DNA from: Sphaerosporella brunnea
Lineage: Eukaryota > Ascomycota > Pezizomycetes > Pezizales > Pyronemataceae
Length of the DNA stretch: 64,000 nucleotides
Direction: 5' to 3'
Assembly: GCA_008704415.1 (NCBI GenBank)
Contig: VXIS01000098.1
Span: 1-64,000 of the forward strand
Under the pieces are notes generated by a model that ran no database searches, had not been told where the DNA came from, and worked only from the letters and a program-made list of their open reading frames with translations. Numbering within the stretch: position 1 is the stretch's first letter; each line of letters opens with the position of its first letter. Shown here in pieces: positions 1 through 64,000 of the stretch. The position numbers were made by a program, and so were the translations under genes.

Positions 1-71
1 CGCCGGTAAAAGGGATAGTAGATCTATCTCTAGTTGGAAGGGAGGTGGCGATTCTAATTGGCAACTGAGTA

Positions 72-197
72 CCGCATAAACTCAGAAGCAAGAGACTGGG
101 CTACGTCACTGGCTAAGTCACTGCGCCATGTGGCAAAGTCACTAAGCCTACATGGCGCAGTGACTTAGCCCAGTCTCTTGCTTGCGAGTTTATGCGG
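72..197. mobile_element. Small TA-flanked inverted-repeat element (MITE-like)
   Basis: A near-palindrome. The left arm starting CCGCATAAACTC is repeated as its reverse complement at the right end (GAGTTTATGCGG). Both arms continue through GAGACTGGGCTA and AAGTCACTGCGCCATG with a few mismatches. Each end is bordered by TA (70-71 and 198-199), as expected for a Tc1/mariner or pogo type target duplication. It has no coding capacity. The inner motif GTGGCAAAGTCAC recurs in the hairpin at 39881-39963, so the two may be related. Confidence 0.6.
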
Positions 198-772
198 TAT
201 GGCGACGACTCGATGCATTCGAAAGTCTGTTTTGCATTCTCAGTTTGGGCTGGCGCATATGATTGCTGGCTTGCCTCCAGTCTCGTGAAGAGATGAGACC
301 ATGGGCGGAGCTTTCTTGATGACGCGCCGGTTGTCGGCTGGTTGGTGATGCCCGGTCGTTTGCATCTTCGAACCCCACCATAAATAGATGTTACATGATT
401 CTCGACGCCATCCATACTTTTTTGGCTCGAGCGGGCTCGAGCGGGGTTCACGATTCCGCTCCCGTCTATCTAAGCTGATGTACCCGTCCGATCCCGTCTA
501 TTTCATCATCTTAAAAACACGAAGCGAGCTGCAAAATACACAATATATCTAAAGTATACCTGGTATTGGAAGCGGACTCCCGAAAACAAAAGCAAAAAAA
601 CGCTTGTAGTAAACCTTCTAGAACTTTTTGATCCCCATCCACCCATTTCATCCATCAATGTGTGCAGAAAATAAAACTGAGATGTTGATATATTCGTACT
701 GGAGAAAGATAAAAAAATAATAAAAAAGACGCGAAATAGAAAGCAGTAAAAACATAGTCTATGAAGAGCGTA
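198..772. other. Intergenic, downstream of ornithine decarboxylase
   Basis: No coding frame is supported here. The part nearest the ODC stop codon is AT-rich and probably holds its 3' UTR and polyadenylation signals. Nothing else was recognised. Confidence 0.4.
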
Positions 773-2268
773 CTACGACTCGAGCAGGGCCTGGGCACCA
801 GCCTCGCTGACAACGTACATGACACGGTGGTCATCGTTGAACCCGTTGAACTTGGTTGCTGAGCACTTGGAGTACGCTGTAAATTCAAAGTCAGCATGAG
901 GTTCTCGAAATAAGTTGGGCTTACAAACCTCCCATGTTGTTGAAGTACAGCCAATCACCAACTTCCAAGACTTCCGGCAGGAAGCAGGAGCTCGAGATGC
1001 AATCAATGCCATCACAGGTCGGTCCCCAGACAGAGTACCTGGTGAGCTGGCTATCCTTCGCCAACGAGTTGTAGTAATAGTTAGGACCGTGCTTCAGCAC
1101 CCTCGGAACAGGGTGCTGGTGGTCGAAGATGATGTTGGAGAAGTTTCCGTAGACACCATCGTTCAGGTACAGCATGTAGGAGGGTTGGCCAGCCATCATA
1201 TCCTCCTGCACAGTGCGGCGTGCAATAACATGGGTGGCGATGGTGAATGCTGTCTCCACGTAGTACCGTCCAGGCTCGGCGATCACGCGAATGCTGGGTG
1301 GAAAGTACCGATCAACAGCGGGTCCCAACATCGCGGCAATCTGTTCAAGGTTGTCCGTGCCGTATCCACCACCAACATCGAGCATGCGCAAATCATATCC
1401 AACCTCGGCCGCCTCGTCGAACACCTTGCGAGCATCTTTCACAGCAGTGACGAAAGCCGAAGGATCGGTGGATCCGGACCCGACGTGGAAACTGACGCCA
1501 ATGACGTTCAATTCCAACTCATTAGCCAACCGCAAGAGGTCGGCAGTGCTGTCCAAAGGTGCGCCGTACTTGAGACTCAGCCGACACAAAGCCTTCGAGT
1601 CGTCCGTGGAGATGCGCAGGACCAAGGATGCGTCGGGGAAGAACTTCTTCACCTTGTAAAGCTCTTCGGGGTTGTCGAAGGTCATCATACGGATGTTGTT
1701 GTCGGCGGCATAGCGCACATAAGAGGCGGTTTTGCAGGGGTTCGCATAGATGATGCGGTGAGGCTCCACTCCAAGATCCAGGATTTGCTTAATCTCCGTC
1801 TTTGAAGCGCAGTCGAAGCCAGTTCCGAGTTTGGCAAGCAGACGCAAAACCGCCGGATCCTGGTTGCACTTGACAGCTACAGGAAGAGTCAGCGGCACGT
1901 CTCGGGAATGTCTGATGTAAGCGTAACATGCCATAGAAAGGTTCGATGCGCGGCAGATTAACCTTCCAGCGCATGTGCTGGCGATAAATCTCACCAAGGT
2001 CAGCAACGAAGAAAGCATCCTCCCCACCAGCTTCACACTGGTCCGGGTCAATGTTTTCGATGTGTGATTGAAGGGCATGAGCGATCATGGATTGTGCCAA
2101 GACCTCATGGGCAGCTTTGCTTTGGCTGAAACGCCGCTGCTGAGGCGACAGCTTCGGAGAGGTAGCGAGAGCAACGGGTGCCATGACGGAGGGGCACCAG
2201 GGATCGACAGGCGCAGCGAAAGGGGAAGCTTCTGGAATGGTCCAGGCAGCGGTCTCGGAAGGACTCAT
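773..2268 (-). CDS. spe1: Ornithine decarboxylase
   Basis: A PLP-dependent enzyme (fold-type III, alanine-racemase-like barrel) that converts ornithine to putrescine, the first step of polyamine synthesis in the cytosol. Three exons are predicted: 2268-1932, 1876-929 and 876-773, giving 462 aa, close to other fungal ODCs. The PLP-lysine motif FYAVKC is assembled exactly across intron 1. Other family marks are the HVGSG phosphate loop, the EPGRYYV segment and the catalytic-cysteine motif WGPTCDGID. The protein ends in a typical short tail, and the start is the first ATG of the conserved frame. Intron 1 (1931-1877, 55 nt) begins with GC rather than GT; the only reading that restores AVKC needs this GC-AG boundary. 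Intron 2 (928-877) is a normal GT-AG intron. Identification is secure; only the extreme N-terminus is uncertain. Confidence 0.95.
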
Positions 2269-5200
2269 TGGCGATTGGGATGTATTTAATTGGATTGCGT
2301 GAAATGATATATACGACGTTTATATGGTGTTAGGGTGGCCGGAACCGTACACACACGAAGTAGGACGACCGCCTCGACCCTCCCTCGGAGAGAGGAAGGA
2401 AACGACGGCGAAAGCTATGCGGCAAGGAGGCGGAAATGGATGCTGTATTTGTCGCTGTCGAACTAGAACCTTCCCGTCGTCGTGTGAATTGCGGTTGAGC
2501 GCTGCGATGGCGGCGGGATGCTGTTGAGGATGTCGCGGGAGGGTCGCGGGTACGTAATCTTGTTGGATTCGCGGAGGAGGAAGCGTCGAGCCGTGGTGAC
2601 GGACTGTTGTAGGACTTGTTGTGGCGGGATGGACGCAAGAGAACGGAAATCGAGGCTTCTTAAAAAGAGGCCTCTGGCCCTAAAAAAAAAATGTGTGGAC
2701 TTCTTCGTCCGTGCGGGATAGTGGCTGAACTTCGAGGGTGTCCAGCGGCAAATTGGGCAAGGAGGTCTGAGAGAAACAGAGTATCAGAATTCCGAAGCTT
2801 TGCAGACGACCTCTTCCCTGATTGATTTGCTTTACCTTTCCAACCCTGCGCCTCTGTTCCAGAAGCGGTGCGTTTGTGTTTTGAAGCGGCGAGTAGACGG
2901 CAAGAAGCCAGGTCAAAGAGTTCGACTGAAAGGGTGTATGGCGGACAACTGGGATGACTGCTCCGTGCAGCTTATGTATAATTTTTGTTTGTGCTGTGAT
3001 CTGGGCACGGAGTCAGCCTGAACGCCAGTCACCACAACGCTGAGCACACAACAAGGAACAGTGCTCGCGCCTATCTGGCGTGGAGGAGTTGAGCTGATGA
3101 CGAGCAAGATTCACCACCGGATTTTTGTAATTCACAGTATGGGGAGGGAAAAATTCACCTAGACAGGAATTCACAGCGGCTGGGGCGGCGGCGAGGACGG
3201 CAACAGCGAATTTAGAGCTTCCGATGGGAGGGTTCTCTCGATCTAGGAGAGGATAGAAAAGGAGGAGAAAATGGGGGGGGTGCAGAAGAAGTTTGAAAGC
3301 GAAAGGGCGGGCGGGATCTGGAGTGAGGGGGTTGACTTTTTCTCAGGGCGGCGCAAGCCGATATGTCACGTACTTTTGCGTAGTTATGTCGCTCAGCCAT
3401 TCAATAATTTTTATTCTCAGACTAGGCGCTCTCGAGTCTCGACGGCCAATGACTTAATTTTATTTTATTTTATTTTTTTAAAAAAGGATGAGCTATAATA
3501 TTCTTTGCTCCAACCATTATAAAAAGTAGTATAGCTTCAAATAATTCGTCAGTGATGCGAGGACTGCGAATCTGCAATCGAGCACTGCACACACGCACAC
3601 ATGGGCAAGGCACTCCATCACCACCAACGCCATTAATAAACTCCTCGGCACATCACGGACTGCACTTTACCAGGCAGCTCTCTTTTTACCGGAATTCATC
3701 AAACTTTCTCTTCTAGGCCAACGTCAAAGTGTGCAATTCCACATTTGCGTTTCAATGATGGGACCGGGGAAGGGAACGTTCGTCCTATTTGACGACGGTT
3801 TCAAAAGCCTTTTCATATCGAATACATTCCCTCAACAGCCGTGCCGTCAAAGGAAACCTTTTTTAACGCCCGGGGGGGGGGGGGGGGGGTAAAGATGCGT
3901 TCCCATTCATTTCGATGAGCTAGTGTCCGAGGCACGATGGCACAGCATGAGGCCGCGTCAATGGAATTTCGTGGATATCGATCTCGCGTTTCAATAGCTA
4001 GGAACTCCGTGCAAGTGAGGGAAAGCCTTATTCCTCCCAGAACTTAAGCTTCACGGACCGAGTGGATTATAGCTACAGCTTTGCTTGCACCAAGAGTGTC
4101 TGGCCCGAGCGGACTACATACTTCTACACTTAAGAGGTAGGTATTCACTGTTGGTCTTCCTGTGTGTGCGCCTCGAGTGCTGCATCATGAGACTTGTCTG
4201 GCGGTCATAATTGGACCAAAGCACTAGGTACTACAACAAGTAACCGAATCGCTATTGTTACTGTTACTATTACCATCATGTTGTGGCATCAAATAGATAC
4301 AGTATCAGTGGACCTGTAACCATGGAGCTCGTATAATAACCTGTCCTTTGCCATATACTCACTTACATACTCGTGAGAACCAAAAAATGCGGGTGGCTGC
4401 AACTCGCTCGAAGGAGCAGTCATTGGGCTCAATTGAGGTTCAAATCACCAGATCCTGAAAGTCTCGCGAGATCTCGCCCACCAGCGTTTTTTGGTTCTAA
4501 ATGCCGGCCACGAGTATAGTAAAATCCGTGGTGCGAATCTGCCGCAGCCGTGTGTGCACGTGTGAGCAAAGTGCGTGCAGGCGATCAACGCAGGTACAGA
4601 AGTCGTGCATCACTCTCACGATTGTGTGTATCCATCATCATCATCATCATCATCATGACAATGACCATGCAGATCGAACCGCATCTTGCCTCGCTACCCT
4701 GAAGGTGTCGGCTGTCTCGGGATGAGAACTGTGAACTGAAGATCAGGTACAAACATGCACAAGAGGCGGAGGAAGATGCTGCTTTCGACACTGTCCACCT
4801 GAACAGGTACTAAGTATGTAGCCAAGAGACTTTGAGAGAGACAAACAACGTTTGAGCATTCAGAATCCGGCTGCACAGAACCAAGGCATGGTAAGTACTT
4901 CGGTTAGTCAGTAGGTAAGTACTTACCTAGGTAGGTACCTACGTGCCCACTCAAGGCCACTTAAACATGCATGAGCGTGAGGTTTTTTTTGCAACTGCCA
5001 AACTATGCACCCACCTGGATCGAGATCAAATATGTAAGTACTGTGCAACTAGTCGTTGATGCTGGCAGCAGCTTTGCGTTACACATCGAACTTGACATGC
5101 ATGGTCGCCGACAAATCTTCCTTGTCCACGGACATCGGAGGTGTTGGGCCGTTCAGTCCATAAAACATCAAGACCAACCCCTCCAATCGTGGCATCGCCT

Positions 5201-6159
5201 TTCGAATCTGGCCCTCGGCATTGATCGAAACCCACAGTCATAGTACCCATTCTCGTGCTCGTGAGAACGCTGACCGTGTTCCATCCAGCCAACCCCCTCA
5301 CGTCACCTCTGCCAAACGACGTGGAACAGCATTTTGTACATAAACAGAAACTTCTTCTGCGCTCTGGGTGGGTGTGACATCCCGCGAGAACTGCTACACA
5401 AGGCAGGGTACCGACAGCGGATCTGCCCGAAAGGCGGTTTTCTTTTCTCAAGGCATCTATGTAGGTCGGTATGTTAACCCAGATCCGGACGATGTTCTTG
5501 CTCGAGAAAAACGTGGCACGGTCTTTCAGATCTGACGTCCACAGAAGAAATGTGGCCAGAATTCTGGCCACTGGCTTAATTATGATGACGAGTGTCGCAT
5601 GCATATGGTGCCGCCCCCCAGGGTTGTGGGCTCTTGCGGTCAACCTCGCCCTTACATACCCGACGGCACATGAATTTGAAGCATCGGAAAGATAAAAAAA
5701 AAAAAAAAACCGATTTACGCACATGCACTAGTACACATCATTTGACATGTCTATCGTCGACGACTTCCAGCGAGAACTTGAGGAGAGTTACGAGGGTTAC
5801 ATCCAGTGTAACTCCAGCACTCTATTATCCGAGCAGGTTTACGTAGGACGGGTCCACAGAGCCGCTCAGCCCTATGCAGGAGCAAGTGCTGTCAACCGAA
5901 CTTTGCTGTCACACAGGAAATATTATTGCCTAACCGCCATCTCAAATTCGAAGTGCAAGGCATATTTGCCTGTTATCACTTCAAAGCAGTGATGGCTGTG
6001 TTTTTGAGTTCGTGTGTATGAGCACTTGTACTCGGATGACACGTGCTCTGGCCCCCACGCGCATGGCCAGCAAAGTCTGTAAAAATGCGAACACAGTGTT
6101 GAGTAAAAATTCCCCAGCTCTGGCCATGGCTGCGAGCGTGCATGTATTATGCGGTGGTT
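2269..6159. other. Long intergenic region upstream of ODC
   Basis: No gene is supported over about 3.9 kb. The first few hundred bases upstream of ODC are pyrimidine-rich on the ODC strand and probably hold its promoter and leader. The rest contains a run of about 18 G near 3880, a CAT repeat at about 4632-4656, and a palindromic cluster of GGTAAGTACTTACC type near 4913-4940. A 232-codon open frame on the minus strand (5026-5724) looks fortuitous. Confidence 0.4.
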
Positions 6160-7394
6160 CTATTCTCCAACCGTAGCACTCCGCATAGTGTACAAGTCCA
6201 CAACGTTAACATCCTCCGCATAGCCCTCTGCCTCCTCTTCTCCTTGCGTGTCCATATGCGTGCGATCCGTCAGCACGATGCCAGACTGCTCCAGCAAATG
6301 GAGGAACTGGTTTTCGCTCTCGTGTCTCCGCTTGTGGCCAACAACCAGGACTGTCTCCGGACTTTTCTGGAATAGCTTCGCGATGACTGAAACCAGTGCC
6401 GGAGCTGCATCCACGTTGTACATACAATCCGAGACAATCACAGCATCGAAATACTGCGAGGAAATGTCCTCCGGTATGTCTTCGTTCCAGTCGAGCTCTC
6501 GGAACGCGACCTGCGGATGTCCGTTGATATTTTTGTTGCTTATATCTGCGGCCAATGGCAGATCGCTCAGAGTGACTTGACATCTGCTGTGCAACTGAGC
6601 AAGTGTCAGACCCACGATTCCGCAGCTGGTGATAGGACGGGTTGTGAGTCAGCTCCCAAAAAGATAAAAAAAATTTAAAAAAACAAATTGGACGTGGGTC
6701 TTACCCACTGCCCAGCTCTAAAACATTCAAACGCCTATTGCTTTGCAGCAGTTTGTCCAATGTATCCAGCGAGCCGCTGGGCTCGCCGGTGGGTGAGAGA
6801 ACTTCGGAGAGATAAGTAACCAATGCGACTCCCGCATCCCTGGATGTCGTCAATATATGTCGTGCTTGTGGAACAGCTTAATATCCAGTGGATGGCGCAT
6901 GTTGTTAGGTCTATTCTTTACCAGATGTGGAGTGCAATGCTGTCCTTGGTTTCCTCCCACACACCCAAGTATTTTTCGCGGCCAATGTCCATCCGCCTTT
7001 CAACGAAGTCACCAGCCTCGACCTCATTTTTGCCAGGATTGAAGGGTGCACTCCACGCCGACAATACAGTGGATCGTGGTAGTTCTACTGGCGAGCAGAG
7101 CTGGTCTGCAGGCCGCTCGTGCGCAGAAACTTGAAGGACAATGGCTTTGCCATTGCTGGCCTGGGCACCGACCGATATGTCTATGGCGAGGCATCGCATT
7201 CCCGCTGCCCATGTGTATTCTCGGCGAGCAATCACCGTTCCGTCGATGTGTCGGACGGTGCCTACAATCGGGCTGTCTCGTGGCATGAAAGATTCGCCCA
7301 AATCGGACGTGACAACGATCAACGTCGATACCGTCCCGCCTCGACGGGCGCCGGCCTTGAAGCGCGGCTTTTTGAGGAATCGAATGTATTGCAT
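6160..7394 (-). CDS. METTL21-like (family 16) protein lysine methyltransferase
   Basis: A SAM-dependent methyltransferase of the Methyltransf_16 family, whose members mostly methylate lysines of cytosolic proteins; the substrate cannot be told from sequence. Three exons: 7394-6922, 6839-6705 and 6625-6160, giving 357 aa. Splicing joins the SAM-binding motif I, LELGSGCGIVGL (about residues 198-209), exactly across intron 2, whose branch site GCTGAC is visible. Downstream are an acidic motif DWNED and the post-II segment FDAVIVSDCMYN. The N-terminus MQYIRFLKKPR resembles that of other fungal members and decides the start; an in-frame ATG 18 codons upstream (7448) is the alternative. The neighbouring MITE lies about 280 bp upstream of the start codon. 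Confidence 0.85.
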
Positions 7395-7671
7395 TTTCCG
7401 GCGTTCGAGTGACTTGGAAGATGAAGTAGAAGTTCTATCTAGCCTCACATGCGCGCGCGGTATCTACATTGTGCTTACATAATCCTGTCCTCCCCTTCCT
7501 CAGTCCTCTGACTCCTGGGCGCAGCGGCGCCTGCCTCAGGCTGGCTGCTCCTCCCAGGAGATCTAGAACTACGTAATGGGATCCGGAGCTCGTGTGGCGG
7601 GAGGTGGGGAAACAACTGCGGCGATAATACCCTCTGGTGCACCGCACAGCCACACACCTACTCCCCTAATA

Positions 7672-7867
7672 CTATCGCGTTGCCACTTATGTCGTTTTTC
7701 CGTTTGTGTCGCGCTAAAAGGTACGCTGCTGGCTCAGAAATACGCGGGGTTGCGGGATGGTGGTTGCGACGCGAGGTCCTCGCCAGCTGTCCGCGTATTT
7801 CTGAACCAGCCAGCGTGCTTTTTAGCGCGACACAAACGGAAAAACGACATAAGTGGCAACGCGATAG
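7672..7867. mobile_element. MITE with ~80-bp terminal inverted repeats and TA duplication
   Basis: A 196-bp element. The left end begins CTATCGCGTTGCCACTTATG, and the right end is its reverse complement, so about 80 bp pair on each side around a loop of about 35 bp. TA lies at both borders (7670-7671 and 7868-7869). This is the hallmark of a non-autonomous Tc1/mariner or pogo (Fot1-type) element. There is no coding frame. It sits in the 695-bp gap between two divergent genes, the methyltransferase and the THOC5-like gene. The arms are nearly identical, which suggests fairly recent insertion. Confidence 0.85.
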
Positions 7868-8088
7868 TAGACAGCAGAACAGTGATCGTAAATGCGCTGT
7901 AGCCAAAACATAGCGAGAAATCGACGTCGCGACGTTATTGGTGGAGTCCGCCAGCTCAAATCATGAGAGCGCAGAAAATTATGACACCAGACGTTTCGCG
8001 ACAAGGCGTGTCGGCGCCAAGCCTGCCGCGCCCAGACCGGCTTGACTTATTCACATCGTGTCGCTCAACCACGACAACCAGACAACTC

Positions 8089-8849
8089 ATGGCCATCCAA
8101 TACGCCGCCATCGATCAAGACCGCACCGTGGCACATTTCCTTGAGGTGGCCGAGCGTACTCGACAATTATGCCACGAGATCATCTCCGCGCTCGAGGCTG
8201 CCAGTGACGGCGAACCCTCCGACCAGGTTCAAGCCGAAAGGTTGCGGCAGCGCAAGCAACTGAACGCCCTAGTCATGCAGCTCAAGAGCCTTCATCGCTC
8301 AGCCATCATGTCTTCTCGGGAGGCCAAGAAGGCCACCGGCAAGGCATGCCAGGAGGTCGACCGTCTGCACCTGCAGCTTCAAAATCTGTACTACGAGCAG
8401 CGGCATCTTCGGGGAGAAAAACAATGCCTGCAAGGATTTCCCGTAAGACTGCCGTCACATAATATTTTTCGTTTGCTACGTGCGGAACTGATATGGATGG
8501 CAGGCACAAATACACCTCCCTGCCGTTGATCCCGGTGGAGAAGTTTCTGGCGCAGCATCCTGAATTCCAGCAGACTGATCCTCATAATCTTATGATTGCA
8601 CGACTGAAAAACTGGAAGGTTGTTCGGGAAGAGCTGGAAAAGCAGCGCAAGGAACTGTTGATTGAAAAGCAAGCCCTGATCGCTGAGAACAAGAAGCGAA
8701 AGGACGACCTGGACAGCTTGGACGAGCAGCTGAAGAAATTCAGTAAGTGCTATTCCGTCTGTCTGTCTTCAACTCACTGCGGCATTACTAATCATTTTGC
8801 AGTCGAGTCTTCGCGTTCCATCCAGACCACATTCCAGAAAGACTATTAG
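8089..8849 (+). CDS. THO complex subunit 5 (THOC5/Fmip1) homologue, apparently frameshifted
   Basis: THOC5-family proteins belong to the THO complex, which couples transcription to mRNA export in the nucleus. The coiled-coil core is clear: LYYEQRHLRGE, then HKYTSLPLIPVEKFLAQHPEF, then a helical tail ending in FQKDY. Exons are 8089-8442, 8504-8742 and 8803-8849; both introns have good GT and AG ends, and an ACTAAT branch site is visible in the second. The summed exon length is 640 nt, one more than a multiple of three. The frame breaks at a run of five A near 8417-8421. Reading one A fewer there would continue as RGENNACKDFPHKY, matching the family, before intron 1. So this is either a one-base assembly error or a real disabling mutation. 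The start is the ATG opening MAIQYAAIDQ; an in-frame ATG lies at 7963. Confidence 0.8.
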
Positions 8850-9906
8850 TGGGGTCCGAGAGACCATTTTGTGGGCCGTGCCATTACCGAGCGTTTAATA
8901 CTTTTTACAGAAGCCACTGGGAACATTCTGGCAGGCATCCAATATCCCTCATATTCGATTCGAGAGAGGCTGGGACGACAACGCATCGCATTTCGTTCCA
9001 CTGAGCGGTGGAACAGCCCCGCCTTCTGTATCAGGGCAAGTTTCCGGCAGCTGGCGGGCGCACAGCACCGCCCTTTTATTTTCGCGCGGTCGTAGATAGC
9101 AATGGAATACTGTGTGGACCATCATGACTTTCTACCTGTCATAGTAGATGCGGTTGACCTCATCCCTTTGAACTCGTTGCACACAGATGCCCTCTTTCTG
9201 CGCAATATCCTCAGCATCCCGCCACGTGTCGGTTCTCCAGTCATTCCATGCTGGTAAACGTTAACCTCGGTTCCAACCTCCGATGACTCGCCAACGCGAT
9301 ATTGTTTCACCGAGTGGTATACAACCCTAACCCAATGAGAACCTCCGCACTGACCTCTTCCGCCATTCCTTCCTTCCTTCCTTCTCTCCCTTCTCTCCAA
9401 TTCCCCTTTGTGTGATGGTGAGACAACGCCTTCCCCTCAAAATTTGTCTCGCAGTTCAATCCAGGGCTGCAGCCTTACAAGGAAAGGCGTGTGGGGACTG
9501 CTGCTGGGGGTTTACAATTGGCTGCCACAGGAAATGAAATGCCGCAGTTTCTTTTTTTTTAGAACTTCTGAAGAAGGCCTCTGGTGTTCAGAGTTTTTGT
9601 TGAGCGCCGTCGCTCTCCTCCCCTTTCTCACGGTTTGTTGAGCCCCTCCACCCCCCTAAATCATGCCTTGTCACCCATCATTCATGATTCATCCCTTTCC
9701 GTTTTTATCTGTGCGTGAAACACGATGTAGTTAGAGATGCCCCCACTGGCCACCGACTTCTGGTTGCTGGGCTCCCTTCCTTTTTCTTTTTCCCGGGGGT
9801 GGATGCGCGAAGTATAATACCTACAATATGTGCGCGTCGGCATCCGGAATAAATGAAGCGTTACTCATGATCATTGTTGAGAAACATGGCGTTGGGTTCT
9901 CGGCTC
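8850..9906. other. Intergenic, no gene seen
   Basis: Holds the 3' side of the THOC5-like gene, a TTCC-repeat tract near 9366-9385 and several C- or T-rich runs. No conserved coding frame or RNA was recognised on either strand. Confidence 0.4.
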
Positions 9907-10320
9907 TCAGTAGTTCTTTAAGGGGGTGTAGGAAATCTCGTAGCGGATCTCCTCATCCTCCTATTTCCATCGAGTGATGCGCGGCTGTCCGAGGGGCCCG
10001 AAATACGGTTGCCGTTTCGCCTGTTTTTTCAAGGAGCGAGGCATATCTACCATTGGAAAAGCATGGATAGTGATGTATCGTGATCCAGCCGACTGCAAAA
10101 ATGTTTTTTGGCAGTAGCACTGGAAAGTAGAGCAGTTGTTGTTTGGCGTCATCAAATATCACCCGACGGAGATGGTCAAAGTAGAGGTAGTGGCCATCTC
10201 AGAAACCCCGCCTCCCCATCGGAGTCCCAGGGCGTGAAAACTCAAGCTGAGACTGATCCATCGATCATATATGACTGCCACCGTTGGGTACGCCTCAGGG
10301 GTATGGAAGACGATCGAACC
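9907..10320 (-). pseudogene. C-terminal fragment of an unrecognised fungal gene
   Basis: On the minus strand a protein-like stretch can be followed: GHYLYFDHLRRVIFDDAKQQ, then LLYFPVLLPKNIFAVGW, then SNGRYASLLEKTGETAT. By splicing from a GTATTT donor to an AAATAG acceptor it continues as EDEEIRYEISYTPLKNY and a stop at 9907. Further upstream GSIVFHTPEAYPTVAVIYD looks coding in another frame. No start codon or N-terminal part is found before the U1 gene at 10515, so the gene appears 5'-truncated. The family was not recognised. It could be a small intact multi-exon gene that I have not assembled correctly. Confidence 0.3.
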
Positions 10321-10514
10321 GAGGGAGCTCAGCTGCCTTTGAAGGGTAATGACGGCTAGCTAGTAAGGCCGGGCAGGGAAAATGACTGTGCACTGGTGTA
10401 TTCAAGGGCGATTGATTTTGTGACCGCATGCGTGGGCATTTAAGGAGGGGCATCATCTTAAGAGTATACGTACTTAGTAGGTAATCCAATTCCTCAAGGA
10501 AGGAAAGGGCACAC

Positions 10515-10695
10515 CAGTTTCCTTCGATGTTTCGACAGCGTCCAAACATCAACGGAAACGAAGCACAAATCAAAAATTGCGACGCCGAAAGATCCTAAGA
10601 CCCTTCGTAGACACACCGTCTCTCTATGTGCAATGAGAGTGGCATCTCCAGAGCTTGGTAATTTGGGAGCTACCAAGTCGCATCAAGGTAAGTAT
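10515..10695 (-). ncRNA. U1 spliceosomal snRNA, copy 1 (class A)
   Basis: Read on the minus strand, the RNA opens with ATACTTACC, the sequence that pairs with the 5' splice site. It is followed by the SL I stem CTTGGTA/TACCAAG around a 10-nt loop, the SL II stem CTCTC/GAGAG around ATTGCACATA (the U1A-type loop), the SL III stem CGAAGGGTC/GATCTTTCG, the Sm site AATTTTTG (10571-10578), and SL IV at about 10558-10518, where TTTCC..TGATGTTT pairs with AAACATCGAAGGAAA. The 3' end is estimated from SL IV. The TATA-like box ATATAAAA lies about 45 bp upstream. It is divergent from copy 2. Confidence 0.88.
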
Positions 10696-10920
10696 GAGAA
10701 AAGGAAAAGGAGGGATGGAGGGGAGCCAGCCTTTTATATTCGTTTTTGGCTTGGCATTGTCGGCCAAAATTTCGAGGAATGTATCACTCATGCCTTTGTT
10801 GTCGAAATTTAAGAACAAGTAATTTGTGGTATAGTTCGAGTGACAGCCAGTGACCGCGCCAAGCCTGGGAGGACTATATAAACCCGCCTTTTCTCCCTCT
10901 TCCCTCCTTTTCCTTTCCTC
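10696..10920. promoter_or_regulatory. Bidirectional promoter between two head-to-head U1 genes
   Basis: A 225-bp spacer separates two outward-facing U1 5' ends. Towards copy 2 it has CTATATAAACCCGCC (TATA at 10875-10880, about 46 bp from the 5' end), preceded by GCGCCAAGCC. Towards copy 1, read on the minus strand, it has AAATTTTGGCCGACAATG, GCCAAGCC and ATATAAAAGG. Pyrimidine-rich tracts fill the space between each TATA box and its transcription start. Motifs of the AATTTTGGCC and GCCAAG type also precede the other U1 copies in this window. Confidence 0.7.
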
Positions 10921-11104
10921 ATACTTACCTTGATGCGACTTGGTAGCTCCCAAATTACCAAGCTCTGGAGATGCCACTCTCATTGCACATAGAGAGACGG
11001 TGTGTCTACGAAGGGTCTTAGGATCTTTCGGCGTCGCAATTTTTGATTTGTGCTTTGATGGCTTCCGTTGGTGTTTGGGCGCGGGCCGAGACACTGAAGG
11101 AAGT
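10921..11104 (+). ncRNA. U1 spliceosomal snRNA, copy 2 (class A)
   Basis: Near-identical to copy 1 from the 5' ATACTTACC through the Sm site AATTTTTG. SL I (CTTGGTA/TACCAAG), the SL II loop ATTGCACATA and SL III are all intact. SL IV at 11062-11103 has a different sequence (CTTCCGTTGGTGTTT against AGACACTGAAGGAAG) but still pairs, mostly by Watson-Crick and G-U pairs. This preserved pairing despite divergence argues for a functional RNA. The 3' end is placed just after SL IV. Confidence 0.88.
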
Positions 11105-11667
11105 TGCAATTGAGGTCGATGCATTTCGAGGTCTGGATTCTACTCGCTCTCAAGAGTTCGGGCACATCCTGATATCCCCGCTATTCCTCTGCTGCGGACA
11201 TACTTATGTGACTCTGGTTCGTCATTTAGTAGGTTTGAGCACACATCGCCGGCGGAATGTCGCTCACGGTCGCGAGCGTTATGCTTGCAGGCAACGAACT
11301 TGTTATGTGGATAGAGGATCCGAAGCGCGGCAGTCTGCGTATATACTTCTTACAGCAAAGCTTTCCCGCGCCAATCTCGCATGTAATCTCGTCCAGAACC
11401 AAGCCCAGAGCACACAAGTTACGTGTCTTTTTTCACATTAAATATTTCTGCACCACTCCCCAGGCAACAAAGGAAAGTGCGATGAGAACGAGTAGAACTG
11501 CTGATGGCAGAGGCTGCTGAGTGAGTTGTTATGACGCCCTCGATTGACAGAGAACAAAGAAGACATTAATTTAATCACACATACACGGAGGTCCAAGCTC
11601 TCCAGGAGGAAAAATCGGCCAAAATATTCATACACACAATCCATCCCTTTTACTACATGTGTCCCCA
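11105..11667. other. Intergenic between U1 copy 2 and NXT1
   Basis: About 560 bp with no supported gene. It should hold U1 3'-processing signals at its left end and the NXT1 3' UTR at its right end, but I could not identify either. Confidence 0.35.
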
Positions 11668-12195
11668 TCAAGCAGTAACAATGCGGAAGGTCTGCGCTGC
11701 TATCTTGAACTTGGACTGGGAGCCTGGCTCCGGCTTCAGCACGAAACTCTCGCTGAATCCCCGCTGCTCATTGCTCTCGCCATACTTGACAGCACCAGAC
11801 ACGATCAACATGACGCTACAGCTTCCCATTCCGTCCGAAACCAGCGGCTGCGCATCGAAAGACTGGGGGTCGTAGAAGGATTTCGGCATGGTGGCGAAGA
11901 AAGACGAGAAAGCGGCCCCCCCGCTGATAGCGTTGCCATTCCAGGCGATCGAGGCGTTCGAGTGGTAGAAAGCTTCTAGCGTCTGCCGCTCGTGGTTGAG
12001 CGCAGGGTAGTAGGTGTCGACAAAGTGGCGTGCCGCTGATGGGGGAAGGGGAGGTTATTAGATAGGTTTCGAGGCGTGGGAGTGGAGACCTGCTAACCGT
12101 CGGTCGCGATGTTAATGAGCTTGGGATCTTTGTGCGTGGTCTATTGTCTGTGAGTCAGCTTTCGTTTCGATTGGTAGAGGAGCAGAGGCTACCAT
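11668..12195 (-). CDS. NTF2-related mRNA export factor (NXT1/p15-like)
   Basis: An NTF2-fold protein. NXT1/p15 partners the TAP/Mex67 receptor to carry mRNA through nuclear pores. Three exons are predicted: 12195-12193, 12140-12098 and 12035-11668, giving 137 aa, the usual size for the family. The spliced N-terminus MTTHKDPKLINIATDAARHF leads into FVDTYYPALNHERQTLEAFY, a typical NTF2 helix. SIAWNGNAISGGAA and SCSVMLIVSGAVKY supply the beta-sheet core, and the end FSESFVLKPEP..FKIAAQTFRIV is the NTF2 strand pair. The first coding exon is only the ATG itself, with GTAGCC following directly; both introns carry plausible acceptor sites and the first has a GCTGAC branch site. NXT1 is favoured over NTF2 itself because of the tail and length, but this is an inference. 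Confidence 0.8.
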
Positions 12196-12959
12196 TTTTT
12201 GTAATTTTTTTTTGATGTGATTAGCTCTACTAGTAGATGAGTACTGGTTGTATTTGTCGCAGGGTAGCTATATGTACTATAGCGGTAGGTAGTGGTGGTG
12301 ATGGTGGTAGGGTTTTCTTGAGGACGATGAGGACGACGCGTTAAGTTGGATTTCGCGTTTAAGGCTGGCTGCATCTCAGATCCGAGCGTTAAGGTTTGGC
12401 TGGGCATGACTCGCGGAGCCGCAACAGGCAGCCCATGAACCCTTGGCGGCGCGTTAAGCGAATGACGGATGATGGATGACAGCAGCAAGAAAAAACAAAA
12501 AACAATAAAAGACGCTGCACGTGCTGGCGATGGGATGTTCTTCTGCCGATGGAATGTCGTGGGCGCGTCGCTTCTGGCTTGTCAGATGGGCCAGCAAGCA
12601 GCATGACGTGGGAGAGAAGCAAGCAGGCCAGCAAGTACGCAAGCAAGCAAGCAAGCAGGCAGGCAAGCAAGCATGCACATGCTTTTTTTTGCTGGAAATT
12701 AAACATGCTCCGAGCAGAGCTCTCGAAAGGGTAAAGCCATGTGGCCTCAACTCTGCTCTAGCACTCTATCCCCCCCATCGTGCCACCACCACTCCCAACC
12801 AAACCCAGCCAACCAACTCCTCCCGCAACTGACTCGTGCTCTCTCCTGTGCTCCCGAGAGCCTTGTCTGCTCGACTCAAGAAAAACATTTCGACGCTCGC
12901 CCCCTTCGCCGAACTTCTTTTCCTGCTCGACAACCAGCGTCACGTCTGGCTCATATACC
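12196..12959. other. Intergenic region with GCAA/GCAG tandem repeat
   Basis: The shared upstream region of two divergent genes, NXT1 (minus) and the acyltransferase (plus). At about 12605-12673 it carries an imperfect tetranucleotide repeat of AAGC/AGGC units. No other coding signal is seen. Confidence 0.5.
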
Positions 12960-14506
12960 ATGGTCGACAACAGTCGGAAGCTGGATCGCCCGCCATCCGG
13001 CGAGAAAATAGGCACCGCTACCAAACCTGCAGGTCTTCATCCTTCCGGCGCCGTTCGTTATGGAGGTTTCCGAAGGTTCATCCGGATGTGCTCGTGCGCC
13101 ATTTGGCTACTCTCGTGTGTCTTGGTGTAAGTAGGCCCGCTACGATGGCCCTTGCAGTCCTCGTGATGATGTTAATCGACAGTGCAGGATTCTTGCAACG
13201 CAGGTCTGTCGAGTATACATCCAATAACACGAGTATCCATTGACAGAATCAGTTTATCGGTGCGCCGCTATACTTTGTGAACCGGCCAATGTATTATGCC
13301 TGGATGTCTCGAACCAAGCAGCACTTTGGCGTCTTCGTGACAACTCTCACGCAGTGGTGGTCTCCAACTGTTGTCCGCGTTACTGGCGACAAATCTGTGC
13401 GACGCCAGCTTAAGCAGACCGCGGATGGATCCCTGGAATGTCAGTTCCCAGAGCGTATGATCTTGATCGCCAACCATCAGGTATTGCCCACTGTCCGAGA
13501 CGTTTTCGTGTAGTCCTTCAGTATGCTGAGTTCCCCCAGTTGTACTCCGACTGGCTCTATCTCTGGTGGATCGCATACACCGCGAAAATGCACGGCTTCA
13601 TCTACATTATCTTGAAGGAGTCGCTCAAGTGGCTTCCTCTCGTTGGAGTCGGCATGCAGTTTTATGGATTTATTTTCATGGCTAGAAAGTGGGAGCAGGA
13701 TAAATCAAGAATGGAGCACCGGCTCTCTAAGCTCGCCGCCGGGCGGGAAGATCCAATGTGGCTGTTGATTTTTCCGGAGGGAACGAACGCGAGCTCTAAC
13801 GGTCGCAACACGAGTGCTAAATTCGCCAAAAAACTGGGAGTCGAGGATCTTAAGCACCAGCTATTGCCTAGATCTACTGGGCTGCGGTTTTGTCTGGAGC
13901 AGATGAAGGAGACTGTCGATTGGGTTTATGACTGCACTGTTGCTTACGAGGGCGTTCGGTCGGTACCTGTTGTTCTAAACCCGCCTAGAACGTGGAGCTG
14001 ACTGAAACAGGCGCAATGAGTTTGGCCAGGATTATTTCACTCTATACTCGACTTATTTTGAAGGACGCCCGCCAAAGTCGGTCAACATGCACTGGCGCCG
14101 ATTTGCGGTCAAGGATATTCCTATCGAAGACCCCGCTGAATTCGAGCTGTGGCTTCGAGAGCGGTGGTATGAAAAGGACAACCTGCTGGAGTACTACATG
14201 GAGAATGGACGATTTCCGGAAGATGATGAACCCAAGGATAATGGCCACATTACCGAAAACATCGATACTCGCCAGCGCCATAAGGTTTGTGGAGAGGAGC
14301 GAACTGTCAGTACCGTCGGCGGGACAAATTCGGACGGGAAGTGGGAGGGTCCGGTTGAAACAGAGGTCAAATTGGCCCGTTGGTGGGACGTACTCGATAT
14401 TTTCACGGTGGTTTTGTGGGTACCCCCGTTCTATTTCTATGCCTTTATGTCTCTTTTCGTTGAGTGGTTTCTCAATATTGGCAACTTTTTGGGCTTTCTG
14501 GAATAA
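12960..14506 (+). CDS. LCLAT1-like lysophospholipid acyltransferase
   Basis: A membrane acyltransferase of the PlsC/LPLAT superfamily, closest in pattern to the LCLAT1/Cst26 group that acylates lysophospholipids. Five exons: 12960-13126, 13188-13203, 13253-13480, 13540-13958 and 14011-14506, giving 441 aa. Motif I reads NHQLYSDW (from residue 135), the variant NHx4D form of this group, and the acyl-acceptor motif FPEGT is at about 215-219. A transmembrane segment lies near residues 40-58 and a pair of hydrophobic segments near the C-terminus (WWDVLDIFTVVLWVPPFYF onward). Exon 2 is only 16 nt; it is needed to read VLVILATQFIGAPLYF in frame. The downstream frame YGQDYF-type signature and HWRRF segment fit the family. 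Substrate is not determined by sequence. Confidence 0.88.
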
Positions 14507-15012
14507 CCTCCGTGTGGAGTCTTGGGTAATTAACATGTTTCGAAGGAGGCATGAAGGCGGTACAGCGAGATAAACACCTGCTAACCAGTGTCGTTCCCTG
14601 GTAGTACCGTCTTCCTCATGGTAAGATTGGTTTTTCAGATGAACGGGATCTACGAGAAGGTAGCACTCGGAATATGGATGTAAATGGAGGGAACGGCGTG
14701 CTGGGATTTCATTTTGGGCGTTCAGTATGGTCCGGCGTTTTTAGAACTACTACTGTTTTCTCTGCTTTCAGAAAGGGACCATGAAGATATTTGGAAATTC
14801 TTCTGCATACTTGCATGGTGCTGATGCATAGCCAGTTCGAGTTGTGGATTGCATGGCTACAAATTCATTTTTTTCTCATCTGGTTCAGGTTTGAGCACCC
14901 GGTCGCCGAGAAGGGTGCTCGGCACGGAGGCCGACCCCGAGATCAAGGCTGAGCCATGTTGGCTTCCCGGGAAAGCCCTAAGCCCTGACCCCTAGTTTCC
15001 ACACATAATTTT
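14507..15012. other. Intergenic between the acyltransferase and U1 copy 3
   Basis: No coding frame supported. Contains a short GC-rich inverted repeat (GAGCACCC..GGGTGCTC, near 14893-14921). Confidence 0.35.
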
Positions 15013-15078
15013 GGCCGACGCCAAGTCAACATCAAGTATAAAACGCTGGCTCCTGGCCCCACTCCTCCTTTCTTCTTC
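15013..15078 (+). promoter_or_regulatory. U1 copy 3 promoter
   Basis: Reads TTGGCCGACGCCAAGTC, then AAGTATAAAACG (TATA at 15037-15043, about 42 bp from the RNA start), then a pyrimidine-rich tract up to the RNA. It closely matches the region before U1 copy 4 at 39482-39552. The upstream motif AATTTTGGCCGAC is also found before U1 copy 1. Confidence 0.65.
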
Positions 15079-15270
15079 ATACTTACCTTGATGCGACTCG
15101 GTGGCTCACCAAGCACCGAGATCCGGAGAAACAGCCTTCATTGCACAGCGAAGGCTTGGATTCTCTGCGAAAGGCCTTCGGGTCGTTCGGCGTCGTAATT
15201 TTTGATTTCTTGCTTTGTGGAAACACGCTTTCATTGACGATCTGGGTGTCACCGAGACGTTGAGGAAAGA
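15079..15270 (+). ncRNA. U1 spliceosomal snRNA, copy 3 (class B)
   Basis: Begins ATACTTACCTTG. SL I is CTCGGTG/CACCGAG around the 10-nt loop GCTCACCAAG, which matches the U1-70K loop consensus GAUCANGAAG at eight of ten positions. SL II is AGCCTTC/GAAGGCT around ATTGCACAGC. SL III is CGAAAGGCC-TTCG-GGTCGTTCG. The Sm site AATTTTTG is at about 15197-15204. SL IV at 15228-15269 pairs CTTTCATTGACG with CGTTGAGGAAAG. Compared with class A, both arms of SL I and SL II have changed together, which preserves pairing. It is convergent with the small gene ending at 15361. Confidence 0.9.
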
Positions 15271-15360
15271 AAGCATTTGATCTTCGGATGTGAAGTGCTT
15301 GTTTACTCGGACAGCCAATCGTCCAACCAAGTCCATCCGCCAGTCCCCTTCATGCCAATC

Positions 15361-15817
15361 TCATACAGTCCCATAGTTCTGCTGCCGTGCAGCTGCTGTC
15401 CTCTCTATTATACAAGCCTTTACCACTTGCACCAACTGTTCTTGCGTCTCCTGTTCATCAGGGGTTATGTCGTGCTGTACGCGTAACTCAGCGACCCTTC
15501 AAGGCAAGTTTTCCGAGTCAAAACATACAGCCATCAACCACCTCCGTAGCTCGGGCTCGCTCCACTCGCTTGGGTCACCGAATGGGTCATCAGGACTCGG
15601 GCTGCCGAGGAGAGGTTCGTCTCGCCAAATCGCCCACGCGGACACCCCGACGATTATCCCGGCGAAGGCAAAGAAGGCGTTCTGAGCTTGTTAACTAGGT
15701 ATCCAGCCGGTTTGCTGGACAGGACGGGAGGCATACTCTCGAGGATAGGAGACGGTCGAGTGCTGTGGGACTGCGCATTTGAATCTGATGCTGTTGCGGA
15801 ATTGGAATTGGAGCCAT
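15361..15817 (-). CDS. Small fungal protein with one membrane segment and SAP-like C-terminus
   Basis: A three-exon gene with no long open frame in any single exon: 15817-15737, 15681-15529 and 15474-15361, giving 115 aa. The N-terminus MAPIPIPQQHQIQMRSPTAL is followed by a hydrophobic segment NAFFAFAGIIVGVSAWAIW (about residues 28-46). Then comes an acidic linker DPFGDPSEWSEPELRRWL, which spliced runs on as MAHDITPDEQETQEQLVQVV. The ELRRWL..TQEQLVQVV part resembles the helix-turn-helix of SAP/HeH motifs. Each intron has a good donor (GTATGC or GTATGT) and a CAG acceptor, and all three exons are multiples of three. The function is unknown. The support is the coherence of the spliced frame. 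Confidence 0.6.
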
Positions 15818-16117
15818 CGTCGCGATTTATGTATGCGGGCTTCTTGTTTCTTGTTGGCGGAGCTTTCTTTTTGCTTTGTGCTCCGCCTTCAGGCGACCGA
15901 CGTGTGGCGCTGGGTGATTACAAAGGCAGGTGATGGCAATCAGATTGGATTAGTTAGATAAGGGCTTGGACCTAGCGCACACCACAGTCCCGCCAAATTT
16001 GTGCGATCCCCACACAATCCTCTCGGAAAGCTTGGCGATTCCGCTGAACGACGACCCGACGACAAACGAATTTACCGCGAAATCCCCGACGTCCGACACC
16101 CCACCCACACCGACAAA

Positions 16118-16618
16118 ATGCCCAAGCAGGTTCACGACATCAAGGAGTTCATCGAACTCTGCCGGCGCAAGGATGCTTCGAGTACGTTCAGTTCCACACC
16201 CGCGGCATAGCAGGAGGGGGAGAAAGAAGGCAGCTTTTTTTACGAGGAGAAAGCATGCGGAGAGGTCATAATGCTGGGGATTGAGGGCTGACTTGTGTAA
16301 TTTTTGGGTGGTTACAGCTGCTAGGATAAAGGTCCGTTTACATGCGTTGGATGCGAACCACGTTGTGGAACGGAATGCTGATAGAAATTTTTTGCGAGGA
16401 ATACAGAAGTCCACCAAGGGTGCGTCGCAGATCAAGTTCAAGGTCCGCTGCAGCCGACATCTCTATACCCTCGTCCTCAAGGACACCGACAAGGCCGAGA
16501 AGCTCAAGCAGTCTCTTCCTCCCGGTACATTTCCCCATTTGTACCTCTGCACGAATCAGCTCCTAACCGCCATGCAGGACTCACCATCACCGACGTTCCC
16601 TCTGGCAGCAAGAAATAA
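16118..16618 (+). CDS. rpl38: 60S ribosomal protein eL38
   Basis: A small cytosolic large-subunit ribosomal protein. Four exons: 16118-16181, 16318-16331, 16407-16524 and 16578-16618, giving 78 aa, the normal size. The product reads [20 protein letters not shown], then TARIK, then [20 protein letters not shown], then [20 protein letters not shown] and [12 protein letters not shown]. All match eL38. The second exon is only 14 nt and encodes ARIK plus part of the preceding codon. The last intron has a CTAAC branch site. Short early exons are common in fungal ribosomal protein genes. Confidence 0.95.
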
Positions 16619-17843
16619 ACGCGCTCTGACGATGCGGTGTGGGGTTAATGTGTACTATGGGCATAGGGCACAAAAAAATTAAAGCAGTTTTGCGTTCGGA
16701 TAATGGCGCTACAATGGCAATGCTTTCTGGTTCAAATTGCGAGCTCCAACTGCGCCTTTTGATGCTGAAATGTGGAGTGATGCACAAATTACCATCGGAT
16801 ACGAACAGAACTGTTGGAACCCATCGTGACGTCTCCACGGGTTTCCAAAACTCGGCCAGTGACGCAACGCGGCTCGAGCAACGTCAATCCTCCTGCCCGG
16901 AGGCGGACAACGTCACTACCGCCCGGCGGTGAACATAACCCACTGTTTGCCAGTTGCGGCGCCGTCCGTAATGCTTCATCTTCCGAATGCCCCATCTCCC
17001 AATGCCTCGCCAACAAAACAAAGAACTGGCTGTGTTTCGCCGTTGGCGCGATTTATACTCGTTCCCGCGACCGTATGTTTTGAACCCGGTATCGTCGATG
17101 CTGCCTTTTCGAACCTGTCTTCTGAACCCGCTCTCCACCTGCGCTGTATCATTCCTATCATGATGTCAGTCTGCAGATCTCTCGGCGGTACGCGATACTT
17201 AACGAACCTACTCCACCTTGTATGCAACCATACGGTACGGCTGTGTTTCGATACTGGTGCATCACTAGAAATATGCGAGTGATTCAACATGACCGAAACA
17301 TGGCCAGCGCCCATTGGAGAGAGTTTTAGGAATTGAGATGCTGTGCTCGGTCTGGTGTCACTACTAATCAGTCGGACGTACTGGCACCAGTTAATGATTT
17401 CCCTTCCGTTGGAATTACCTATCTATGGCGCGTTACTGCCCGAGACCCCTGAAGGAGGAATACGTGCGCTGTTTCGCGGCATCATACAGAATTCATTCAA
17501 CCTGCCCTTCTGGTGCAAACGTAAAATTTCTACACAACGGCCGGTATAATGGAGATGCTACAGAAGTGAGTGATTGCGATTCCTTTGATTTGAGAGGCAA
17601 TGACAATGAATCATTCCTCCCGCCCAAAAACGGCTAGTAGTGCCGCCTTCGCGGCTGCGGTGCAACCACGACTGGTATCTAAGAGGACACATCTTCGCAG
17701 GCGCGCTAGGTGGATCCACGTCCACATATCTAAGTAAGCTCCGGTTCGTTTGTAGAGAAAACACCAACACTTCTTCAACGAACTCAACCCCCACTACCCC
17801 TCGTTCCCTTCGTCCATTTCAGCGCCTGTGCACAGCAGCCGCC
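16619..17843. other. Intergenic between eL38 and STE24
   Basis: About 1.2 kb with no conserved frame on either strand. The last 200 bp before the STE24 ATG are pyrimidine-rich and end in GCCGCCATGG, a favourable start context. Confidence 0.4.
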
Positions 17844-19395
17844 ATGGATTTCCTAGGGGTGGGTATTGTCGCTCTGAACGGCAATTGCAAGACGCTTCCT
17901 CATTCGAAGTTTGGACTGATGGTCGTCGTCGTCGCAGAACCTCGCTCGAGCCCTGGACCGCCCTGGATTTCCGTGGAAAACCCTTATCATCAGCTTCGGT
18001 GTATCCCAGTACCTTCTCGAAACATGGCTTTCATACCGACAACACAAGAAGCTCTGTGAGACTAAGGTTCCCAAAGCGCTGGAGGGCGTGGTCACCAAGG
18101 AGGTTTACGACAAATCTCAGGTACATGGCCAAAAGTAGCAGGGAGATGGTGTGATAGATATTGACACTGGTAATAGGAGTATGGACGCGCCAAGTCCAAG
18201 TTCGGTTTCGTCAGCTCTCTTTACGGTCAAGTCACCAACATTGCAACCATCCACTTTGATATCCTCCCCAAGCTCTGGAATCTCGCCGGTGTGATTATCA
18301 CGAAATATGCACCTGCTCGGTTCAGCGGTGAAATTTCGCAGTCTATCGTCTTCTTCATCGTGTTCACGGTCACCAGCAACCTTATTAGCCTTCCGCTCTC
18401 ATACTACAAGAATTTTGTGCTTGAGCAGAAATTCGGATTCAATAAGCAGACCGAGAAGCTGGTGGGTTGTGTCTGCGTGATTTGCGGGGCATTGACTTAT
18501 CATTGGGTAGTTTTTCATGGATACTATTAAAACCCAGATCTTGATCGCCGCCATCGGTAGCCCCATTCTTGCAGGATTCTTGAAGATAGTCAGCTACTTT
18601 GGCGACAACTTCTTCTACTACGTTTGGCTTTTTGTTCTGGGAGTGCAAGCTTTCATGATCACCGTCTACCCAATTACGATTCTTCCGCTGTTCAACAAGC
18701 TTACGCCTTTGGAAGATGGCAAGCTGAAGACTGAGGTCGAATCGTTGGCCGCAAAACTCAACTTCCCTCTGAAGCATCTGTACGTCATCGACGGCTCAAA
18801 GCGAAGCGCGCACAGCAACGCCTATTTCTACGGACTGCCCTGGAGCAAGCACATTGTCATTTACGATACCTTGATCGAGAAAAGCAACGTCGACGAGGTC
18901 GTTGCAGTTCTCGCGCACGAATTGGGACACTGGAAAGAGGGCCACACTACCAAGCAATTCATCGTCTCACAGGCAAGGAAAATCACGCCCTCTCATCAAT
19001 CGTAAATACTGACATATGGGCAGTTTTACACTTTCGCAGTCTTTGCCTTGTTCTCGGTGTTCATCAAGAACCGATCCTTGTACCAGGCTTTCGGATTCCA
19101 CGATTCAATGCCTACCATCATCGGCTTCCTTATTTTCAACGACATCTTAACTCCCGTAGACACCGTGTTGAAGCTCCTGATGAACCTCATGTCGCGCAAG
19201 TTTGAGTACGAGGCGGATGCATTCGCTGTTCGGTTGGGATACGCCAAGGACCTCGCGAAGAGTTTGATCAAGCTTCAGGTTCAGAACCTGAGCACCATGG
19301 ACGCCGACTGGCTATACTCGGCCTACCACTACACGCACCCCATCCTTCCGGAACGATTGAGGGCGATGGACTGGAAGGGAGGAAAGGTTGAATAG
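17844..19395 (+). CDS. ste24: CAAX prenyl protease 1 (Ste24, M48 metalloprotease)
   Basis: An ER-membrane zinc protease that removes the terminal AAX of farnesylated CAAX proteins such as the mating pheromone. Five exons: 17844-17858, 17938-18120, 18177-18461, 18511-18972 and 19024-19395, giving 438 aa (the yeast protein is slightly longer). The zinc motif HELGH lies at about residues 297-301 and the third ligand is in EYEADAFAVRLGY at about 376. Several hydrophobic helices flank them, and the tail YTHPILPERLRAMD is diagnostic. Exon 1 encodes only MDFLG. Intron 4 (18973-19023) begins GCAAGG and ends CAG, with an ACTGAC branch site, so it is a GC-AG intron. No GT donor can give the conserved FIVSQFYTFAVF. 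Confidence 0.95.
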
Positions 19396-19616
19396 AGAAA
19401 TGTTTAGTGGGTGTGCTGGGAAGGGAGAGATAGAGAAGGTTAGTCTGATGTCGCTCAACCAAATCGTTCATGAGCCTACGAGAGGAAAATAGCCCGAGGA
19501 GGATAGAACAAAATGAGATATCTATTCGCATGCATGAGTGTATCATTACTTTGTGCGCCTGAAAGCAGAGAACCGAAACCGCCACTCCGAATTCTTCCCC
19601 CCAATTAATCCCGTCA

Positions 19617-20060
19617 TTAAGCAGCATTCTCCTTCGCCCTCTCCGCCGCTCTTCGCTTCCTCTCCTCCTTCATACGTGCCTTCTTCTCCGCCTTTCTCTT
19701 CTCCTTATCCACCGATCCACCACTAGGAGCAGCCGCCTCAACCATCTCTGATTGCTGCTGCTGCGGCTCCTCCTCCTCCATCACTTCCGCCTCTTGCTCC
19801 TCCGCAACCTCATGCACTTTCACGGGCTTCTTCTTCTCGGCCACGACCGAAGCCTCGACGGGTTTAGGCACGTACACGCCCAGCAGGGCCTTCTCGATGC
19901 GTCGCTGGTCGGATAACACAAGCTCGCCGCGCGCGGAGGTGTTTTTGTCGGCGTCGGCCTTGAGGATGAAGTTTGCGAGGAAGGTCTGTGCTTGGGCGGG
20001 TGAGATTTTTTGGGCGGCGACGACGCGAGTCGGGGGGATCGATGCGGCGATTGCTGACAT
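19617..20060 (-). CDS. Small charged protein resembling RNA polymerase I subunit A14
   Basis: A single-exon frame of 147 aa. Residues about 1-70 are folded-looking (TRVVAAQKISPAQAQTFLAN, FILKADAD, then LSDQRRIEKALLGVYVP). The rest is low-complexity: acidic (EEQEAEVMEEEEPQQQQ), then a lysine/arginine-rich tail. The N-terminal pattern of two short helices around an LxxLxRIExxLxG core recalls fungal A14, which pairs with A43 in RNA polymerase I. This assignment rests on general pattern only. It is divergent from the bL34m gene with a 179-bp shared promoter. Confidence 0.45.
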   Translation of the reverse strand: MSAIAASIPPTRVVAAQKISPAQAQTFLANFILKADADKNTSARGELVLSDQRRIEKALLGVYVPKPVEASVVAEKKKPVKVHEVAEEQEAEVMEEEEPQQQQSEMVEAAAPSGGSVDKEKRKAEKKARMKEERKRRAAERAKENAA

Positions 20061-20239
20061 TTTTTGTCGGCGGCGTGAGTGTTTGGAATTGAACTGCGGT
20101 GGTGGTGTTGGTGGAAGCTGCCCAAAGGTTTCTCGACAAACCCTGCGCGTTCCGGCGCCAAGAAAGAGCCTCGAAAACCACTCCCCCCCCCCACATAACG
20201 TCTTACCTCACGTTCCTCCTTTCAGGCGCAGCAGCAACC

Positions 20240-20666
20240 ATGTTCGCCCTCCGCACAGCATTCTGGACATCACGTCCCGCCGCGGCTCGGTATATTCCCT
20301 GCTTCTCTTCAATCACAGCACAGTACAGGCGAATTGGGGCTAACAAACAGGAAAACACACAGCGCATTCTCCACGCTCCTCTCGACCTCCACTATGCGGC
20401 GGCCGACAGTTCTCGGCGCAGCCCCGGCGGGTCTCGCGACGCCGCCGACCACGGTGCTGGGCGCGACGGACACGATCGTGCCTAAGGTCTCGGCATCGCC
20501 TGTGCTGCAGGCGTTGCAGGTGCGCAACGGCCCCAGAGACACCTTTGATCCTTCGCACCGCGTCCGGAAGAGGCGTTCCGGGTTTCTGGTTAGGCTTAAG
20601 ACGAGGACTGGGAGGGCTACTTTGAAGCGGAGGAAGTTGAAGGGGCGGAAGTCGTTGAGTCATTAA
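20240..20666 (+). CDS. Mitochondrial ribosomal protein bL34m
   Basis: A mitoribosome large-subunit protein. Two exons, 20240-20289 and 20351-20666, give 121 aa. The N-terminus MFALRTAFWTSRPAAARKTH is a typical Arg/Ala-rich presequence. The C-terminal 45 residues RNGPRDTFDPSHRVRKRRSG, then FLVRLKTRTGRATLKRRKLKG, are the bacterial L34 core. The intron has a GTATAT donor, a GCTAAC branch site and a CAG acceptor. Confidence 0.93.
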
Positions 20667-21793
20667 TTAAGCGGCCATCATGCCCCATACATACCCCGTG
20701 GTTTTGTCGGAATTCGCTTCGTACCTGGTGAAAAATAATGTACATATCCACCAGACCCCGTCTACCCTACACCTATCTGCCCCGACGTCTATCTCTCCAC
20801 TGGCACCAGTCTTGTCTCCGCCACTACCCTCGTTGCGTCTCCTCTAGCCTTGAGTAAGAAGTACATCTTACTTACTTATCTACCCGCACGTCATTGTTCC
20901 CGGTATGCAGGTCACACTGGATTCTACCGCCTTCAGCAGTCTGAGTGCCACCCGAATGAAACGGTCCTCGGGCAGAGCTTCCCAACATACGCCAAATATA
21001 AAGCCGCAATGCGGGGCTGGCCAGTGTCCTCGACAGCCCGCCTAAAGTGGCCTGCCTGGAAGAAGCCAGCGGGGCTTCAAACCTGCAGCCGGGCGGGCTT
21101 CGAAAAAAACGAGTGCTCTCTCCTGGGACTAGCAACGCAAACATTGGCAGAGATAAACAGTCCGCCGGGCTTTGGCTGCAGTCGAAACAGTCAGCCCGGC
21201 TTCTTGTTCAGCCGACGCAGCCATCCAGCATCCCGCCGGCTATCAACAGTAAATAGACGGGGGATACTTTATTTTTTGACGGGGTACGGAGAGAATTTGA
21301 CAAAAGCCGCGGGACACGCAGCATAACATCCGTTAATTAAGCTTGGGAGGAAGGAATGGAGGGAGCACCTAAAAGCCATAGCCCTCTTTTAAGCAGCCAG
21401 GTCGAACAATGAAGCCCGTGAACAAAGCGAGTGATTTCTCGTGAAGCAACTACACCAGAACGCCGTGCACTTCCTTGCCCTCTGCAATAGTGCTCTAATC
21501 AGCCAGCCGAGCTTTTATAAAAGCCCGACAGCCAATGGCTCAGCTGACTGGCTACTTGGATCGATGTCTCTCGTGCATTTTTGCTGTGCACAGTACTTGC
21601 GGCGGGTGTTATATTTATAGCATTTGTTTGTACCCTAGGAGGATGGTTCACCAGGGAGGTAATATACATAGATGATTCAACAAGAGGGAATATGGATAAT
21701 TCAATCCGAGATAATCAAAAAAAAAAACGGGAAACCTTTTCTTATGATACACCCTTTGCCCCACCCACATCACCTCGTCCGCCCTGGCGCCGT
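20667..21793. other. Intergenic with degenerate GC-rich repeats
   Basis: Between about 21010 and 21245 short degenerate units of the GCCCGGCTTC or GCCGGGCTT kind recur in both orientations. They are interspersed with CAGCC and GAAACAG motifs, as in an old repeat or transposon remnant. No coding frame is supported. Confidence 0.35.
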
Positions 21794-22880
21794 TTATCTG
21801 CTGAAAGGCCTTCTAAGAGAGGGCGTGCCATCGCGGTACAGCACGGGGCACCTGCTAGCGACGACATTCCAGTCGATAGCCTCCCAGACGGCCTCAAGGT
21901 ACCGATCCTTTCCGTTGATGCCAAAGTCTTCCAACCACGCATGCTCCCAGCAGTTAATGTTGAGCAGGGGGATAGCCCAGTTGCTGTTGCTGCCCTGCGT
22001 CGACTGCCGGATGCTGTCGGTCATGGCGTTCACATCCCCCAGCGTCTCACGGGTGTTCAAGTCGGTGTCTTGACGGCGGTACGCGGCGCCGTAGGGCGTA
22101 CCCGCGTTGTAAGTGCACAGGATGCGTAGGTACCGGTTCTGGTCCAGCACGAGCCATACCCAGCCGTTGCCGAACATCTTGGACGCCGTGGTCAACAGCT
22201 CCGTCCGCAGCGCTTGCTCGGATGCGAAGCCGAAGGGTATGCGCGTCATGATAGACTCGGGGACCGGAACCTTGGAAGACGACTGGTCATCACACAATAC
22301 AATGTAAGCCTGGTCTTCATGCCGCAGCGGAAGGAAGGGGGGTGGCAACGCACCAGGCCCTCAAAGAAGAAATGGTTGTTGTGGGCTTGAGAGGCGTAGT
22401 TGAACACGGCGGCCAAATCGGCTTGCCGCGCCGAAACAACAGCGATATCCAGCGGCGTCATGTTTGCATACTCAGTTCCTGCATTTTTTTCGCAGGGAAT
22501 TGTCAATTACCGCTGCACACTATGATCTGGCGGGGAAGAAGATATACCTCCAATTAACCGGTTCAAGTTATCAACCAGCCCGCGTTGGTAGTTGGTCCAC
22601 GCGGTGTCGAAGGCCCTCTTGGAGAAAACGCCCTTGACGCCCTCCTCAGCCCATATTCCGATGTTGTTCAATGGCGGCACGGACTGCGGGGGCGCAATGT
22701 GCATAGTGCTATTGCGTCGCCATTGCTGCATCAAGTGGGGAGTCGCGTTCTAGGCAAACAAAAACCATGAGCTTTCTTTCCATCTTGTTTGTGGCGGGGA
22801 ACGGCGGCGGCGGGGTTTCATACCGTGAACGAGGGGAGTACGCGGGGTGCCCGCCGGGCAAATATGAACGGTAACGACAT
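21794..22880 (-). CDS. rsm26: Mitochondrial 37S ribosomal protein Rsm26 (mS42), SOD-fold
   Basis: A protein of the Fe/Mn superoxide dismutase fold that was recruited to the mitochondrial small ribosomal subunit. Four exons: 22880-22824, 22749-22548, 22478-22354 and 22282-21794, giving 290 aa. The N-terminus MSLPFIFARRAPRVLPSF is a mitochondrial presequence. SOD-like blocks are VFNYASQAHNNHFFFEGL, then FGNGWVWLVLDQ, then RILCTYNAGTPYG, then IPLLNINCWEHAWLEDFGI. The family departs from true SOD in metal-ligand spacing and in this AGTPYG segment, which is why a ribosomal rather than an enzymatic role is proposed. Confidence 0.88.
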
Positions 22881-23165
22881 GGCGGGAGGAGGACTATTGG
22901 CACGGCGGCGGTTTCGGGGGTCGGCAAAGCTTCACTCACAATCAACGAAACGGCGACTTGCAGACAATAAAGTTCCGCAGTTTGGGTCAAAAGTCTCTCA
23001 CGTGATTGGCCAAGACAAGCATTGGGGTGATCTCCACATGCGGGTTAGCGGGCTGGAATGGGGTTTCGAAGCTCTCCCACCTCTCACCACTGTTGCTGTG
23101 AGAACCCCCTCACATCACCTTGCGCTCTCACATTTTTACGGGAATATATTCACAGCAGCCAGCAA

Positions 23166-24308
23166 ATGGACGTTACGGCGCTGCGATGGAGTATTTGGGA
23201 AGGATCGATCCCCTGCAAAATAGAGCTGGATTCCTCCGAAAGCTGTGTTCGAGCCGATGTGCTGCCGTATTTCGTGAGCAGTTTCCCACAACGGAAACCA
23301 CCAACTCTAACCAAAACAACAAGACAAAACTACCACGACTGTCATACATTCCGCTGTATATCAGTCAGATATTTCAGTTTTTCGAGCCTTGGCTGGACAC
23401 AAAGGTTGCCAGTGTTGATAATGCATGGCTGGAGTTTGAAGGCGTCCCATTGAAATGGTATCTATCACTCGCACCACCGATCAAGGTATCTCCAGACATG
23501 ACTGATGGCTGTTGTGCCAGGCACTGGCCTATCGGGGTTCTCTATGACCTCTTCATCGGCCGAGACCCCTCGGACACTAGGGAGGAAGATAACGAGGAGT
23601 ATCGCCTGCCATGGAGCTTGATATTGCACTTTGAAAACTTCCCTACCAAGCATCTGATGCGCGCGGGGTCTTCGCAGACATTTTACGATGCCTGGAACAA
23701 TTGTCTCAAGGAAGTGAGCCTCCCCACTATCCCCCATCCAGGGACGCTTTCTGACCTACCGATAGTCTTCAAGCGTCAGGAACGGCAGCGCGAAGACAGT
23801 CATGAGCTTGTCCAAAGCGGAGTCAACCAAGCTCTGGGAAGGGCTCGTGGAGCGTGGGTTGTTTCCATTCAACTGTCGGGTAAAAAACTAACCGGCATAA
23901 TGACCAGACGACTTTGATAAGTTCTGGGGCGTCAACGACAAGCTGATATCGGACACAAACGGACCTATGCGTAACTTCCCAATAAGAGTCTATATCCCGT
24001 CTACGCCGCGGGTGGTCCAATTGCCGGTGTCCCAATTTTTGGATTCCAGTCAGTCGAGTCATCAGATCTGTATCGGAATACAAATACTGACGGAATTAAA
24101 AAAAAAAAAAACAGAGGAACCCCAAACCATTGGTACCGCCCTACACAGCCTGATACCTGAGCTGTTCAAATCAAAAAGAGCCGCTCTAGTGGCACGGCCA
24201 GTGGTCCATGGCGTCGTGGTCGCAATGAATACGCCGTTGGCGGAACTAGGACAGTTGGCAGTCTATCCGGATGGTTTCCTGCACGTAACCTTGGCGATGA
24301 TGTCGTAA
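23166..24308 (+). CDS. atg5: Autophagy protein Atg5
   Basis: Atg5 is conjugated to Atg12 and, with Atg16, acts as the E3-like factor for Atg8 lipidation on autophagosome membranes. Six exons are predicted: 23166-23273, 23324-23457, 23521-23713, 23766-23853, 23908-24026 and 24117-24308, giving 277 aa. The N-terminus WSIWEGSIPCKIELDSSES, PRLSYIPLYISQIFQFFEPW and FEGVPLKWHWPIGVLYDLF form the first ubiquitin-like domain. The conserved lysine of NCLKE (about residue 144) corresponds to the Atg12 acceptor. The end TIGTALHSLIPELF..PVVHGVVVAMNTPLAEL is the second ubiquitin-like domain. Introns 2 and 5 are multiples of three without stop codons, so retention would not break the frame. Intron 5 (24027-24116) is the least certain and contains a long A run. 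Confidence 0.92.
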
Positions 24309-24457
24309 GACTCGAGACCATTACGAATGGCAATTTCACCGATTCCCCCGATTTATACACATCACGCATGTCACCGGGAACGTTTTGCATAACGCCACGT
24401 GGGGTTGAAAGGTTGGTAACACGCATTTGCCTTGCCGTGGGCCGTGAAAGCCGGAGT

Positions 24458-25945
24458 TCAAGTATATGTAATTGGATTCTGAACTAAAGACTTGTAGATA
24501 GCATCCAATACACTGGTTTCTGCTCCTTCCTTTGTTTCATCCTGACCATCCTCTGGGCTCGCGGCTAAAGACGGTGCCAACAAATTGATTTTCCCGCTGG
24601 TTGATCCATAGTACAACTCTGCCGTATGCGGGCGGTGTACCATGGCACTGACTCTGTGGGGCTGCTGCGTTGCGCGTTGCTTCACTATCACATTTCCTTC
24701 AGCCATGTGAAAGCCTATGATCTCGGAGGCGCAAGGAACGAAGACTATTTGTGGATCCGAGTGGCGTAAGCATGTCAGCACCGGGTTCGAGTTGTGTGGG
24801 CGGCGATTCCGGATTACTGGCTCAAATGTTGCCTGTGGTGGCACGTCGACCGAGTCAATAATGGTTTCCATGCGGGAGGGGGCTGCGCAACGCACCAAGG
24901 TATTTTGTCCGGTGGCGAGGTCCCAGACCCTCAATTTGTCGTCGTGACCCAAGGTGACCAAGTAGGCACCATCTTCGCTCCATGTCACGCCGTTGACAGC
25001 TCCTGATAACACGATTTTAGAAACTCACTCGTAAGATACGTACTCGGTACCAAGAAAGAAAACGAAAAAGAACGCCAGCGTGTACCTTCATGGGCACGGT
25101 TGCGCACATCCAATCGTGGCCTCCCAGAATTGTTCATATCAAGGCTAGCAAGACAACTAGCAGCCATCCGGATATCCCACAGCCTGGCCGTGCCGTTCAT
25201 GCCGCCAGATGCGAGCAAGAACTCGTCCCTCGGGGACCAGCTCACCGCAAACGTTCCGCCGCCGCCAGTGTGGCCGACCAGCGAGTGCGTTGCGGCGCCG
25301 GTGTTCAAATCCAGCAGCCGGACCGCAGGAGAATCCGAGGCTACGGCCACTAATGCATGATGAGCCCGTGGCGCCATAGCAGTCGAACGCACGGAAGCAT
25401 CCAGGTCGAACGTGAACGCAATTTCCATCTCGGTCGCATCCCACACAGCCACGGATTTGTCGTAGGAGCCAGTCACGAAGAGACCCGCATCGGAGGGATA
25501 GTAGAGAACCGTTGATACGCCGAACTTGTGCGCTGACGCCACGGTGGCTGTGGGCTCTAATGGTGATGTGTCGGATGGTAGTAGCTGCTCGAGGTCCCAT
25601 ACGCTTACGTTGCCTTCTGCGCCGCCTGAGAGTAAACTATGCGCACATCACAACCCATGGGGCGGCTTTGATCAGGAATCACGATCCTAGCGGTAACAAG
25701 TAAAATCAGTAAAAAAGAAAGACATACTATCTTCCCTGCTGCCTCTCAATATCCAGCGCGTTTACACCGGCGCGATGGTAGTCCTGCGCAAAGACCGACG
25801 GCACCTCCTCCTCCTCCCCAGCCGTCGCCCCACTCCTCTTCATGGGAACGAGAGAATGCCACAACTGCGTAGTCTTGTAGATCTGGAATCCACGAGCAAG
25901 CGGATTTCCTAGCTCGCGCGCGAGTCGGTATTCACTCATAGACAT
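24458..25945 (-). CDS. CSA/ERCC8-like WD40 repair protein
   Basis: WD40 propeller of the Cockayne syndrome A (ERCC8)/Rad28 family, the substrate receptor of a CUL4 ubiquitin ligase in transcription-coupled repair. Three exons: 25945-25728, 25636-25086 and 25002-24458, giving 437 aa. The order of blocks follows human CSA: AGVNALDIERQQGRYLLSGG, then a repeat ending GNVSVWDLE, GVSTVLYYPSDAGLFVTGSY, SYDKSVAVWDA, HALVAVASDSPAVRLLDLN, HTGGGGTFAVSWSPR, ARLWDIR, then AVNGVTWSEDGAYLVTLGHD and GQNTLV. The next conserved block, IVFVPCASEIIGFHMAEG, also aligns. The last propeller blade is weak, as in other family members. Start is the first of two ATGs (MSMSEY). Confidence 0.88.
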
Positions 25946-26116
25946 TTCTTTTTGTTACTATCTGGAGGTGTATGGACGGTGGGGGGGACGTGTGGAGTGT
26001 GCTGGGTTGGTGGTACTTGTAGGTTAGCGCGCACGGGACGGAACGCGCATGAGCACTTGGTTGCCACGGCACGCTTCATCATCCACAAACAAACACCACC
26101 ACACCACCACCGCACA

Positions 26117-26948
26117 ATGCCGCCCAAACGCGCCGTCACCGCCAGCGGCGATTCGCAACGCAAAAAGCGCAAGACGAACGAGACAGCGGCAGCACCGCGA
26201 ATGCATCCGACCGTCTACGACGCGGTTGCCTCGCGCATAAACTACGAAGGGTTCATCAAGGCGTCGTTCCAGAACGAATTCAAAGAGTCGCGGGTGCGTA
26301 GCGGGGTGATGCGGCCGGCGGACGAAGTTCTGGGTCGGCGGCGGAGAGCACCCGAGGGTATTGCGCCGGGGGGTGATAATGTGCTGCAGAAGCTTCCTGA
26401 TCACGTAGGTTGAGGTTGCCGCTGTTATCGTTATTATTATTAGTGTGTAGGAATGAGCGACTAACCAACCATAATGTACGCAAATAGGAGCTTTTACTCG
26501 CGATCCATCAGTATGCGGCCGACTTTTACTGCGCCAATGGTATGGGCCCCGTCAGTACCAGGTCCATGGATGAAACCGCGCTTATAGCAATTGGTATGTG
26601 CTGGACTTACTGCCGCTGTTATTGATGATGATCATGATGACGATGGCTCGCTGAGCTGGCTCCGGATGGTGTCTTGGCTGTACACTTTTTTTTTTTCCTA
26701 ACTCCATTCTAGGGCTGCTGTTGGAAGAGACTGTCGGCCACCTGTTGGGCGCCGGCGGACATTTGGCGTTGGTGGATAAGCGTGCGCTGGAGCTGAAGGA
26801 CCAGGGGCTGGTAAGGGACGAAGACGATGAGTACTACGACGAAGTGGAAGCACCGGGTGAGTCCGACGAGCCCGAGGATCAAGAAGGAAATGATAATGGC
26901 GATGACGAGGATGGAGATTATGAATCCGACCACGAGGATACGGGATAA
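26117..26948 (+). CDS. rrn10: RNA polymerase I upstream activation factor subunit Rrn10
   Basis: Rrn10 is part of the UAF complex that activates rDNA transcription in fungi. Three exons: 26117-26404, 26488-26593 and 26713-26948, giving 209 aa. The diagnostic core is ELLLAIHQYAADFYCANG, followed by SMDETALIAIGLLLEETVG. This aligns with the yeast Rrn10 segment around FDETSLITLGLLIEKWV, including the DET(A/S)LI element. The N-terminus carries a basic stretch (QRKKRKTN) and the C-terminus is strongly acidic (EDQEGNDNGDDEDGDYESD). The family otherwise has little sequence conservation. Confidence 0.75.
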
Positions 26949-27261
26949 TGACCTCTTTCTGTCCGTTATTTTTTCCTTTCTTTACCTAGGTATCCACATC
27001 GGATTTCCATTTCGCCAGGGCGCAGTTGACAGGTCTACAACCAAGGAAAAAAAAAAAAAAAAAATCCATTTTAACCCCAAGCAACAACAAACATCATGCA
27101 GCTCTTGTACAGTATAATATGACAAAAACCATTTACAAAAAGAAACTTCCCAAATGACGAAACGCCAGACTTTGCTTCGGCACCACCACAGCAAGAAAAA
27201 CGCTCGCCAAAAGAAACGCCGACAAACAGTGGAAAGCATCAAAGGCCGAGCGCAAGTACAC

Positions 27262-29159
27262 TTAATCCGGACGATGCTGGGAATGTTCGAGTGAAGGTCC
27301 CGGGCCGGGAAGCGGTGGCGGTGGAGGCAAAGGCAGAGATGTTGGCGAATACGCGCGCGAGTGATGTTCTATGGCTGGAAGGGGGAGTTGCGGTTGTCCG
27401 TAAGAGGAGCGCGGAGACTGCGGCTGTGAAGGTTGTCTCTGATGGTGGGACCTCTGATCAAAGTATCCCGATGCTGTCGATGGTGAAGGTAGCGGTAGAG
27501 CCCGGTGGCTTCGTGTTTCCTCAAGACCGGACAAGGTTGGTGTAATTGAAGGGGCAGTCGAACTTCCGCTGCTGCTTATGGAGCCGGATATGGATGAAAG
27601 TGGGGAGAATCCGTCTTCGTGCCGCCGAAGCCCTGGACTCGGTAAGACAACGCTGCCACGGGATGGCGGTCCTCCAGGCGGCGTGGGTGCTGATGTCGGC
27701 TGATGCCGCATGTAGGATTGCTGTTGAGTGTGAGGGCTGTGAACCGGGGCGTGAATCCGGGGAAGGAAATGGCTGTCTGTATCTACGGTCGTTGCGAGTT
27801 GGACTTCTTGCTGCTGTTGCTGTGTCGTTCTCGCCAGCGCATCTCGGTAGCCCGCGAAATCAATCGCCGACTTGTGCGGTGAAGGTGGCGGGCCCGTGTT
27901 CATGGCGGGGAGAGTGCAAGCTTGTTTTGGGGAAGTGGAGGCCTTCCGTGATGGCGGGCTGGCGTATACACTCGGCGCCCCAAGCAAAACTCCTCCAACC
28001 TTCCCGCTTCCTGCCCCCGGCGACGATGCCGACCCCATCCCACTAACACTACCCACGCTGATCGGGCTCCCCCCAGGTGCACTGACGCTGGATCCCGCTT
28101 GGCTCCCAGTGCTCGGTGCGTATTCCAGCCTTTGTCGTTTCATGCTCGTATCAGATTGTTGTTCTTCGAGTCCCTCATTAACCATTAAGCATGACCAGAT
28201 AGTCGGAGTGACGGTGGGGGACGACCACGAACTCACCTGCATTTTCCTTGCCATCCTTGGCCAGCTTCGCTTTGAATTCGCTCAGATACTTGGCGTATTG
28301 TGCATAACTCTCCGTCTTTTTGTACTCCTCAAACTCTGTGTTGAACTTGTCCTTCGCTGCAGAAGCCTCGTACTCATACATTTCCTTCTTTTCCGGATCG
28401 AGGACCTTCCACCTGGCCCCAACAAGTTGAGCAATCTCCGTGAAGGAAAGATTCTGTCCTTTGAGCTCATCCCGGACGCCTGGCACAGCATCAATCAGTC
28501 CAGTCTCTGCGCAGGAGGTGCAGGGGGGCAACAGACTGTTAGCGAACATGACATATGCCGAGGGGGGCTTCTCTGGAGCGTTTTCATCGGTCTGTAGGTG
28601 ACTGTTAGCATTGCCGTCGCGTGAAGTCGGTGCACTGCTCAAACCTTTGGATGACGTCTGTATTTTCGCTTCCCGGTGGTCGTTGACTGTGCTTTTACTT
28701 GTTCGAGCCTGGTAGCCTTCACGAGTGTCTTGTCCTCCTGATCATAGTCATCGGCAGGGCCGAACTGTGCAGGAGTCAATGCTTGTGTTGCAGCAATACC
28801 ACGAGCACTCGCAATTTCTCTTTGCAGAATCTACGGTGATGGAATATCATTAGTAACCATGTTCCTTGCCCGTGCGGCTACAATGTGAGATCCATATTGC
28901 ATCGAACATCGAATGATAGAGAGGCAACTTCATACTCTTCGATGTCCCAATTTGAAGTTCAGGGCAGCTCTGGAAGATTTGTGAGTAAATGATCGAATAT
29001 CAACATGCAGAGAGGGCCAAGGGGGAAGGGGGGGGTCACTTACAGGTCTTGTTCTGTAATGTCAAGAACGGTCTCCCACTTATCAAAGCCCTCATCATTA
29101 AGCCTCCCCAGGTACTGAAGGAGTCCCAGCCTTTCCAGCACTTCACTCAACTCCGGCAT
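27262..29159 (-). CDS. SAM-domain plus HMG-box regulatory protein
   Basis: Six exons are predicted: 29159-29044, 28969-28936, 28830-28645, 28591-28537, 28479-28237 and 28163-27262, giving 511 aa. Residues about 1-60 form a SAM domain: MPELSEVLERLGLLQYLGRL, then FDKWETVLDITEQDLAALNF, then KLGHRRILQREIA. A basic linker GKRKYRRHPKTDENAPEKPP precedes an HMG box at about 118-186 (SAYVMFANSVRDELKGQNLS, then WKVLDPEKKEMYEYEA). The C-terminal 300 residues are low-complexity (Ser, Pro, Gln, ending PLPPPPPLPGPGPS), like a transcription-factor tail. The protein probably binds DNA in the nucleus. The acceptor of intron 5 (GAAG) is atypical and uncertain. Exon 4 splits the HMG box at ANS/VRD. Confidence 0.78.
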
Positions 29160-32100
29160 ATACAATGTCCCTTACAACCTAGCAGGCACTCCTCACGCAA
29201 ACTACAGTTGCTAGTTGCTGTCCACTGTCCCCCCCTGCCGTTGTAGATTCGACGAGCGCCGTCTTGCGAGCTTCCGGAAGAAGACTGGAGAGGGGTGTTA
29301 TACGGGATATTCGTTGATCCAGTTGTTTTTGAGGGTCAGAATGAAGATATTGCAGGGAAAGCTTCTATCATAATAGAGCTGTCGTGTCGAACAGTACCAT
29401 CCAATGTACTCTTTTGAGCCCTTTCCCTTTTTTTTTCCCTCCCCCCGGGGGCAGCAGAAAGAAGGCAATGTCGGGGGAGAGAGAATGCTGGCCCAAAAAT
29501 GGAAAGAAAACGGAATCAACCTGCAAATATTCGCGGTTAAATGGCTGACCGGCAGGAGAGAACTGGAAGTCTGGATGAATCCGAAAGTTCGTTGGAAACT
29601 GCCGTCTGGAGGGTTATGGTCTGGGGACTGATATGCAATGGGGACAGCAGAAGGCAGGATTCGAAGGCAGAGGGGGATAGCGCCGAGCACAAAAAATACA
29701 CGGGTAGGCCACAAGGAGAAAGGAACAGATCCAGAGAGCAAAAAAGCTTCAAAGCGAGGCTACGGTGAACTTAATAGCGAGTTTCCTCTTTCTGGAATAG
29801 CGAGCAAGTCCAAGTCAGCCGGGGGGGGGGGTGGTGCGGTGCGGTGCGGTGGGTGCGGTGAGTGAAGATGTGTGATACGACGACGGTATGTGCCTACCAG
29901 GTCGCGCTTTGCCCACGCACCGAGGCTATCCATACGCACTGACGCAGGTCCTGCGGATCGGGGGCAGAGAGAGAGATCTTCGGAATTGAGGGCTACGGAC
30001 ACCGCTGCGATCGACGATTTGACTGTTTGGGGGAACCTTTTCTGCTGCGGAAACCGATGGAAATTCGGGATGGGCGTTACCGGTTTTGGGCCGCGGAATG
30101 GCCACAGCGACGTCTCGAAGGGGGCAGAGGGATGTCGATCACTGAGCAACAAAAAGCATGGGAGGAAAGGGAGAAAAGGGAGAAACCACGAATACACTCT
30201 TTGCGTGAGGTCTCTCCTTCTCGGTCTTAGCTCTAGGAGGGTGTGAAGGTGTTTACTGGATTGCTAGTCGCCGGTAGCCACCGGCAGATTTATTAGGGTA
30301 ACTAAGGTAATATTGTGCGGGTTGATGTTGGGCACTTGGGGGTGGCGGGAGGTAGCTTCGAATTCGAGAGCTCGAGGAGGAGAAACGGGGGGTGACTGGA
30401 GCTCGAGGAGGATGAGGACGACCGGTACGTATACGGGTGAGGGGGGGGTGGTGGTGACATCCTCCAAGAAAGCGAGCGCCCAAGCCAAAGCACAAGGGAG
30501 AGAACCGTTTGATAGACGCTTCAGATGTGAAATGACGTTCCCCCCCCTCGCCGCTAGGCTGCCGGTAAATACATTAGTTGCTTTAAGGTCCACTGACGCA
30601 CAATGTACTCTCCTCGCTCCTTACTCCGGGCCGGACAAATCCAATCATCATCACCTGGAACAAGAGGCGTCCACTTTCACTGCCACTGCTGTACATGTTT
30701 GTTGACATGTAACCAGTGCGGCCAATCGCCGTACCACCGTCACCGTCTCCCTCCACCGTGTTCAGAAGCCCTGATATCTGAACAACATCCTCCTCCTCCT
30801 GCTCCTCCTCCTGCTCCTCCGCCTCCGCCTCCTCTTTCCCTCTTCTCCTGCTCCTCTTGCTCCTCCACGTTCAGGCGCCGCCCAGTTGCTGGTTGCCTCG
30901 GGGGCCGCATCGAGGATGGAAGTGCTCCCTTAAAAAAAGAGACAGGGAGCACCCATTATCCTGTTTATGCAGCATGACGCAATACGGACCGGGACAAGAA
31001 GATGGCCCTTGTTCGCTGCTGGTTCCACAGTCGAGGGCCAAGCGCCAACAAGGCTTCAGTTTGCTTCCTCCTCTTCCATCGCGGGCAGTTGCTCTGCGCT
31101 ATGCCTTCTTTTGCTGAGCACTTTGCAGTTTTGAGCATTAATCCCTGGCCGAGAGAACAGAGAAGGCAGGCGCGGGGATTGGTGGGTCTGGGGTGGGGAG
31201 GGTAGGAGGCAGGCGGTGCGAACGGGAAGGCTGGGGACGCTCACCAGGGAAGGAAACCGTGCCTGTTTCTCGCACGGCTAACGGTTGATTTCGTTTCCCT
31301 GGATTTTTCACACGTCAAGCTCCTCCGGTAAACGGATGGCTATGATTGGGGGGGGAGGGGGAGGTGAACCCTGAGCGGAGAAGAGGGACATCGATAAGCC
31401 GCATCGCGCCAGGGATTTAGTGTTTACTCTAGTTCGGGAGAAAACGCAGAGGGCGTTCAGCAAGGAAGGCCGTGACGCAGTGAAGTGACGCAGTGAAGTG
31501 ACGCAGTGAAGCGACGCAGTGACGCAGTTGCACTGAGAGTCTGAGACACTAAACCGCACCTGAGCGGGCGGCCGAATTGAGAAAGCAAGCACAAAGTAAG
31601 AAGCCCATTCCAGCACAGTTTGGTCTGGTCGGGTTTGTCGGCTCGTACGATTTTCTTCTGGGCATGCATCCGGACGAGGAGACAGGATAGGATAGGCCCG
31701 TATGGGCCTCCCTCCCGCCTGGATAGGGGAAAATTAAAGGGCGGATGAGGATGATGAATCGTTGATGATTCAGTTCCCCAACGTCAACTGTGTGGCAGTG
31801 TGTGCGTGCTGCACGTGCGAAGAAAACAACAGACTGCCTGAATACGGGAGTCTCGGGGTTCCCGGCTTTTTCGATGGCGGCCACCAGACACACGCAGCGG
31901 CGATCGCAGCGGCTGATTACTTAGCGGTCGGTTTGTTTGGCTGTCGGATTGCCGTGCTTGACCACGAAAGCGAACTCGATGCGTCCTGCTGCGATGCGAT
32001 AGATAAGATTAATATTATCCCCCTTCCTTCTGAAATCTCCCTGTGTCACCCGCGATTAGACCCGCCGCGGCCTTTCCCACCCATCTCAGAGCAACCAAAT

Positions 32101-32345
32101 CTCGCCCACGACAAACTGCCCTGACCAGATACTCCCGCTCCTGAGTCCCCGTGCATATGCAGCAGCCGGGCGGTACCACGATCCAGCCACAGCCATCGCC
32201 GCCGCTGTTTAAATCAGCCCTATCTGTTTTCTGTTCAACCCCACACCCTTAAGACCACACACATTTCACGCTTCTGCTTTTCATTGGTGCCATCGCCACA
32301 GCCTCAATATCCCCCCCCCCACCCCCACCCCAAAAACCCCCAATC
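29160..32345. other. Long intergenic region
   Basis: About 3.2 kb without a supported gene. It contains the SAM/HMG gene promoter, a G run and GGTGC repeats at 29820-29860, a pure pyrimidine tract of CTC/CTG triplets near 30787-30870, the 13-bp tandem repeat at 31471-31526, and C runs at about 32310-32330 just before the next gene. Confidence 0.4.
31471..31526. repeat. Tandem 13-bp repeat
   Basis: GTGACGCAGTGAA is repeated three times, then in altered form (GCGACGCAGT, GACGCAGTTG). The array is about 55 bp in an otherwise non-coding spacer. It resembles a cluster of binding sites or a minisatellite. No transcript is indicated. Confidence 0.65.
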
Positions 32346-32727
32346 ATGTCCGTGCAAGACGGCGATGCGGAGATGGGCAAGGTGTGTTTCCCACGCCCCA
32401 CCACCTCGACTGTTCGTGCAATGCATAGTCGATTCTGATCCTGGTCGAGCACCGTCCAGGCCTACTTGGACCTCGCTGCGTATGCACCCTCGTTCCAGAA
32501 ACCACTCGCTGCTAGATTTTGACGTTTGGCGTTCCGAAAGTGCCGAGCAGCAAGCTACCCTCCTAGAGAATCAGCTACGAGCTCTCGAAAGCAGGATCGG
32601 CGCGTTTCTTGACGAGCACGATGCGCCTGAATCATCGGTCCCCGAAACCTCAACCCCCGAGTCCGAGGAACCCTCCAAAGAGCAAGGAAGCTTCACTGGT
32701 AACTCATCGAAGGAGACCGGAGCTTAA
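32346..32727 (+). CDS. Small acidic coiled-coil protein of unknown function, possibly frameshifted
   Basis: The N-terminus MSVQDGDAEMGK is followed by a GTGTGT donor. After the acceptor at 32458-32459 the frame reads AYLDLAAYAPSFQKPLAA and then stops. One base out of frame it continues as DFDVWRSESAEQQATLLENQ, then LRALESRIGAFLDEHD and an acidic Ser/Pro tail ending GNSSKETGA. Both halves look like real protein. A single extra A near 32515 would explain the break; a short missed intron is the alternative. If joined, the product is about 100 aa with one heptad-like helix. I do not recognise the family. It is convergent with the MRI1 gene. Confidence 0.45.
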
Positions 32728-32901
32728 AGCTGCGCAATTGTCGGGTGGTAGATGGAAATTGTGGATTGCAACGCAACACTGGGGTCACACCGACGGATGC
32801 TGTTCATTGCATGCAGTGCAGAACTCTTTTGTTACCAATACACAGTTTCTAATTGCCCTCGGCCTTCTCCCGCGCTGGCCAATTTAACCCAGCTGTGGTA
32901 T

Positions 32902-34120
32902 CTATGCAAACAACTTGGCCAGGTCGAACTCATTGTGCGCTCCTTTAACAACTGCGCCCTTCTCTGTAACAATCGCATCAATCAAGTCCTTTGGCGTTAC
33001 GTCAAAGCTTGGATTGTAGACACCGACACCCCTGGTGATACCAGGTGCAACCGCCTGCACTCGATCCATGTCCACCCACAGCACACCGTCCTTCTCGAAG
33101 TCCACCCTCGGTCCAGCAACTTTGAGAACTTCGTTGGCTGGCCGCTGCTCGATGACGATTTCGGCGCCCGACTTTGTGTTGAGGTCGATACTGGTAGTTG
33201 GGGCAGCGACTACAAACTTCACTCCGTGGTACTTTGCAACGATGGCGAGTTGGTATGTGCCGATCTTGTTAGCAGTGTCGCCATTCAAAGCCACCCGATC
33301 TGCACCGACAACGATCGCTGAGATCTTGTGCATGCTGAGCAAAGACGCCGCCATGCTGTCGGTAATAAGTGTGGACATTCCTTGCGGGAGATCTGTTGCA
33401 AGCTCGTAGGCGGTCAAACGGGATCCCTGGTTGTACGGGCGTGTCTCGGTGCAATATGCATGAATCAGTGACGAGGTCGCGTGCAAAGAACGGATTATTC
33501 CGAGCGCCGTCCCATATCCAGCCGTTGCGAGGGAACTTGAACCTGTCAGCGGTGGAAGGCGCAACGAAGGGGGTTGCTGGGAGGAGGAGCACAAGAAGTC
33601 TAAGTTCACGAGTTACTCACCCAGTGTTACAGTGGGTCAAAACAGCGACCTGTTTCTGATCACCACAGTTCTCCAGTATCCATCTCGCACCGTGGTCTCC
33701 AATATTTTTGTTATCCGCGACGTCGTCAACCAACATCTGCTCCGCGGCAAGAATGTATTGTTCCACCACCTCATTGCCGCTCTCGGAGATGCTGGCCACG
33801 AGACGCTTCAGCTTGGTGGCGGCATCAGACAGGTTCACCGCCGTGGGTCGCGATTTGACGAGGTTGTCGAGTCTGCCCGAGATCAAGGTCCTCGCCTCTT
33901 CCGTGCTCAATTGTCTCGCATTCGAATTCTCCAGCTCGACTGCCAGTGCTAGCGCTGCTACGATCGCGATTGCCGGTGCACCACGAACTACCATGCGCTG
34001 AATAGCAACGAAAGCATCTTTGCAGGTCTTTATAGAAACGTATTCGGACTGATGGGGGAGCAGGAGCTGGTCCAGAATGTCGAGCGTACCTCGCGCGTAT
34101 CGAATTGCTTGCAAGGCCAT
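32902..34120 (-). CDS. mri1: Methylthioribose-1-phosphate isomerase
   Basis: Catalyses isomerisation of methylthioribose-1-phosphate to methylthioribulose-1-phosphate in the methionine salvage cycle; related to eIF2B alpha subunits. Two exons, 34120-33621 and 33535-32902, give 377 aa, the expected length. Marks are [19 protein letters not shown], the active-site cysteine in [20 protein letters not shown] (C164), [16 protein letters not shown], and the catalytic aspartate in [20 protein letters not shown]. The tail [20 protein letters not shown] is also conserved. The intron ends in AAG with a GCTGAC branch site nearby. Start is the ATG of [13 protein letters not shown]. Confidence 0.95.
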
Positions 34121-35780
34121 GTTTGATTTTGACGAGCGTGTTCGGAGACTTGACGCGGGGTTAATGTTTTGTTTTTTGGAGCGGGGCGAGTGGGGGGTAA
34201 ACTTTCTAACAGCCGTGCCAAGGTTACCAAACTGCGGAACCAATGAAATGAGCGCACAGTAACTGCAACCTTCATTGATCATGGCAATGCACTCGCTCGC
34301 TTTGACAGCAGGTTCCTATTCTCAAGCTAGATCTCGAGATCGTTTCTTCGAACATCATCGCCCTCTGCTTGTCTGCTGGAATTTGAAGATAATTAACGGC
34401 GATGGCTATCAGAATCGATGCGTGAGAGAGTAAAGGTGCCGTCTTTCCTTGTTTTGAAGGAAGCGGTTATCATAGCGTCATCCATGCAAGCAGCAGAGGG
34501 AAATGCCGCCACTTCCAAAGGATACATAACTCTTTGGGGAGAGTGGGGGGCACCTGTCCAGCCGGTCGAGGTTACAATGCTTGACATAGGTAGTCCTACA
34601 TAAGTACATAGTGGCTGACGGTACCGCAAGAGATGCAATGAAAATCTTTCCCTATATGCGTATATGCGGGATTCTCAATGGCGTTAAGACCACTTGCGTG
34701 ACGTGTGCCATCCATCCAGCCAGTCGCGGAGAAATGAAAAGCCTTTAAGAATTGCATACAATTCCATGCATGCCTACTTAGTACATATATGTAGCTATAG
34801 GAGGTAGGTAGGTGTTTTTCCTTGTTGTAGAGATATCTGATTATGGTGGTCACGATACGTAATTAAAATGAGACTGTATGTAGTTCATGGAACTGTATAC
34901 GTGTGGTTACCCCCGAAGAGGCGGTCCGGCGAAATGCGTGATGATCGAAGTTTGTTATTTTTCCCCTCCTTTCCTTCCAATGCCGATCACAATGTTGCCA
35001 GCGGCGGTTCGCGGCGGCGCTGCCCGAAGCGTTTTGCAAATTTGGGGGGTGTTGAGCCTGCTCATTTGATACATCGGAAATTGGGAAAGATATGCACTGT
35101 GATGTAGGTTGACGAATGATACTTCATGCTTCTTCATAACTCGAACACACGACCACGGCCTTGATCAGCGCATTCCTCCTGCTAAGCTATATTACCGGCC
35201 AGAAGAGCGGGTTTGAGAAGATTGAGAAGGTATGCTGCTATTTCTCATGCTGGAATGGCAATTCAGAATGCGAGAATCCCCCTTCCTCCAATATCCCGGT
35301 GTACATACCCTGCAGGCCCTCGGGCCCAGCTGAATAGGTACATATCAATTGATTCTGAGTGATCGACAGGACTACAGTAACTCAGCCGGTGACGCCTGTA
35401 CTCTCTACTCAAAGATTTTGTGCGGGGTCACAGGACATCACTGTCAGTAATCAAGACCACAAGGCGGTAAAGCTCTGCATACGTCTACTTGCCTCTCGAT
35501 ATCCTCAAAGTCGGACCTCATTAGGAAATGCACTCGAATCGGGGGCACAACAAGGTTGTTCCATTGGCCAGGCGCTCCTGTTAGCTTCCAACTCGCTTTT
35601 TGCTTTCAACTCGAGAAAAGCGAGTTGGGAGAGAAAGCGCGCAGGGATCATTAGCAAGATGGGCAATGATAATCCGGAAAGAATCGTGGTGTGGTGGGCA
35701 TTTTGGTAAGGCGTAGTGTCGAGAGCGCGAACGTTCCGACTCGGGATGCAAAAAAAAAACACATCCGTCACTCGGTACTA
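34121..35780. other. Intergenic, start of the repeat-rich island
   Basis: No supported coding frame. It contains short GTAGGTAG repeats near 34800, one tRNA-like sequence (35130-35200), and a small inverted repeat of CAACTCGCTTTT type near 35588-35625. It ends at the DNA transposon remnant. Confidence 0.4.
35130..35200 (-). other. tRNA-like sequence (pseudo-tRNA or SINE head)
   Basis: On the minus strand there is a perfect A-box match, TAGCTTAGCAGG (35189-35178), and, about 30 bases on, a B-box-like GTGTTCGAGTT (35148-35138). The anticodon and acceptor stems do not pair convincingly, so a functional tRNA is unlikely. It may be a decayed tRNA or the promoter part of a SINE. Confidence 0.35.
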
Positions 35781-36617
35781 TGGTGCCGGCAGCCTTAAAC
35801 CGTGACCAAGCAGGGGGGGGTTTTGAAACACCTGTTACCCGGCTGCAATCGAGCGAGTGATTGTCAATGAGCACCCGCCTCGCCATATAGGCACGCCTCA
35901 ATACTTAAAAAATCCACTGGCAACACTACTCCTCGCTGAAAAACCTGAAGTCGCGTTCTAGAGATGGCGAGACCTCACACGCAAACCCCGTGCACAATTA
36001 CCTTATGAAGGAGAAGAAGGCACGCTGAGGGCTGGGGCGACGGTCGATGAAGAACCTGTAGCAATAACAGAGACAACATTCCAAAGGAGTTCAATGTCGT
36101 AAGGGAGCTGGCAATCTGGACCCAGCCTGTTTGAAACAATGCGATTGCTGCGCCAGAGGTGTGATTGCTCAAGAGCAGGACTTCAAACAAAAGACCCAGC
36201 CTGAAGAGGAGATCCTAAAGCGTGGCCACATTTGCATCTTCTTACCCAGATTTTACCCTCAAAATAACCCCATTGAGTACCACTGGGGGCAACAAAGGTG
36301 TTCCCAAGGAAGAAATGTGGGTATACCCTGAGTGTGCCTCGCGAAACAGCAGTTCCTCAGGGTTTGAAGGCTGTGCCTCCTGACCAAATACTACGCTACT
36401 TTGAAAAGCTCGAGCGTATTCTGGAAGCCTACCCTGCTGGCGATGTTTATGGAACCTAGCAATTTACCGACAAGGTGTTATCGCCTTAAATACCAGCATT
36501 CAGGGCCGTTAATTGTGACGCGAGGCATCAGAGAATATCACTCGCTCGATTGCAGCCGGGTAACCGGTGTTTCAAAACCCCCCCCTGCTTGGTCACGGTT
36601 TAAGGCTGCCGGCACCA
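35781..36617. mobile_element. Degenerate TA-flanked DNA transposon with DDE transposase relics
   Basis: Terminal inverted repeats of about 90 bp begin TGGTGCCGGCAGCCTTAAAC and are mirrored at the right end. TA is present at both borders (35779-35780, 36618-36619). Internally, on the plus strand, fragments of a DDE-superfamily transposase can be read in shifting frames. CIFLPRFYPQNNPIEYHWGQ resembles the PxxxPxLNPIE region before the last catalytic acid. Further on, PQGLKAVPPDQILRYFEKLE, then RILEAYPAGD, resembles the C-terminal helices of such transposases. Frameshifts and stops make it inactive, and its 837 bp are too short for a complete element, so it is an internally deleted, decayed copy. 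Confidence 0.75.
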
Positions 36618-36984
36618 TACCATTCTACAAAATGCATCAACTGGGTCGCTCAAAGTTACAAAGCGAGTTGGCCTTTCTCATTGGCCACGACTGCACCTTG
36701 CCAATGGGGATAAATTGATACTGGACAAATCCTGGAGGAACCACGCGATTGAGGAATTGCAGTATTGTATGAAACTCCCACGTTAACTCAGTAAAATTGG
36801 GAATTGTTGAAAACAACATTGGAGAATTGATTCTGTATACCGGTTGATGGGAGCGCGACATTTCTTTAATCGTGGTATATATTCGGTGGTGACGTGCTGA
36901 TGTCGTAACTCGGGATTTCCCAGAATACTGAATGCAGCGTTCTTTGCAACGGGTATTGTACTTCTGGAGAAACCCCAGAGGAAT

Positions 36985-37350
36985 ACCGTAGAATCCCGGT
37001 AATAACGAAATTTCACAGACCCCGAAGTATACTGACACGTGCCGTTCAGCGGGCAGTGAAGCTGGGTGGGAAGTGTTTCGACGCGAGCTGGAGTGCAAAG
37101 AGGCGACGTGAAAAGTCAACGCTGGATACAAGGTGGAGACGGGGAAGAGCAAGCGCTCAGGCTGTCGCCGCGGTCTCCATCTCCCCGCTCTGTTTAAGCT
37201 TTTACTGACCACTACCGGTCGAGCACTGTCCAAGCACGTCGCTTCCAACCGCCTCACACAGCTTCACTGCCCGCTGAACGGTACGTGTCAGTATACTTCG
37301 GGGTCTGTGAAATTTCGTTATTACTGGGATAATGCGGTGCTACACATCTA
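36985..37350. mobile_element. Inverted-repeat element (~365 bp)
   Basis: Arms of about 90 bp pair across the element. The left arm contains GGTAATAACGAAATTTCACA, then GACCCCGAAGTATACTGACA, and the right arm contains their reverse complements. CCGTTCAGCGGGCAGTGAAGC lies inside both arms. The outermost bases (CCGTAGAATCCC against CCGCATTATCCC) are more diverged, so the exact borders and target duplication are uncertain. It is GC-rich in the centre and has no coding frame. Confidence 0.7.
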
Positions 37351-37404
37351 GTGGTGTTTTAAGCGAGAAAAAAATACCAAAAGCAAGCCGAATTGTAAAT
37401 TTAA

Positions 37405-37485
37405 AACTTGTAACCGACTGGAATTTGAATCCATGAAGTTGCCGTAAACCAAGGGTTCTTACCAACTATGCTATCAAAAAATTGT
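37405..37485 (-). other. tRNA-like sequence (SINE head or pseudo-tRNA)
   Basis: The minus strand shows an A box TAGCATAGTTGG (37473-37462) and a B box GGATTCAAATTCC (37432-37420), both matching the internal RNA polymerase III promoter consensus, at tRNA-like spacing. The anticodon stem is only weakly paired. It may be a tRNA-derived SINE, a decayed tRNA, or a diverged tRNA gene. Confidence 0.45.
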
Positions 37486-37704
37486 TAAAACCAAAAGCAA
37501 GTTGTATACTTTGAGCACAGCTTAAATTCAAGTCTCGGGGTTACCACCAGAACAATACCGTGTTCTTATCAACACAGATCTTTTCAAAAAGCAGAATTTT
37601 TGGAAACCTGCCTTTTCACACACACAGCAAAGGCTCAATTTTTTATTTTTTTTAACGAGCGGTATTTATACTGCATTTTAAGCAAGCGGTAAAAAAGGTA
37701 AATA

Positions 37705-38549
37705 CCGTATTTTTTTGGAGCGAAAGGCTGGCTTTTCGGTAGGGCGCACCATAAAATAAAAATTACACTACAACCCTAACCCAGGCCGCCTCTGGACCCG
37801 CTCCTCCCACAGCGCCCATCAGCCTTCAAATCAAATAGCTCGTGCTCGTCCCTCCTTTGCGCAATTTCATTGGGATCAGCCTTTTCCTTCAAAATCCCAA
37901 GCAGTGCAAGCCAATTATCTCGTCCAGAACTCCTTTTTTTCCCTGGGCCAGCAGCTCCCGGTTCCAAATTGCAATTCAATCCACCACTGCCGATTTCAAC
38001 AGGGAGATTATTCAGATCTCTTATTTGAGCAGATCATCCTCTGAGCCGTTGGGATCCAAAGAGATACCTGTTTTCTTGGACAGTAACCGGCTCCCTCCCG
38101 GGGAAGCCACTCTTCGAGCCAGCATCGATTCGTTCTAGAAAATCCGCGAAATCCTTCCCTTCCTCCCTCTCGCCGCCCCCCTTACTCCCAGCCTCGCTCT
38201 CTCTCCCTCCCCCTCCACCTCACTCTTCCCTTCCTCTTCAAGCTCCTTCGCTGTTGCCTTCGCACTCGCCTTCTCCCTCCCCAAATCACCGTGCTAGTGC
38301 ACGATCTTCTTGCTCCAAGGAATTGTCGAGGTGCCTGGCAGCTGCTGTCATGATGATCAGCGGTGTATCCTGCCTAAGGAGAACTTGATGGTACCGGCTT
38401 TTGTTAAAAATGTCGAGGCGGTTACGGTGATGTGAGTGGTGCTGGGGTGAATGACTCACTGTGTATCACTCAAACATAACCCCCTAACCCTCCGCTGCCA
38501 AAATTTCATTCCGCCCAAGGCGCAGCGCCTTTCGCTTCAAAAAATACGG
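37705..38549. mobile_element. TA-flanked inverted-repeat transposon remnant (845 bp)
   Basis: The left end CCGTATTTTTTTGGAGCGAA and right end (reverse complement CCGTATTTTTTGAAGCGAAA) match, and both are bordered by TA (37703-37704, 38550-38551). The repeat continues in degenerate form for about 80 bp up to a CCCTAACC motif on each side. Protein-like fragments occur inside, for example KKTGISLDPNGSEDDLLK and NCNLEPGAAGPGKKRSSGRD on the minus strand, but none was recognised and no long frame survives. Confidence 0.7.
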
Positions 38550-38909
38550 TACCTATTCTCACTGTTCTGATAAACCTGCAGTGTTTACCGAACTCCAGGG
38601 TTTGGAGAAATCTTTATAGCGGTATCAAAAGTTATCATTTATATCCCGCAGTACAACTGGATTTTTGGACCTGCAGTATATTTCCGGTATAGATTTTCCC
38701 CGGTTGTTCAGTACTGTATGTTATATCGGGGTGTGGAGGATTCGGGTAATTTTTTTTTTTTGTGGCCCGTGCGGATCAAGACTGGAAGGTACCGGTGTCA
38801 ACATAAGCGGGGTGTGACTCGGTGATTCTGGAAGCGGAACTGCAACATTTGGCCATGGCTAGAAGGCGGAAGCATGTGGAAAAAAGGTAGATGTGTGGTA
38901 TGGTCAATA

Positions 38910-39242
38910 GGGAGGTTTTGCGACTTCCTTAAATCTACCTTTCTTGCTATTTTAGCGCGTGGCCTGTAGCAAGGAAAGTGTTTGGGTGACCACTCGCAAA
39001 AAAGAGGTTCTGCGACTTCCTTACCTTTTTTGGGGTCAACAAAGTTAAGGAAGTGTAAACAAAGGACCCTAAGAAAGGTTCTACCGTAAGAAGCCTTCTT
39101 AGGGCATCAGCTAATGTCTCTGCCAAGATATTCTTCAATGCCACTGTGCGCTATACCAAAATCTGCATAGTGGGTTGATAATCCCTGCCATTGCTCTGGA
39201 AACAGCAAGGAAGGTAGATTTAAGGAAGTCGCAAAACCTCCC
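38910..39242. mobile_element. TA-flanked MITE with perfect ~40-bp terminal inverted repeats
   Basis: A 333-bp element. The left end begins GGGAGGTTTTGCGACTTCCT and continues TAAATCTACCTT; the right end is the reverse complement without visible mismatches over about 35 bp. TA occurs at both borders (38908-38909, 39243-39244). A similar motif, GAGGTTCTGCGACTTCCTTA, is also found inside at about 39006, so the element may contain a nested or partially duplicated end. A minus-strand frame of 65 codons is not recognisable. Confidence 0.85.
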
Positions 39243-39481
39243 TAATTTGAGTTGATGCATACTTCTTATCTATGACGGGCCCGGAGAGCATGGCCTCATA
39301 CTATACTCAACGCTTGGGGTATCGTCCAATAAGCCTAAGGTACAAAAGCATGATTATGGCGTCTCTCTCCTCGTGGAGCCGTCCTGAAAAAGTTTCGGTC
39401 CCATCAGCGACTCCCTAGCCAGAATGTGTCAGGCCCAGCGTTAACCTTAATCTCGAGTGATATCCTATGTCACTGCATCAA

Positions 39482-39552
39482 TTTTGGCCGACGCCAAGCC
39501 AACATCAAGTATAAAAGGCTTGCTCCTCGCCCCATTCCTCCTTTTCTTCTTC
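39482..39552 (+). promoter_or_regulatory. U1 copy 4 promoter
   Basis: Contains TTTTGGCCGACGCCAAGCC, then AAGTATAAAAGG (TATA at 39510-39516, about 40 bp upstream of the RNA) and a pyrimidine tract. It is nearly identical to the promoter of copy 3. Confidence 0.65.
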
Positions 39553-39742
39553 ATAATTACCTTGATGCGACTCGGTGGCTCACCAAGCACCGAGATCCGG
39601 AGAAACAGCCTTCATTGCACAGCGAAGGCTTGGGTTCTCTGCGAAAGGCCTTCGGGTCGTTCGGCGTCGCAATTTTTGATTTTCTTCTACTCGCTTGGTT
39701 TTCGTTGATGCCCTGGGCAATGCCGAGGCGTTGATGAAAACT
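39553..39742 (+). ncRNA. U1 snRNA, copy 4 (class B) with variant 5' end
   Basis: Same class B body as copy 3: SL I CTCGGTG/CACCGAG with loop GCTCACCAAG, SL II loop ATTGCACAGC, SL III with a TTCG loop, and the Sm site AATTTTTG. The 5' end reads ATAATTACC instead of ATACTTACC: U1 position 4, which pairs with G at +5 of introns, is A instead of C. SL IV (39698-39741) has its own sequence, GTTTTCGTTGATGCC against GGCGTTGATGAAAAC, yet pairs completely if G-U pairs are allowed. So it is either a functional variant U1 or a recently mutated copy. Confidence 0.85.
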
Positions 39743-39790
39743 GTGATGGAGAGGCCAGCTGATGAAGCGCCGTCGCATACTTGCGCGGCC

Positions 39791-40068
39791 GGAAAATCCA
39801 CGGATCATTTGACTTCAGGGTTAGGTTTTCCTGAGCACCCTGAACGTCAGCCAGTAGGGAATGGCTGTGAAGATTCGGTACTAAGGCAATGTGGCTAAGT
39901 GACTTTGCCATGAGGCTGAGTGACTTCTCCACAGAGCGCAGTGACTTTGCCACATTGCCTTAGTACCGAAGCTCTATGGTATGACATTGATCCTAACAGG
40001 ACTGACGATGCAGGGGAACAGGTTGCTTCGGAAAACCTAACCCTGAAGCCACATGATCTGTGGATTTC
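39791..40068. repeat. Nested palindrome between two U1 genes, with inner TA-flanked hairpin
   Basis: The outer arms GGAAAATCCACGGATCAT..TTCAGGGTTAGGTTTTCC (39791-39834) and their reverse complement (40024-40068) enclose an inner hairpin at 39881-39963. The inner hairpin ends are CTAAGGCAATGTGGC and its complement, bordered by TA. Just to the right (about 40068-40110) is an inverted fragment of the class A U1 promoter (GTCGTTTGAGGCTTGGCG). This looks like debris of an inverted duplication into which a small MITE inserted. Confidence 0.6.
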
Positions 40069-40204
40069 TGGCCTCGGGAGTCGTTTGAGGCTTGGCGTAA
40101 CTCACTGGATATACTTGTCGACCTTTCGGAAAATCACATTCATTTCTTTTGACAAGCAGATTAGGAGTGATCGAAAGTTTGGAATTTTGGCTGTTCTGCC
40201 AAGC

Positions 40205-40317
40205 CAGAAACAACTATATCTGTGATCGATTTTCGAGTGACATTCAGTGAGTCGCGCCAAGCCTCAAACGACTATATAAACCCGCCCTTCTCCCTCTTCC
40301 CTCCTTTTCCTTTCCTC
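40205..40317 (+). promoter_or_regulatory. U1 copy 5 promoter
   Basis: Contains GTGATCGATTTTCGAGTGAC, then GAGTCGCGCCAAGCC, then ACTATATAAACCCGCC (about 45 bp upstream of the RNA) and a CT-rich tract. The mirror-image promoter of copy 6 (41013-41115) is practically identical, so the two copies share a recent duplication. Confidence 0.65.
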
Positions 40318-40496
40318 ATACTTACCTTGATGCGACTTGGTAGCTCCCAAATTACCAAGCTCTGGAGATGCCACTCTCATTGCACATAGAGAGCCGGTGT
40401 GTCTACGAAGGGTCTTAGGATCTTTCGGCGTCGCAATTTTTGATTTGTTCTTTACTTTCATTGATGTTTGGACGATGTCGAGATCTCAACGGAAGC
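40318..40496 (+). ncRNA. U1 spliceosomal snRNA, copy 5 (class A)
   Basis: Intact ATACTTACC 5' end, SL I CTTGGTA/TACCAAG, SL II loop ATTGCACATA, SL III, and Sm site AATTTTTG. SL II differs from copies 1 and 2 by one base just after its right arm (GAGAGCCGG for GAGAGACGG). SL IV (40455-40495, CTTTCATTGATG.. against ..TCAACGGAAG) is the least well paired of the six but is still recognisable. Confidence 0.85.
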
Positions 40497-40837
40497 ACAC
40501 GAGTTGACGAGGAGTTGTCTCCGGACGCTTGCTCCAGCAAACCTGGATAAACGGCAGGAAGCATACCCAAGGTAGCCATTTTCTACGCCGCGAACACTCT
40601 TTCAAGTAGCGCTGCCCCGTTAAAGATGCGGCACCAATGGAGCGGCAGATCTCAAAGCTCGCGATTCAAGTCCTTTGTCGCAGGTCTTTCGCAGGGGGAG
40701 GGCTGAAGTTTCAGCCGATCCTCCACCCCTCCCTCCCTTGACATATGTGGAATTTCTGGAGTACGTGATTGCTACTGCGGCCGCCGAGGATGAGCTTACG
40801 TCCCCAGTCCCACCGATCCCCATAAGCCTGCTGATTT

Positions 40838-41012
40838 CACTTCCTTCAATGTTTTGACTCTGTCTAAACACCAATGAAAAAGAAAATCAAAAATTGCGAC
40901 GCCGAAAGATCCTAAGACCCTTCGTAGACACACCGGCTCTCTATGTGCAATGAGAGTGGCATCTCCAGAGCTTGGTAATTTGGGAGCTACCAAGTCGCAT
41001 CAAGGTAAGTAT
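40838..41012 (-). ncRNA. U1 spliceosomal snRNA, copy 6 (class A)
   Basis: Minus-strand mirror of copy 5, tail to tail with it, separated by about 340 bp. The 5' end is ATACTTACC at 41012, and SL I, the SL II loop ATTGCACATA, SL III and the Sm site are intact. SL IV (40880-40840) is TTTTCATTGGTGTTT against AAACATTGAAGGAAG, paired with several G-U wobbles and one mismatch. The 5' half and promoter match copy 5 nearly base for base, while the 3' hairpin does not. Confidence 0.87.
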
Positions 41013-41115
41013 GAGGAAAGGAAAAGGAGGGAAGAGGGAGAAGGGCGGGTTTATATAGTCGTTTGAGGCTTGGCGCGACTCACTGAATGTCACTCGAAAA
41101 TCGATCACATTCCAG
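41013..41115 (-). promoter_or_regulatory. U1 copy 6 promoter
   Basis: Read on the minus strand it is the same as the copy 5 promoter: GATTTTCGAGTGACATTCAG, GCGCCAAGCC, then ACTATATAAACCCGCC. Farther upstream (to about 41205) more diverged similarity to the copy 5 upstream region continues, including AATTTTGGCCGCTCTGC. Confidence 0.65.
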
Positions 41116-42104
41116 GAAACAATGTTAATCAAGCCACTTTTCTCGACAAGAAGCTTTAGATCGCGGAAGGAGTGATCGAAATTTTGAAATTTTGGCCGCT
41201 CTGCAAAACCTGCAAGGATACTTTCTCCCATTTCCCTGCGTGTGTGGAATCATGTTTAATGTCCGCATGCAGCCTACCTCGACAATGGCAGACCACCTTC
41301 TCGTCCTGTCCACCGCCTTATTGGAATTTCCTCAGGCGTTAACTGCGGCCACCCACTCCCCCCACTCCCCCGCCCCTCCGCCTGGAGCAAACAGTGACAA
41401 ACAAAAAGAAAGTAACGAACAAGGGACAAAGAATGACCCCCCTTCACACGCGAAGCCTGCTGCTTCCCCTTCCCCTCCCCCTTCTCCCCCTCCTTCTCCC
41501 TCTTCCAACAGATGCATGGCCTGCGTGCCGTATGCGGCCTGGTGTAGACAAGTCAGCGCCCGCGCCGATGTGGATGTTGACGCTAACACCCCCTCCTCGC
41601 GCGACCTGAGCCCAGGTCGGCACGCCTGCCCGAGGACCCTCGCTCTCCTCCCGGCTACCTTTCCGGATCCGTTTCTTCCGTTCCATCTTCTTTCTCCCAT
41701 TTCCCTCCTTTAATTACAGTGACGTGAACTCTTGCGGAGCTGTCAACTAATTGTGGAGTTCGAAGCTGAGATAATTGTAGTTATAAGCAGCTCGGGCCGC
41801 CAATCGTAGGGCTGGCTGAACTTTTCACCCAAGATTCTGGACCTGTGGCTTGCGAAGCCGCCGGTGGCATCCGGTGAGGTTATCACTCGCAGCGCCAATG
41901 CCCGCTGCAATGACTAACGCATCGTCAACACCTATTGTGGCATGCCGGTAGATCAACGGGCAACGGGATACAAGCCTGCTCATGGCCAGTATATCTCCTT
42001 TACTCCTCCGGAACACTTAATTCTTTGAGGATTGTGCCCGATATCCTTGCCCCTCGACAAGTCGATCCCCGTAGATCCCTTCTCTCCAGTGGCTTCAGAA
42101 AGCC
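41116..42104. other. Intergenic between U1 copy 6 and a pseudogene
   Basis: Contains the distal upstream region of U1 copy 6 and a C-rich tract with CCTTCCCC repeats at about 41463-41510. No gene is supported. Confidence 0.35.
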
Positions 42105-44541
42105 ATGGCCGCATCCTCACCCATTGCAACAGTAATAAACAGCGCCCTAGCTTCCCATAAATCCTCCCTCAGCGCCAAAGACCTACAAGCAATATCCGTC
42201 CCCTCTACAATACCTACCTCCCTCCTCACAAGCCCAGAGCTCACGCAAAAAGCCACCGTCTTCTCCTCCGCCATCGAGACACTCGAACCAGGTGCATCCA
42301 GGTTCTTATGGGGTAACAGTCAACTCATACTAGATGTCTGTAATCTCCCCTACTCCTCTCACACAGACACTAAAAGCTTCCCAGGGCTTCCAAGACCCAT
42401 CAAAATAGCTTTTGAAAGCTTTAAACACCACTACGGAGCTTCTGCCACACTCAGAAGAGATGGATAGAGCGTACACAGCGCTCCTCAAAGTTTGGGTTAC
42501 TGCTGTAAAGTTCTATGAACGCCACCAACTGTGGAACACACTTCAGCCGGGGGAGGGGGGGTATCTACAGATTTTCTTTGCAAGGTCTTCCCGGCATAGG
42601 TTCATGCATGCTTCCGCCTGTGTGCGGCGAGACGGGGAAGAGGGTCCTAATGACCGCCACAGAGGATGGAAACGCAGATTTCGCCCTGTACTTTATCAAT
42701 ATGGAGACTCGAGTGGCCGAGCGAGTGGCTACGACAGGAGGATCCGATTCGTATGGTTCTGGGCTCACCGCACGCTCAGTGCGACGGTCAGTTGATGAGG
42801 TGGACTGACTGGAGACCTTGGCAGCGTCACCAGCCATCACTCCACATCTCTCGCGACGAAAGGACGATCTATATCGTTGGTTACTGGTCAAGTCGAGACG
42901 AACAGAACCAGATTAGTACCAGATTCCATGGCGTGATCCTCATCGGGCTGGAAGACAGAGCCGTTACGTTTTACAGGCAGAGTGAGAAACGACGCGAACT
43001 CTTCTATGAGCCTAACGCCCTGATGCATGCGAGCTTTGTGCCTGATACTGCCGTGTACGCGAGTTTCTTGGATGAAGAAGCGGGAAAAATGCATGTGGTT
43101 TATGCCAATGGGCTGGAATGGACTTGGAAAGACATGGTCGTCTACAACCGTGGGAGATAAGGCGGCGGCCAAAAACAAACCATTGGAGCAATGGGGTGAT
43201 ATCTCTCACGACGGCAAGGGATTTGCTGTCATCATGGAGACGACGTGAGTGCCCCAAATGGATGTCTAATATACCAAGCTCGGCCATACTAATAGTGCCT
43301 GTAGTTCCCAGCGTAAGAGCGGTCCTTTCGAGGTTGAGATTTATGATCTCGAGAACAACCGCCTGCTGTATAAATTCAACAGCGCCCCCCACGGGAAGCA
43401 GTATAACTAGCGCTTCCCGGAGCCCTGTTTCAGCGCCAACTTCAATTACTTTTTCCTGGCTGGACGAATCTATATCCCTCCCGACCCCAATGACCAAACG
43501 GCAGCTCCAATCGCCCTCTTCGATGGTGCGACTGCAAGGCTAGGCCCAAACACCAAATATAATCGCCTATAGTTCAATGAACAGCTCGGATGGTGATTTT
43601 AGGCAAACAAACAATTACTTAACCTACAAACGGGGCTTCCACGTGAACACACGGTTCGCTTCTCCTCGCGAGGTCCACATCTACCCCACGGATGGAGTTG
43701 TGGAAATCGACACCAGTCTGATAAAGCTGGAAAACAACACGCCCCTAGAAGCAATGTTCCACCCCTTTCTCCCTTTGCTGATAGTAATGTTAGAATGAAC
43801 CAAGTCGCCTTGCGAGGCAAAAGTAAAAACCGTCCTCTACCGTATCAAGCAAGAGGACCTTCACGTACCTACAAACCCACAAGCCCAACGGCAAAGATTA
43901 CAATCACCTAAAACTGCACCAACACCTACTGTCATTGGATGGACAGTACAATAGGCGATTGGTTCTGCGCATTTACTTGCTACGACTTCTGGAGACTCGA
44001 TTCTTCCCTTTCTTACACCTCCGACGCACAGCCAGAATGGACACTCCCTCTCCGACTGCAAACTGTGGCTAGGTGCTACTCCGGCTGGCCAAACACCCAC
44101 ATCGTAACCCACTACACCGCTACCAACAGTCCACGCCTAGCACTGCTAATGCATGACGACGAGGACAGCCTCCTCTTCCTACGACGTCTCAAGATCCGGC
44201 GTCGAAAAGACGCTCCTAATAGCCGTTGGCACTTCTTTGACTACTGGTACTACGAGTCGTGCGACCTAGAAAACGATGGTCCGTTCCTGGCTGCTTTGCC
44301 GAAGAGCGGAGAGAACGAATATATGTTTTTGCTGTCGACTATGGATGGTGATGTGGAGTATAAGGTCATCACGCTGCCCATGCAGAGGACCGAGAGGCCG
44401 CCGGTCATGTGTGATTTCCGGAAATCGCAGGAGCTAAAGGACTGGCTCGAGAATGGAGTTACGCCACATCCCGAATTGAATGTTCCGGTGAATGAGAATA
44501 TGGGTGGCCACACTGCGTTGTTTTCCTGGGGGTGGGGCTGA
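42105..44541 (+). pseudogene. Decayed fungal gene of unknown family
   Basis: A long stretch of protein-like sequence broken into many frames. It starts MAASSPIATVINSALASHKS, then AYTALLKVWVTAVKFYERHQ, then VLMTATEDGNADFALYFINM, then HISRDERTIYIVGYWSSRDE, then ELFYEPNALMHASFVPDTAV. Further on come GDISHDGKGFAVIMETT, SGPFEVEIYDLENNRLLYKF, a short intron-like gap, SPREVHIYPTDGVVEIDTSL and DWFCAFTCYDFWRLDSSLSY. At least four frame changes occur, one at a G run near 42550. In-frame stops follow GKQYN (about 43409) and lie near 43570 and 43597. Some are consistent with C-to-T changes. The repeated short strand motifs suggest a beta-propeller-like protein, but I could not name the family. The original gene would have exceeded 700 codons. 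Confidence 0.7.
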
Positions 44542-45315
44542 AGGTTAGGATAGATAAATTTGGCATTGCCAAAGCCGGTAGGGGGGATGGTGATAAACAG
44601 AGATTCCCAGTATATGGAGAATATGAGGTTGAAGGACGAGTGTGTGCAGGAAGATTCGGAGGAGTCTAATGGATCGAGAGAACCTTCTGTGTACGAAGAC
44701 TTTGACGATGAAGAGGAGGAACAAGGCGAAAGGGGAGACCCCGTGGATGAAGCGTCAGAGAGCTAGATGTGCTTAATTTGGGTACGCATGGATGGAAAAG
44801 AAGGGAGCGGTGTGGTCGAATTTCACAGCCCATCACTCGACTGAACTCGGAAGCTTGTCATAATCATACTTCCGATAAAAACAAGGTTTTGTCGTCGTGA
44901 GGGTTTGCTGGATAAATTTAAAGCTGGTTCTACCCCGATTGTACACATTGTGCGTTGCATCCCGAGGGCCAGCAGCTCTAGAGTTATGTCATGGGCTTGG
45001 ACGGGCATTTCCCTGCATAAAGGGAGAGTCGGAGACCCTGTTTATGCATCTGAATTCCACTTCGACTTTTCGGCACTCGTCTTCGCCCGTTTCAGGACAG
45101 ATTTGCAGATGCGAGCGTGCAGAAGGCCAAGGAGAGGGTGAAGTAGAAGTAGAAAGTAGAAGAAGCGCTGGAGCGAGAGAAAAAATGTTACCCCGCCATA
45201 ATCCGCCCCACTTTCCTTTCTCTATCAATCTACATCATATCAACTTTCAACCTTTCTCACGAAACGGAGAACGAACGCATATATCAGAAAAAAATAAAAT
45301 TAAATAAATGCAAAG
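44542..45315. other. Intergenic; possible acidic tail of the pseudogene
   Basis: After the stop at 44541 the same frame reopens and encodes ALPKPVGGMVINRDSQYMEN, then EDSEESNGSREPSVYEDFDD, then EEEEQGERGDPVDEASES, ending at 44766. This could be the original C-terminus of the decayed gene or chance. The rest is spacer before the NAT9-like gene. Confidence 0.35.
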
Positions 45316-46252
45316 ATGTTACTGAACGAAGATACAGGTTCTCCCGCCCGCCTTCGCCCTTCTTTTCTTCATTTCTTCTTCCACCTACTTCTTCTGCTAC
45401 CCCGCTAGACCACGACTTTAACGTGAGCGTCCTTCTCTGAACAGCACTCCTCTCCCAAAAATGTTTGCTGGTGCCATACGAAGCCCACCATGTGCCCACC
45501 TACCACGACTGGATGCAGGATGAAGTGCGCTCTCTCGTGTCAAATATATAGAAGGACGCTAACCCAACCGACAGGAAATCCGAGCAGCCACCGCCTCCGA
45601 ACGCCTAACTCTCGACGAAGAATATAGAATGCAGAAAAGCTGGCGGCACGACAACGACAAGCTGACGTTCATTGTGTGCCTGCCGCCTGCGTACCGGTAC
45701 CTGCTCGTGTCCAACGCGCCAATCGTAGCCTCGCACGACGACGCTCCGGCCCGGATGGTCGGCGACATAAACCTGTTCCTCTTCGAAGAGGCACTAGACG
45801 ACGAGGACGGCGCGTTTGTTCCCGACCGCGGCTACCACGGGAAGAGGCAACTGGTTGGGGAGCTGGAGCTGATGATTGCACGCAAGGAATACCAGGGCCA
45901 AGGGATTGGCCGTGCCGCGGTGCTGCTGTTCCTGTGGTATGTGGTGGTGCACCGCGAGGAGATCATCGCCGAGCATAGAGGCGCCGAGGACTTCGAGGGC
46001 GTGCTCAGACAGCTCCGCGTCAAGATCCATCATACCAACACCCGCAGCATCCGCCTGTTCGAGTCGCTGCTGTTCAAACATGCGAGCCAGGAGCCGAACT
46101 ACTTCGGCGAGATCGAGATGGTCCTCGACGACCTGGATGTGCTGAGGATGTATGCGCTTATGCGGACATACGAGATCGAGGGGTGCGAGAAACTGGAATA
46201 TCAGCGCATAAATGGGGGGCATTTGGAGGGACACGTGGACTGCGGGCTGTAG
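45316..46252 (+). CDS. NAT9-like GNAT acetyltransferase
   Basis: A GCN5-related N-acetyltransferase of the NAT9 subfamily. Three exons: 45316-45337, 45445-45524 and 45575-46252, giving 259 aa. Spliced, the N-terminus reads MLLNEDTALLSQKCLLVPYE, then AHHVPTYHDWMQDEEIRAAT, then ASERLTLDEEYRMQKSWRHD, the signature of NAT9 proteins. VGDINLFLF leads to the acetyl-CoA-binding motif A in GELELMIARKEYQGQGIGRA, and LRVKIHHTNTRSIRLFESLL is motif B. An insert between VASHDDAPARMVGD and GELELMIA makes it longer than the human protein. The metazoan protein has been linked to microtubules; the fungal role is not known from sequence. Confidence 0.85.
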
Positions 46253-46434
46253 AGAAAAAGTACCTGGAGTTGGTGGTGAGGGTACGCTACTTAGTCCCTA
46301 ATGCGGGTGGACTCGGCGATGGTTGCATTTCGTCATGATGGCGTAGGGGCAGTCGATATATATGATACCTCATCCATATTTTTTATTTCACATAGCTTCA
46401 CTGGGTTTGTAACTTGCATTTTCCATCAACAATC

Positions 46435-47661
46435 ATGGCGACAGAAGTATCTCCCTCAACCGGCTACAAATTCCGCCTGCCCCTAGACCCAACAAAACGT
46501 CTCCCGCCGCTCCGCAATGGCACAAAGCCCCCTCCCACCTGCCTCCCGCTCCCAAAACGCACAAACTCGATAGGCCCCGTCTCCAGCGGCGGCAACGCAA
46601 GACTCTACTTCATCGGCACGGCGACCACGATCCTGGAATGGAGCGGCATCCGGATAATGACGGACCCGAACTTCCTGCACGCAGGCGGCCACGTGCATCT
46701 CGGGCCGGGCGTCACAGGCACCCGCATCACCAACCCGGCCATAGACCTCGAAGACATACCGGAGTTGGATGCCGTCCTCCTGTCGCACTACCACGCGGAC
46801 CATTTCGACGAGCAGGTTGAGTTCTCGCTCGTGCGCTCGCTGCCGATCGTCACGACGCCGCACGCACACACGCATCTGGCATACAAGGAGGGCGAGGGCG
46901 AGAGCTTCACCGAAGTGCACGCGCTGGACCACTTCGAGAGCGGGATCCTGCCGGTTGCGACCCCCGGCGTCACCGGCGGCCAGGCGATAAAAATCACCGC
47001 CATGCCCGCTAAACATGTGCTTCCCGGCCCGGCACATATTTTGGAGAAGGCGAATGAACTGCTGGGCGCTGTGCCGCCGACCAATGGGTGGATGGTTGAG
47101 CTTGGGCGGGAACTCGGCGACGAAGATGTGGTCGAAAAGAGGTGGGAGTGTGGCTATCGCATCTATATCAGTGGCGATACGCTCATGGTCAACGAGCTTA
47201 AGGATATTCCGGAATTGTATAGGGATAAGCAGATTGATTTGATGTTGGTACACTTGGGTATGTCTCCGAAGAGGAAGAAGAGCGGACGGACGGATTGGTG
47301 CTGATGAAGGGGAATAAGGGGGGACTACGATCCCCGGCCCGCATCTGCCGCTGTTGATGGTCACTATGGACGCCAAAGAGGGGATCGAATTGATGCGACT
47401 TATCCGGCCCGAGGTGACGATTCCGATTCACTACGAGTATCTCCCCCTTCCCCTCCCACTTTCATCCACCAGCTAACAAAGCTCAATTAAAAAAGCGATT
47501 ACGATGTCTTTATGAGTCCATTGAAACACTTTAAAGACGCAGTCGCGAAGGCCGGGATGAATAGTCAAATCGTATATTTAGACCGCGGAGACGCGTTCAT
47601 GTTCGATGTCCAGGATAGGCCTGAGAAGAAGTATCTGGATGAGACCTCGTCGGTGCTGTAG
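46435..47661 (+). CDS. Metallo-beta-lactamase-fold hydrolase
   Basis: A zinc hydrolase of the metallo-beta-lactamase superfamily, in the UlaG/NAPE-PLD-like branch. Three exons: 46435-47257, 47319-47436 and 47496-47661, giving 368 aa. Metal motifs are LLSHYHADHFDE (HxHxDH), a later His in MPAKHVLPGP, the Asp of YISGDTLMV and the His of PEVTIPIHYDDYDVF. No signal peptide is present, so it is probably cytosolic. The second intron has a GCTAAC branch site and an AAAAAG acceptor. The substrate is unknown. Confidence 0.83.
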
Positions 47662-50600
47662 CTATAGTACATGATACATACTTCATGTGTACAGATTGTG
47701 TGTACATAATGACTTTGCTTTTCTTGGCAACCGTTCCCGTTCGCTTAACATGCACAGATGACGATCTCCCGCTGCTTGCGTGGAGTTGCCCGTTTCTGGC
47801 ATTGGATAGGGGAGTTGAGGAGAGATGTGTCTCGGATCCGCCGCTGGTGCCGCTACGTTGGTTCGTATGTAACACGCTTGAATTGTGGTTGGAGACAGCT
47901 GAAAACGCTCATTTTTGCTTAGTAACACATACAAAATACCCCTGTGCCGGTTAGGGATCGAATCTTTCGCCTCGCTTGCGTAGGTTATGTTCGTGACTGT
48001 AAGATTTCTAAGGTTTCGCCCAAAAATACCGCGATCTAATACCGCTTTCTCGTGACATTTTTAAATGCGGATCACTCGTTTTCTTTAGCTTTGCTATGGT
48101 TTTTCTATAGTTTGACGTAGTCTTGGGTAACTTTACGTATTTAACTGAAATTGTACCGTACGAAAAAATTGTATATCATCTTCTTAGACCACTAGTGCCG
48201 GTCGAGTGCTGAGCGTGAATCTTCCTATTTTGACCGCTGGGCGACATTGGTCCTCAAACAGCCGGTAGTTTATGGTCAAATCTTAGATCTATGTATGCAG
48301 GTACATACTCTTGCGTCCCGAGAATTACTTCACCAGCAATTAGCGGCCTGTCTGTATGTATGGTGCGGTGCAGACCTTCGCTTAAGGGGGTTACCAGCAA
48401 CTCTGACAGCAAGCGATGTGCGAGTGATACTCAGTGAAAATTACCTGCAAAACAAGACCGGATTACCCCTTTGAGCGAAGGTCTACCTTTACAGCGCACC
48501 GCGCTACACGACTCTCCGTCTCCCCGATTTGGCAGACTAGCTTTGGAGATGAGACTCACCTTGCGGGATATAATCGATACTGAAGACGCGCACAGCAATA
48601 GGTCAGCAAACCAAAATCCCAAGCAGACGGACCACTTAATCGTGTCCGCAATGACAGAAGAGAACAGCAGGATTTCCACAAGGTGCATTTTCTGCATCCT
48701 TTGTATTTGGTAGCGAAGCGTTTGGGTCCAGTCCAGGCACCAAACACTGGCATAGTTAATTGATCGAAGGTGGTTGCAGAGTGAATCACGGCGAATCACC
48801 CAGTCAGCAGCCCTGCGGAGTTACATACACAAAAGCACCTTGTAGAGCCCCCGCCAAGTTACATAGGAGAGATATCGTCATGGCCGATCGCTGAAAGTTG
48901 ACGGTAGTTCACTATCTGAAGCCTCCTTATTCGGCGTTGTATGTAACTCGTGGGTGATTTCCGAGATGGCGATCGGGCCGGTGTCTAGTTAGGATTGCAG
49001 GGATCGGGCCGACACTGTTCCTATCGAGGGGCACGCGTGCGTTTCACTGTGAATCCGGGCAATATCGGCGGAGCGAGCGCGCGAGCGGGGAGCAGCCCGA
49101 TTTTCCGGTTCTTCTTGACATGTGGCGTGGCTGTCAACAAGCCCCAACACCATGCCAGGGCGATTCACCGGCGGGAGGCTTGGAATTCTGCGAGCAAACA
49201 ACTGATCTTCGCTGCGGGCAACGTCGGCTTATCTTTACCGCGAAGCAGCACCTGTGTACTCGTACTCTCCACGAAGATACACTGCGCATGATCTAAATAA
49301 AGAAAATAAAAATAAAAATCGACTTTCAGGCTTCAGCCCCCTCCGCCGCATGGCGAAGACACAGAGGTCGCACAAAGTTTTTTTTTGCGTGATGTTGATG
49401 GTTGGCAGACCGATGAACTTGGTTGGTTGGTTTGCCCCACGCGATGGAAGTGCAGCAACGTTTAATCCCTTGCAAAGGCGGTGCTGACATGACAGCTCTA
49501 AATCTGGCTACTGCCTACTACCTATGTGCATAGTACAGAGCAGGTGGCGATGATGATGATGATGCGTACACATGTATCTACAGGTCTTCAGCACGAAATT
49601 TGTAGGACTTGGATCGCCCCGTATTGCGGGATATCAAGCATCAAAACGGGGACTCCGGGGAGCAGGGAGACAAAGCAGGCGGTTTGGTCTGGTCTGACTG
49701 GAATACAACGAACTAACCAACCAACTAACCAACCAACCAACTCACGATTGACGCCTCCTGCCTGAGAAAGGACGGTTTTATCTTGGGTGTATCTATCTAG
49801 CCGAAAGAAACGAAAAGAACCACCACCAACAACGCGAAGCGCCGGTGCACGATGCGGTACGTACTAGAGTACAGTGCTACGATTGCGCTTGTGCCAAACC
49901 AGGAAGCCTTTCCGCCCGGGAGAAAATCCGAACGTTTCGAAAGATCTCACGCAGAGGAGGTTGTCGTGGGTTTGCGCCTGTGACATGTGGTGTTCTCACT
50001 TTCTCGAAGGCCAGGATTTACATGCGATGCATATTCGATGCCTTGCGCCGTGTTGCCGGTCGATGTCATGCTGCTTGGTTTCTTGCATGCGATACGCGTC
50101 GGATAACCGCCTTGGAAACCGATCGGCTGTGATCAGCAGCAGTTGGGGTTCACGAGGAGTGAAGAAGCTCGGCGAGCAAGCACGCGCAGATGCATATGTA
50201 TGGCGTTTCTATTTGCTTGACTGTGGCCACCCGGGGAGGCTGAGAGGGGGCATTGGTGGTAGGCACCGGTCGGCATCGATATCGATATCGACATCGGCGT
50301 TGGCAGCGGCGGCGTCTGATACCGTTGATTGTACGTATACATCTTGATACCTGTGAGTTCTCCTCGAGCGGTCATGACGCTCTACCGGTGGAGCAGAGTA
50401 AGGCACTCCGAGGAGGAGGAGCAGTCGCCGTAGACATTCCCTAGCGGACCCAGCGGGCCCACAGCGCAAGGCAACAACTGCGAGCCAATCCCCGACCGCC
50501 GTCATCCCATCCCCCATCCCCCATCCCCCTCGCCCCCATACAGCCTAGAGGAGAGCCTCGACAGACGAAGAAGGAGCGCACGCACAATCCTCTTCGGTCG

Positions 50601-51021
50601 TGCCCTTCCTTCTCTCCTTCCCCTTCCCTCCTGGAACCCCCCCCCCCTCCCTAGCGCTGCCAATCCCATCTCTTCGACAATCGCATTTAACGCGCCGCAA
50701 CCCCCCGTGTTTCGTCGCTGCTCTTTTTTCATTCTCGTGTACTCGCACTTCTTCCCAATCGTTTTAAGCCCTTCCTTCTTTTTCTTCTACGTACCTACCA
50801 TTCGCAGCAGCAGCAGCAGTAGCAGCAACAGCGGTAGTAGTAGTCAAACAGGCAGCAGCATACCTTCGTTTTTCGCCGTCAACCCATATTTATATATACT
50901 TTGCATTCGCTCATCCGTCGCAAGCCAAGCGCTCCCCGACGAACAGACGACAATACGACCGCCGCAACTCACTACATACATCCACCTTAATACCATCACC
51001 CACCTCCCCTCACCTGACATA
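47662..51021. other. Long intergenic region
   Basis: About 3.4 kb with no conserved coding frame. It contains a hairpin at 48372-48484, CCAACTAA-type repeats near 49715-49742, ATGATG repeats near 49548, a GATATCGATATCGA palindromic stretch at about 50277-50293, and, near the right end, pyrimidine-rich tracts and CAG/TAG triplets (50803-50850) that likely lie in the promoter and leader of the surface-protein gene. Confidence 0.4.
48372..48484. repeat. Hairpin-forming inverted repeat (~113 bp)
   Basis: The left arm AGACCTTCGCTTAAGGGGGTTA and the right arm TAACCCC-like complement (ATTACCCCTTTGAGCGAAGGTCT) pair over about 24 bp with a few mismatches, around a 65-bp loop. The size and structure suggest a tiny MITE. 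No clear target duplication is seen. Confidence 0.5.
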
Positions 51022-51355
51022 ATGGCGGCCTTCAACAAATCTTTCCTCTTCGCGCTCCTGCTCATCGTCGCAATGCTATTCCTGGCGACCTCGGTATCTG
51101 CCCAAACCGCAACGGTTGGTCGCAACAATACCGCAACGGCCACAAACAGTTCGCTACCGGGTAGCAACGCGACAGCATCGAGTCACCCGACAGGAGCGGA
51201 TGAGGCCAGCGCCGGCACGACGATATCATCGAGTGTAGCCCTGTTTGGAGCTTTAATCGCCGTACGTGGAACCTTTCTCTCGTCCACCCTCATCTCTAAG
51301 TCCATGCCCAAAGCTAACAAAACCCTATCTTTAGGCCGCGTTATTCTCTCTGTAA
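51022..51355 (+). CDS. Small GPI-anchored-type surface protein
   Basis: Two exons, 51022-51261 and 51335-51355, give 86 aa. Residues 1-27 (MAAFNKSFLFALLLIVAMLF, then LATSVSAQ) are a signal peptide. The middle is rich in Thr, Ser, Asn and Ala with four N-glycosylation sequons (NNT, NSS, NAT types). The end, SSSVALFGALIAAALFSL, is a hydrophobic GPI-attachment-type tail that is completed only by splicing (LIA then AALFSL). The intron has a GTACGT donor, a GCTAAC branch site and a TAG acceptor. It is a probable cell-wall or membrane protein of unknown role. Confidence 0.8.
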
Positions 51356-52669
51356 TAACCTGCGCATGACGAAACAAAAAAGGTCCGGAAAACCAACCCC
51401 AAACAACAATAACAACAACACCGATGATTGAATGATTCTCGCACGGCAAAAAGCTTGTATTACTTTTTGTAACTTTGGAGGGACGGCGTTTTTTTTCTTT
51501 TTCTTTTTCGCTTTTGGGGAAATCATCACCAACTACCAGCCACCCACCCCCCGTCGTCCAACTACCGCCGGCCACAACGAAAGAAACACCAACCTTTTTA
51601 ATGTGTGCAACGAGTCGACGCACGACGGAAACAACCAAGAATTTTTAATGGCGGATGTTTGAATTGTTTATTACTGTTATTTTTCCCTGCGGCGCTCAGG
51701 AGTTGCGGAGGATTGATCGTGGGAGGATACGAGTTTAATACTAATACGACAACACCATCAACCATCACCATCACCGCTGGGGGGGGGGGGGGGTAGAGGA
51801 GGTGCTGAGGCGCGGTGGGGGGCGAAGGGGTCGGTGTTTTTTTATTCATGCTGGAACCGGGGACCGGCGCCAGAACCATTTTTTTATTTCAATTTTTTTT
51901 ATCATTCTCGACGGACTGCGGACGGCGGGGGCTGTTGGTGTATTCGATTCTTGTATAGAGTTTTTTTTTTTTTTTTTTTTGTTATAGTGTAGTCGCCTTT
52001 TTTGTATGTGTGTGTTGTGTTTTGTAATGTGATGTGTGTGGGTTTGGTTGGAAAAGAACAAACATTTATTCGGATCATGCCCGAGATCGATATCAGCTGC
52101 AAAGGTCTCGGACGCGCGTAATGCGGCGTCATGTCACAATGTCGCACTCGGCGTGTCGGCTTGACGTATGCGTGTTCGGTTGGGGGAGATCTGAGACTTG
52201 ACGTAGGGATCTTTAAGCAGGGGAAATCTCCGAGGGGATAATTCCGTCATACATGAACTGCGAATCACATATTATCACTCAGGCTGTCCCTGGGAAATCC
52301 GATTTTGAAAAAGAAAGCAGCTGCCCCAGATCCCTCTCAACACACAAGATATCACTCCTCATCCTATACAGACGAGATCTCCGTTCCATTAAATTCGAAA
52401 GAAACAAAACGCAAACCGGTCTTCCGCGCAGTACTGCCACGAAGGACATCTCGCAAAAACACACAAGCACTTAGGAATAATAGTAGTAGCAGCAGCAGCA
52501 GGATAGGTACGTAGTAGTAACTTGCAAACAGGGGGCGTTGTTACATAATGGGACATAGAAGTCTCAAGCATAAAACACGGAGTTTTCAGCCTGTAGCCCT
52601 TCAGGTACCTATGTTGGTCTGTTTGTTGTGGCTAACAACTGGGGAAAAAAAACACACAACTAAAAGAGT
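51356..52669. other. Intergenic with homopolymer-rich UTR
   Basis: Between the surface-protein gene and taxilin (convergent). Contains T runs at about 51490, 51840 and 51961-51980 (20 T), and a G run at 51781-51794. Probably both 3' UTRs; no gene is supported. Confidence 0.4.
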
Positions 52670-54583
52670 TTAAGCCTGGTTGGCGGCAGCGACAGGAGCA
52701 ACAGCAGGGACAGCGGCGGTTCCGTTCTGCGGGACATGCTTAGCTGGAACGAAGCCGTTCTTCCTGAGATCCCTAAACTCCGCCATGGAAGCCAAGTTCT
52801 CCTCCTCGGTATCCTCGTCAACATCCTCCTCGCTGCCTTCATCGGAGCCGTCCTCGAGCTCTTCCGAGTCCTCTTCCTCGTACTCCTCGGAGTCGCCCTC
52901 CTCGTCATCCAGCACCTCCTCACCCTCGGTGCGGAGACGGTTCTCGAGGGAATTGCGCTCCTTCTGGAGGGCACGACAGATACTCTCGAGCTTGGAGTTC
53001 TTTTTCCTCAAAGTTTCGAGTTCCTTCTGGTGGCGCGTGCGTTCCTCGGCCATCTCCAAGAGGTTGCGGTTGGTGGTTTCCGACTTGCGCGAGAGCGACA
53101 GGTTCTCTTTCTCGAGACGCTTAGTCTTTTTCGACATTTCTTCCATTTCTTTGCGAAACGTGAGGAAAAGATCATTCGAGTTGTTGAGGGTGTCTTCTAC
53201 CTGTGCACACAAAAATGTTTTCATGTTACTACGTAATTCCAACGAAAACAGAAATGATCTGGTCTAGCCATAGGGAAATGCCGTACTTGCTTGAATTTTT
53301 CCACATAAATGTTGAGTTGGGACCTGAGCTCGGCTTCGGTCTGAGAGAAGGTGGACACCTGCGCGTGAAGAGCTTTGGCGCGGTTGGCCTCGGACTCGGC
53401 CTGCTTGCGTTGCTGCTCATAGCGTGCTAGGTTGAATTGAACTTCAAGCTCCTTCGTACGCAGAAGAGACTGGAAGTGTAGTTCACGCATATCGTATTGG
53501 TCGACGAAGCTCTTGAACTTTGCCTTGAATCTTTTGTCGAATATCAGTCATCTTTGTCCTGCCATAAATCCATGGAGGGGCGCATACTGCTCATCAATCT
53601 CTTGATTGGACCTGCGGCTGCCACCGTCCTCCTCTTCTTCCATTCGGCTCTTGATTTCCCAAATTGTACTCTCGAATTTCTCCGAGAGCTCCTCCCGCTT
53701 CTGTTGCTCGTTCTGCGCAAGCTTCTTACTCTCGTCCTACTCACCTCCGTAAGCCGATCGTGTGTGTAAAACCCAGCGGCGACGCCCATATATACCTTGA
53801 TGCGCTTGTTTTCTTTCTGCAGTTCCCTACACAGCGTTTCCAACTTGTGCTTCATACTGACGGCTTTCTGCATTTCCGACCTGGACTGGTCCTTTTCCTT
53901 TTGCAACTGATCCGCACGTTTTCTAGACTTTGCATGATCGCGCTCAAGGCGCTTCATCTCGTGAAGGAGTTCACTGTACTTGGTTTGGATTGCATCAACC
54001 TTGGCCAAGTGATCCTCGCGGGAAGAAACGAGCTCGGCGAGTTCCTTGTTCGCTTTGCGGACGGCACGGGCTGGAAAAAAAAATATCAGTGACCGTGAGT
54101 GTGCGTGGGATGTAGGACTGAACCTACAGATCGCCTTCTCCTCCTCTTCCTCCATTGAAGCATCTGTTTCCAGCTGTGAAATCTTCTGGTGGAGCAAGTT
54201 GTTCACCTAAAAGCGTACATGAAGAAGTCCAGTCAGCTTTCCCCAGCCCACCATCGAGTGCACGCAAAGCAAAGCAAACATGTCGGAGACAACAAATTGT
54301 CTTTCCTCCGCATTAAAATTCTCACCTCCGAAGGGTCCAGGTTCTTCTTGGCAGACTTGCCGTTTGCAGCCGGAGCAGCCGCTTTCTTCGCAGGTGTCGC
54401 AGGGTTGATAGCAGAGGTAGCGGCTGGTGGGGCGGCGGTGTTGTTGTTGGACGCCACCGGCTCCGAGACGCCGCCGGCAGTCTCTCCAACGTTCTCAGCA
54501 TCGGCCGCGCCTCCGCCTCCAGCCGCAGTCGAAACCTTGGGAACTCCGTTGCGGCTCGGCGTCGGGTCAGCAAGAGCAGCCAT
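52670..54583 (-). CDS. Taxilin family coiled-coil protein
   Basis: Taxilins are long coiled-coil proteins; animal members bind syntaxins and the nascent polypeptide complex. Six exons: 54583-54326, 54206-54128, 54070-53796, 53736-53588, 53530-53287 and 53200-52670, giving 511 aa. An Ala/Pro/Gly-rich N-terminus (about 1-85) is followed by a continuous coiled coil of about 300 residues. The family hallmarks are KLETLCRELQKENKRIK, then DESKKLAQNEQQKREELSEK, then FQSLLRTKELEVQFNLARYE, then KLESICRALQKERNSL. The C-terminus is very acidic (EEVLDDEEGDSEEYEEED). All five introns preserve frame and heptad pattern. Confidence 0.92.
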
Positions 54584-55634
54584 GATGGCAGTTTTGTAGA
54601 TTCCCTGGGAACGGTGTGTCGTGTGACCAAGGAGATCTTCGACGAAGAATCGAGGAAGGTAAGTTGTGCGTGGTGCCGCGTAGCAAAGAAAGTGTGAAGT
54701 GTCAGGCGACGGTTCGCGGTGACAGGTGATTTATGCGAGGCGAGGGGGAAGGGTAGGAAGGTTGGGCGTGTTGTTGACGCAGAAGTAATTCCGAAGAAGT
54801 GAGTGAGCAGTGAGAATCGAAACCGTCCGTTTCCCGGAAACACAACTCTCTCTCTCTGTGGGTCTTCCAAAGCGAGATGGAACGAGTGCACTCTCAATGC
54901 TGCCAGTTTCTTTCGCCTCTTTCTCGCAGCCGGGCTCTTTTTCTCGAAGCGTCTAATATTCCAGCGCAGGCTGGCTGGATGGCGATCGTCTCTGCCTCTG
55001 TCTTTCTCTCTCTCTCACTCACACACACACACACACTCTCTCTCTTCGCCCGGGGGAGGGGGGGGTGAATGCAGTTGAGAGATGCGGGTATATGCGGGAT
55101 CAGTCAATTGGGTTGACTCCGGATCGATGTCGCGCCAGGAACGTCGACAGAGTGAGCGGGACTTTTCGTCTATGGGGCTGGGCAGGCGAGAGAGTGAGAG
55201 AGTGAGAATTGGTGTGGTGGTGGTGGGCAGTGGTGATGGTGATGGTCAAACTGCATTCGTACTTCACTTCTTCTCACTTGACTCGCTCCCTCAGCACACG
55301 CCAAACTTAGAGTACATACTTCTGGAGGGGCAACCGCCGTCAACCAGTCCAGTGAGAACCTGCGACATGCAACGAAATTTGAGATGGCCCCGTGTAAGTC
55401 GCATATCTGAGCGCTGGAAGCTGCAGACTCTCCGATGCAAGTGGATCTGCGCACTTTCGATCAATTTGATCGCCGGTCCATCTGACATCACATTGTTAGT
55501 TTATGTAAGCAAGCAAGCGACAATTAGGTAAGTCAGGATCCAGACTCTCTTCCTGGCTCTCACTTTTTCTCTCGAATACCCGCCCGCCTTCCCCCCCTCA
55601 AAAAAAAATAATTAAAAATTAAAAAATTTACACG
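54584..55634. other. Divergent promoter region of taxilin and CYM1
   Basis: About 1 kb between two divergent genes. Contains (TC)n and (AC)n microsatellites at 55003-55043 and GGTGGTGATGGTGATGG repeats near 55215-55243. No coding frame. Confidence 0.45.
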
Positions 55635-58600
55635 ATGCTCGTTGGCCGTCTTTCGCTCGTGCGGCAGGCGGTGGGGAGACGCCGGGGTCTCCTGTCGAAA
55701 ATACCCAAGCGATCCTATGCCGCTATCACGGACCTTCGACAACTTCCACAGCCAGGCGACAAGCTCCATGGCTTCACCGTGCAGAGGACTAAAAGTGTTC
55801 CGGAGCTGCAGCTAGCTGCCGTTCAATTCCAGCATGACAAGACTGGTGCGGACTATATCCACGTCGCGAGGGATGACAAGAATAACGTCTTTGCTATCGG
55901 CTTCAAGACAAATCCCAACGATGACACGGGTGTGCCCCACATTCTGGAGCACACCACGCTCTGTGGTTCCGAGAAGTGTGTATAATTGTCTGGTGTGGGT
56001 TGCTCACACGTAAATTGACTGCCTGTCAGGTATCCGGTTCGCGATCCGTTCTTCAAGATGCTGAACCGCAGCTTGTCCAACTTCATGAACGCGTTCACCT
56101 CCGGTGACCACACTACGTACCCGTTCGCTACTACGAACCGTGTTGACTATAACAACCTGATGGATGTCTATATGGATGCAACCCTGAGGCCGTTGCTTCA
56201 GGAGAGCGACTTCAAGCAAGAGGGTTGGAGAGTCGGTCCCGAGGATCCAGCCGATCCGAATTCGCCGTTGCTCTTCAAGGGAGTTGTTTACAATGAGATG
56301 AAGGGCCAGATGTCGGACTCCTCGTACCTCTACTACATCCGGTTCCAGGATCACATCCTTCCGGCTTTGCACAATAGTGGTGGAGATCCTATCAAGATCC
56401 CTGGCCTCACGCTGGAGCAATTGCGTGCGTTCCACAAGGATCACTACAACCCTTCGAATGCCAAAATCTTTACATACGGAGATATTTCTGTTGGGGAGCA
56501 CCTGAGCCGTCTCAACGAGAAACTCAGCGCTCACGAGAAGTCGAACCGTGACCAGGACCTCCGAGGCCCAATCACGCTGACCGAGAGCAAGGAGATCACC
56601 GTCCCCGGACCAATTGATCCTCTGACGGACAAAGAAGCGCAGCACAAGACATCGGTGTCTTGGATCATGAATGACACCGTCGATGTTGTTGAAACCTTTG
56701 CCTTGAGGATTATGTCCACATATCTTCTTGACGGATACGGCTCGCCGCTGTACCAGGGACTCATTGACGAGAAGCTTGGATCAGACTTCTCCCCCAACAC
56801 AGGGTTCGACACGAGCACTAAGAAGGGTATATTCTCTGTGGGGTTGCAGAATGTCCGGCAGGAAGATCTGAAGAAGGTGCAGGAGAAAATCCATGAGGTC
56901 CTGCAAAATGTTCATGAGAAGGGGTTTGACCCCAAGAAGATTGAAGGAATTTTGCATCAGCTTGAACTGGCTCTGAAGCATGTTTGTGTGCACCGTCACT
57001 TTAGTACGATGAGTTTGCTGACTTTTCGACAGAAAACAGCAACTTTTGGAATGGGAGTCATGAACGGGCTCACCCCCGCCTGGTTCAATGGTGTCGATCC
57101 ATTCGATGCCCTGTCCTGGGAGGAGACTGTGTCCAAGTTTAAGGAACGGTACAGCAAAGGCGGCTACCTAGAATCATTGCTGAAGCAGTATCTTCTCGAT
57201 GCAAACACTCTTACATTCACCATGGAGCCGGACAGGAACTATGGCCAGAACCTCGCTCAGGAAGAGTCCGCGCGGTTGGCAGCTGAGCTGATCAAGGTTG
57301 GGGGCGAAGAGAAGGCCCGAGAAAGCCTTTTTGAGGAAGAGCTAAAGCTTCTCGAAATTCAAGAGAAAGCACGTCACCAAGACCTTAGCTGCTTGCCAAC
57401 AGTGAAGGTGGATGACATTCCCCGAGAAATGGAGAGAAAACCGCTCCAGCACGGAAAGATTGGGAATGTTCCGGTTCAGTGGAGGACAGCGCCTACTAAT
57501 GGCTTAACTTACTTCAGAGGTAAATATCTCCCCAAGATTTTATGGAAACGGCACTAAGCCTTAGATAGCCGTAAATACGCTGGAGGACCTTCCTGAAGAA
57601 TTGCGGATGTACCTGCCATTGTTTACCGATGCTATCCTGAGGCTGGGAACGCCAAGCAAGTCGATGGAAGAGTTGGAAGATTTAATCAAGCTCAAGACGG
57701 GTGGTATCAAGGCCAGCACCCACGTCTCTACCAGCCCTCGCAGCCTGGAAATCACGGAAGAGGGGCTTGTATTCTCCGGCTACTGCTTGGATAACAACGT
57801 CCCCGACATGCTCGAGCTGTTACGGACAGTCTTGATGGAGACCAACTTTTACGCTGTATCTAAGCTGAGGACACTGATCCAGGGAATTGCTAGTGGATTT
57901 GTGAACAGCTTGGCGGAGAGCGGGCACAACTTTGCCCGAACATTCGCTGCCGCCCACCTCACTCCGGCCGCTGTATGTCCTCCTCCCCCCTCCTTACATG
58001 GGCCTTACTGATTGAATGTCAGAGAGCAAATGAGGTCATGGGCGGTATGACGCAAGTGCGGTTGATCAGCAATCTGGCGGCTACGGAGGTTTACAACGAC
58101 GCCTTGGAGAAGCTGCGGGTACGTACGCGTTCTGCTGATTTCGGTCCCTGCTAATAGCATTGGCTCAGCAAATCGCCAAGTTTGCAGCACGCCAGAACAA
58201 CCTCCGGGTAGCTATCACATGCGGCACGGAATCCGTGTCAGCCAACGAGGCAGCTGTGCAAAAGTTTATCGATAGCCTTCCGATTGCCCACACACCGCAG
58301 AGAACTACTCCCCTATTCGACTTTGAGGCCCCAGCTAAGGCGTTCTTCCCTCTGCCGTACCAGGTCTCGTACACTTCGATGTGTCTGAAGACCGTGCCAT
58401 ACGTGCACAAGGACGGCGCCGCATTGCAGATGCTCTCGCAGCTGCTGACGCACAAGCATCTCCACCATGAAATCCGCGAAAAGGGCGGTGCCTATGGTGG
58501 CGGTGCTTTCCACCGTGGTGCTGGTGGAATCTTTGGCTTCTATTCATACCGTGACCCGAACGTCCCCAACACATTGAAGGTCATGGAGGGCGCGGGAGAC

Positions 58601-59001
58601 TACGCCATGCAACGGCAGTGGACTGAGCGTGACCTGGAGGAGGCAAAACTTAGCGTGTTCCAGGGAGTGGATGCACCCACTTCCGTATCGGAGGAGGGGA
58701 TGATCTACTTCCTGGACGGCATCACGGATGAGATGCGGCAGATGTTTGTCCCCGTCCAGCCTCGCCTTTCCCTGAGACGATGCTGATACGATGTAATAGC
58801 CGCCGTGAACAACTCCTGGATGTCGCCGTCAACGACGTCCGCGAGGTCGCGCAGAAATATCTTATCGACCAGATCCGCAGAAACCAGACTGCGGTTGCGG
58901 TCCTGGGTGAGCTAAAGGAGTGGTGCGACGAGAGCTGGAGCGTGTTCCCGTTGAGCTTGGATCCGACGGGCTCTGCCTCAGCCGAAAAGATTACGCTGTA
59001 A
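55635..59001 (+). CDS. cym1: Mitochondrial presequence protease Cym1 (M16C)
   Basis: A matrix zinc metalloprotease that degrades cleaved presequences and other short peptides. Six exons: 55635-55975, 56030-57519, 57569-57972, 58023-58118, 58169-58743 and 58800-59001, giving 1035 aa, as expected. The N-terminus [20 protein letters not shown] is a mitochondrial presequence. The inverted zinc motif HILEH is at residues 102-106 ([20 protein letters not shown]), followed by [15 protein letters not shown], and [12 protein letters not shown] carries the distal Glu ligand. The second M16 half follows with [17 protein letters not shown]. All junctions restore the conserved frame. The third intron is 50 nt and the second 49 nt, typical for this genome. 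Confidence 0.95.
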
Positions 59002-59731
59002 GTGTGAGGTATCGGGGTTTGATGATTGATGATGATATAGACACGGACAAAAATGGGGGAGTTATCCTTTCGCGGCTTTTTCTTTGCGATCGTGTATATT
59101 ATTTGTCTAACAGACTGCTACTCATTGGATTGCAGGTGTTGCCAGTCCCAAGAGAGAGATGGGAGATGCGATGCGGAAAACCGAACAGTTACTCCTCCCC
59201 GCCCGAGCACATGGCGTCGAGGTCACTGGTTATCCGCTAGAGTGATGAGGATACAACTGTAGCTGAAACCTCTGCGGGATGGTTTCGTGCGCAGCCGCAA
59301 AACACCTCCGATTTTTCAGACCTGTTCTTTCCGGAGAAATGGAGGGACGGACTAAAGTTGCGAGGACATTCTTTTTGTTAGACGGGCTGGGCGTGGGGGA
59401 TAGATTGGAGTTGGTAAAGAGAAGTATGGCAAATTGGAAATACAGTGGCGCATCGTGCGTAGGCTTATAGGTAGTAAACACACACCCTTTTTGATCTCGA
59501 ACATCGAGATGTTATTTGGGATTAGATACAGTGTATTTAACATTTGGGTGATACCTTACCAGACGCCACCGGCGGCCTTCCATGGCGGGATGGGATGAGC
59601 TACAGTTGATTGGCGGTCCAAGCTGCTTATCTCAGAGACGAACTGCCAATCCACAATTACTGGACACTACTGGAATTGGTTCATCGCAGGTTGTTCATTA
59701 AAGGCCGTTTTAAGGTTACAGCAACCTGGGT
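59002..59731. other. Intergenic between CYM1 and PRE7 (convergent)
   Basis: Holds the 3' ends of two convergent genes. No coding frame or RNA was recognised. Confidence 0.4.
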
Positions 59732-60686
59732 CTAATCCTTCTTCAACTCAAAGAGCTCCTCCTGGTAACCATCCTTCGAAATGGTAACTAGCTGCAGTCC
59801 ATCTCCGACCTCGATATGTCTCTCTGTGGCACTGGTGAACGCATCCTTGACCAGCTTCTTCACCTTGTCCACAGGAAGGTACTCCACTTCTCTCTCCACA
59901 GTGAAGTTTGTTCCGGGAACGTACTGGTTCTTGAACTCGACCTGTAAGGGGAGCGCGAGTTAGCGATTGCCATAGGGTGGAGTGTTGGCAGTGAGGGAAT
60001 TACCTGGTTATCCAAGAATGGCACAATCAACGAGCTAGCCGCACCCGCCGCCGCCCGACGCTCTCCCTCCTTCGAGTACGAACCCACGGGGTCGTACGAA
60101 TACAGCCTCGCCTTCCCGTCCTTGTCAAGGCCTCCTAGAATGCAGTATGCGTATTTGGGGAAGAACCGGTTTCCGTAGAGCACCGTGAACAGGTACTGTG
60201 CCGCCGCCTGCACCGTCATGTTCTTGAGGTTGTGCTGGAATTTGAAGTCCTATTTATTGCGGCGGTGCATTAGCCAGCGCTCGAGGGGAGTTCGTAGCCG
60301 GCGAAGCGCGGGTGGGGGAGGACAAACGTTGACAGCCAACCGCATCGTCTCCGCGATATCCTTTGCGTCCGCGCCGAAACCGACGGTAGCGAGCACCAGC
60401 GTGGAGTCTTCGCTGAGACGGAACACCTTTTTCTCGGTGCGCGAGTTGATGTTGTAGCCCGAGGTGTGTCTGGTATCACCGGCCATGATCAGGAAGTCAT
60501 CGCCCGCGATGCCGATAATTGAACCTCCATTGTCGGTGTAGCTGTTTTGGTGTATCAGCCAGAGCTGTCTGGTGGGGCAAAAGAACTGGCGACAGAGCAG
60601 AAAACTAACGGATTGAAGGCGTGCTGGCGGGGAGCGCTAGCTGCATAGCCGACGGGTGGGTATGATGGAGATGCAAAGAGCGACAT
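59732..60686 (-). CDS. pre7: 20S proteasome subunit beta-6 (Pre7/PSMB1)
   Basis: A non-catalytic beta subunit of the 20S proteasome core. Four exons: 60686-60610, 60541-60328, 60249-60004 and 59941-59732, giving 248 aa. After a short propeptide (MSLFASPSYPPVGYAASAPR) comes YTDNGGSIIGIAGDDFLIMA, then GDTRHTSGYNINSRTEKKVF, LVLATVGFGADAKDIAETMR, FFPKYAYCILGGLDKDGKAR and LYSYDPVGSYSKEG. The catalytic Thr1 is absent, as expected for beta-6. The first intron has a GCTGAT branch site. Divergent from the SAP30BP-like gene. Confidence 0.95.
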
Positions 60687-60863
60687 TTTGATGGATGTTG
60701 ATGTGGCGGATGAGCTTGGGGTGTTGGGGAGAGCAGGTTGCTTGCGTTGCTCTCGAACAAACACGATCCAGCAGCAGCGAGCCGCCTCAGGGCAAGACAG
60801 GGTAATCAACACCACGAGAGAGAGCTTCCTTTTCGCGACGCGGCCGCCGCAGCTGCAGACTCG

Positions 60864-60993
<130 letters not shown>

Positions 60994-61001
60994 TAGCCAC
61001 C

Positions 61002-62144
61002 ATGGAACTCGACTACGGCAGCGACAGCGAAGAGGAGGAAAAGAAAGATTTTGAAGCACCCTCAGCACCCCAAGCACCACCCCCAATTCCACCAGCAAAA
61101 CAAGAACCGCCGCACGAACAGCCTACAAAGGTACGCACGGGTCACTCTACCTCTCCACCGAAGCTCTCGAGCTAACATACCAGACCCACAGCCATTCATT
61201 CCCGCCTCCGATACCATAGTCGTCCCCGCAAAAGGTACCCATCTCAATCCCCCACCAAGCATATCCTGCATTAACACCCATCTCCAGAGCCTGAGCAACC
61301 CCCCAGCAATGACGCACCAATCGTCGGGCCGCAGCGCCCACCCACCGCTTCTCCGGAGCCCGAAGACGACGAAGACCCTGCCAACCCCCCGCTCTCCCCC
61401 TACAGCCTCGAGCGCACTCTGGTCCACAACCTAACGCTCCCACCGACCATCCCCGCGATCCCGCCGTCACCTCCGGGCTCACCCCCGCCGCCTCTCTCGG
61501 CCAAATTCTCACATTTCCGCGACCTCAAAAGCAACGGCGTGCACTTCAACGAGAAGCTCCTACGGTCCTCGTCCCTGCGAAACCCGAACCTGCTGCAGAA
61601 ACTCACTGCCTTTGTAGGCTTCGACGAAATGGATCAGTACGCGACCAATCTCTCTAAAGATGTGTGGGATCCGAAGGGATTCAAGAAGGATGAGTTTGTG
61701 GAGGAGCTTGCGAAGAAACAGGCTGCCAGAGCTGAGAAGCGGGAAAGGGCTAGACTTGAGGGTGCACGGGAAAAGGTCGAGTTTGTGGGCTCGGTGCAGA
61801 CGCCGCCGGCGCAGCAGCCAAGGGAAAGAGTTGCGGAGAGCGCAGCGGAGCGGGTAATGAAAGGGCTGGATCGGGAGAGTAGGGCAGCGCCGCCGCCACC
61901 CTCGAGAGATCGAGGCAGCAGAAGAAGCAGTCGATGGGACGAAGGAGACCGGCGGCGAGACGATGACCGGGACAGGCGGAGAGACGACGGGCGGGGCAGA
62001 AGACGGGACGAGGATAGAGACAGGCGGCGAGACGGCGATTCCTGGGACCGGAAACGGAACAGGACCAGGTCAAGGCCTCGCGATCGGGAACGTGACAGGG
62101 TGGACCGGAGACACAAAGATGTGGAGTATTGCGATAGGAAGTAG
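61002..62144 (+). CDS. SAP30BP/HCNGP-like transcriptional regulator
   Basis: HCNGP/SAP30BP-family nuclear protein, linked in animals to transcriptional repression and, more recently, to splicing. Three exons: 61002-61130, 61192-61234 and 61288-62144, giving 342 aa. The acidic N-terminus MELDYGSDSEEEEKKDFEAP is followed by proline-rich stretches. The family core is KFSHFRDLKSNGVHFNEKLL, then RSSSLRNPNLLQKLTAFVGF, then DEMDQYATNLSKDVWDPKGF. The tail is an RS/RD-rich domain (RRRDDDRDRRRDDGRGRRRD and similar). The start ATG has a strong context (CCACCATGG). A poly-Thr frame upstream is open and could extend the protein. Confidence 0.85.
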
Positions 62145-63753
62145 TGACCTCGCAATTCACTTGTACAGTAACTGCACAGTAATATATCGGGTAGAATTGC
62201 ATGCACTCGGTCTGCTTCGTGGATGGCGCCAACCCCGGCATGAGCTCACTGCGAGCCGTATGGGTAATTGAGCCCGCAACCCACCACCTAGCACAGTTAT
62301 GCACCCCAGATTTCCAACCCGTCTGCCACGATATACCTCTACTCAATCACGCATTATCACTCGTTACACCAGATCTGCATCTTGAGCTTACACCCCCCTC
62401 ACTTTGGAGGGTGTTTTGCTCCACTCACACGCTCACTTGCTCTATATCCTTGCCAACCACCTTGCTTCAGGGAAAAGCACATGTTTTCCAATGCGTTTGC
62501 TTTTTGTTCGTCGGTCAGAAAATGAGGATACCTAGGTACTCTACTCAAAGCGAGCGGGGGGGGCAATTAATTTCATTTTGAGACCCGCCAGACCTGCATT
62601 TGCATGTTTGGTGATATTGGGGAGTGAAGTGCGGTGCGGTACCGGCGGTCGCCAGTTAAACTCCATGCCATTCCGCATTCTTTCTACATTTGGAATGGGG
62701 TGCAAATTTCGATTGCAGCACGGCACGCGTGGGGGGGGGGGCAATGCCATTTACGGTATGATGTGGGTTTGAAGCCTGTTATGTACGAGTACGCGCGGAC
62801 ATACATACACTGACACAGGTAGGGCGCGGTAGTTGGGGAAATGTTATCGATATCGATAAGTTTAAACCAACCTCCCGTCAACTTCTTTGACTGGCTACGA
62901 CAAGGTGTGCGGTTCTGTTTTTTTTTTTTTTTTTTTTTTGGCAACTGCTGCTGGTGTCGTATGGCATACTGCCATTTGCGCTGGCTCACGTTCAGGTGAA
63001 TGATATCAGATTTAAGCATGTTGGCAGGCTTCTAATGTTTGTGGAGGGGCGGGGAAATCTTGGTTTCTTTGCTCTCCAACTGCTGTGCGGCGGAGACACC
63101 ATGATAGCCATCACCTGGCTATGTATGTACTCGTACACGGTGGTGCCATGCAACTGTGGTACGGTACATACATTCAGAGCACGATGCGTCGAAACGGGCG
63201 TCCGCATCTTCCACAGCGACCCCGCGAGTGGCGAGTACATATTCGTTTAAACGAGTTGATCTGAACTGCGGTGGTCTGTATGTGGATCATCGTCAAGCGC
63301 GGAAAGAAAAGTTATCTATGAGCTTTTTTGCAGCAGGCGGCGGTGGTGAACTGAACGGACACATAGATAAAGGGGAAACCCCCCGACGACGCCGTACTCT
63401 AGAGTAGATCAGTGATCTTCCCTTTCGTTCGTCCCACCTGTTGGACATCCACGTGCAGCGCGTGGGTTCAAAGAGCGGAAGTTTAAAAAAAATCACTTTT
63501 ACCCTCTCGCCAGGAGAACAAAGAATGGTGGTGAAGGTGGGACTTTGATCGATCGGTGGGAAGGTGCTGAGAGTTTGGTCTCTTCCCTCCCTTTCTGACT
63601 CCTTTTTTTTTTGTGCTGGGGAGGGCTTGCATGCACACCATTCAGAATTTGGCTCCGGGTGCAGTTGAAAGCTGGTGGTGGGAGGTGCTGCATTCCACAG
63701 TCATAAAAAGACGGTGCTATCGTGCACAAAAAGGACACTGTGGTGCCAGCGAT
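62145..63753. other. Intergenic, right part of the window
   Basis: No coding frame is supported. Contains T runs near 62919-62939 and 63604, a G run at 62729-62740, and ATCGATATCGAT near 62843-62858. Confidence 0.4.
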
Positions 63754-63978
63754 TCAAGGCCGCTTGAATGCTTTGAGGTCGAGGAAGCGGGAATCGGTGA
63801 TATCTCGGTCACTGAGTGATATGGTGTTGAGAATCGTGGCGATAGATTGCGTGCGTCGGTACATGGAGTTAAGTACCTCTTTCGTGTACTCTACTTGCAT
63901 CAGCACACCTATTCCGAGAAGTCCGGTCACAGACATGTCTCTTCCAGCCAAACTACATAGTTTGTGACGTCGAAACAC
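63754..63978 (-). CDS. Possible C-terminal exon of an unrecognised gene at the window edge
   Basis: A minus-strand frame reads LLGIGVLMQVEYTKEVLNSM, then YRRTQSIATILNTISLSDRD, then ITDSRFLDLKAFKRP and a stop at 63754. Its composition is protein-like, with an amphipathic helical look. No start or upstream exon can be assigned because the window ends. It may be the 3' end of a gene extending beyond 64000 or a chance frame. Confidence 0.25.
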   Translation of the reverse strand: MFRRHKLCSLAGRDMSVTGLLGIGVLMQVEYTKEVLNSMYRRTQSIATILNTISLSDRDITDSRFLDLKAFKRP

Positions 63979-64000
63979 TTTATCTCGAACCGGATCAGCA

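Follow-up and report, generated by a model that had tools for sequence, protein, structure and literature searches.

Six U1 snRNA genes dispersed over one 64-kb window of the Sphaerosporella brunnea genome

Introduction

The 5' splice sites of introns are chosen by U1. Sphaerosporella brunnea, the source of the DNA analyzed here, is a cup fungus (Pezizales) and a tree-root associate. The spliceosomal snRNAs of S. cerevisiae are single copies each and Drosophila U1 has five gene copies in three variants, with variation that is called small (both from passages in PMC10645366). For fungal U3 snoRNA, sections of PMC5832005 give three or fewer copies in almost all genomes surveyed, and name U3 and U6 as the sole small structured RNAs known so far to be often interrupted by introns. 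Here, we describe six U1 loci in a 64,000-nucleotide stretch of S. brunnea DNA (the window; contig VXIS01000098.1, positions 1 to 64,000). It is reasonable to regard six U1 genes as unusual for fungi, as the first-pass annotation of the window did, and we consider it very probable that, as a whole, the following account holds: the six loci are genuine U1 genes, each probably a separate RNA polymerase II unit, in a family that has spread and undergone gene conversion.

Results

The Rfam U1 model (RF00003) spans positions 1-166 of 166 in all six copies (49-59 bits, E 5.2e-12 to 2.8e-9), with the SL IV portion skipped in the alignment of the copy at 39553. The copies are as follows, with broken pairs counted against a 48-pair consensus:

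10515..10695, minus strand: U1 snRNA gene, class A (Rfam U1 51.3 bits; 0 of 48 pairs broken)
10921..11104, plus strand: U1 snRNA gene, class A (Rfam U1 49.2 bits; 0 of 48 pairs broken; SL IV z -4.0)
15079..15270, plus strand: U1 snRNA gene, class B (Rfam U1 58.6 bits, E 5.2e-12; 1 of 48 pairs broken)
39553..39742, plus strand: U1 snRNA gene, class B, C4->A (Rfam U1 51.2 bits; 1 of 48 pairs broken; SL IV z -4.1)
40318..40496, plus strand: U1 snRNA gene, class A (Rfam U1 52.7 bits; 1 of 48 pairs broken)
40838..41012, minus strand: U1 snRNA gene, class A (Rfam U1 54.7 bits; 0 of 48 pairs broken)

Neither these six nor any of 16 copies genome-wide reach the gathering score of 69.5 bits, which is the curator's cut-off and not a biological trait; because all six lie below it, default Rfam annotation is silent in the window. 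The coordinates given by the first-pass annotation are correct within a few bases, as a model built from the family matches 10518-10695(-), 10921-11103(+), 15079-15269(+), 39553-39740(+), 40318-40495(+) and 40840-41012(-). The same model, which is circular for the known six, finds no seventh copy in the window at E values up to 10. A separate match to MIR844 at 39870-39974 (42.8 of 70 bits) is a short inverted repeat within a longer one; we reject it as a microRNA and read it as a foldback element.

The U1 identity proposed for the six loci is borne out by the agreement of the Rfam model, compensatory changes, snRNA-like upstream elements and intact Sm sites. Both the AUUGCAC loop of SL II and the Sm site AAUUUUUGA, as first reported, are present in 6/6 copies. 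The splice-site-pairing 5' end ascribed to all six is exact (AUACUUACCU) in five and departs at 39553, which carries AUAAUUACCU. The cloverleaf of H helix and SL I, II and III has 0-1 of 48 pairs broken per window copy, and the SL IV hairpin, also among the initial claims, folds in every one, weakly at 40318 (z -1.3; 19 of 200 shuffles as stable) and at 41012 (z -1.6; 16 of 200).

The published assembly, built from single-spore mycelium with a Pacific Biosciences long-read pipeline at 907.91x depth, comprises 51,598,955 bp in 872 contigs (according to parts of PMC6908789). Our genome-wide searches covered 640 contigs and 50,565,648 bp, about 1 Mb and 232 contigs fewer than published. RF00003 matched the six window loci (E <=2.8e-9, below the gathering score) among at least 16 U1 loci in these contigs, 8 of them on the window's contig; the count of 16 is a lower bound because 41 of 975 candidates were scored. 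The AUUGCAC loop is present at 15 of the 16 loci, and a 16-base 5'-end pattern occurs at 13 exact and two one-mismatch places, all at U1 loci, with no excess of further matches up to 3 mismatches (270, against 278 for a reversed-pattern control). Three copies look degenerate: two of them, E_C47b and E_C8, each have 7 broken pairs and lack TATA at the shared position, and the third, C_C72, has an altered 5' end. SL IV was folded for 15 of the 16 copies, all but C8; the family hairpin is missing from C72 and C47b, though C72 has only one broken consensus pair. We place the number of intact U1 loci at about 12-13 of at least 16.

Conservation across the family lies in structure as well as in sequence. 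In a 16-row alignment that keeps the degenerate copies, with every row retained, 97.0% of the 763 base-pair cells hold an intact pair, a fraction equalled by 0/500 shuffles, and slid structures give only 34-47% paired. Both sides have changed at 19 of the 48 pairs (equalled by 0/500 shuffles), and covariation is 0.381, against 0.233 +/- 0.011 in shuffles, none of 500 of which reach that value, on a 48-pair structure that was itself derived from this alignment. Further pair types are not above shuffles across the 16 copies (181 of 500 reach the observed value). These data bear on the possibility that the loci are pseudogenes derived from U1, or a repeat family of the SINE type, as 16 dispersed copies, three of them degenerate-looking, might suggest. 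We consider this very unlikely and reject a SINE or retropseudogene origin, since helices are preserved by compensatory change, upstream elements have been copied along with the genes, inspection by eye shows no A-tails beyond the 3' ends, and the 16-base 5' end is exact in 13 of 16 copies without an excess of stray matches. The dozens of copies with broken helices that such a family would hold did not turn up among the 41 candidates scored: there are 16 loci, and in 14 of them no more than 3 of the 48 pairs are broken.

Upstream of each window copy lie the following elements, with positions relative to the putative start site:

10732..10770, minus strand: promoter of 10695-; ATTTTGGCCGAC (-75), GCCAAGCC (-60), TATAAAA (-43)
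10858..10882, plus strand: promoter of 10921+; GCCAAGCC (-63), TATATAAA (-46)
15008..15043, plus strand: promoter of 15079+; ATTTTGGCCGAC (-71), GCCAAGTC (-59), TATAAAA (-42)
39481..39516, plus strand: promoter of 39553+; ATTTTGGCCGAC (-72), GCCAAGCC (-60), TATAAAA (-43)
40256..40280, plus strand: promoter of 40318+; GCCAAGCC (-62), TATATAAA (-45)
41050..41074, minus strand: promoter of 41012-; GCCAAGCC (-62), TATATAAA (-45)

In all six, TATA stands 42-46 nt before the putative start and a GCCAAGCC-type element 59-63 nt before it. Genome-wide, 13 of 16 U1 loci have TATA between -41 and -46, and 12 of 16 have GCCAAGCC or GCCAAGTC between -59 and -63, patterns that were picked after inspection of the sequences; an inverted GGCCAAAAT element at -71 to -75 marks the four class B copies and 10695-. 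TATA is found at -39 to -42 in three of four U4 genes and at -42 to -44 in all 15 U2 copies with exon 1, three of these being degenerate. The U1 upstream elements sit at distances like those in other S. brunnea snRNA genes, with RNA polymerase II as the predicted polymerase.

Within the window, class A (10695-, 10921+, 40318+ and 41012-) and class B (15079+ and 39553+) share 74-75% core identity. The cores of 10695- and 10921+ are identical over alignment columns 1-141, and 10695- is a mosaic, with a body 99% like that of 10921 (class A) and a promoter 75% like that of 39553 (class B). The genes at 40318+ and 41012- are convergent inverted partners, with a 233-nt arm 99% complementary to 40877-41109. 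Identical aligned cores recur in three opposite-strand U1 pairs, an arrangement that can signal assembly trouble. That the assembly is at fault, or that both haplotypes were counted, is nonetheless extremely improbable here, and we reject it: the assembly is a long-read one from single-spore mycelium, flanks in the three pairs are 19-43% alike (the background identity, from 30 random 54-mers, is only an approximate standard for flanks of 80 bases), and SL IV is distinct in two pairs (51% and 63% alike) and close in the third (96%). The SL IV hairpin is kept even at 51% likeness between copies with nearly identical cores, and SL IV varies enough across the six window copies to distinguish the loci. 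Apparently, the family is DNA-duplicated and functional, with signs of gene conversion, and is not SINE-like.

The loop of SL I, GAUCANGAAG in the letters of the Rfam consensus, is the U1-70K site and is typical of U1 without defining it. All six window copies differ there from the consensus GAUCAaGAAG, reading GCUCCCAAAU in class A and GCUCACCAAG in class B, and loop I is clearly off consensus at 15 of the 16 loci, with the nearest at C390 (GAUCAUGAAU, 9/10). At its 5' end, copy 39553 has C4->A, AAUUACC instead of ACUUACC, and by base-pairing logic would favor U over G at intron +5. Apparent introns, whose removal would shorten the product by 59-172 nt, interrupt 15 of 19 U2 matches in the S. 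brunnea contigs, and 15/15 have G at +5; a regular-expression scan of the window for introns by their +5 base did not enrich known 5' splice sites and is uninformative. Class A, class B and the 39553 copy might form functionally different U1 snRNPs, differing in splice-site or 70K binding as for human vU1 and Drosophila U1. A core difference of about 25% between classes with structure kept, the +5 preference, class-specific loops I and class-dependent promoters (GGCCAAAAT inverted in B copies and 10695-) favor such specialization, for which PMC10645366, PMC5159530 and PMC13172311 offer precedents. We nevertheless judge it unlikely, as C4->A occurs in one copy only, where drift could explain it, and every U2 intron carries +5 G.

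U1-70K itself was not found in the 640 contigs searched with a profile, protein queries and signature strings; as these contigs fall about 1 Mb and 232 contigs short of the published assembly, absence from the genome is not implied. Four U1-70K protein queries matched 14, 2, 17 and 4 places, respectively, at 23-43 bits, and eight of these look, by eye, like CstF64-, CBP20-, RBMX2-, eIF3g- and SART3-type and other RRM proteins. Six U1-70K signature strings, sought in any frame with no known U1-70K as control, occur at none of the loci scanned, which take in every matched place other than C1:277699. The U1-70K N-terminal domain (PF12220) has 0 candidates in the genome and likewise 0 in controls, which by itself is uninformative. 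A zf-U1 search found three places above cut-off in S. brunnea, and also hit one of 14 controls (E. coli); the best match, on C248 (59.7 bits), is U1C-like by eye, and a putative U1C-type zinc-finger domain is encoded. Pfam searches covered 10 of 70 listed open frames.

Discussion

Building on the sequence, structure, covariation, upstream spacing and mosaicism observed in the family, we propose that each U1 copy probably forms a separate RNA polymerase II snRNA unit, in which a GCCAAGCC-type element, TATA about 43 nt before the start and a pyrimidine-rich stretch would precede an RNA of about 180 nt. Once transcribed and capped, as we predict, the RNA would pair through its 5' end with 5' splice sites, bind U1A at the AUUGCAC loop and Sm proteins at AAUUUUUGA, terminate in SL IV, and so assemble into an snRNP used in splicing. 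The family may have dispersed as short promoter-plus-gene units, with gene conversion, by a presumed mechanism, homogenizing within classes while divergence with compensatory changes proceeds between them.

A bolder combination, in which several distinct U1 snRNPs have altered 70K loops, 39553 is retuned to +5 U and pre-U2 splicing depends on U1, seems to us decidedly improbable. On that reading, S. brunnea U1-70K would be lost, strongly changed or merely outside the searched contigs, and a need for these U1s in splicing the pre-U2 intron would tie U2 supply to U1 function. Introns in U2 would make a spliceosomal RNA dependent on a spliceosome built from U2. Under the account of genuine, independently transcribed U1 genes that we prefer, an ascomycete with about 12 intact copies, in several classes with structural compensation, offers a natural experiment on the variable parts of U1, and also informs how snRNA families are homogenized. 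Altered loops I, and a U1-70K that has gone undetected, pose a question, open to direct testing, about one of the core contacts in splicing.

The S. brunnea copies resemble RF00003 in 5' end, H helix, stem-loops, AUUGCAC loop II and Sm site, and differ from it in scoring 49-59 bits, in a loop I off GAUCAaGAAG and in gaps in SL III. Like Drosophila U1, as far as the cited passages describe it, they are several dispersed genes with sequence variants; unlike it, their classes are about 25% apart in the core with compensatory changes, across 16 loci. Human vU1 genes are likewise reported as U1 paralogues alongside canonical U1 (PMC5159530, PMC13172311), whereas those of S. brunnea are described here at the level of sequence. 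Fungal U3 offers a parallel in its multi-copy small RNA genes, TATA-box promoter and introns in a structured RNA (sections of PMC5832005). The U2 of Rhodotorula hasegawae is reported to have an mRNA-type intron (Takahashi 1993, as cited in PMC2586383), and an intron is apparent in 15 of 19 S. brunnea U2 matches; this is a different fungus, and the likeness rests on the presence of an intron in U2, not on its position. Set beside these systems, the S. brunnea U1 set is a real and exceptionally rich example of a well-known gene type, with predicted expression.

U1 loci in the window and across the genome

The first-pass annotation placed six U1 snRNA genes in the window, and the Rfam U1 model (RF00003), with matches ranked by E-value, covers all six from first to last position at 49.2-58.6 bits, below Rfam's own cut-offs, at which the window gives no match at all; a search of the window at E-values up to 10 gives no seventh copy. 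The annotated coordinates, strands and architecture stand with one exception: in the copy at 39553, A replaces C at position 4 of the 5' end that pairs with splice sites.

U1 copies in the window (start, strand, RF00003 score)
15079, plus, 58.6 bits
41012, minus, 54.7 bits
40318, plus, 52.7 bits
10695, minus, 51.3 bits
39553, plus, 51.2 bits
10921, plus, 49.2 bits

The source, Sphaerosporella brunnea (Ascomycota, Pezizales, Pyronemataceae), is described in its genome report as ectomycorrhizal, with a 51.6-Mb genome in 872 contigs obtained from mycelium of one spore (PMC6908789). We searched 640 contigs (50,565,648 bases), including C639 (138,019 bases), whose bases 1-64000 are the window, and found at least 16 U1 loci, a lower bound because 41 of 975 candidates were scored. 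Beyond the window lie two on C639 (109618, minus; 131938, plus), two on C47 and one each on contigs C390, C618, C129, C519, C72 and C8. The pattern ACTTACCTTGATGCGA occurs at 13 exact and two one-mismatch places in the genome, every one among the 16 loci; with up to three mismatches it shows no excess, at 270 places against 278 for a reversed-pattern control. Rfam matches to other spliceosomal RNAs number 19 for U2, seven for U6 (two above cut-off), two for U5 and four for U4. The core tree splits classes B and D (our own labels) from A, C and E with support 98/95.

Core classes and broken pairs of the 48 in the U1 structure
Class A: four window copies, C618, C129, C519; 0, 1 and 1 broken outside the window
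Class B: two window copies, both other C639 copies; 2 and 2 broken outside the window
Class C: C47a, 1; C72, 1
Class D: C390, 3
Class E: C47b, 7; C8, 7
All six window copies: 0, 0, 1, 0, 1 and 1

Conservation of U1 structure

RNAalifold, applied to a 16-row U1 alignment, gave 48 pairs, with 97.0% of 763 cells paired, both-side changes in 19 pairs (71 cells) and a covariation score of 0.381. None of 500 shuffles attains any of these four values and sliding the structure by 1-3 columns leaves 34-47% paired, a contrast that is expected in part because the structure was derived from the same alignment; further pair types do not exceed the shuffles (181/500). The SL I helix reads UUGGUA/UACCAA in class A and UCGGUG/CACCGA in class B. 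An SL IV hairpin with a 3-bp tip is present in all six window copies (z -1.3 to -4.3), with 19 and 16 of 200 shuffles equally stable at 40318 and 41012, and its sequence diverges even between copies otherwise alike.

Upstream elements

Thirteen of the 16 U1 copies have TATA at -41 to -46, and 12 have either of GCCAAGCC and GCCAAGTC at -59 to -63, with all six window copies belonging to both sets; these and the following counts are descriptive, as the patterns were picked after viewing the sequences. By these patterns C47b, C8 and C390 have neither element at the shared places (by eye, C390 has TAAATA near the TATA place), and C72 is without GCCAAGCC/GCCAAGTC. Thirteen of 15 U2 genes carry a GGCCAAAAT-type element at -76 to -80, as do two of four U4 genes at -77/-79, and the element's reverse complement occurs at -71 to -75 in five of 16 U1 copies; three of four U4 genes have TATA at -39 to -42. 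Both U6 genes above cut-off (L028, L029) have, upstream, the 3' portion of U6 in reverse complement (GTAAGCTCTTCTTTGTGA).

Proposed spread of the U1 family

Aligned cores are identical within each of three opposite-strand pairs (10695-/10921+, 40318+/41012- and 109618-/131938+), while identity drops to 19-43% beyond promoter and gene. Between 40318+ and 41012- it is 100% over -80 to -1, 98% over 1-136 and 51% over 137-190, and 37% and 19% in the outer flanks (background mean 32%, maximum 44%). The body of 10695- is class A, 99% identical to 10921+; its upstream stretch is nearest class B, at 75% to 39553+ and 47% to 10921+. On the simplest reading, the family may have spread as short units accompanied by gene conversion. 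Weaker likeness extends farther in some other class A pairs, with flanks at 42-60% in C129/C519 and 40318/C129 and an upstream flank at 51% in 10921/40318, as expected for older duplications.

U1 RNA and its protein partners

Base-pairing rules allow the 5' end AUACUUACCUUG to pair with splice sites of the form CAAG/GUAAGUAU. Loop II is the U1A site, and an intact Sm site is present. Loop I, the U1-70K site, reads GCUCCCAAAU in window copies of class A and GCUCACCAAG in those of class B; closest to the Rfam consensus (GAUCAaGAAG) is C390, with GAUCAUGAAU.

Contig C248 encodes a U1C-type domain (59.7 bits), alongside which several RRM proteins were found in the genome. U1-70K was not detected in the searched contigs by four protein queries, two of them database proteins, nor by a signature scan of the loci they matched, nor by a PF12220 search of the genome, itself uninformative; possible causes are a missing contig, a large number of introns and real divergence. 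Database searches find a U1-70K-type protein in Ascobolus and Choiromyces, also Pezizales; that no S. brunnea entry was noticed among the best 120 such matches says little, as the searches were length-limited and some names incomplete.

U2 genes with an apparent intron

Fifteen of the 19 U2 matches (L009-L019, L024-L027) carry an apparent spliceosomal intron of 59-172 nt, 11 nt into the RNA, in the arrangement AGCTCTCTTTG / GTACGT...GCTAAC...CAG / CCTTTTGG. Exon 1 (11 nt, AGCTCTCTTTG) is exact in 11 and has one change in four; the intron begins GTACGT (13), GTATGT (1) or GTAGGT (1), has a branch-like motif starting 16-17 nt before its end (GCTAAC 10, GCTAAT 3, GCTGAC 1, CCAAC 1) and ends CAG, followed by CCTTTTGGCTTAGA (14) or CCATTTGGCTTAGA (1). 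TATA lies 42-44 nt upstream of exon 1 in all 15 (three degenerate, TACAAA or TATGAA); without an intron it would sit much farther off, at a distance varying with intron length. These sequence features suggest that the intron is spliced; a U2 gene intron is reportedly on record in Rhodotorula hasegawae.

Short repeats lie inside the introns of L011 and L014. In L024-L027, additional sequence is inserted behind TCTGTTCTTTTTCCC; it ends in GCTGACTTTCAACAG (GCTAAC in L026) and is followed by ATCTGAAA. L020-L023, without the U2 5' end, share a distinct 5' region ending CTGTATACA right before (A/T)TCAAGTGTAG; they are either truncated copies or another arrangement.

Other features of the window

A MITE-like foldback (39794-40067; 49-nt arms, 88% complementary) lies between two U1 genes. 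Nested in it is another inverted repeat, of 45 nt (82%), which gave rise to a MIR844 match below threshold. Further inverted repeats lie at 35779-36619 (108-nt arms, 89%) and 36985-37338 (84-nt arms, 93%). A Pfam scan matched five of the 10 open frames it took in.

Open frames with Pfam matches
7903-8529, Thoc5
23102-23917, ATG5 UblA
46396-47304, beta-lactamase fold
56019-57557, peptidase M16C
61275-62144, HCNGP

Relation to known U1 families

Top matches in the literature on fungal U1/U2 genes, U2 introns and Pezizales snRNAs, taken by title and abstract start and covering few subscription papers, gave no description of a U1 family of the S. brunnea type. In animals, U1 families of several copies with sequence variants are already on record (PMC10645366).
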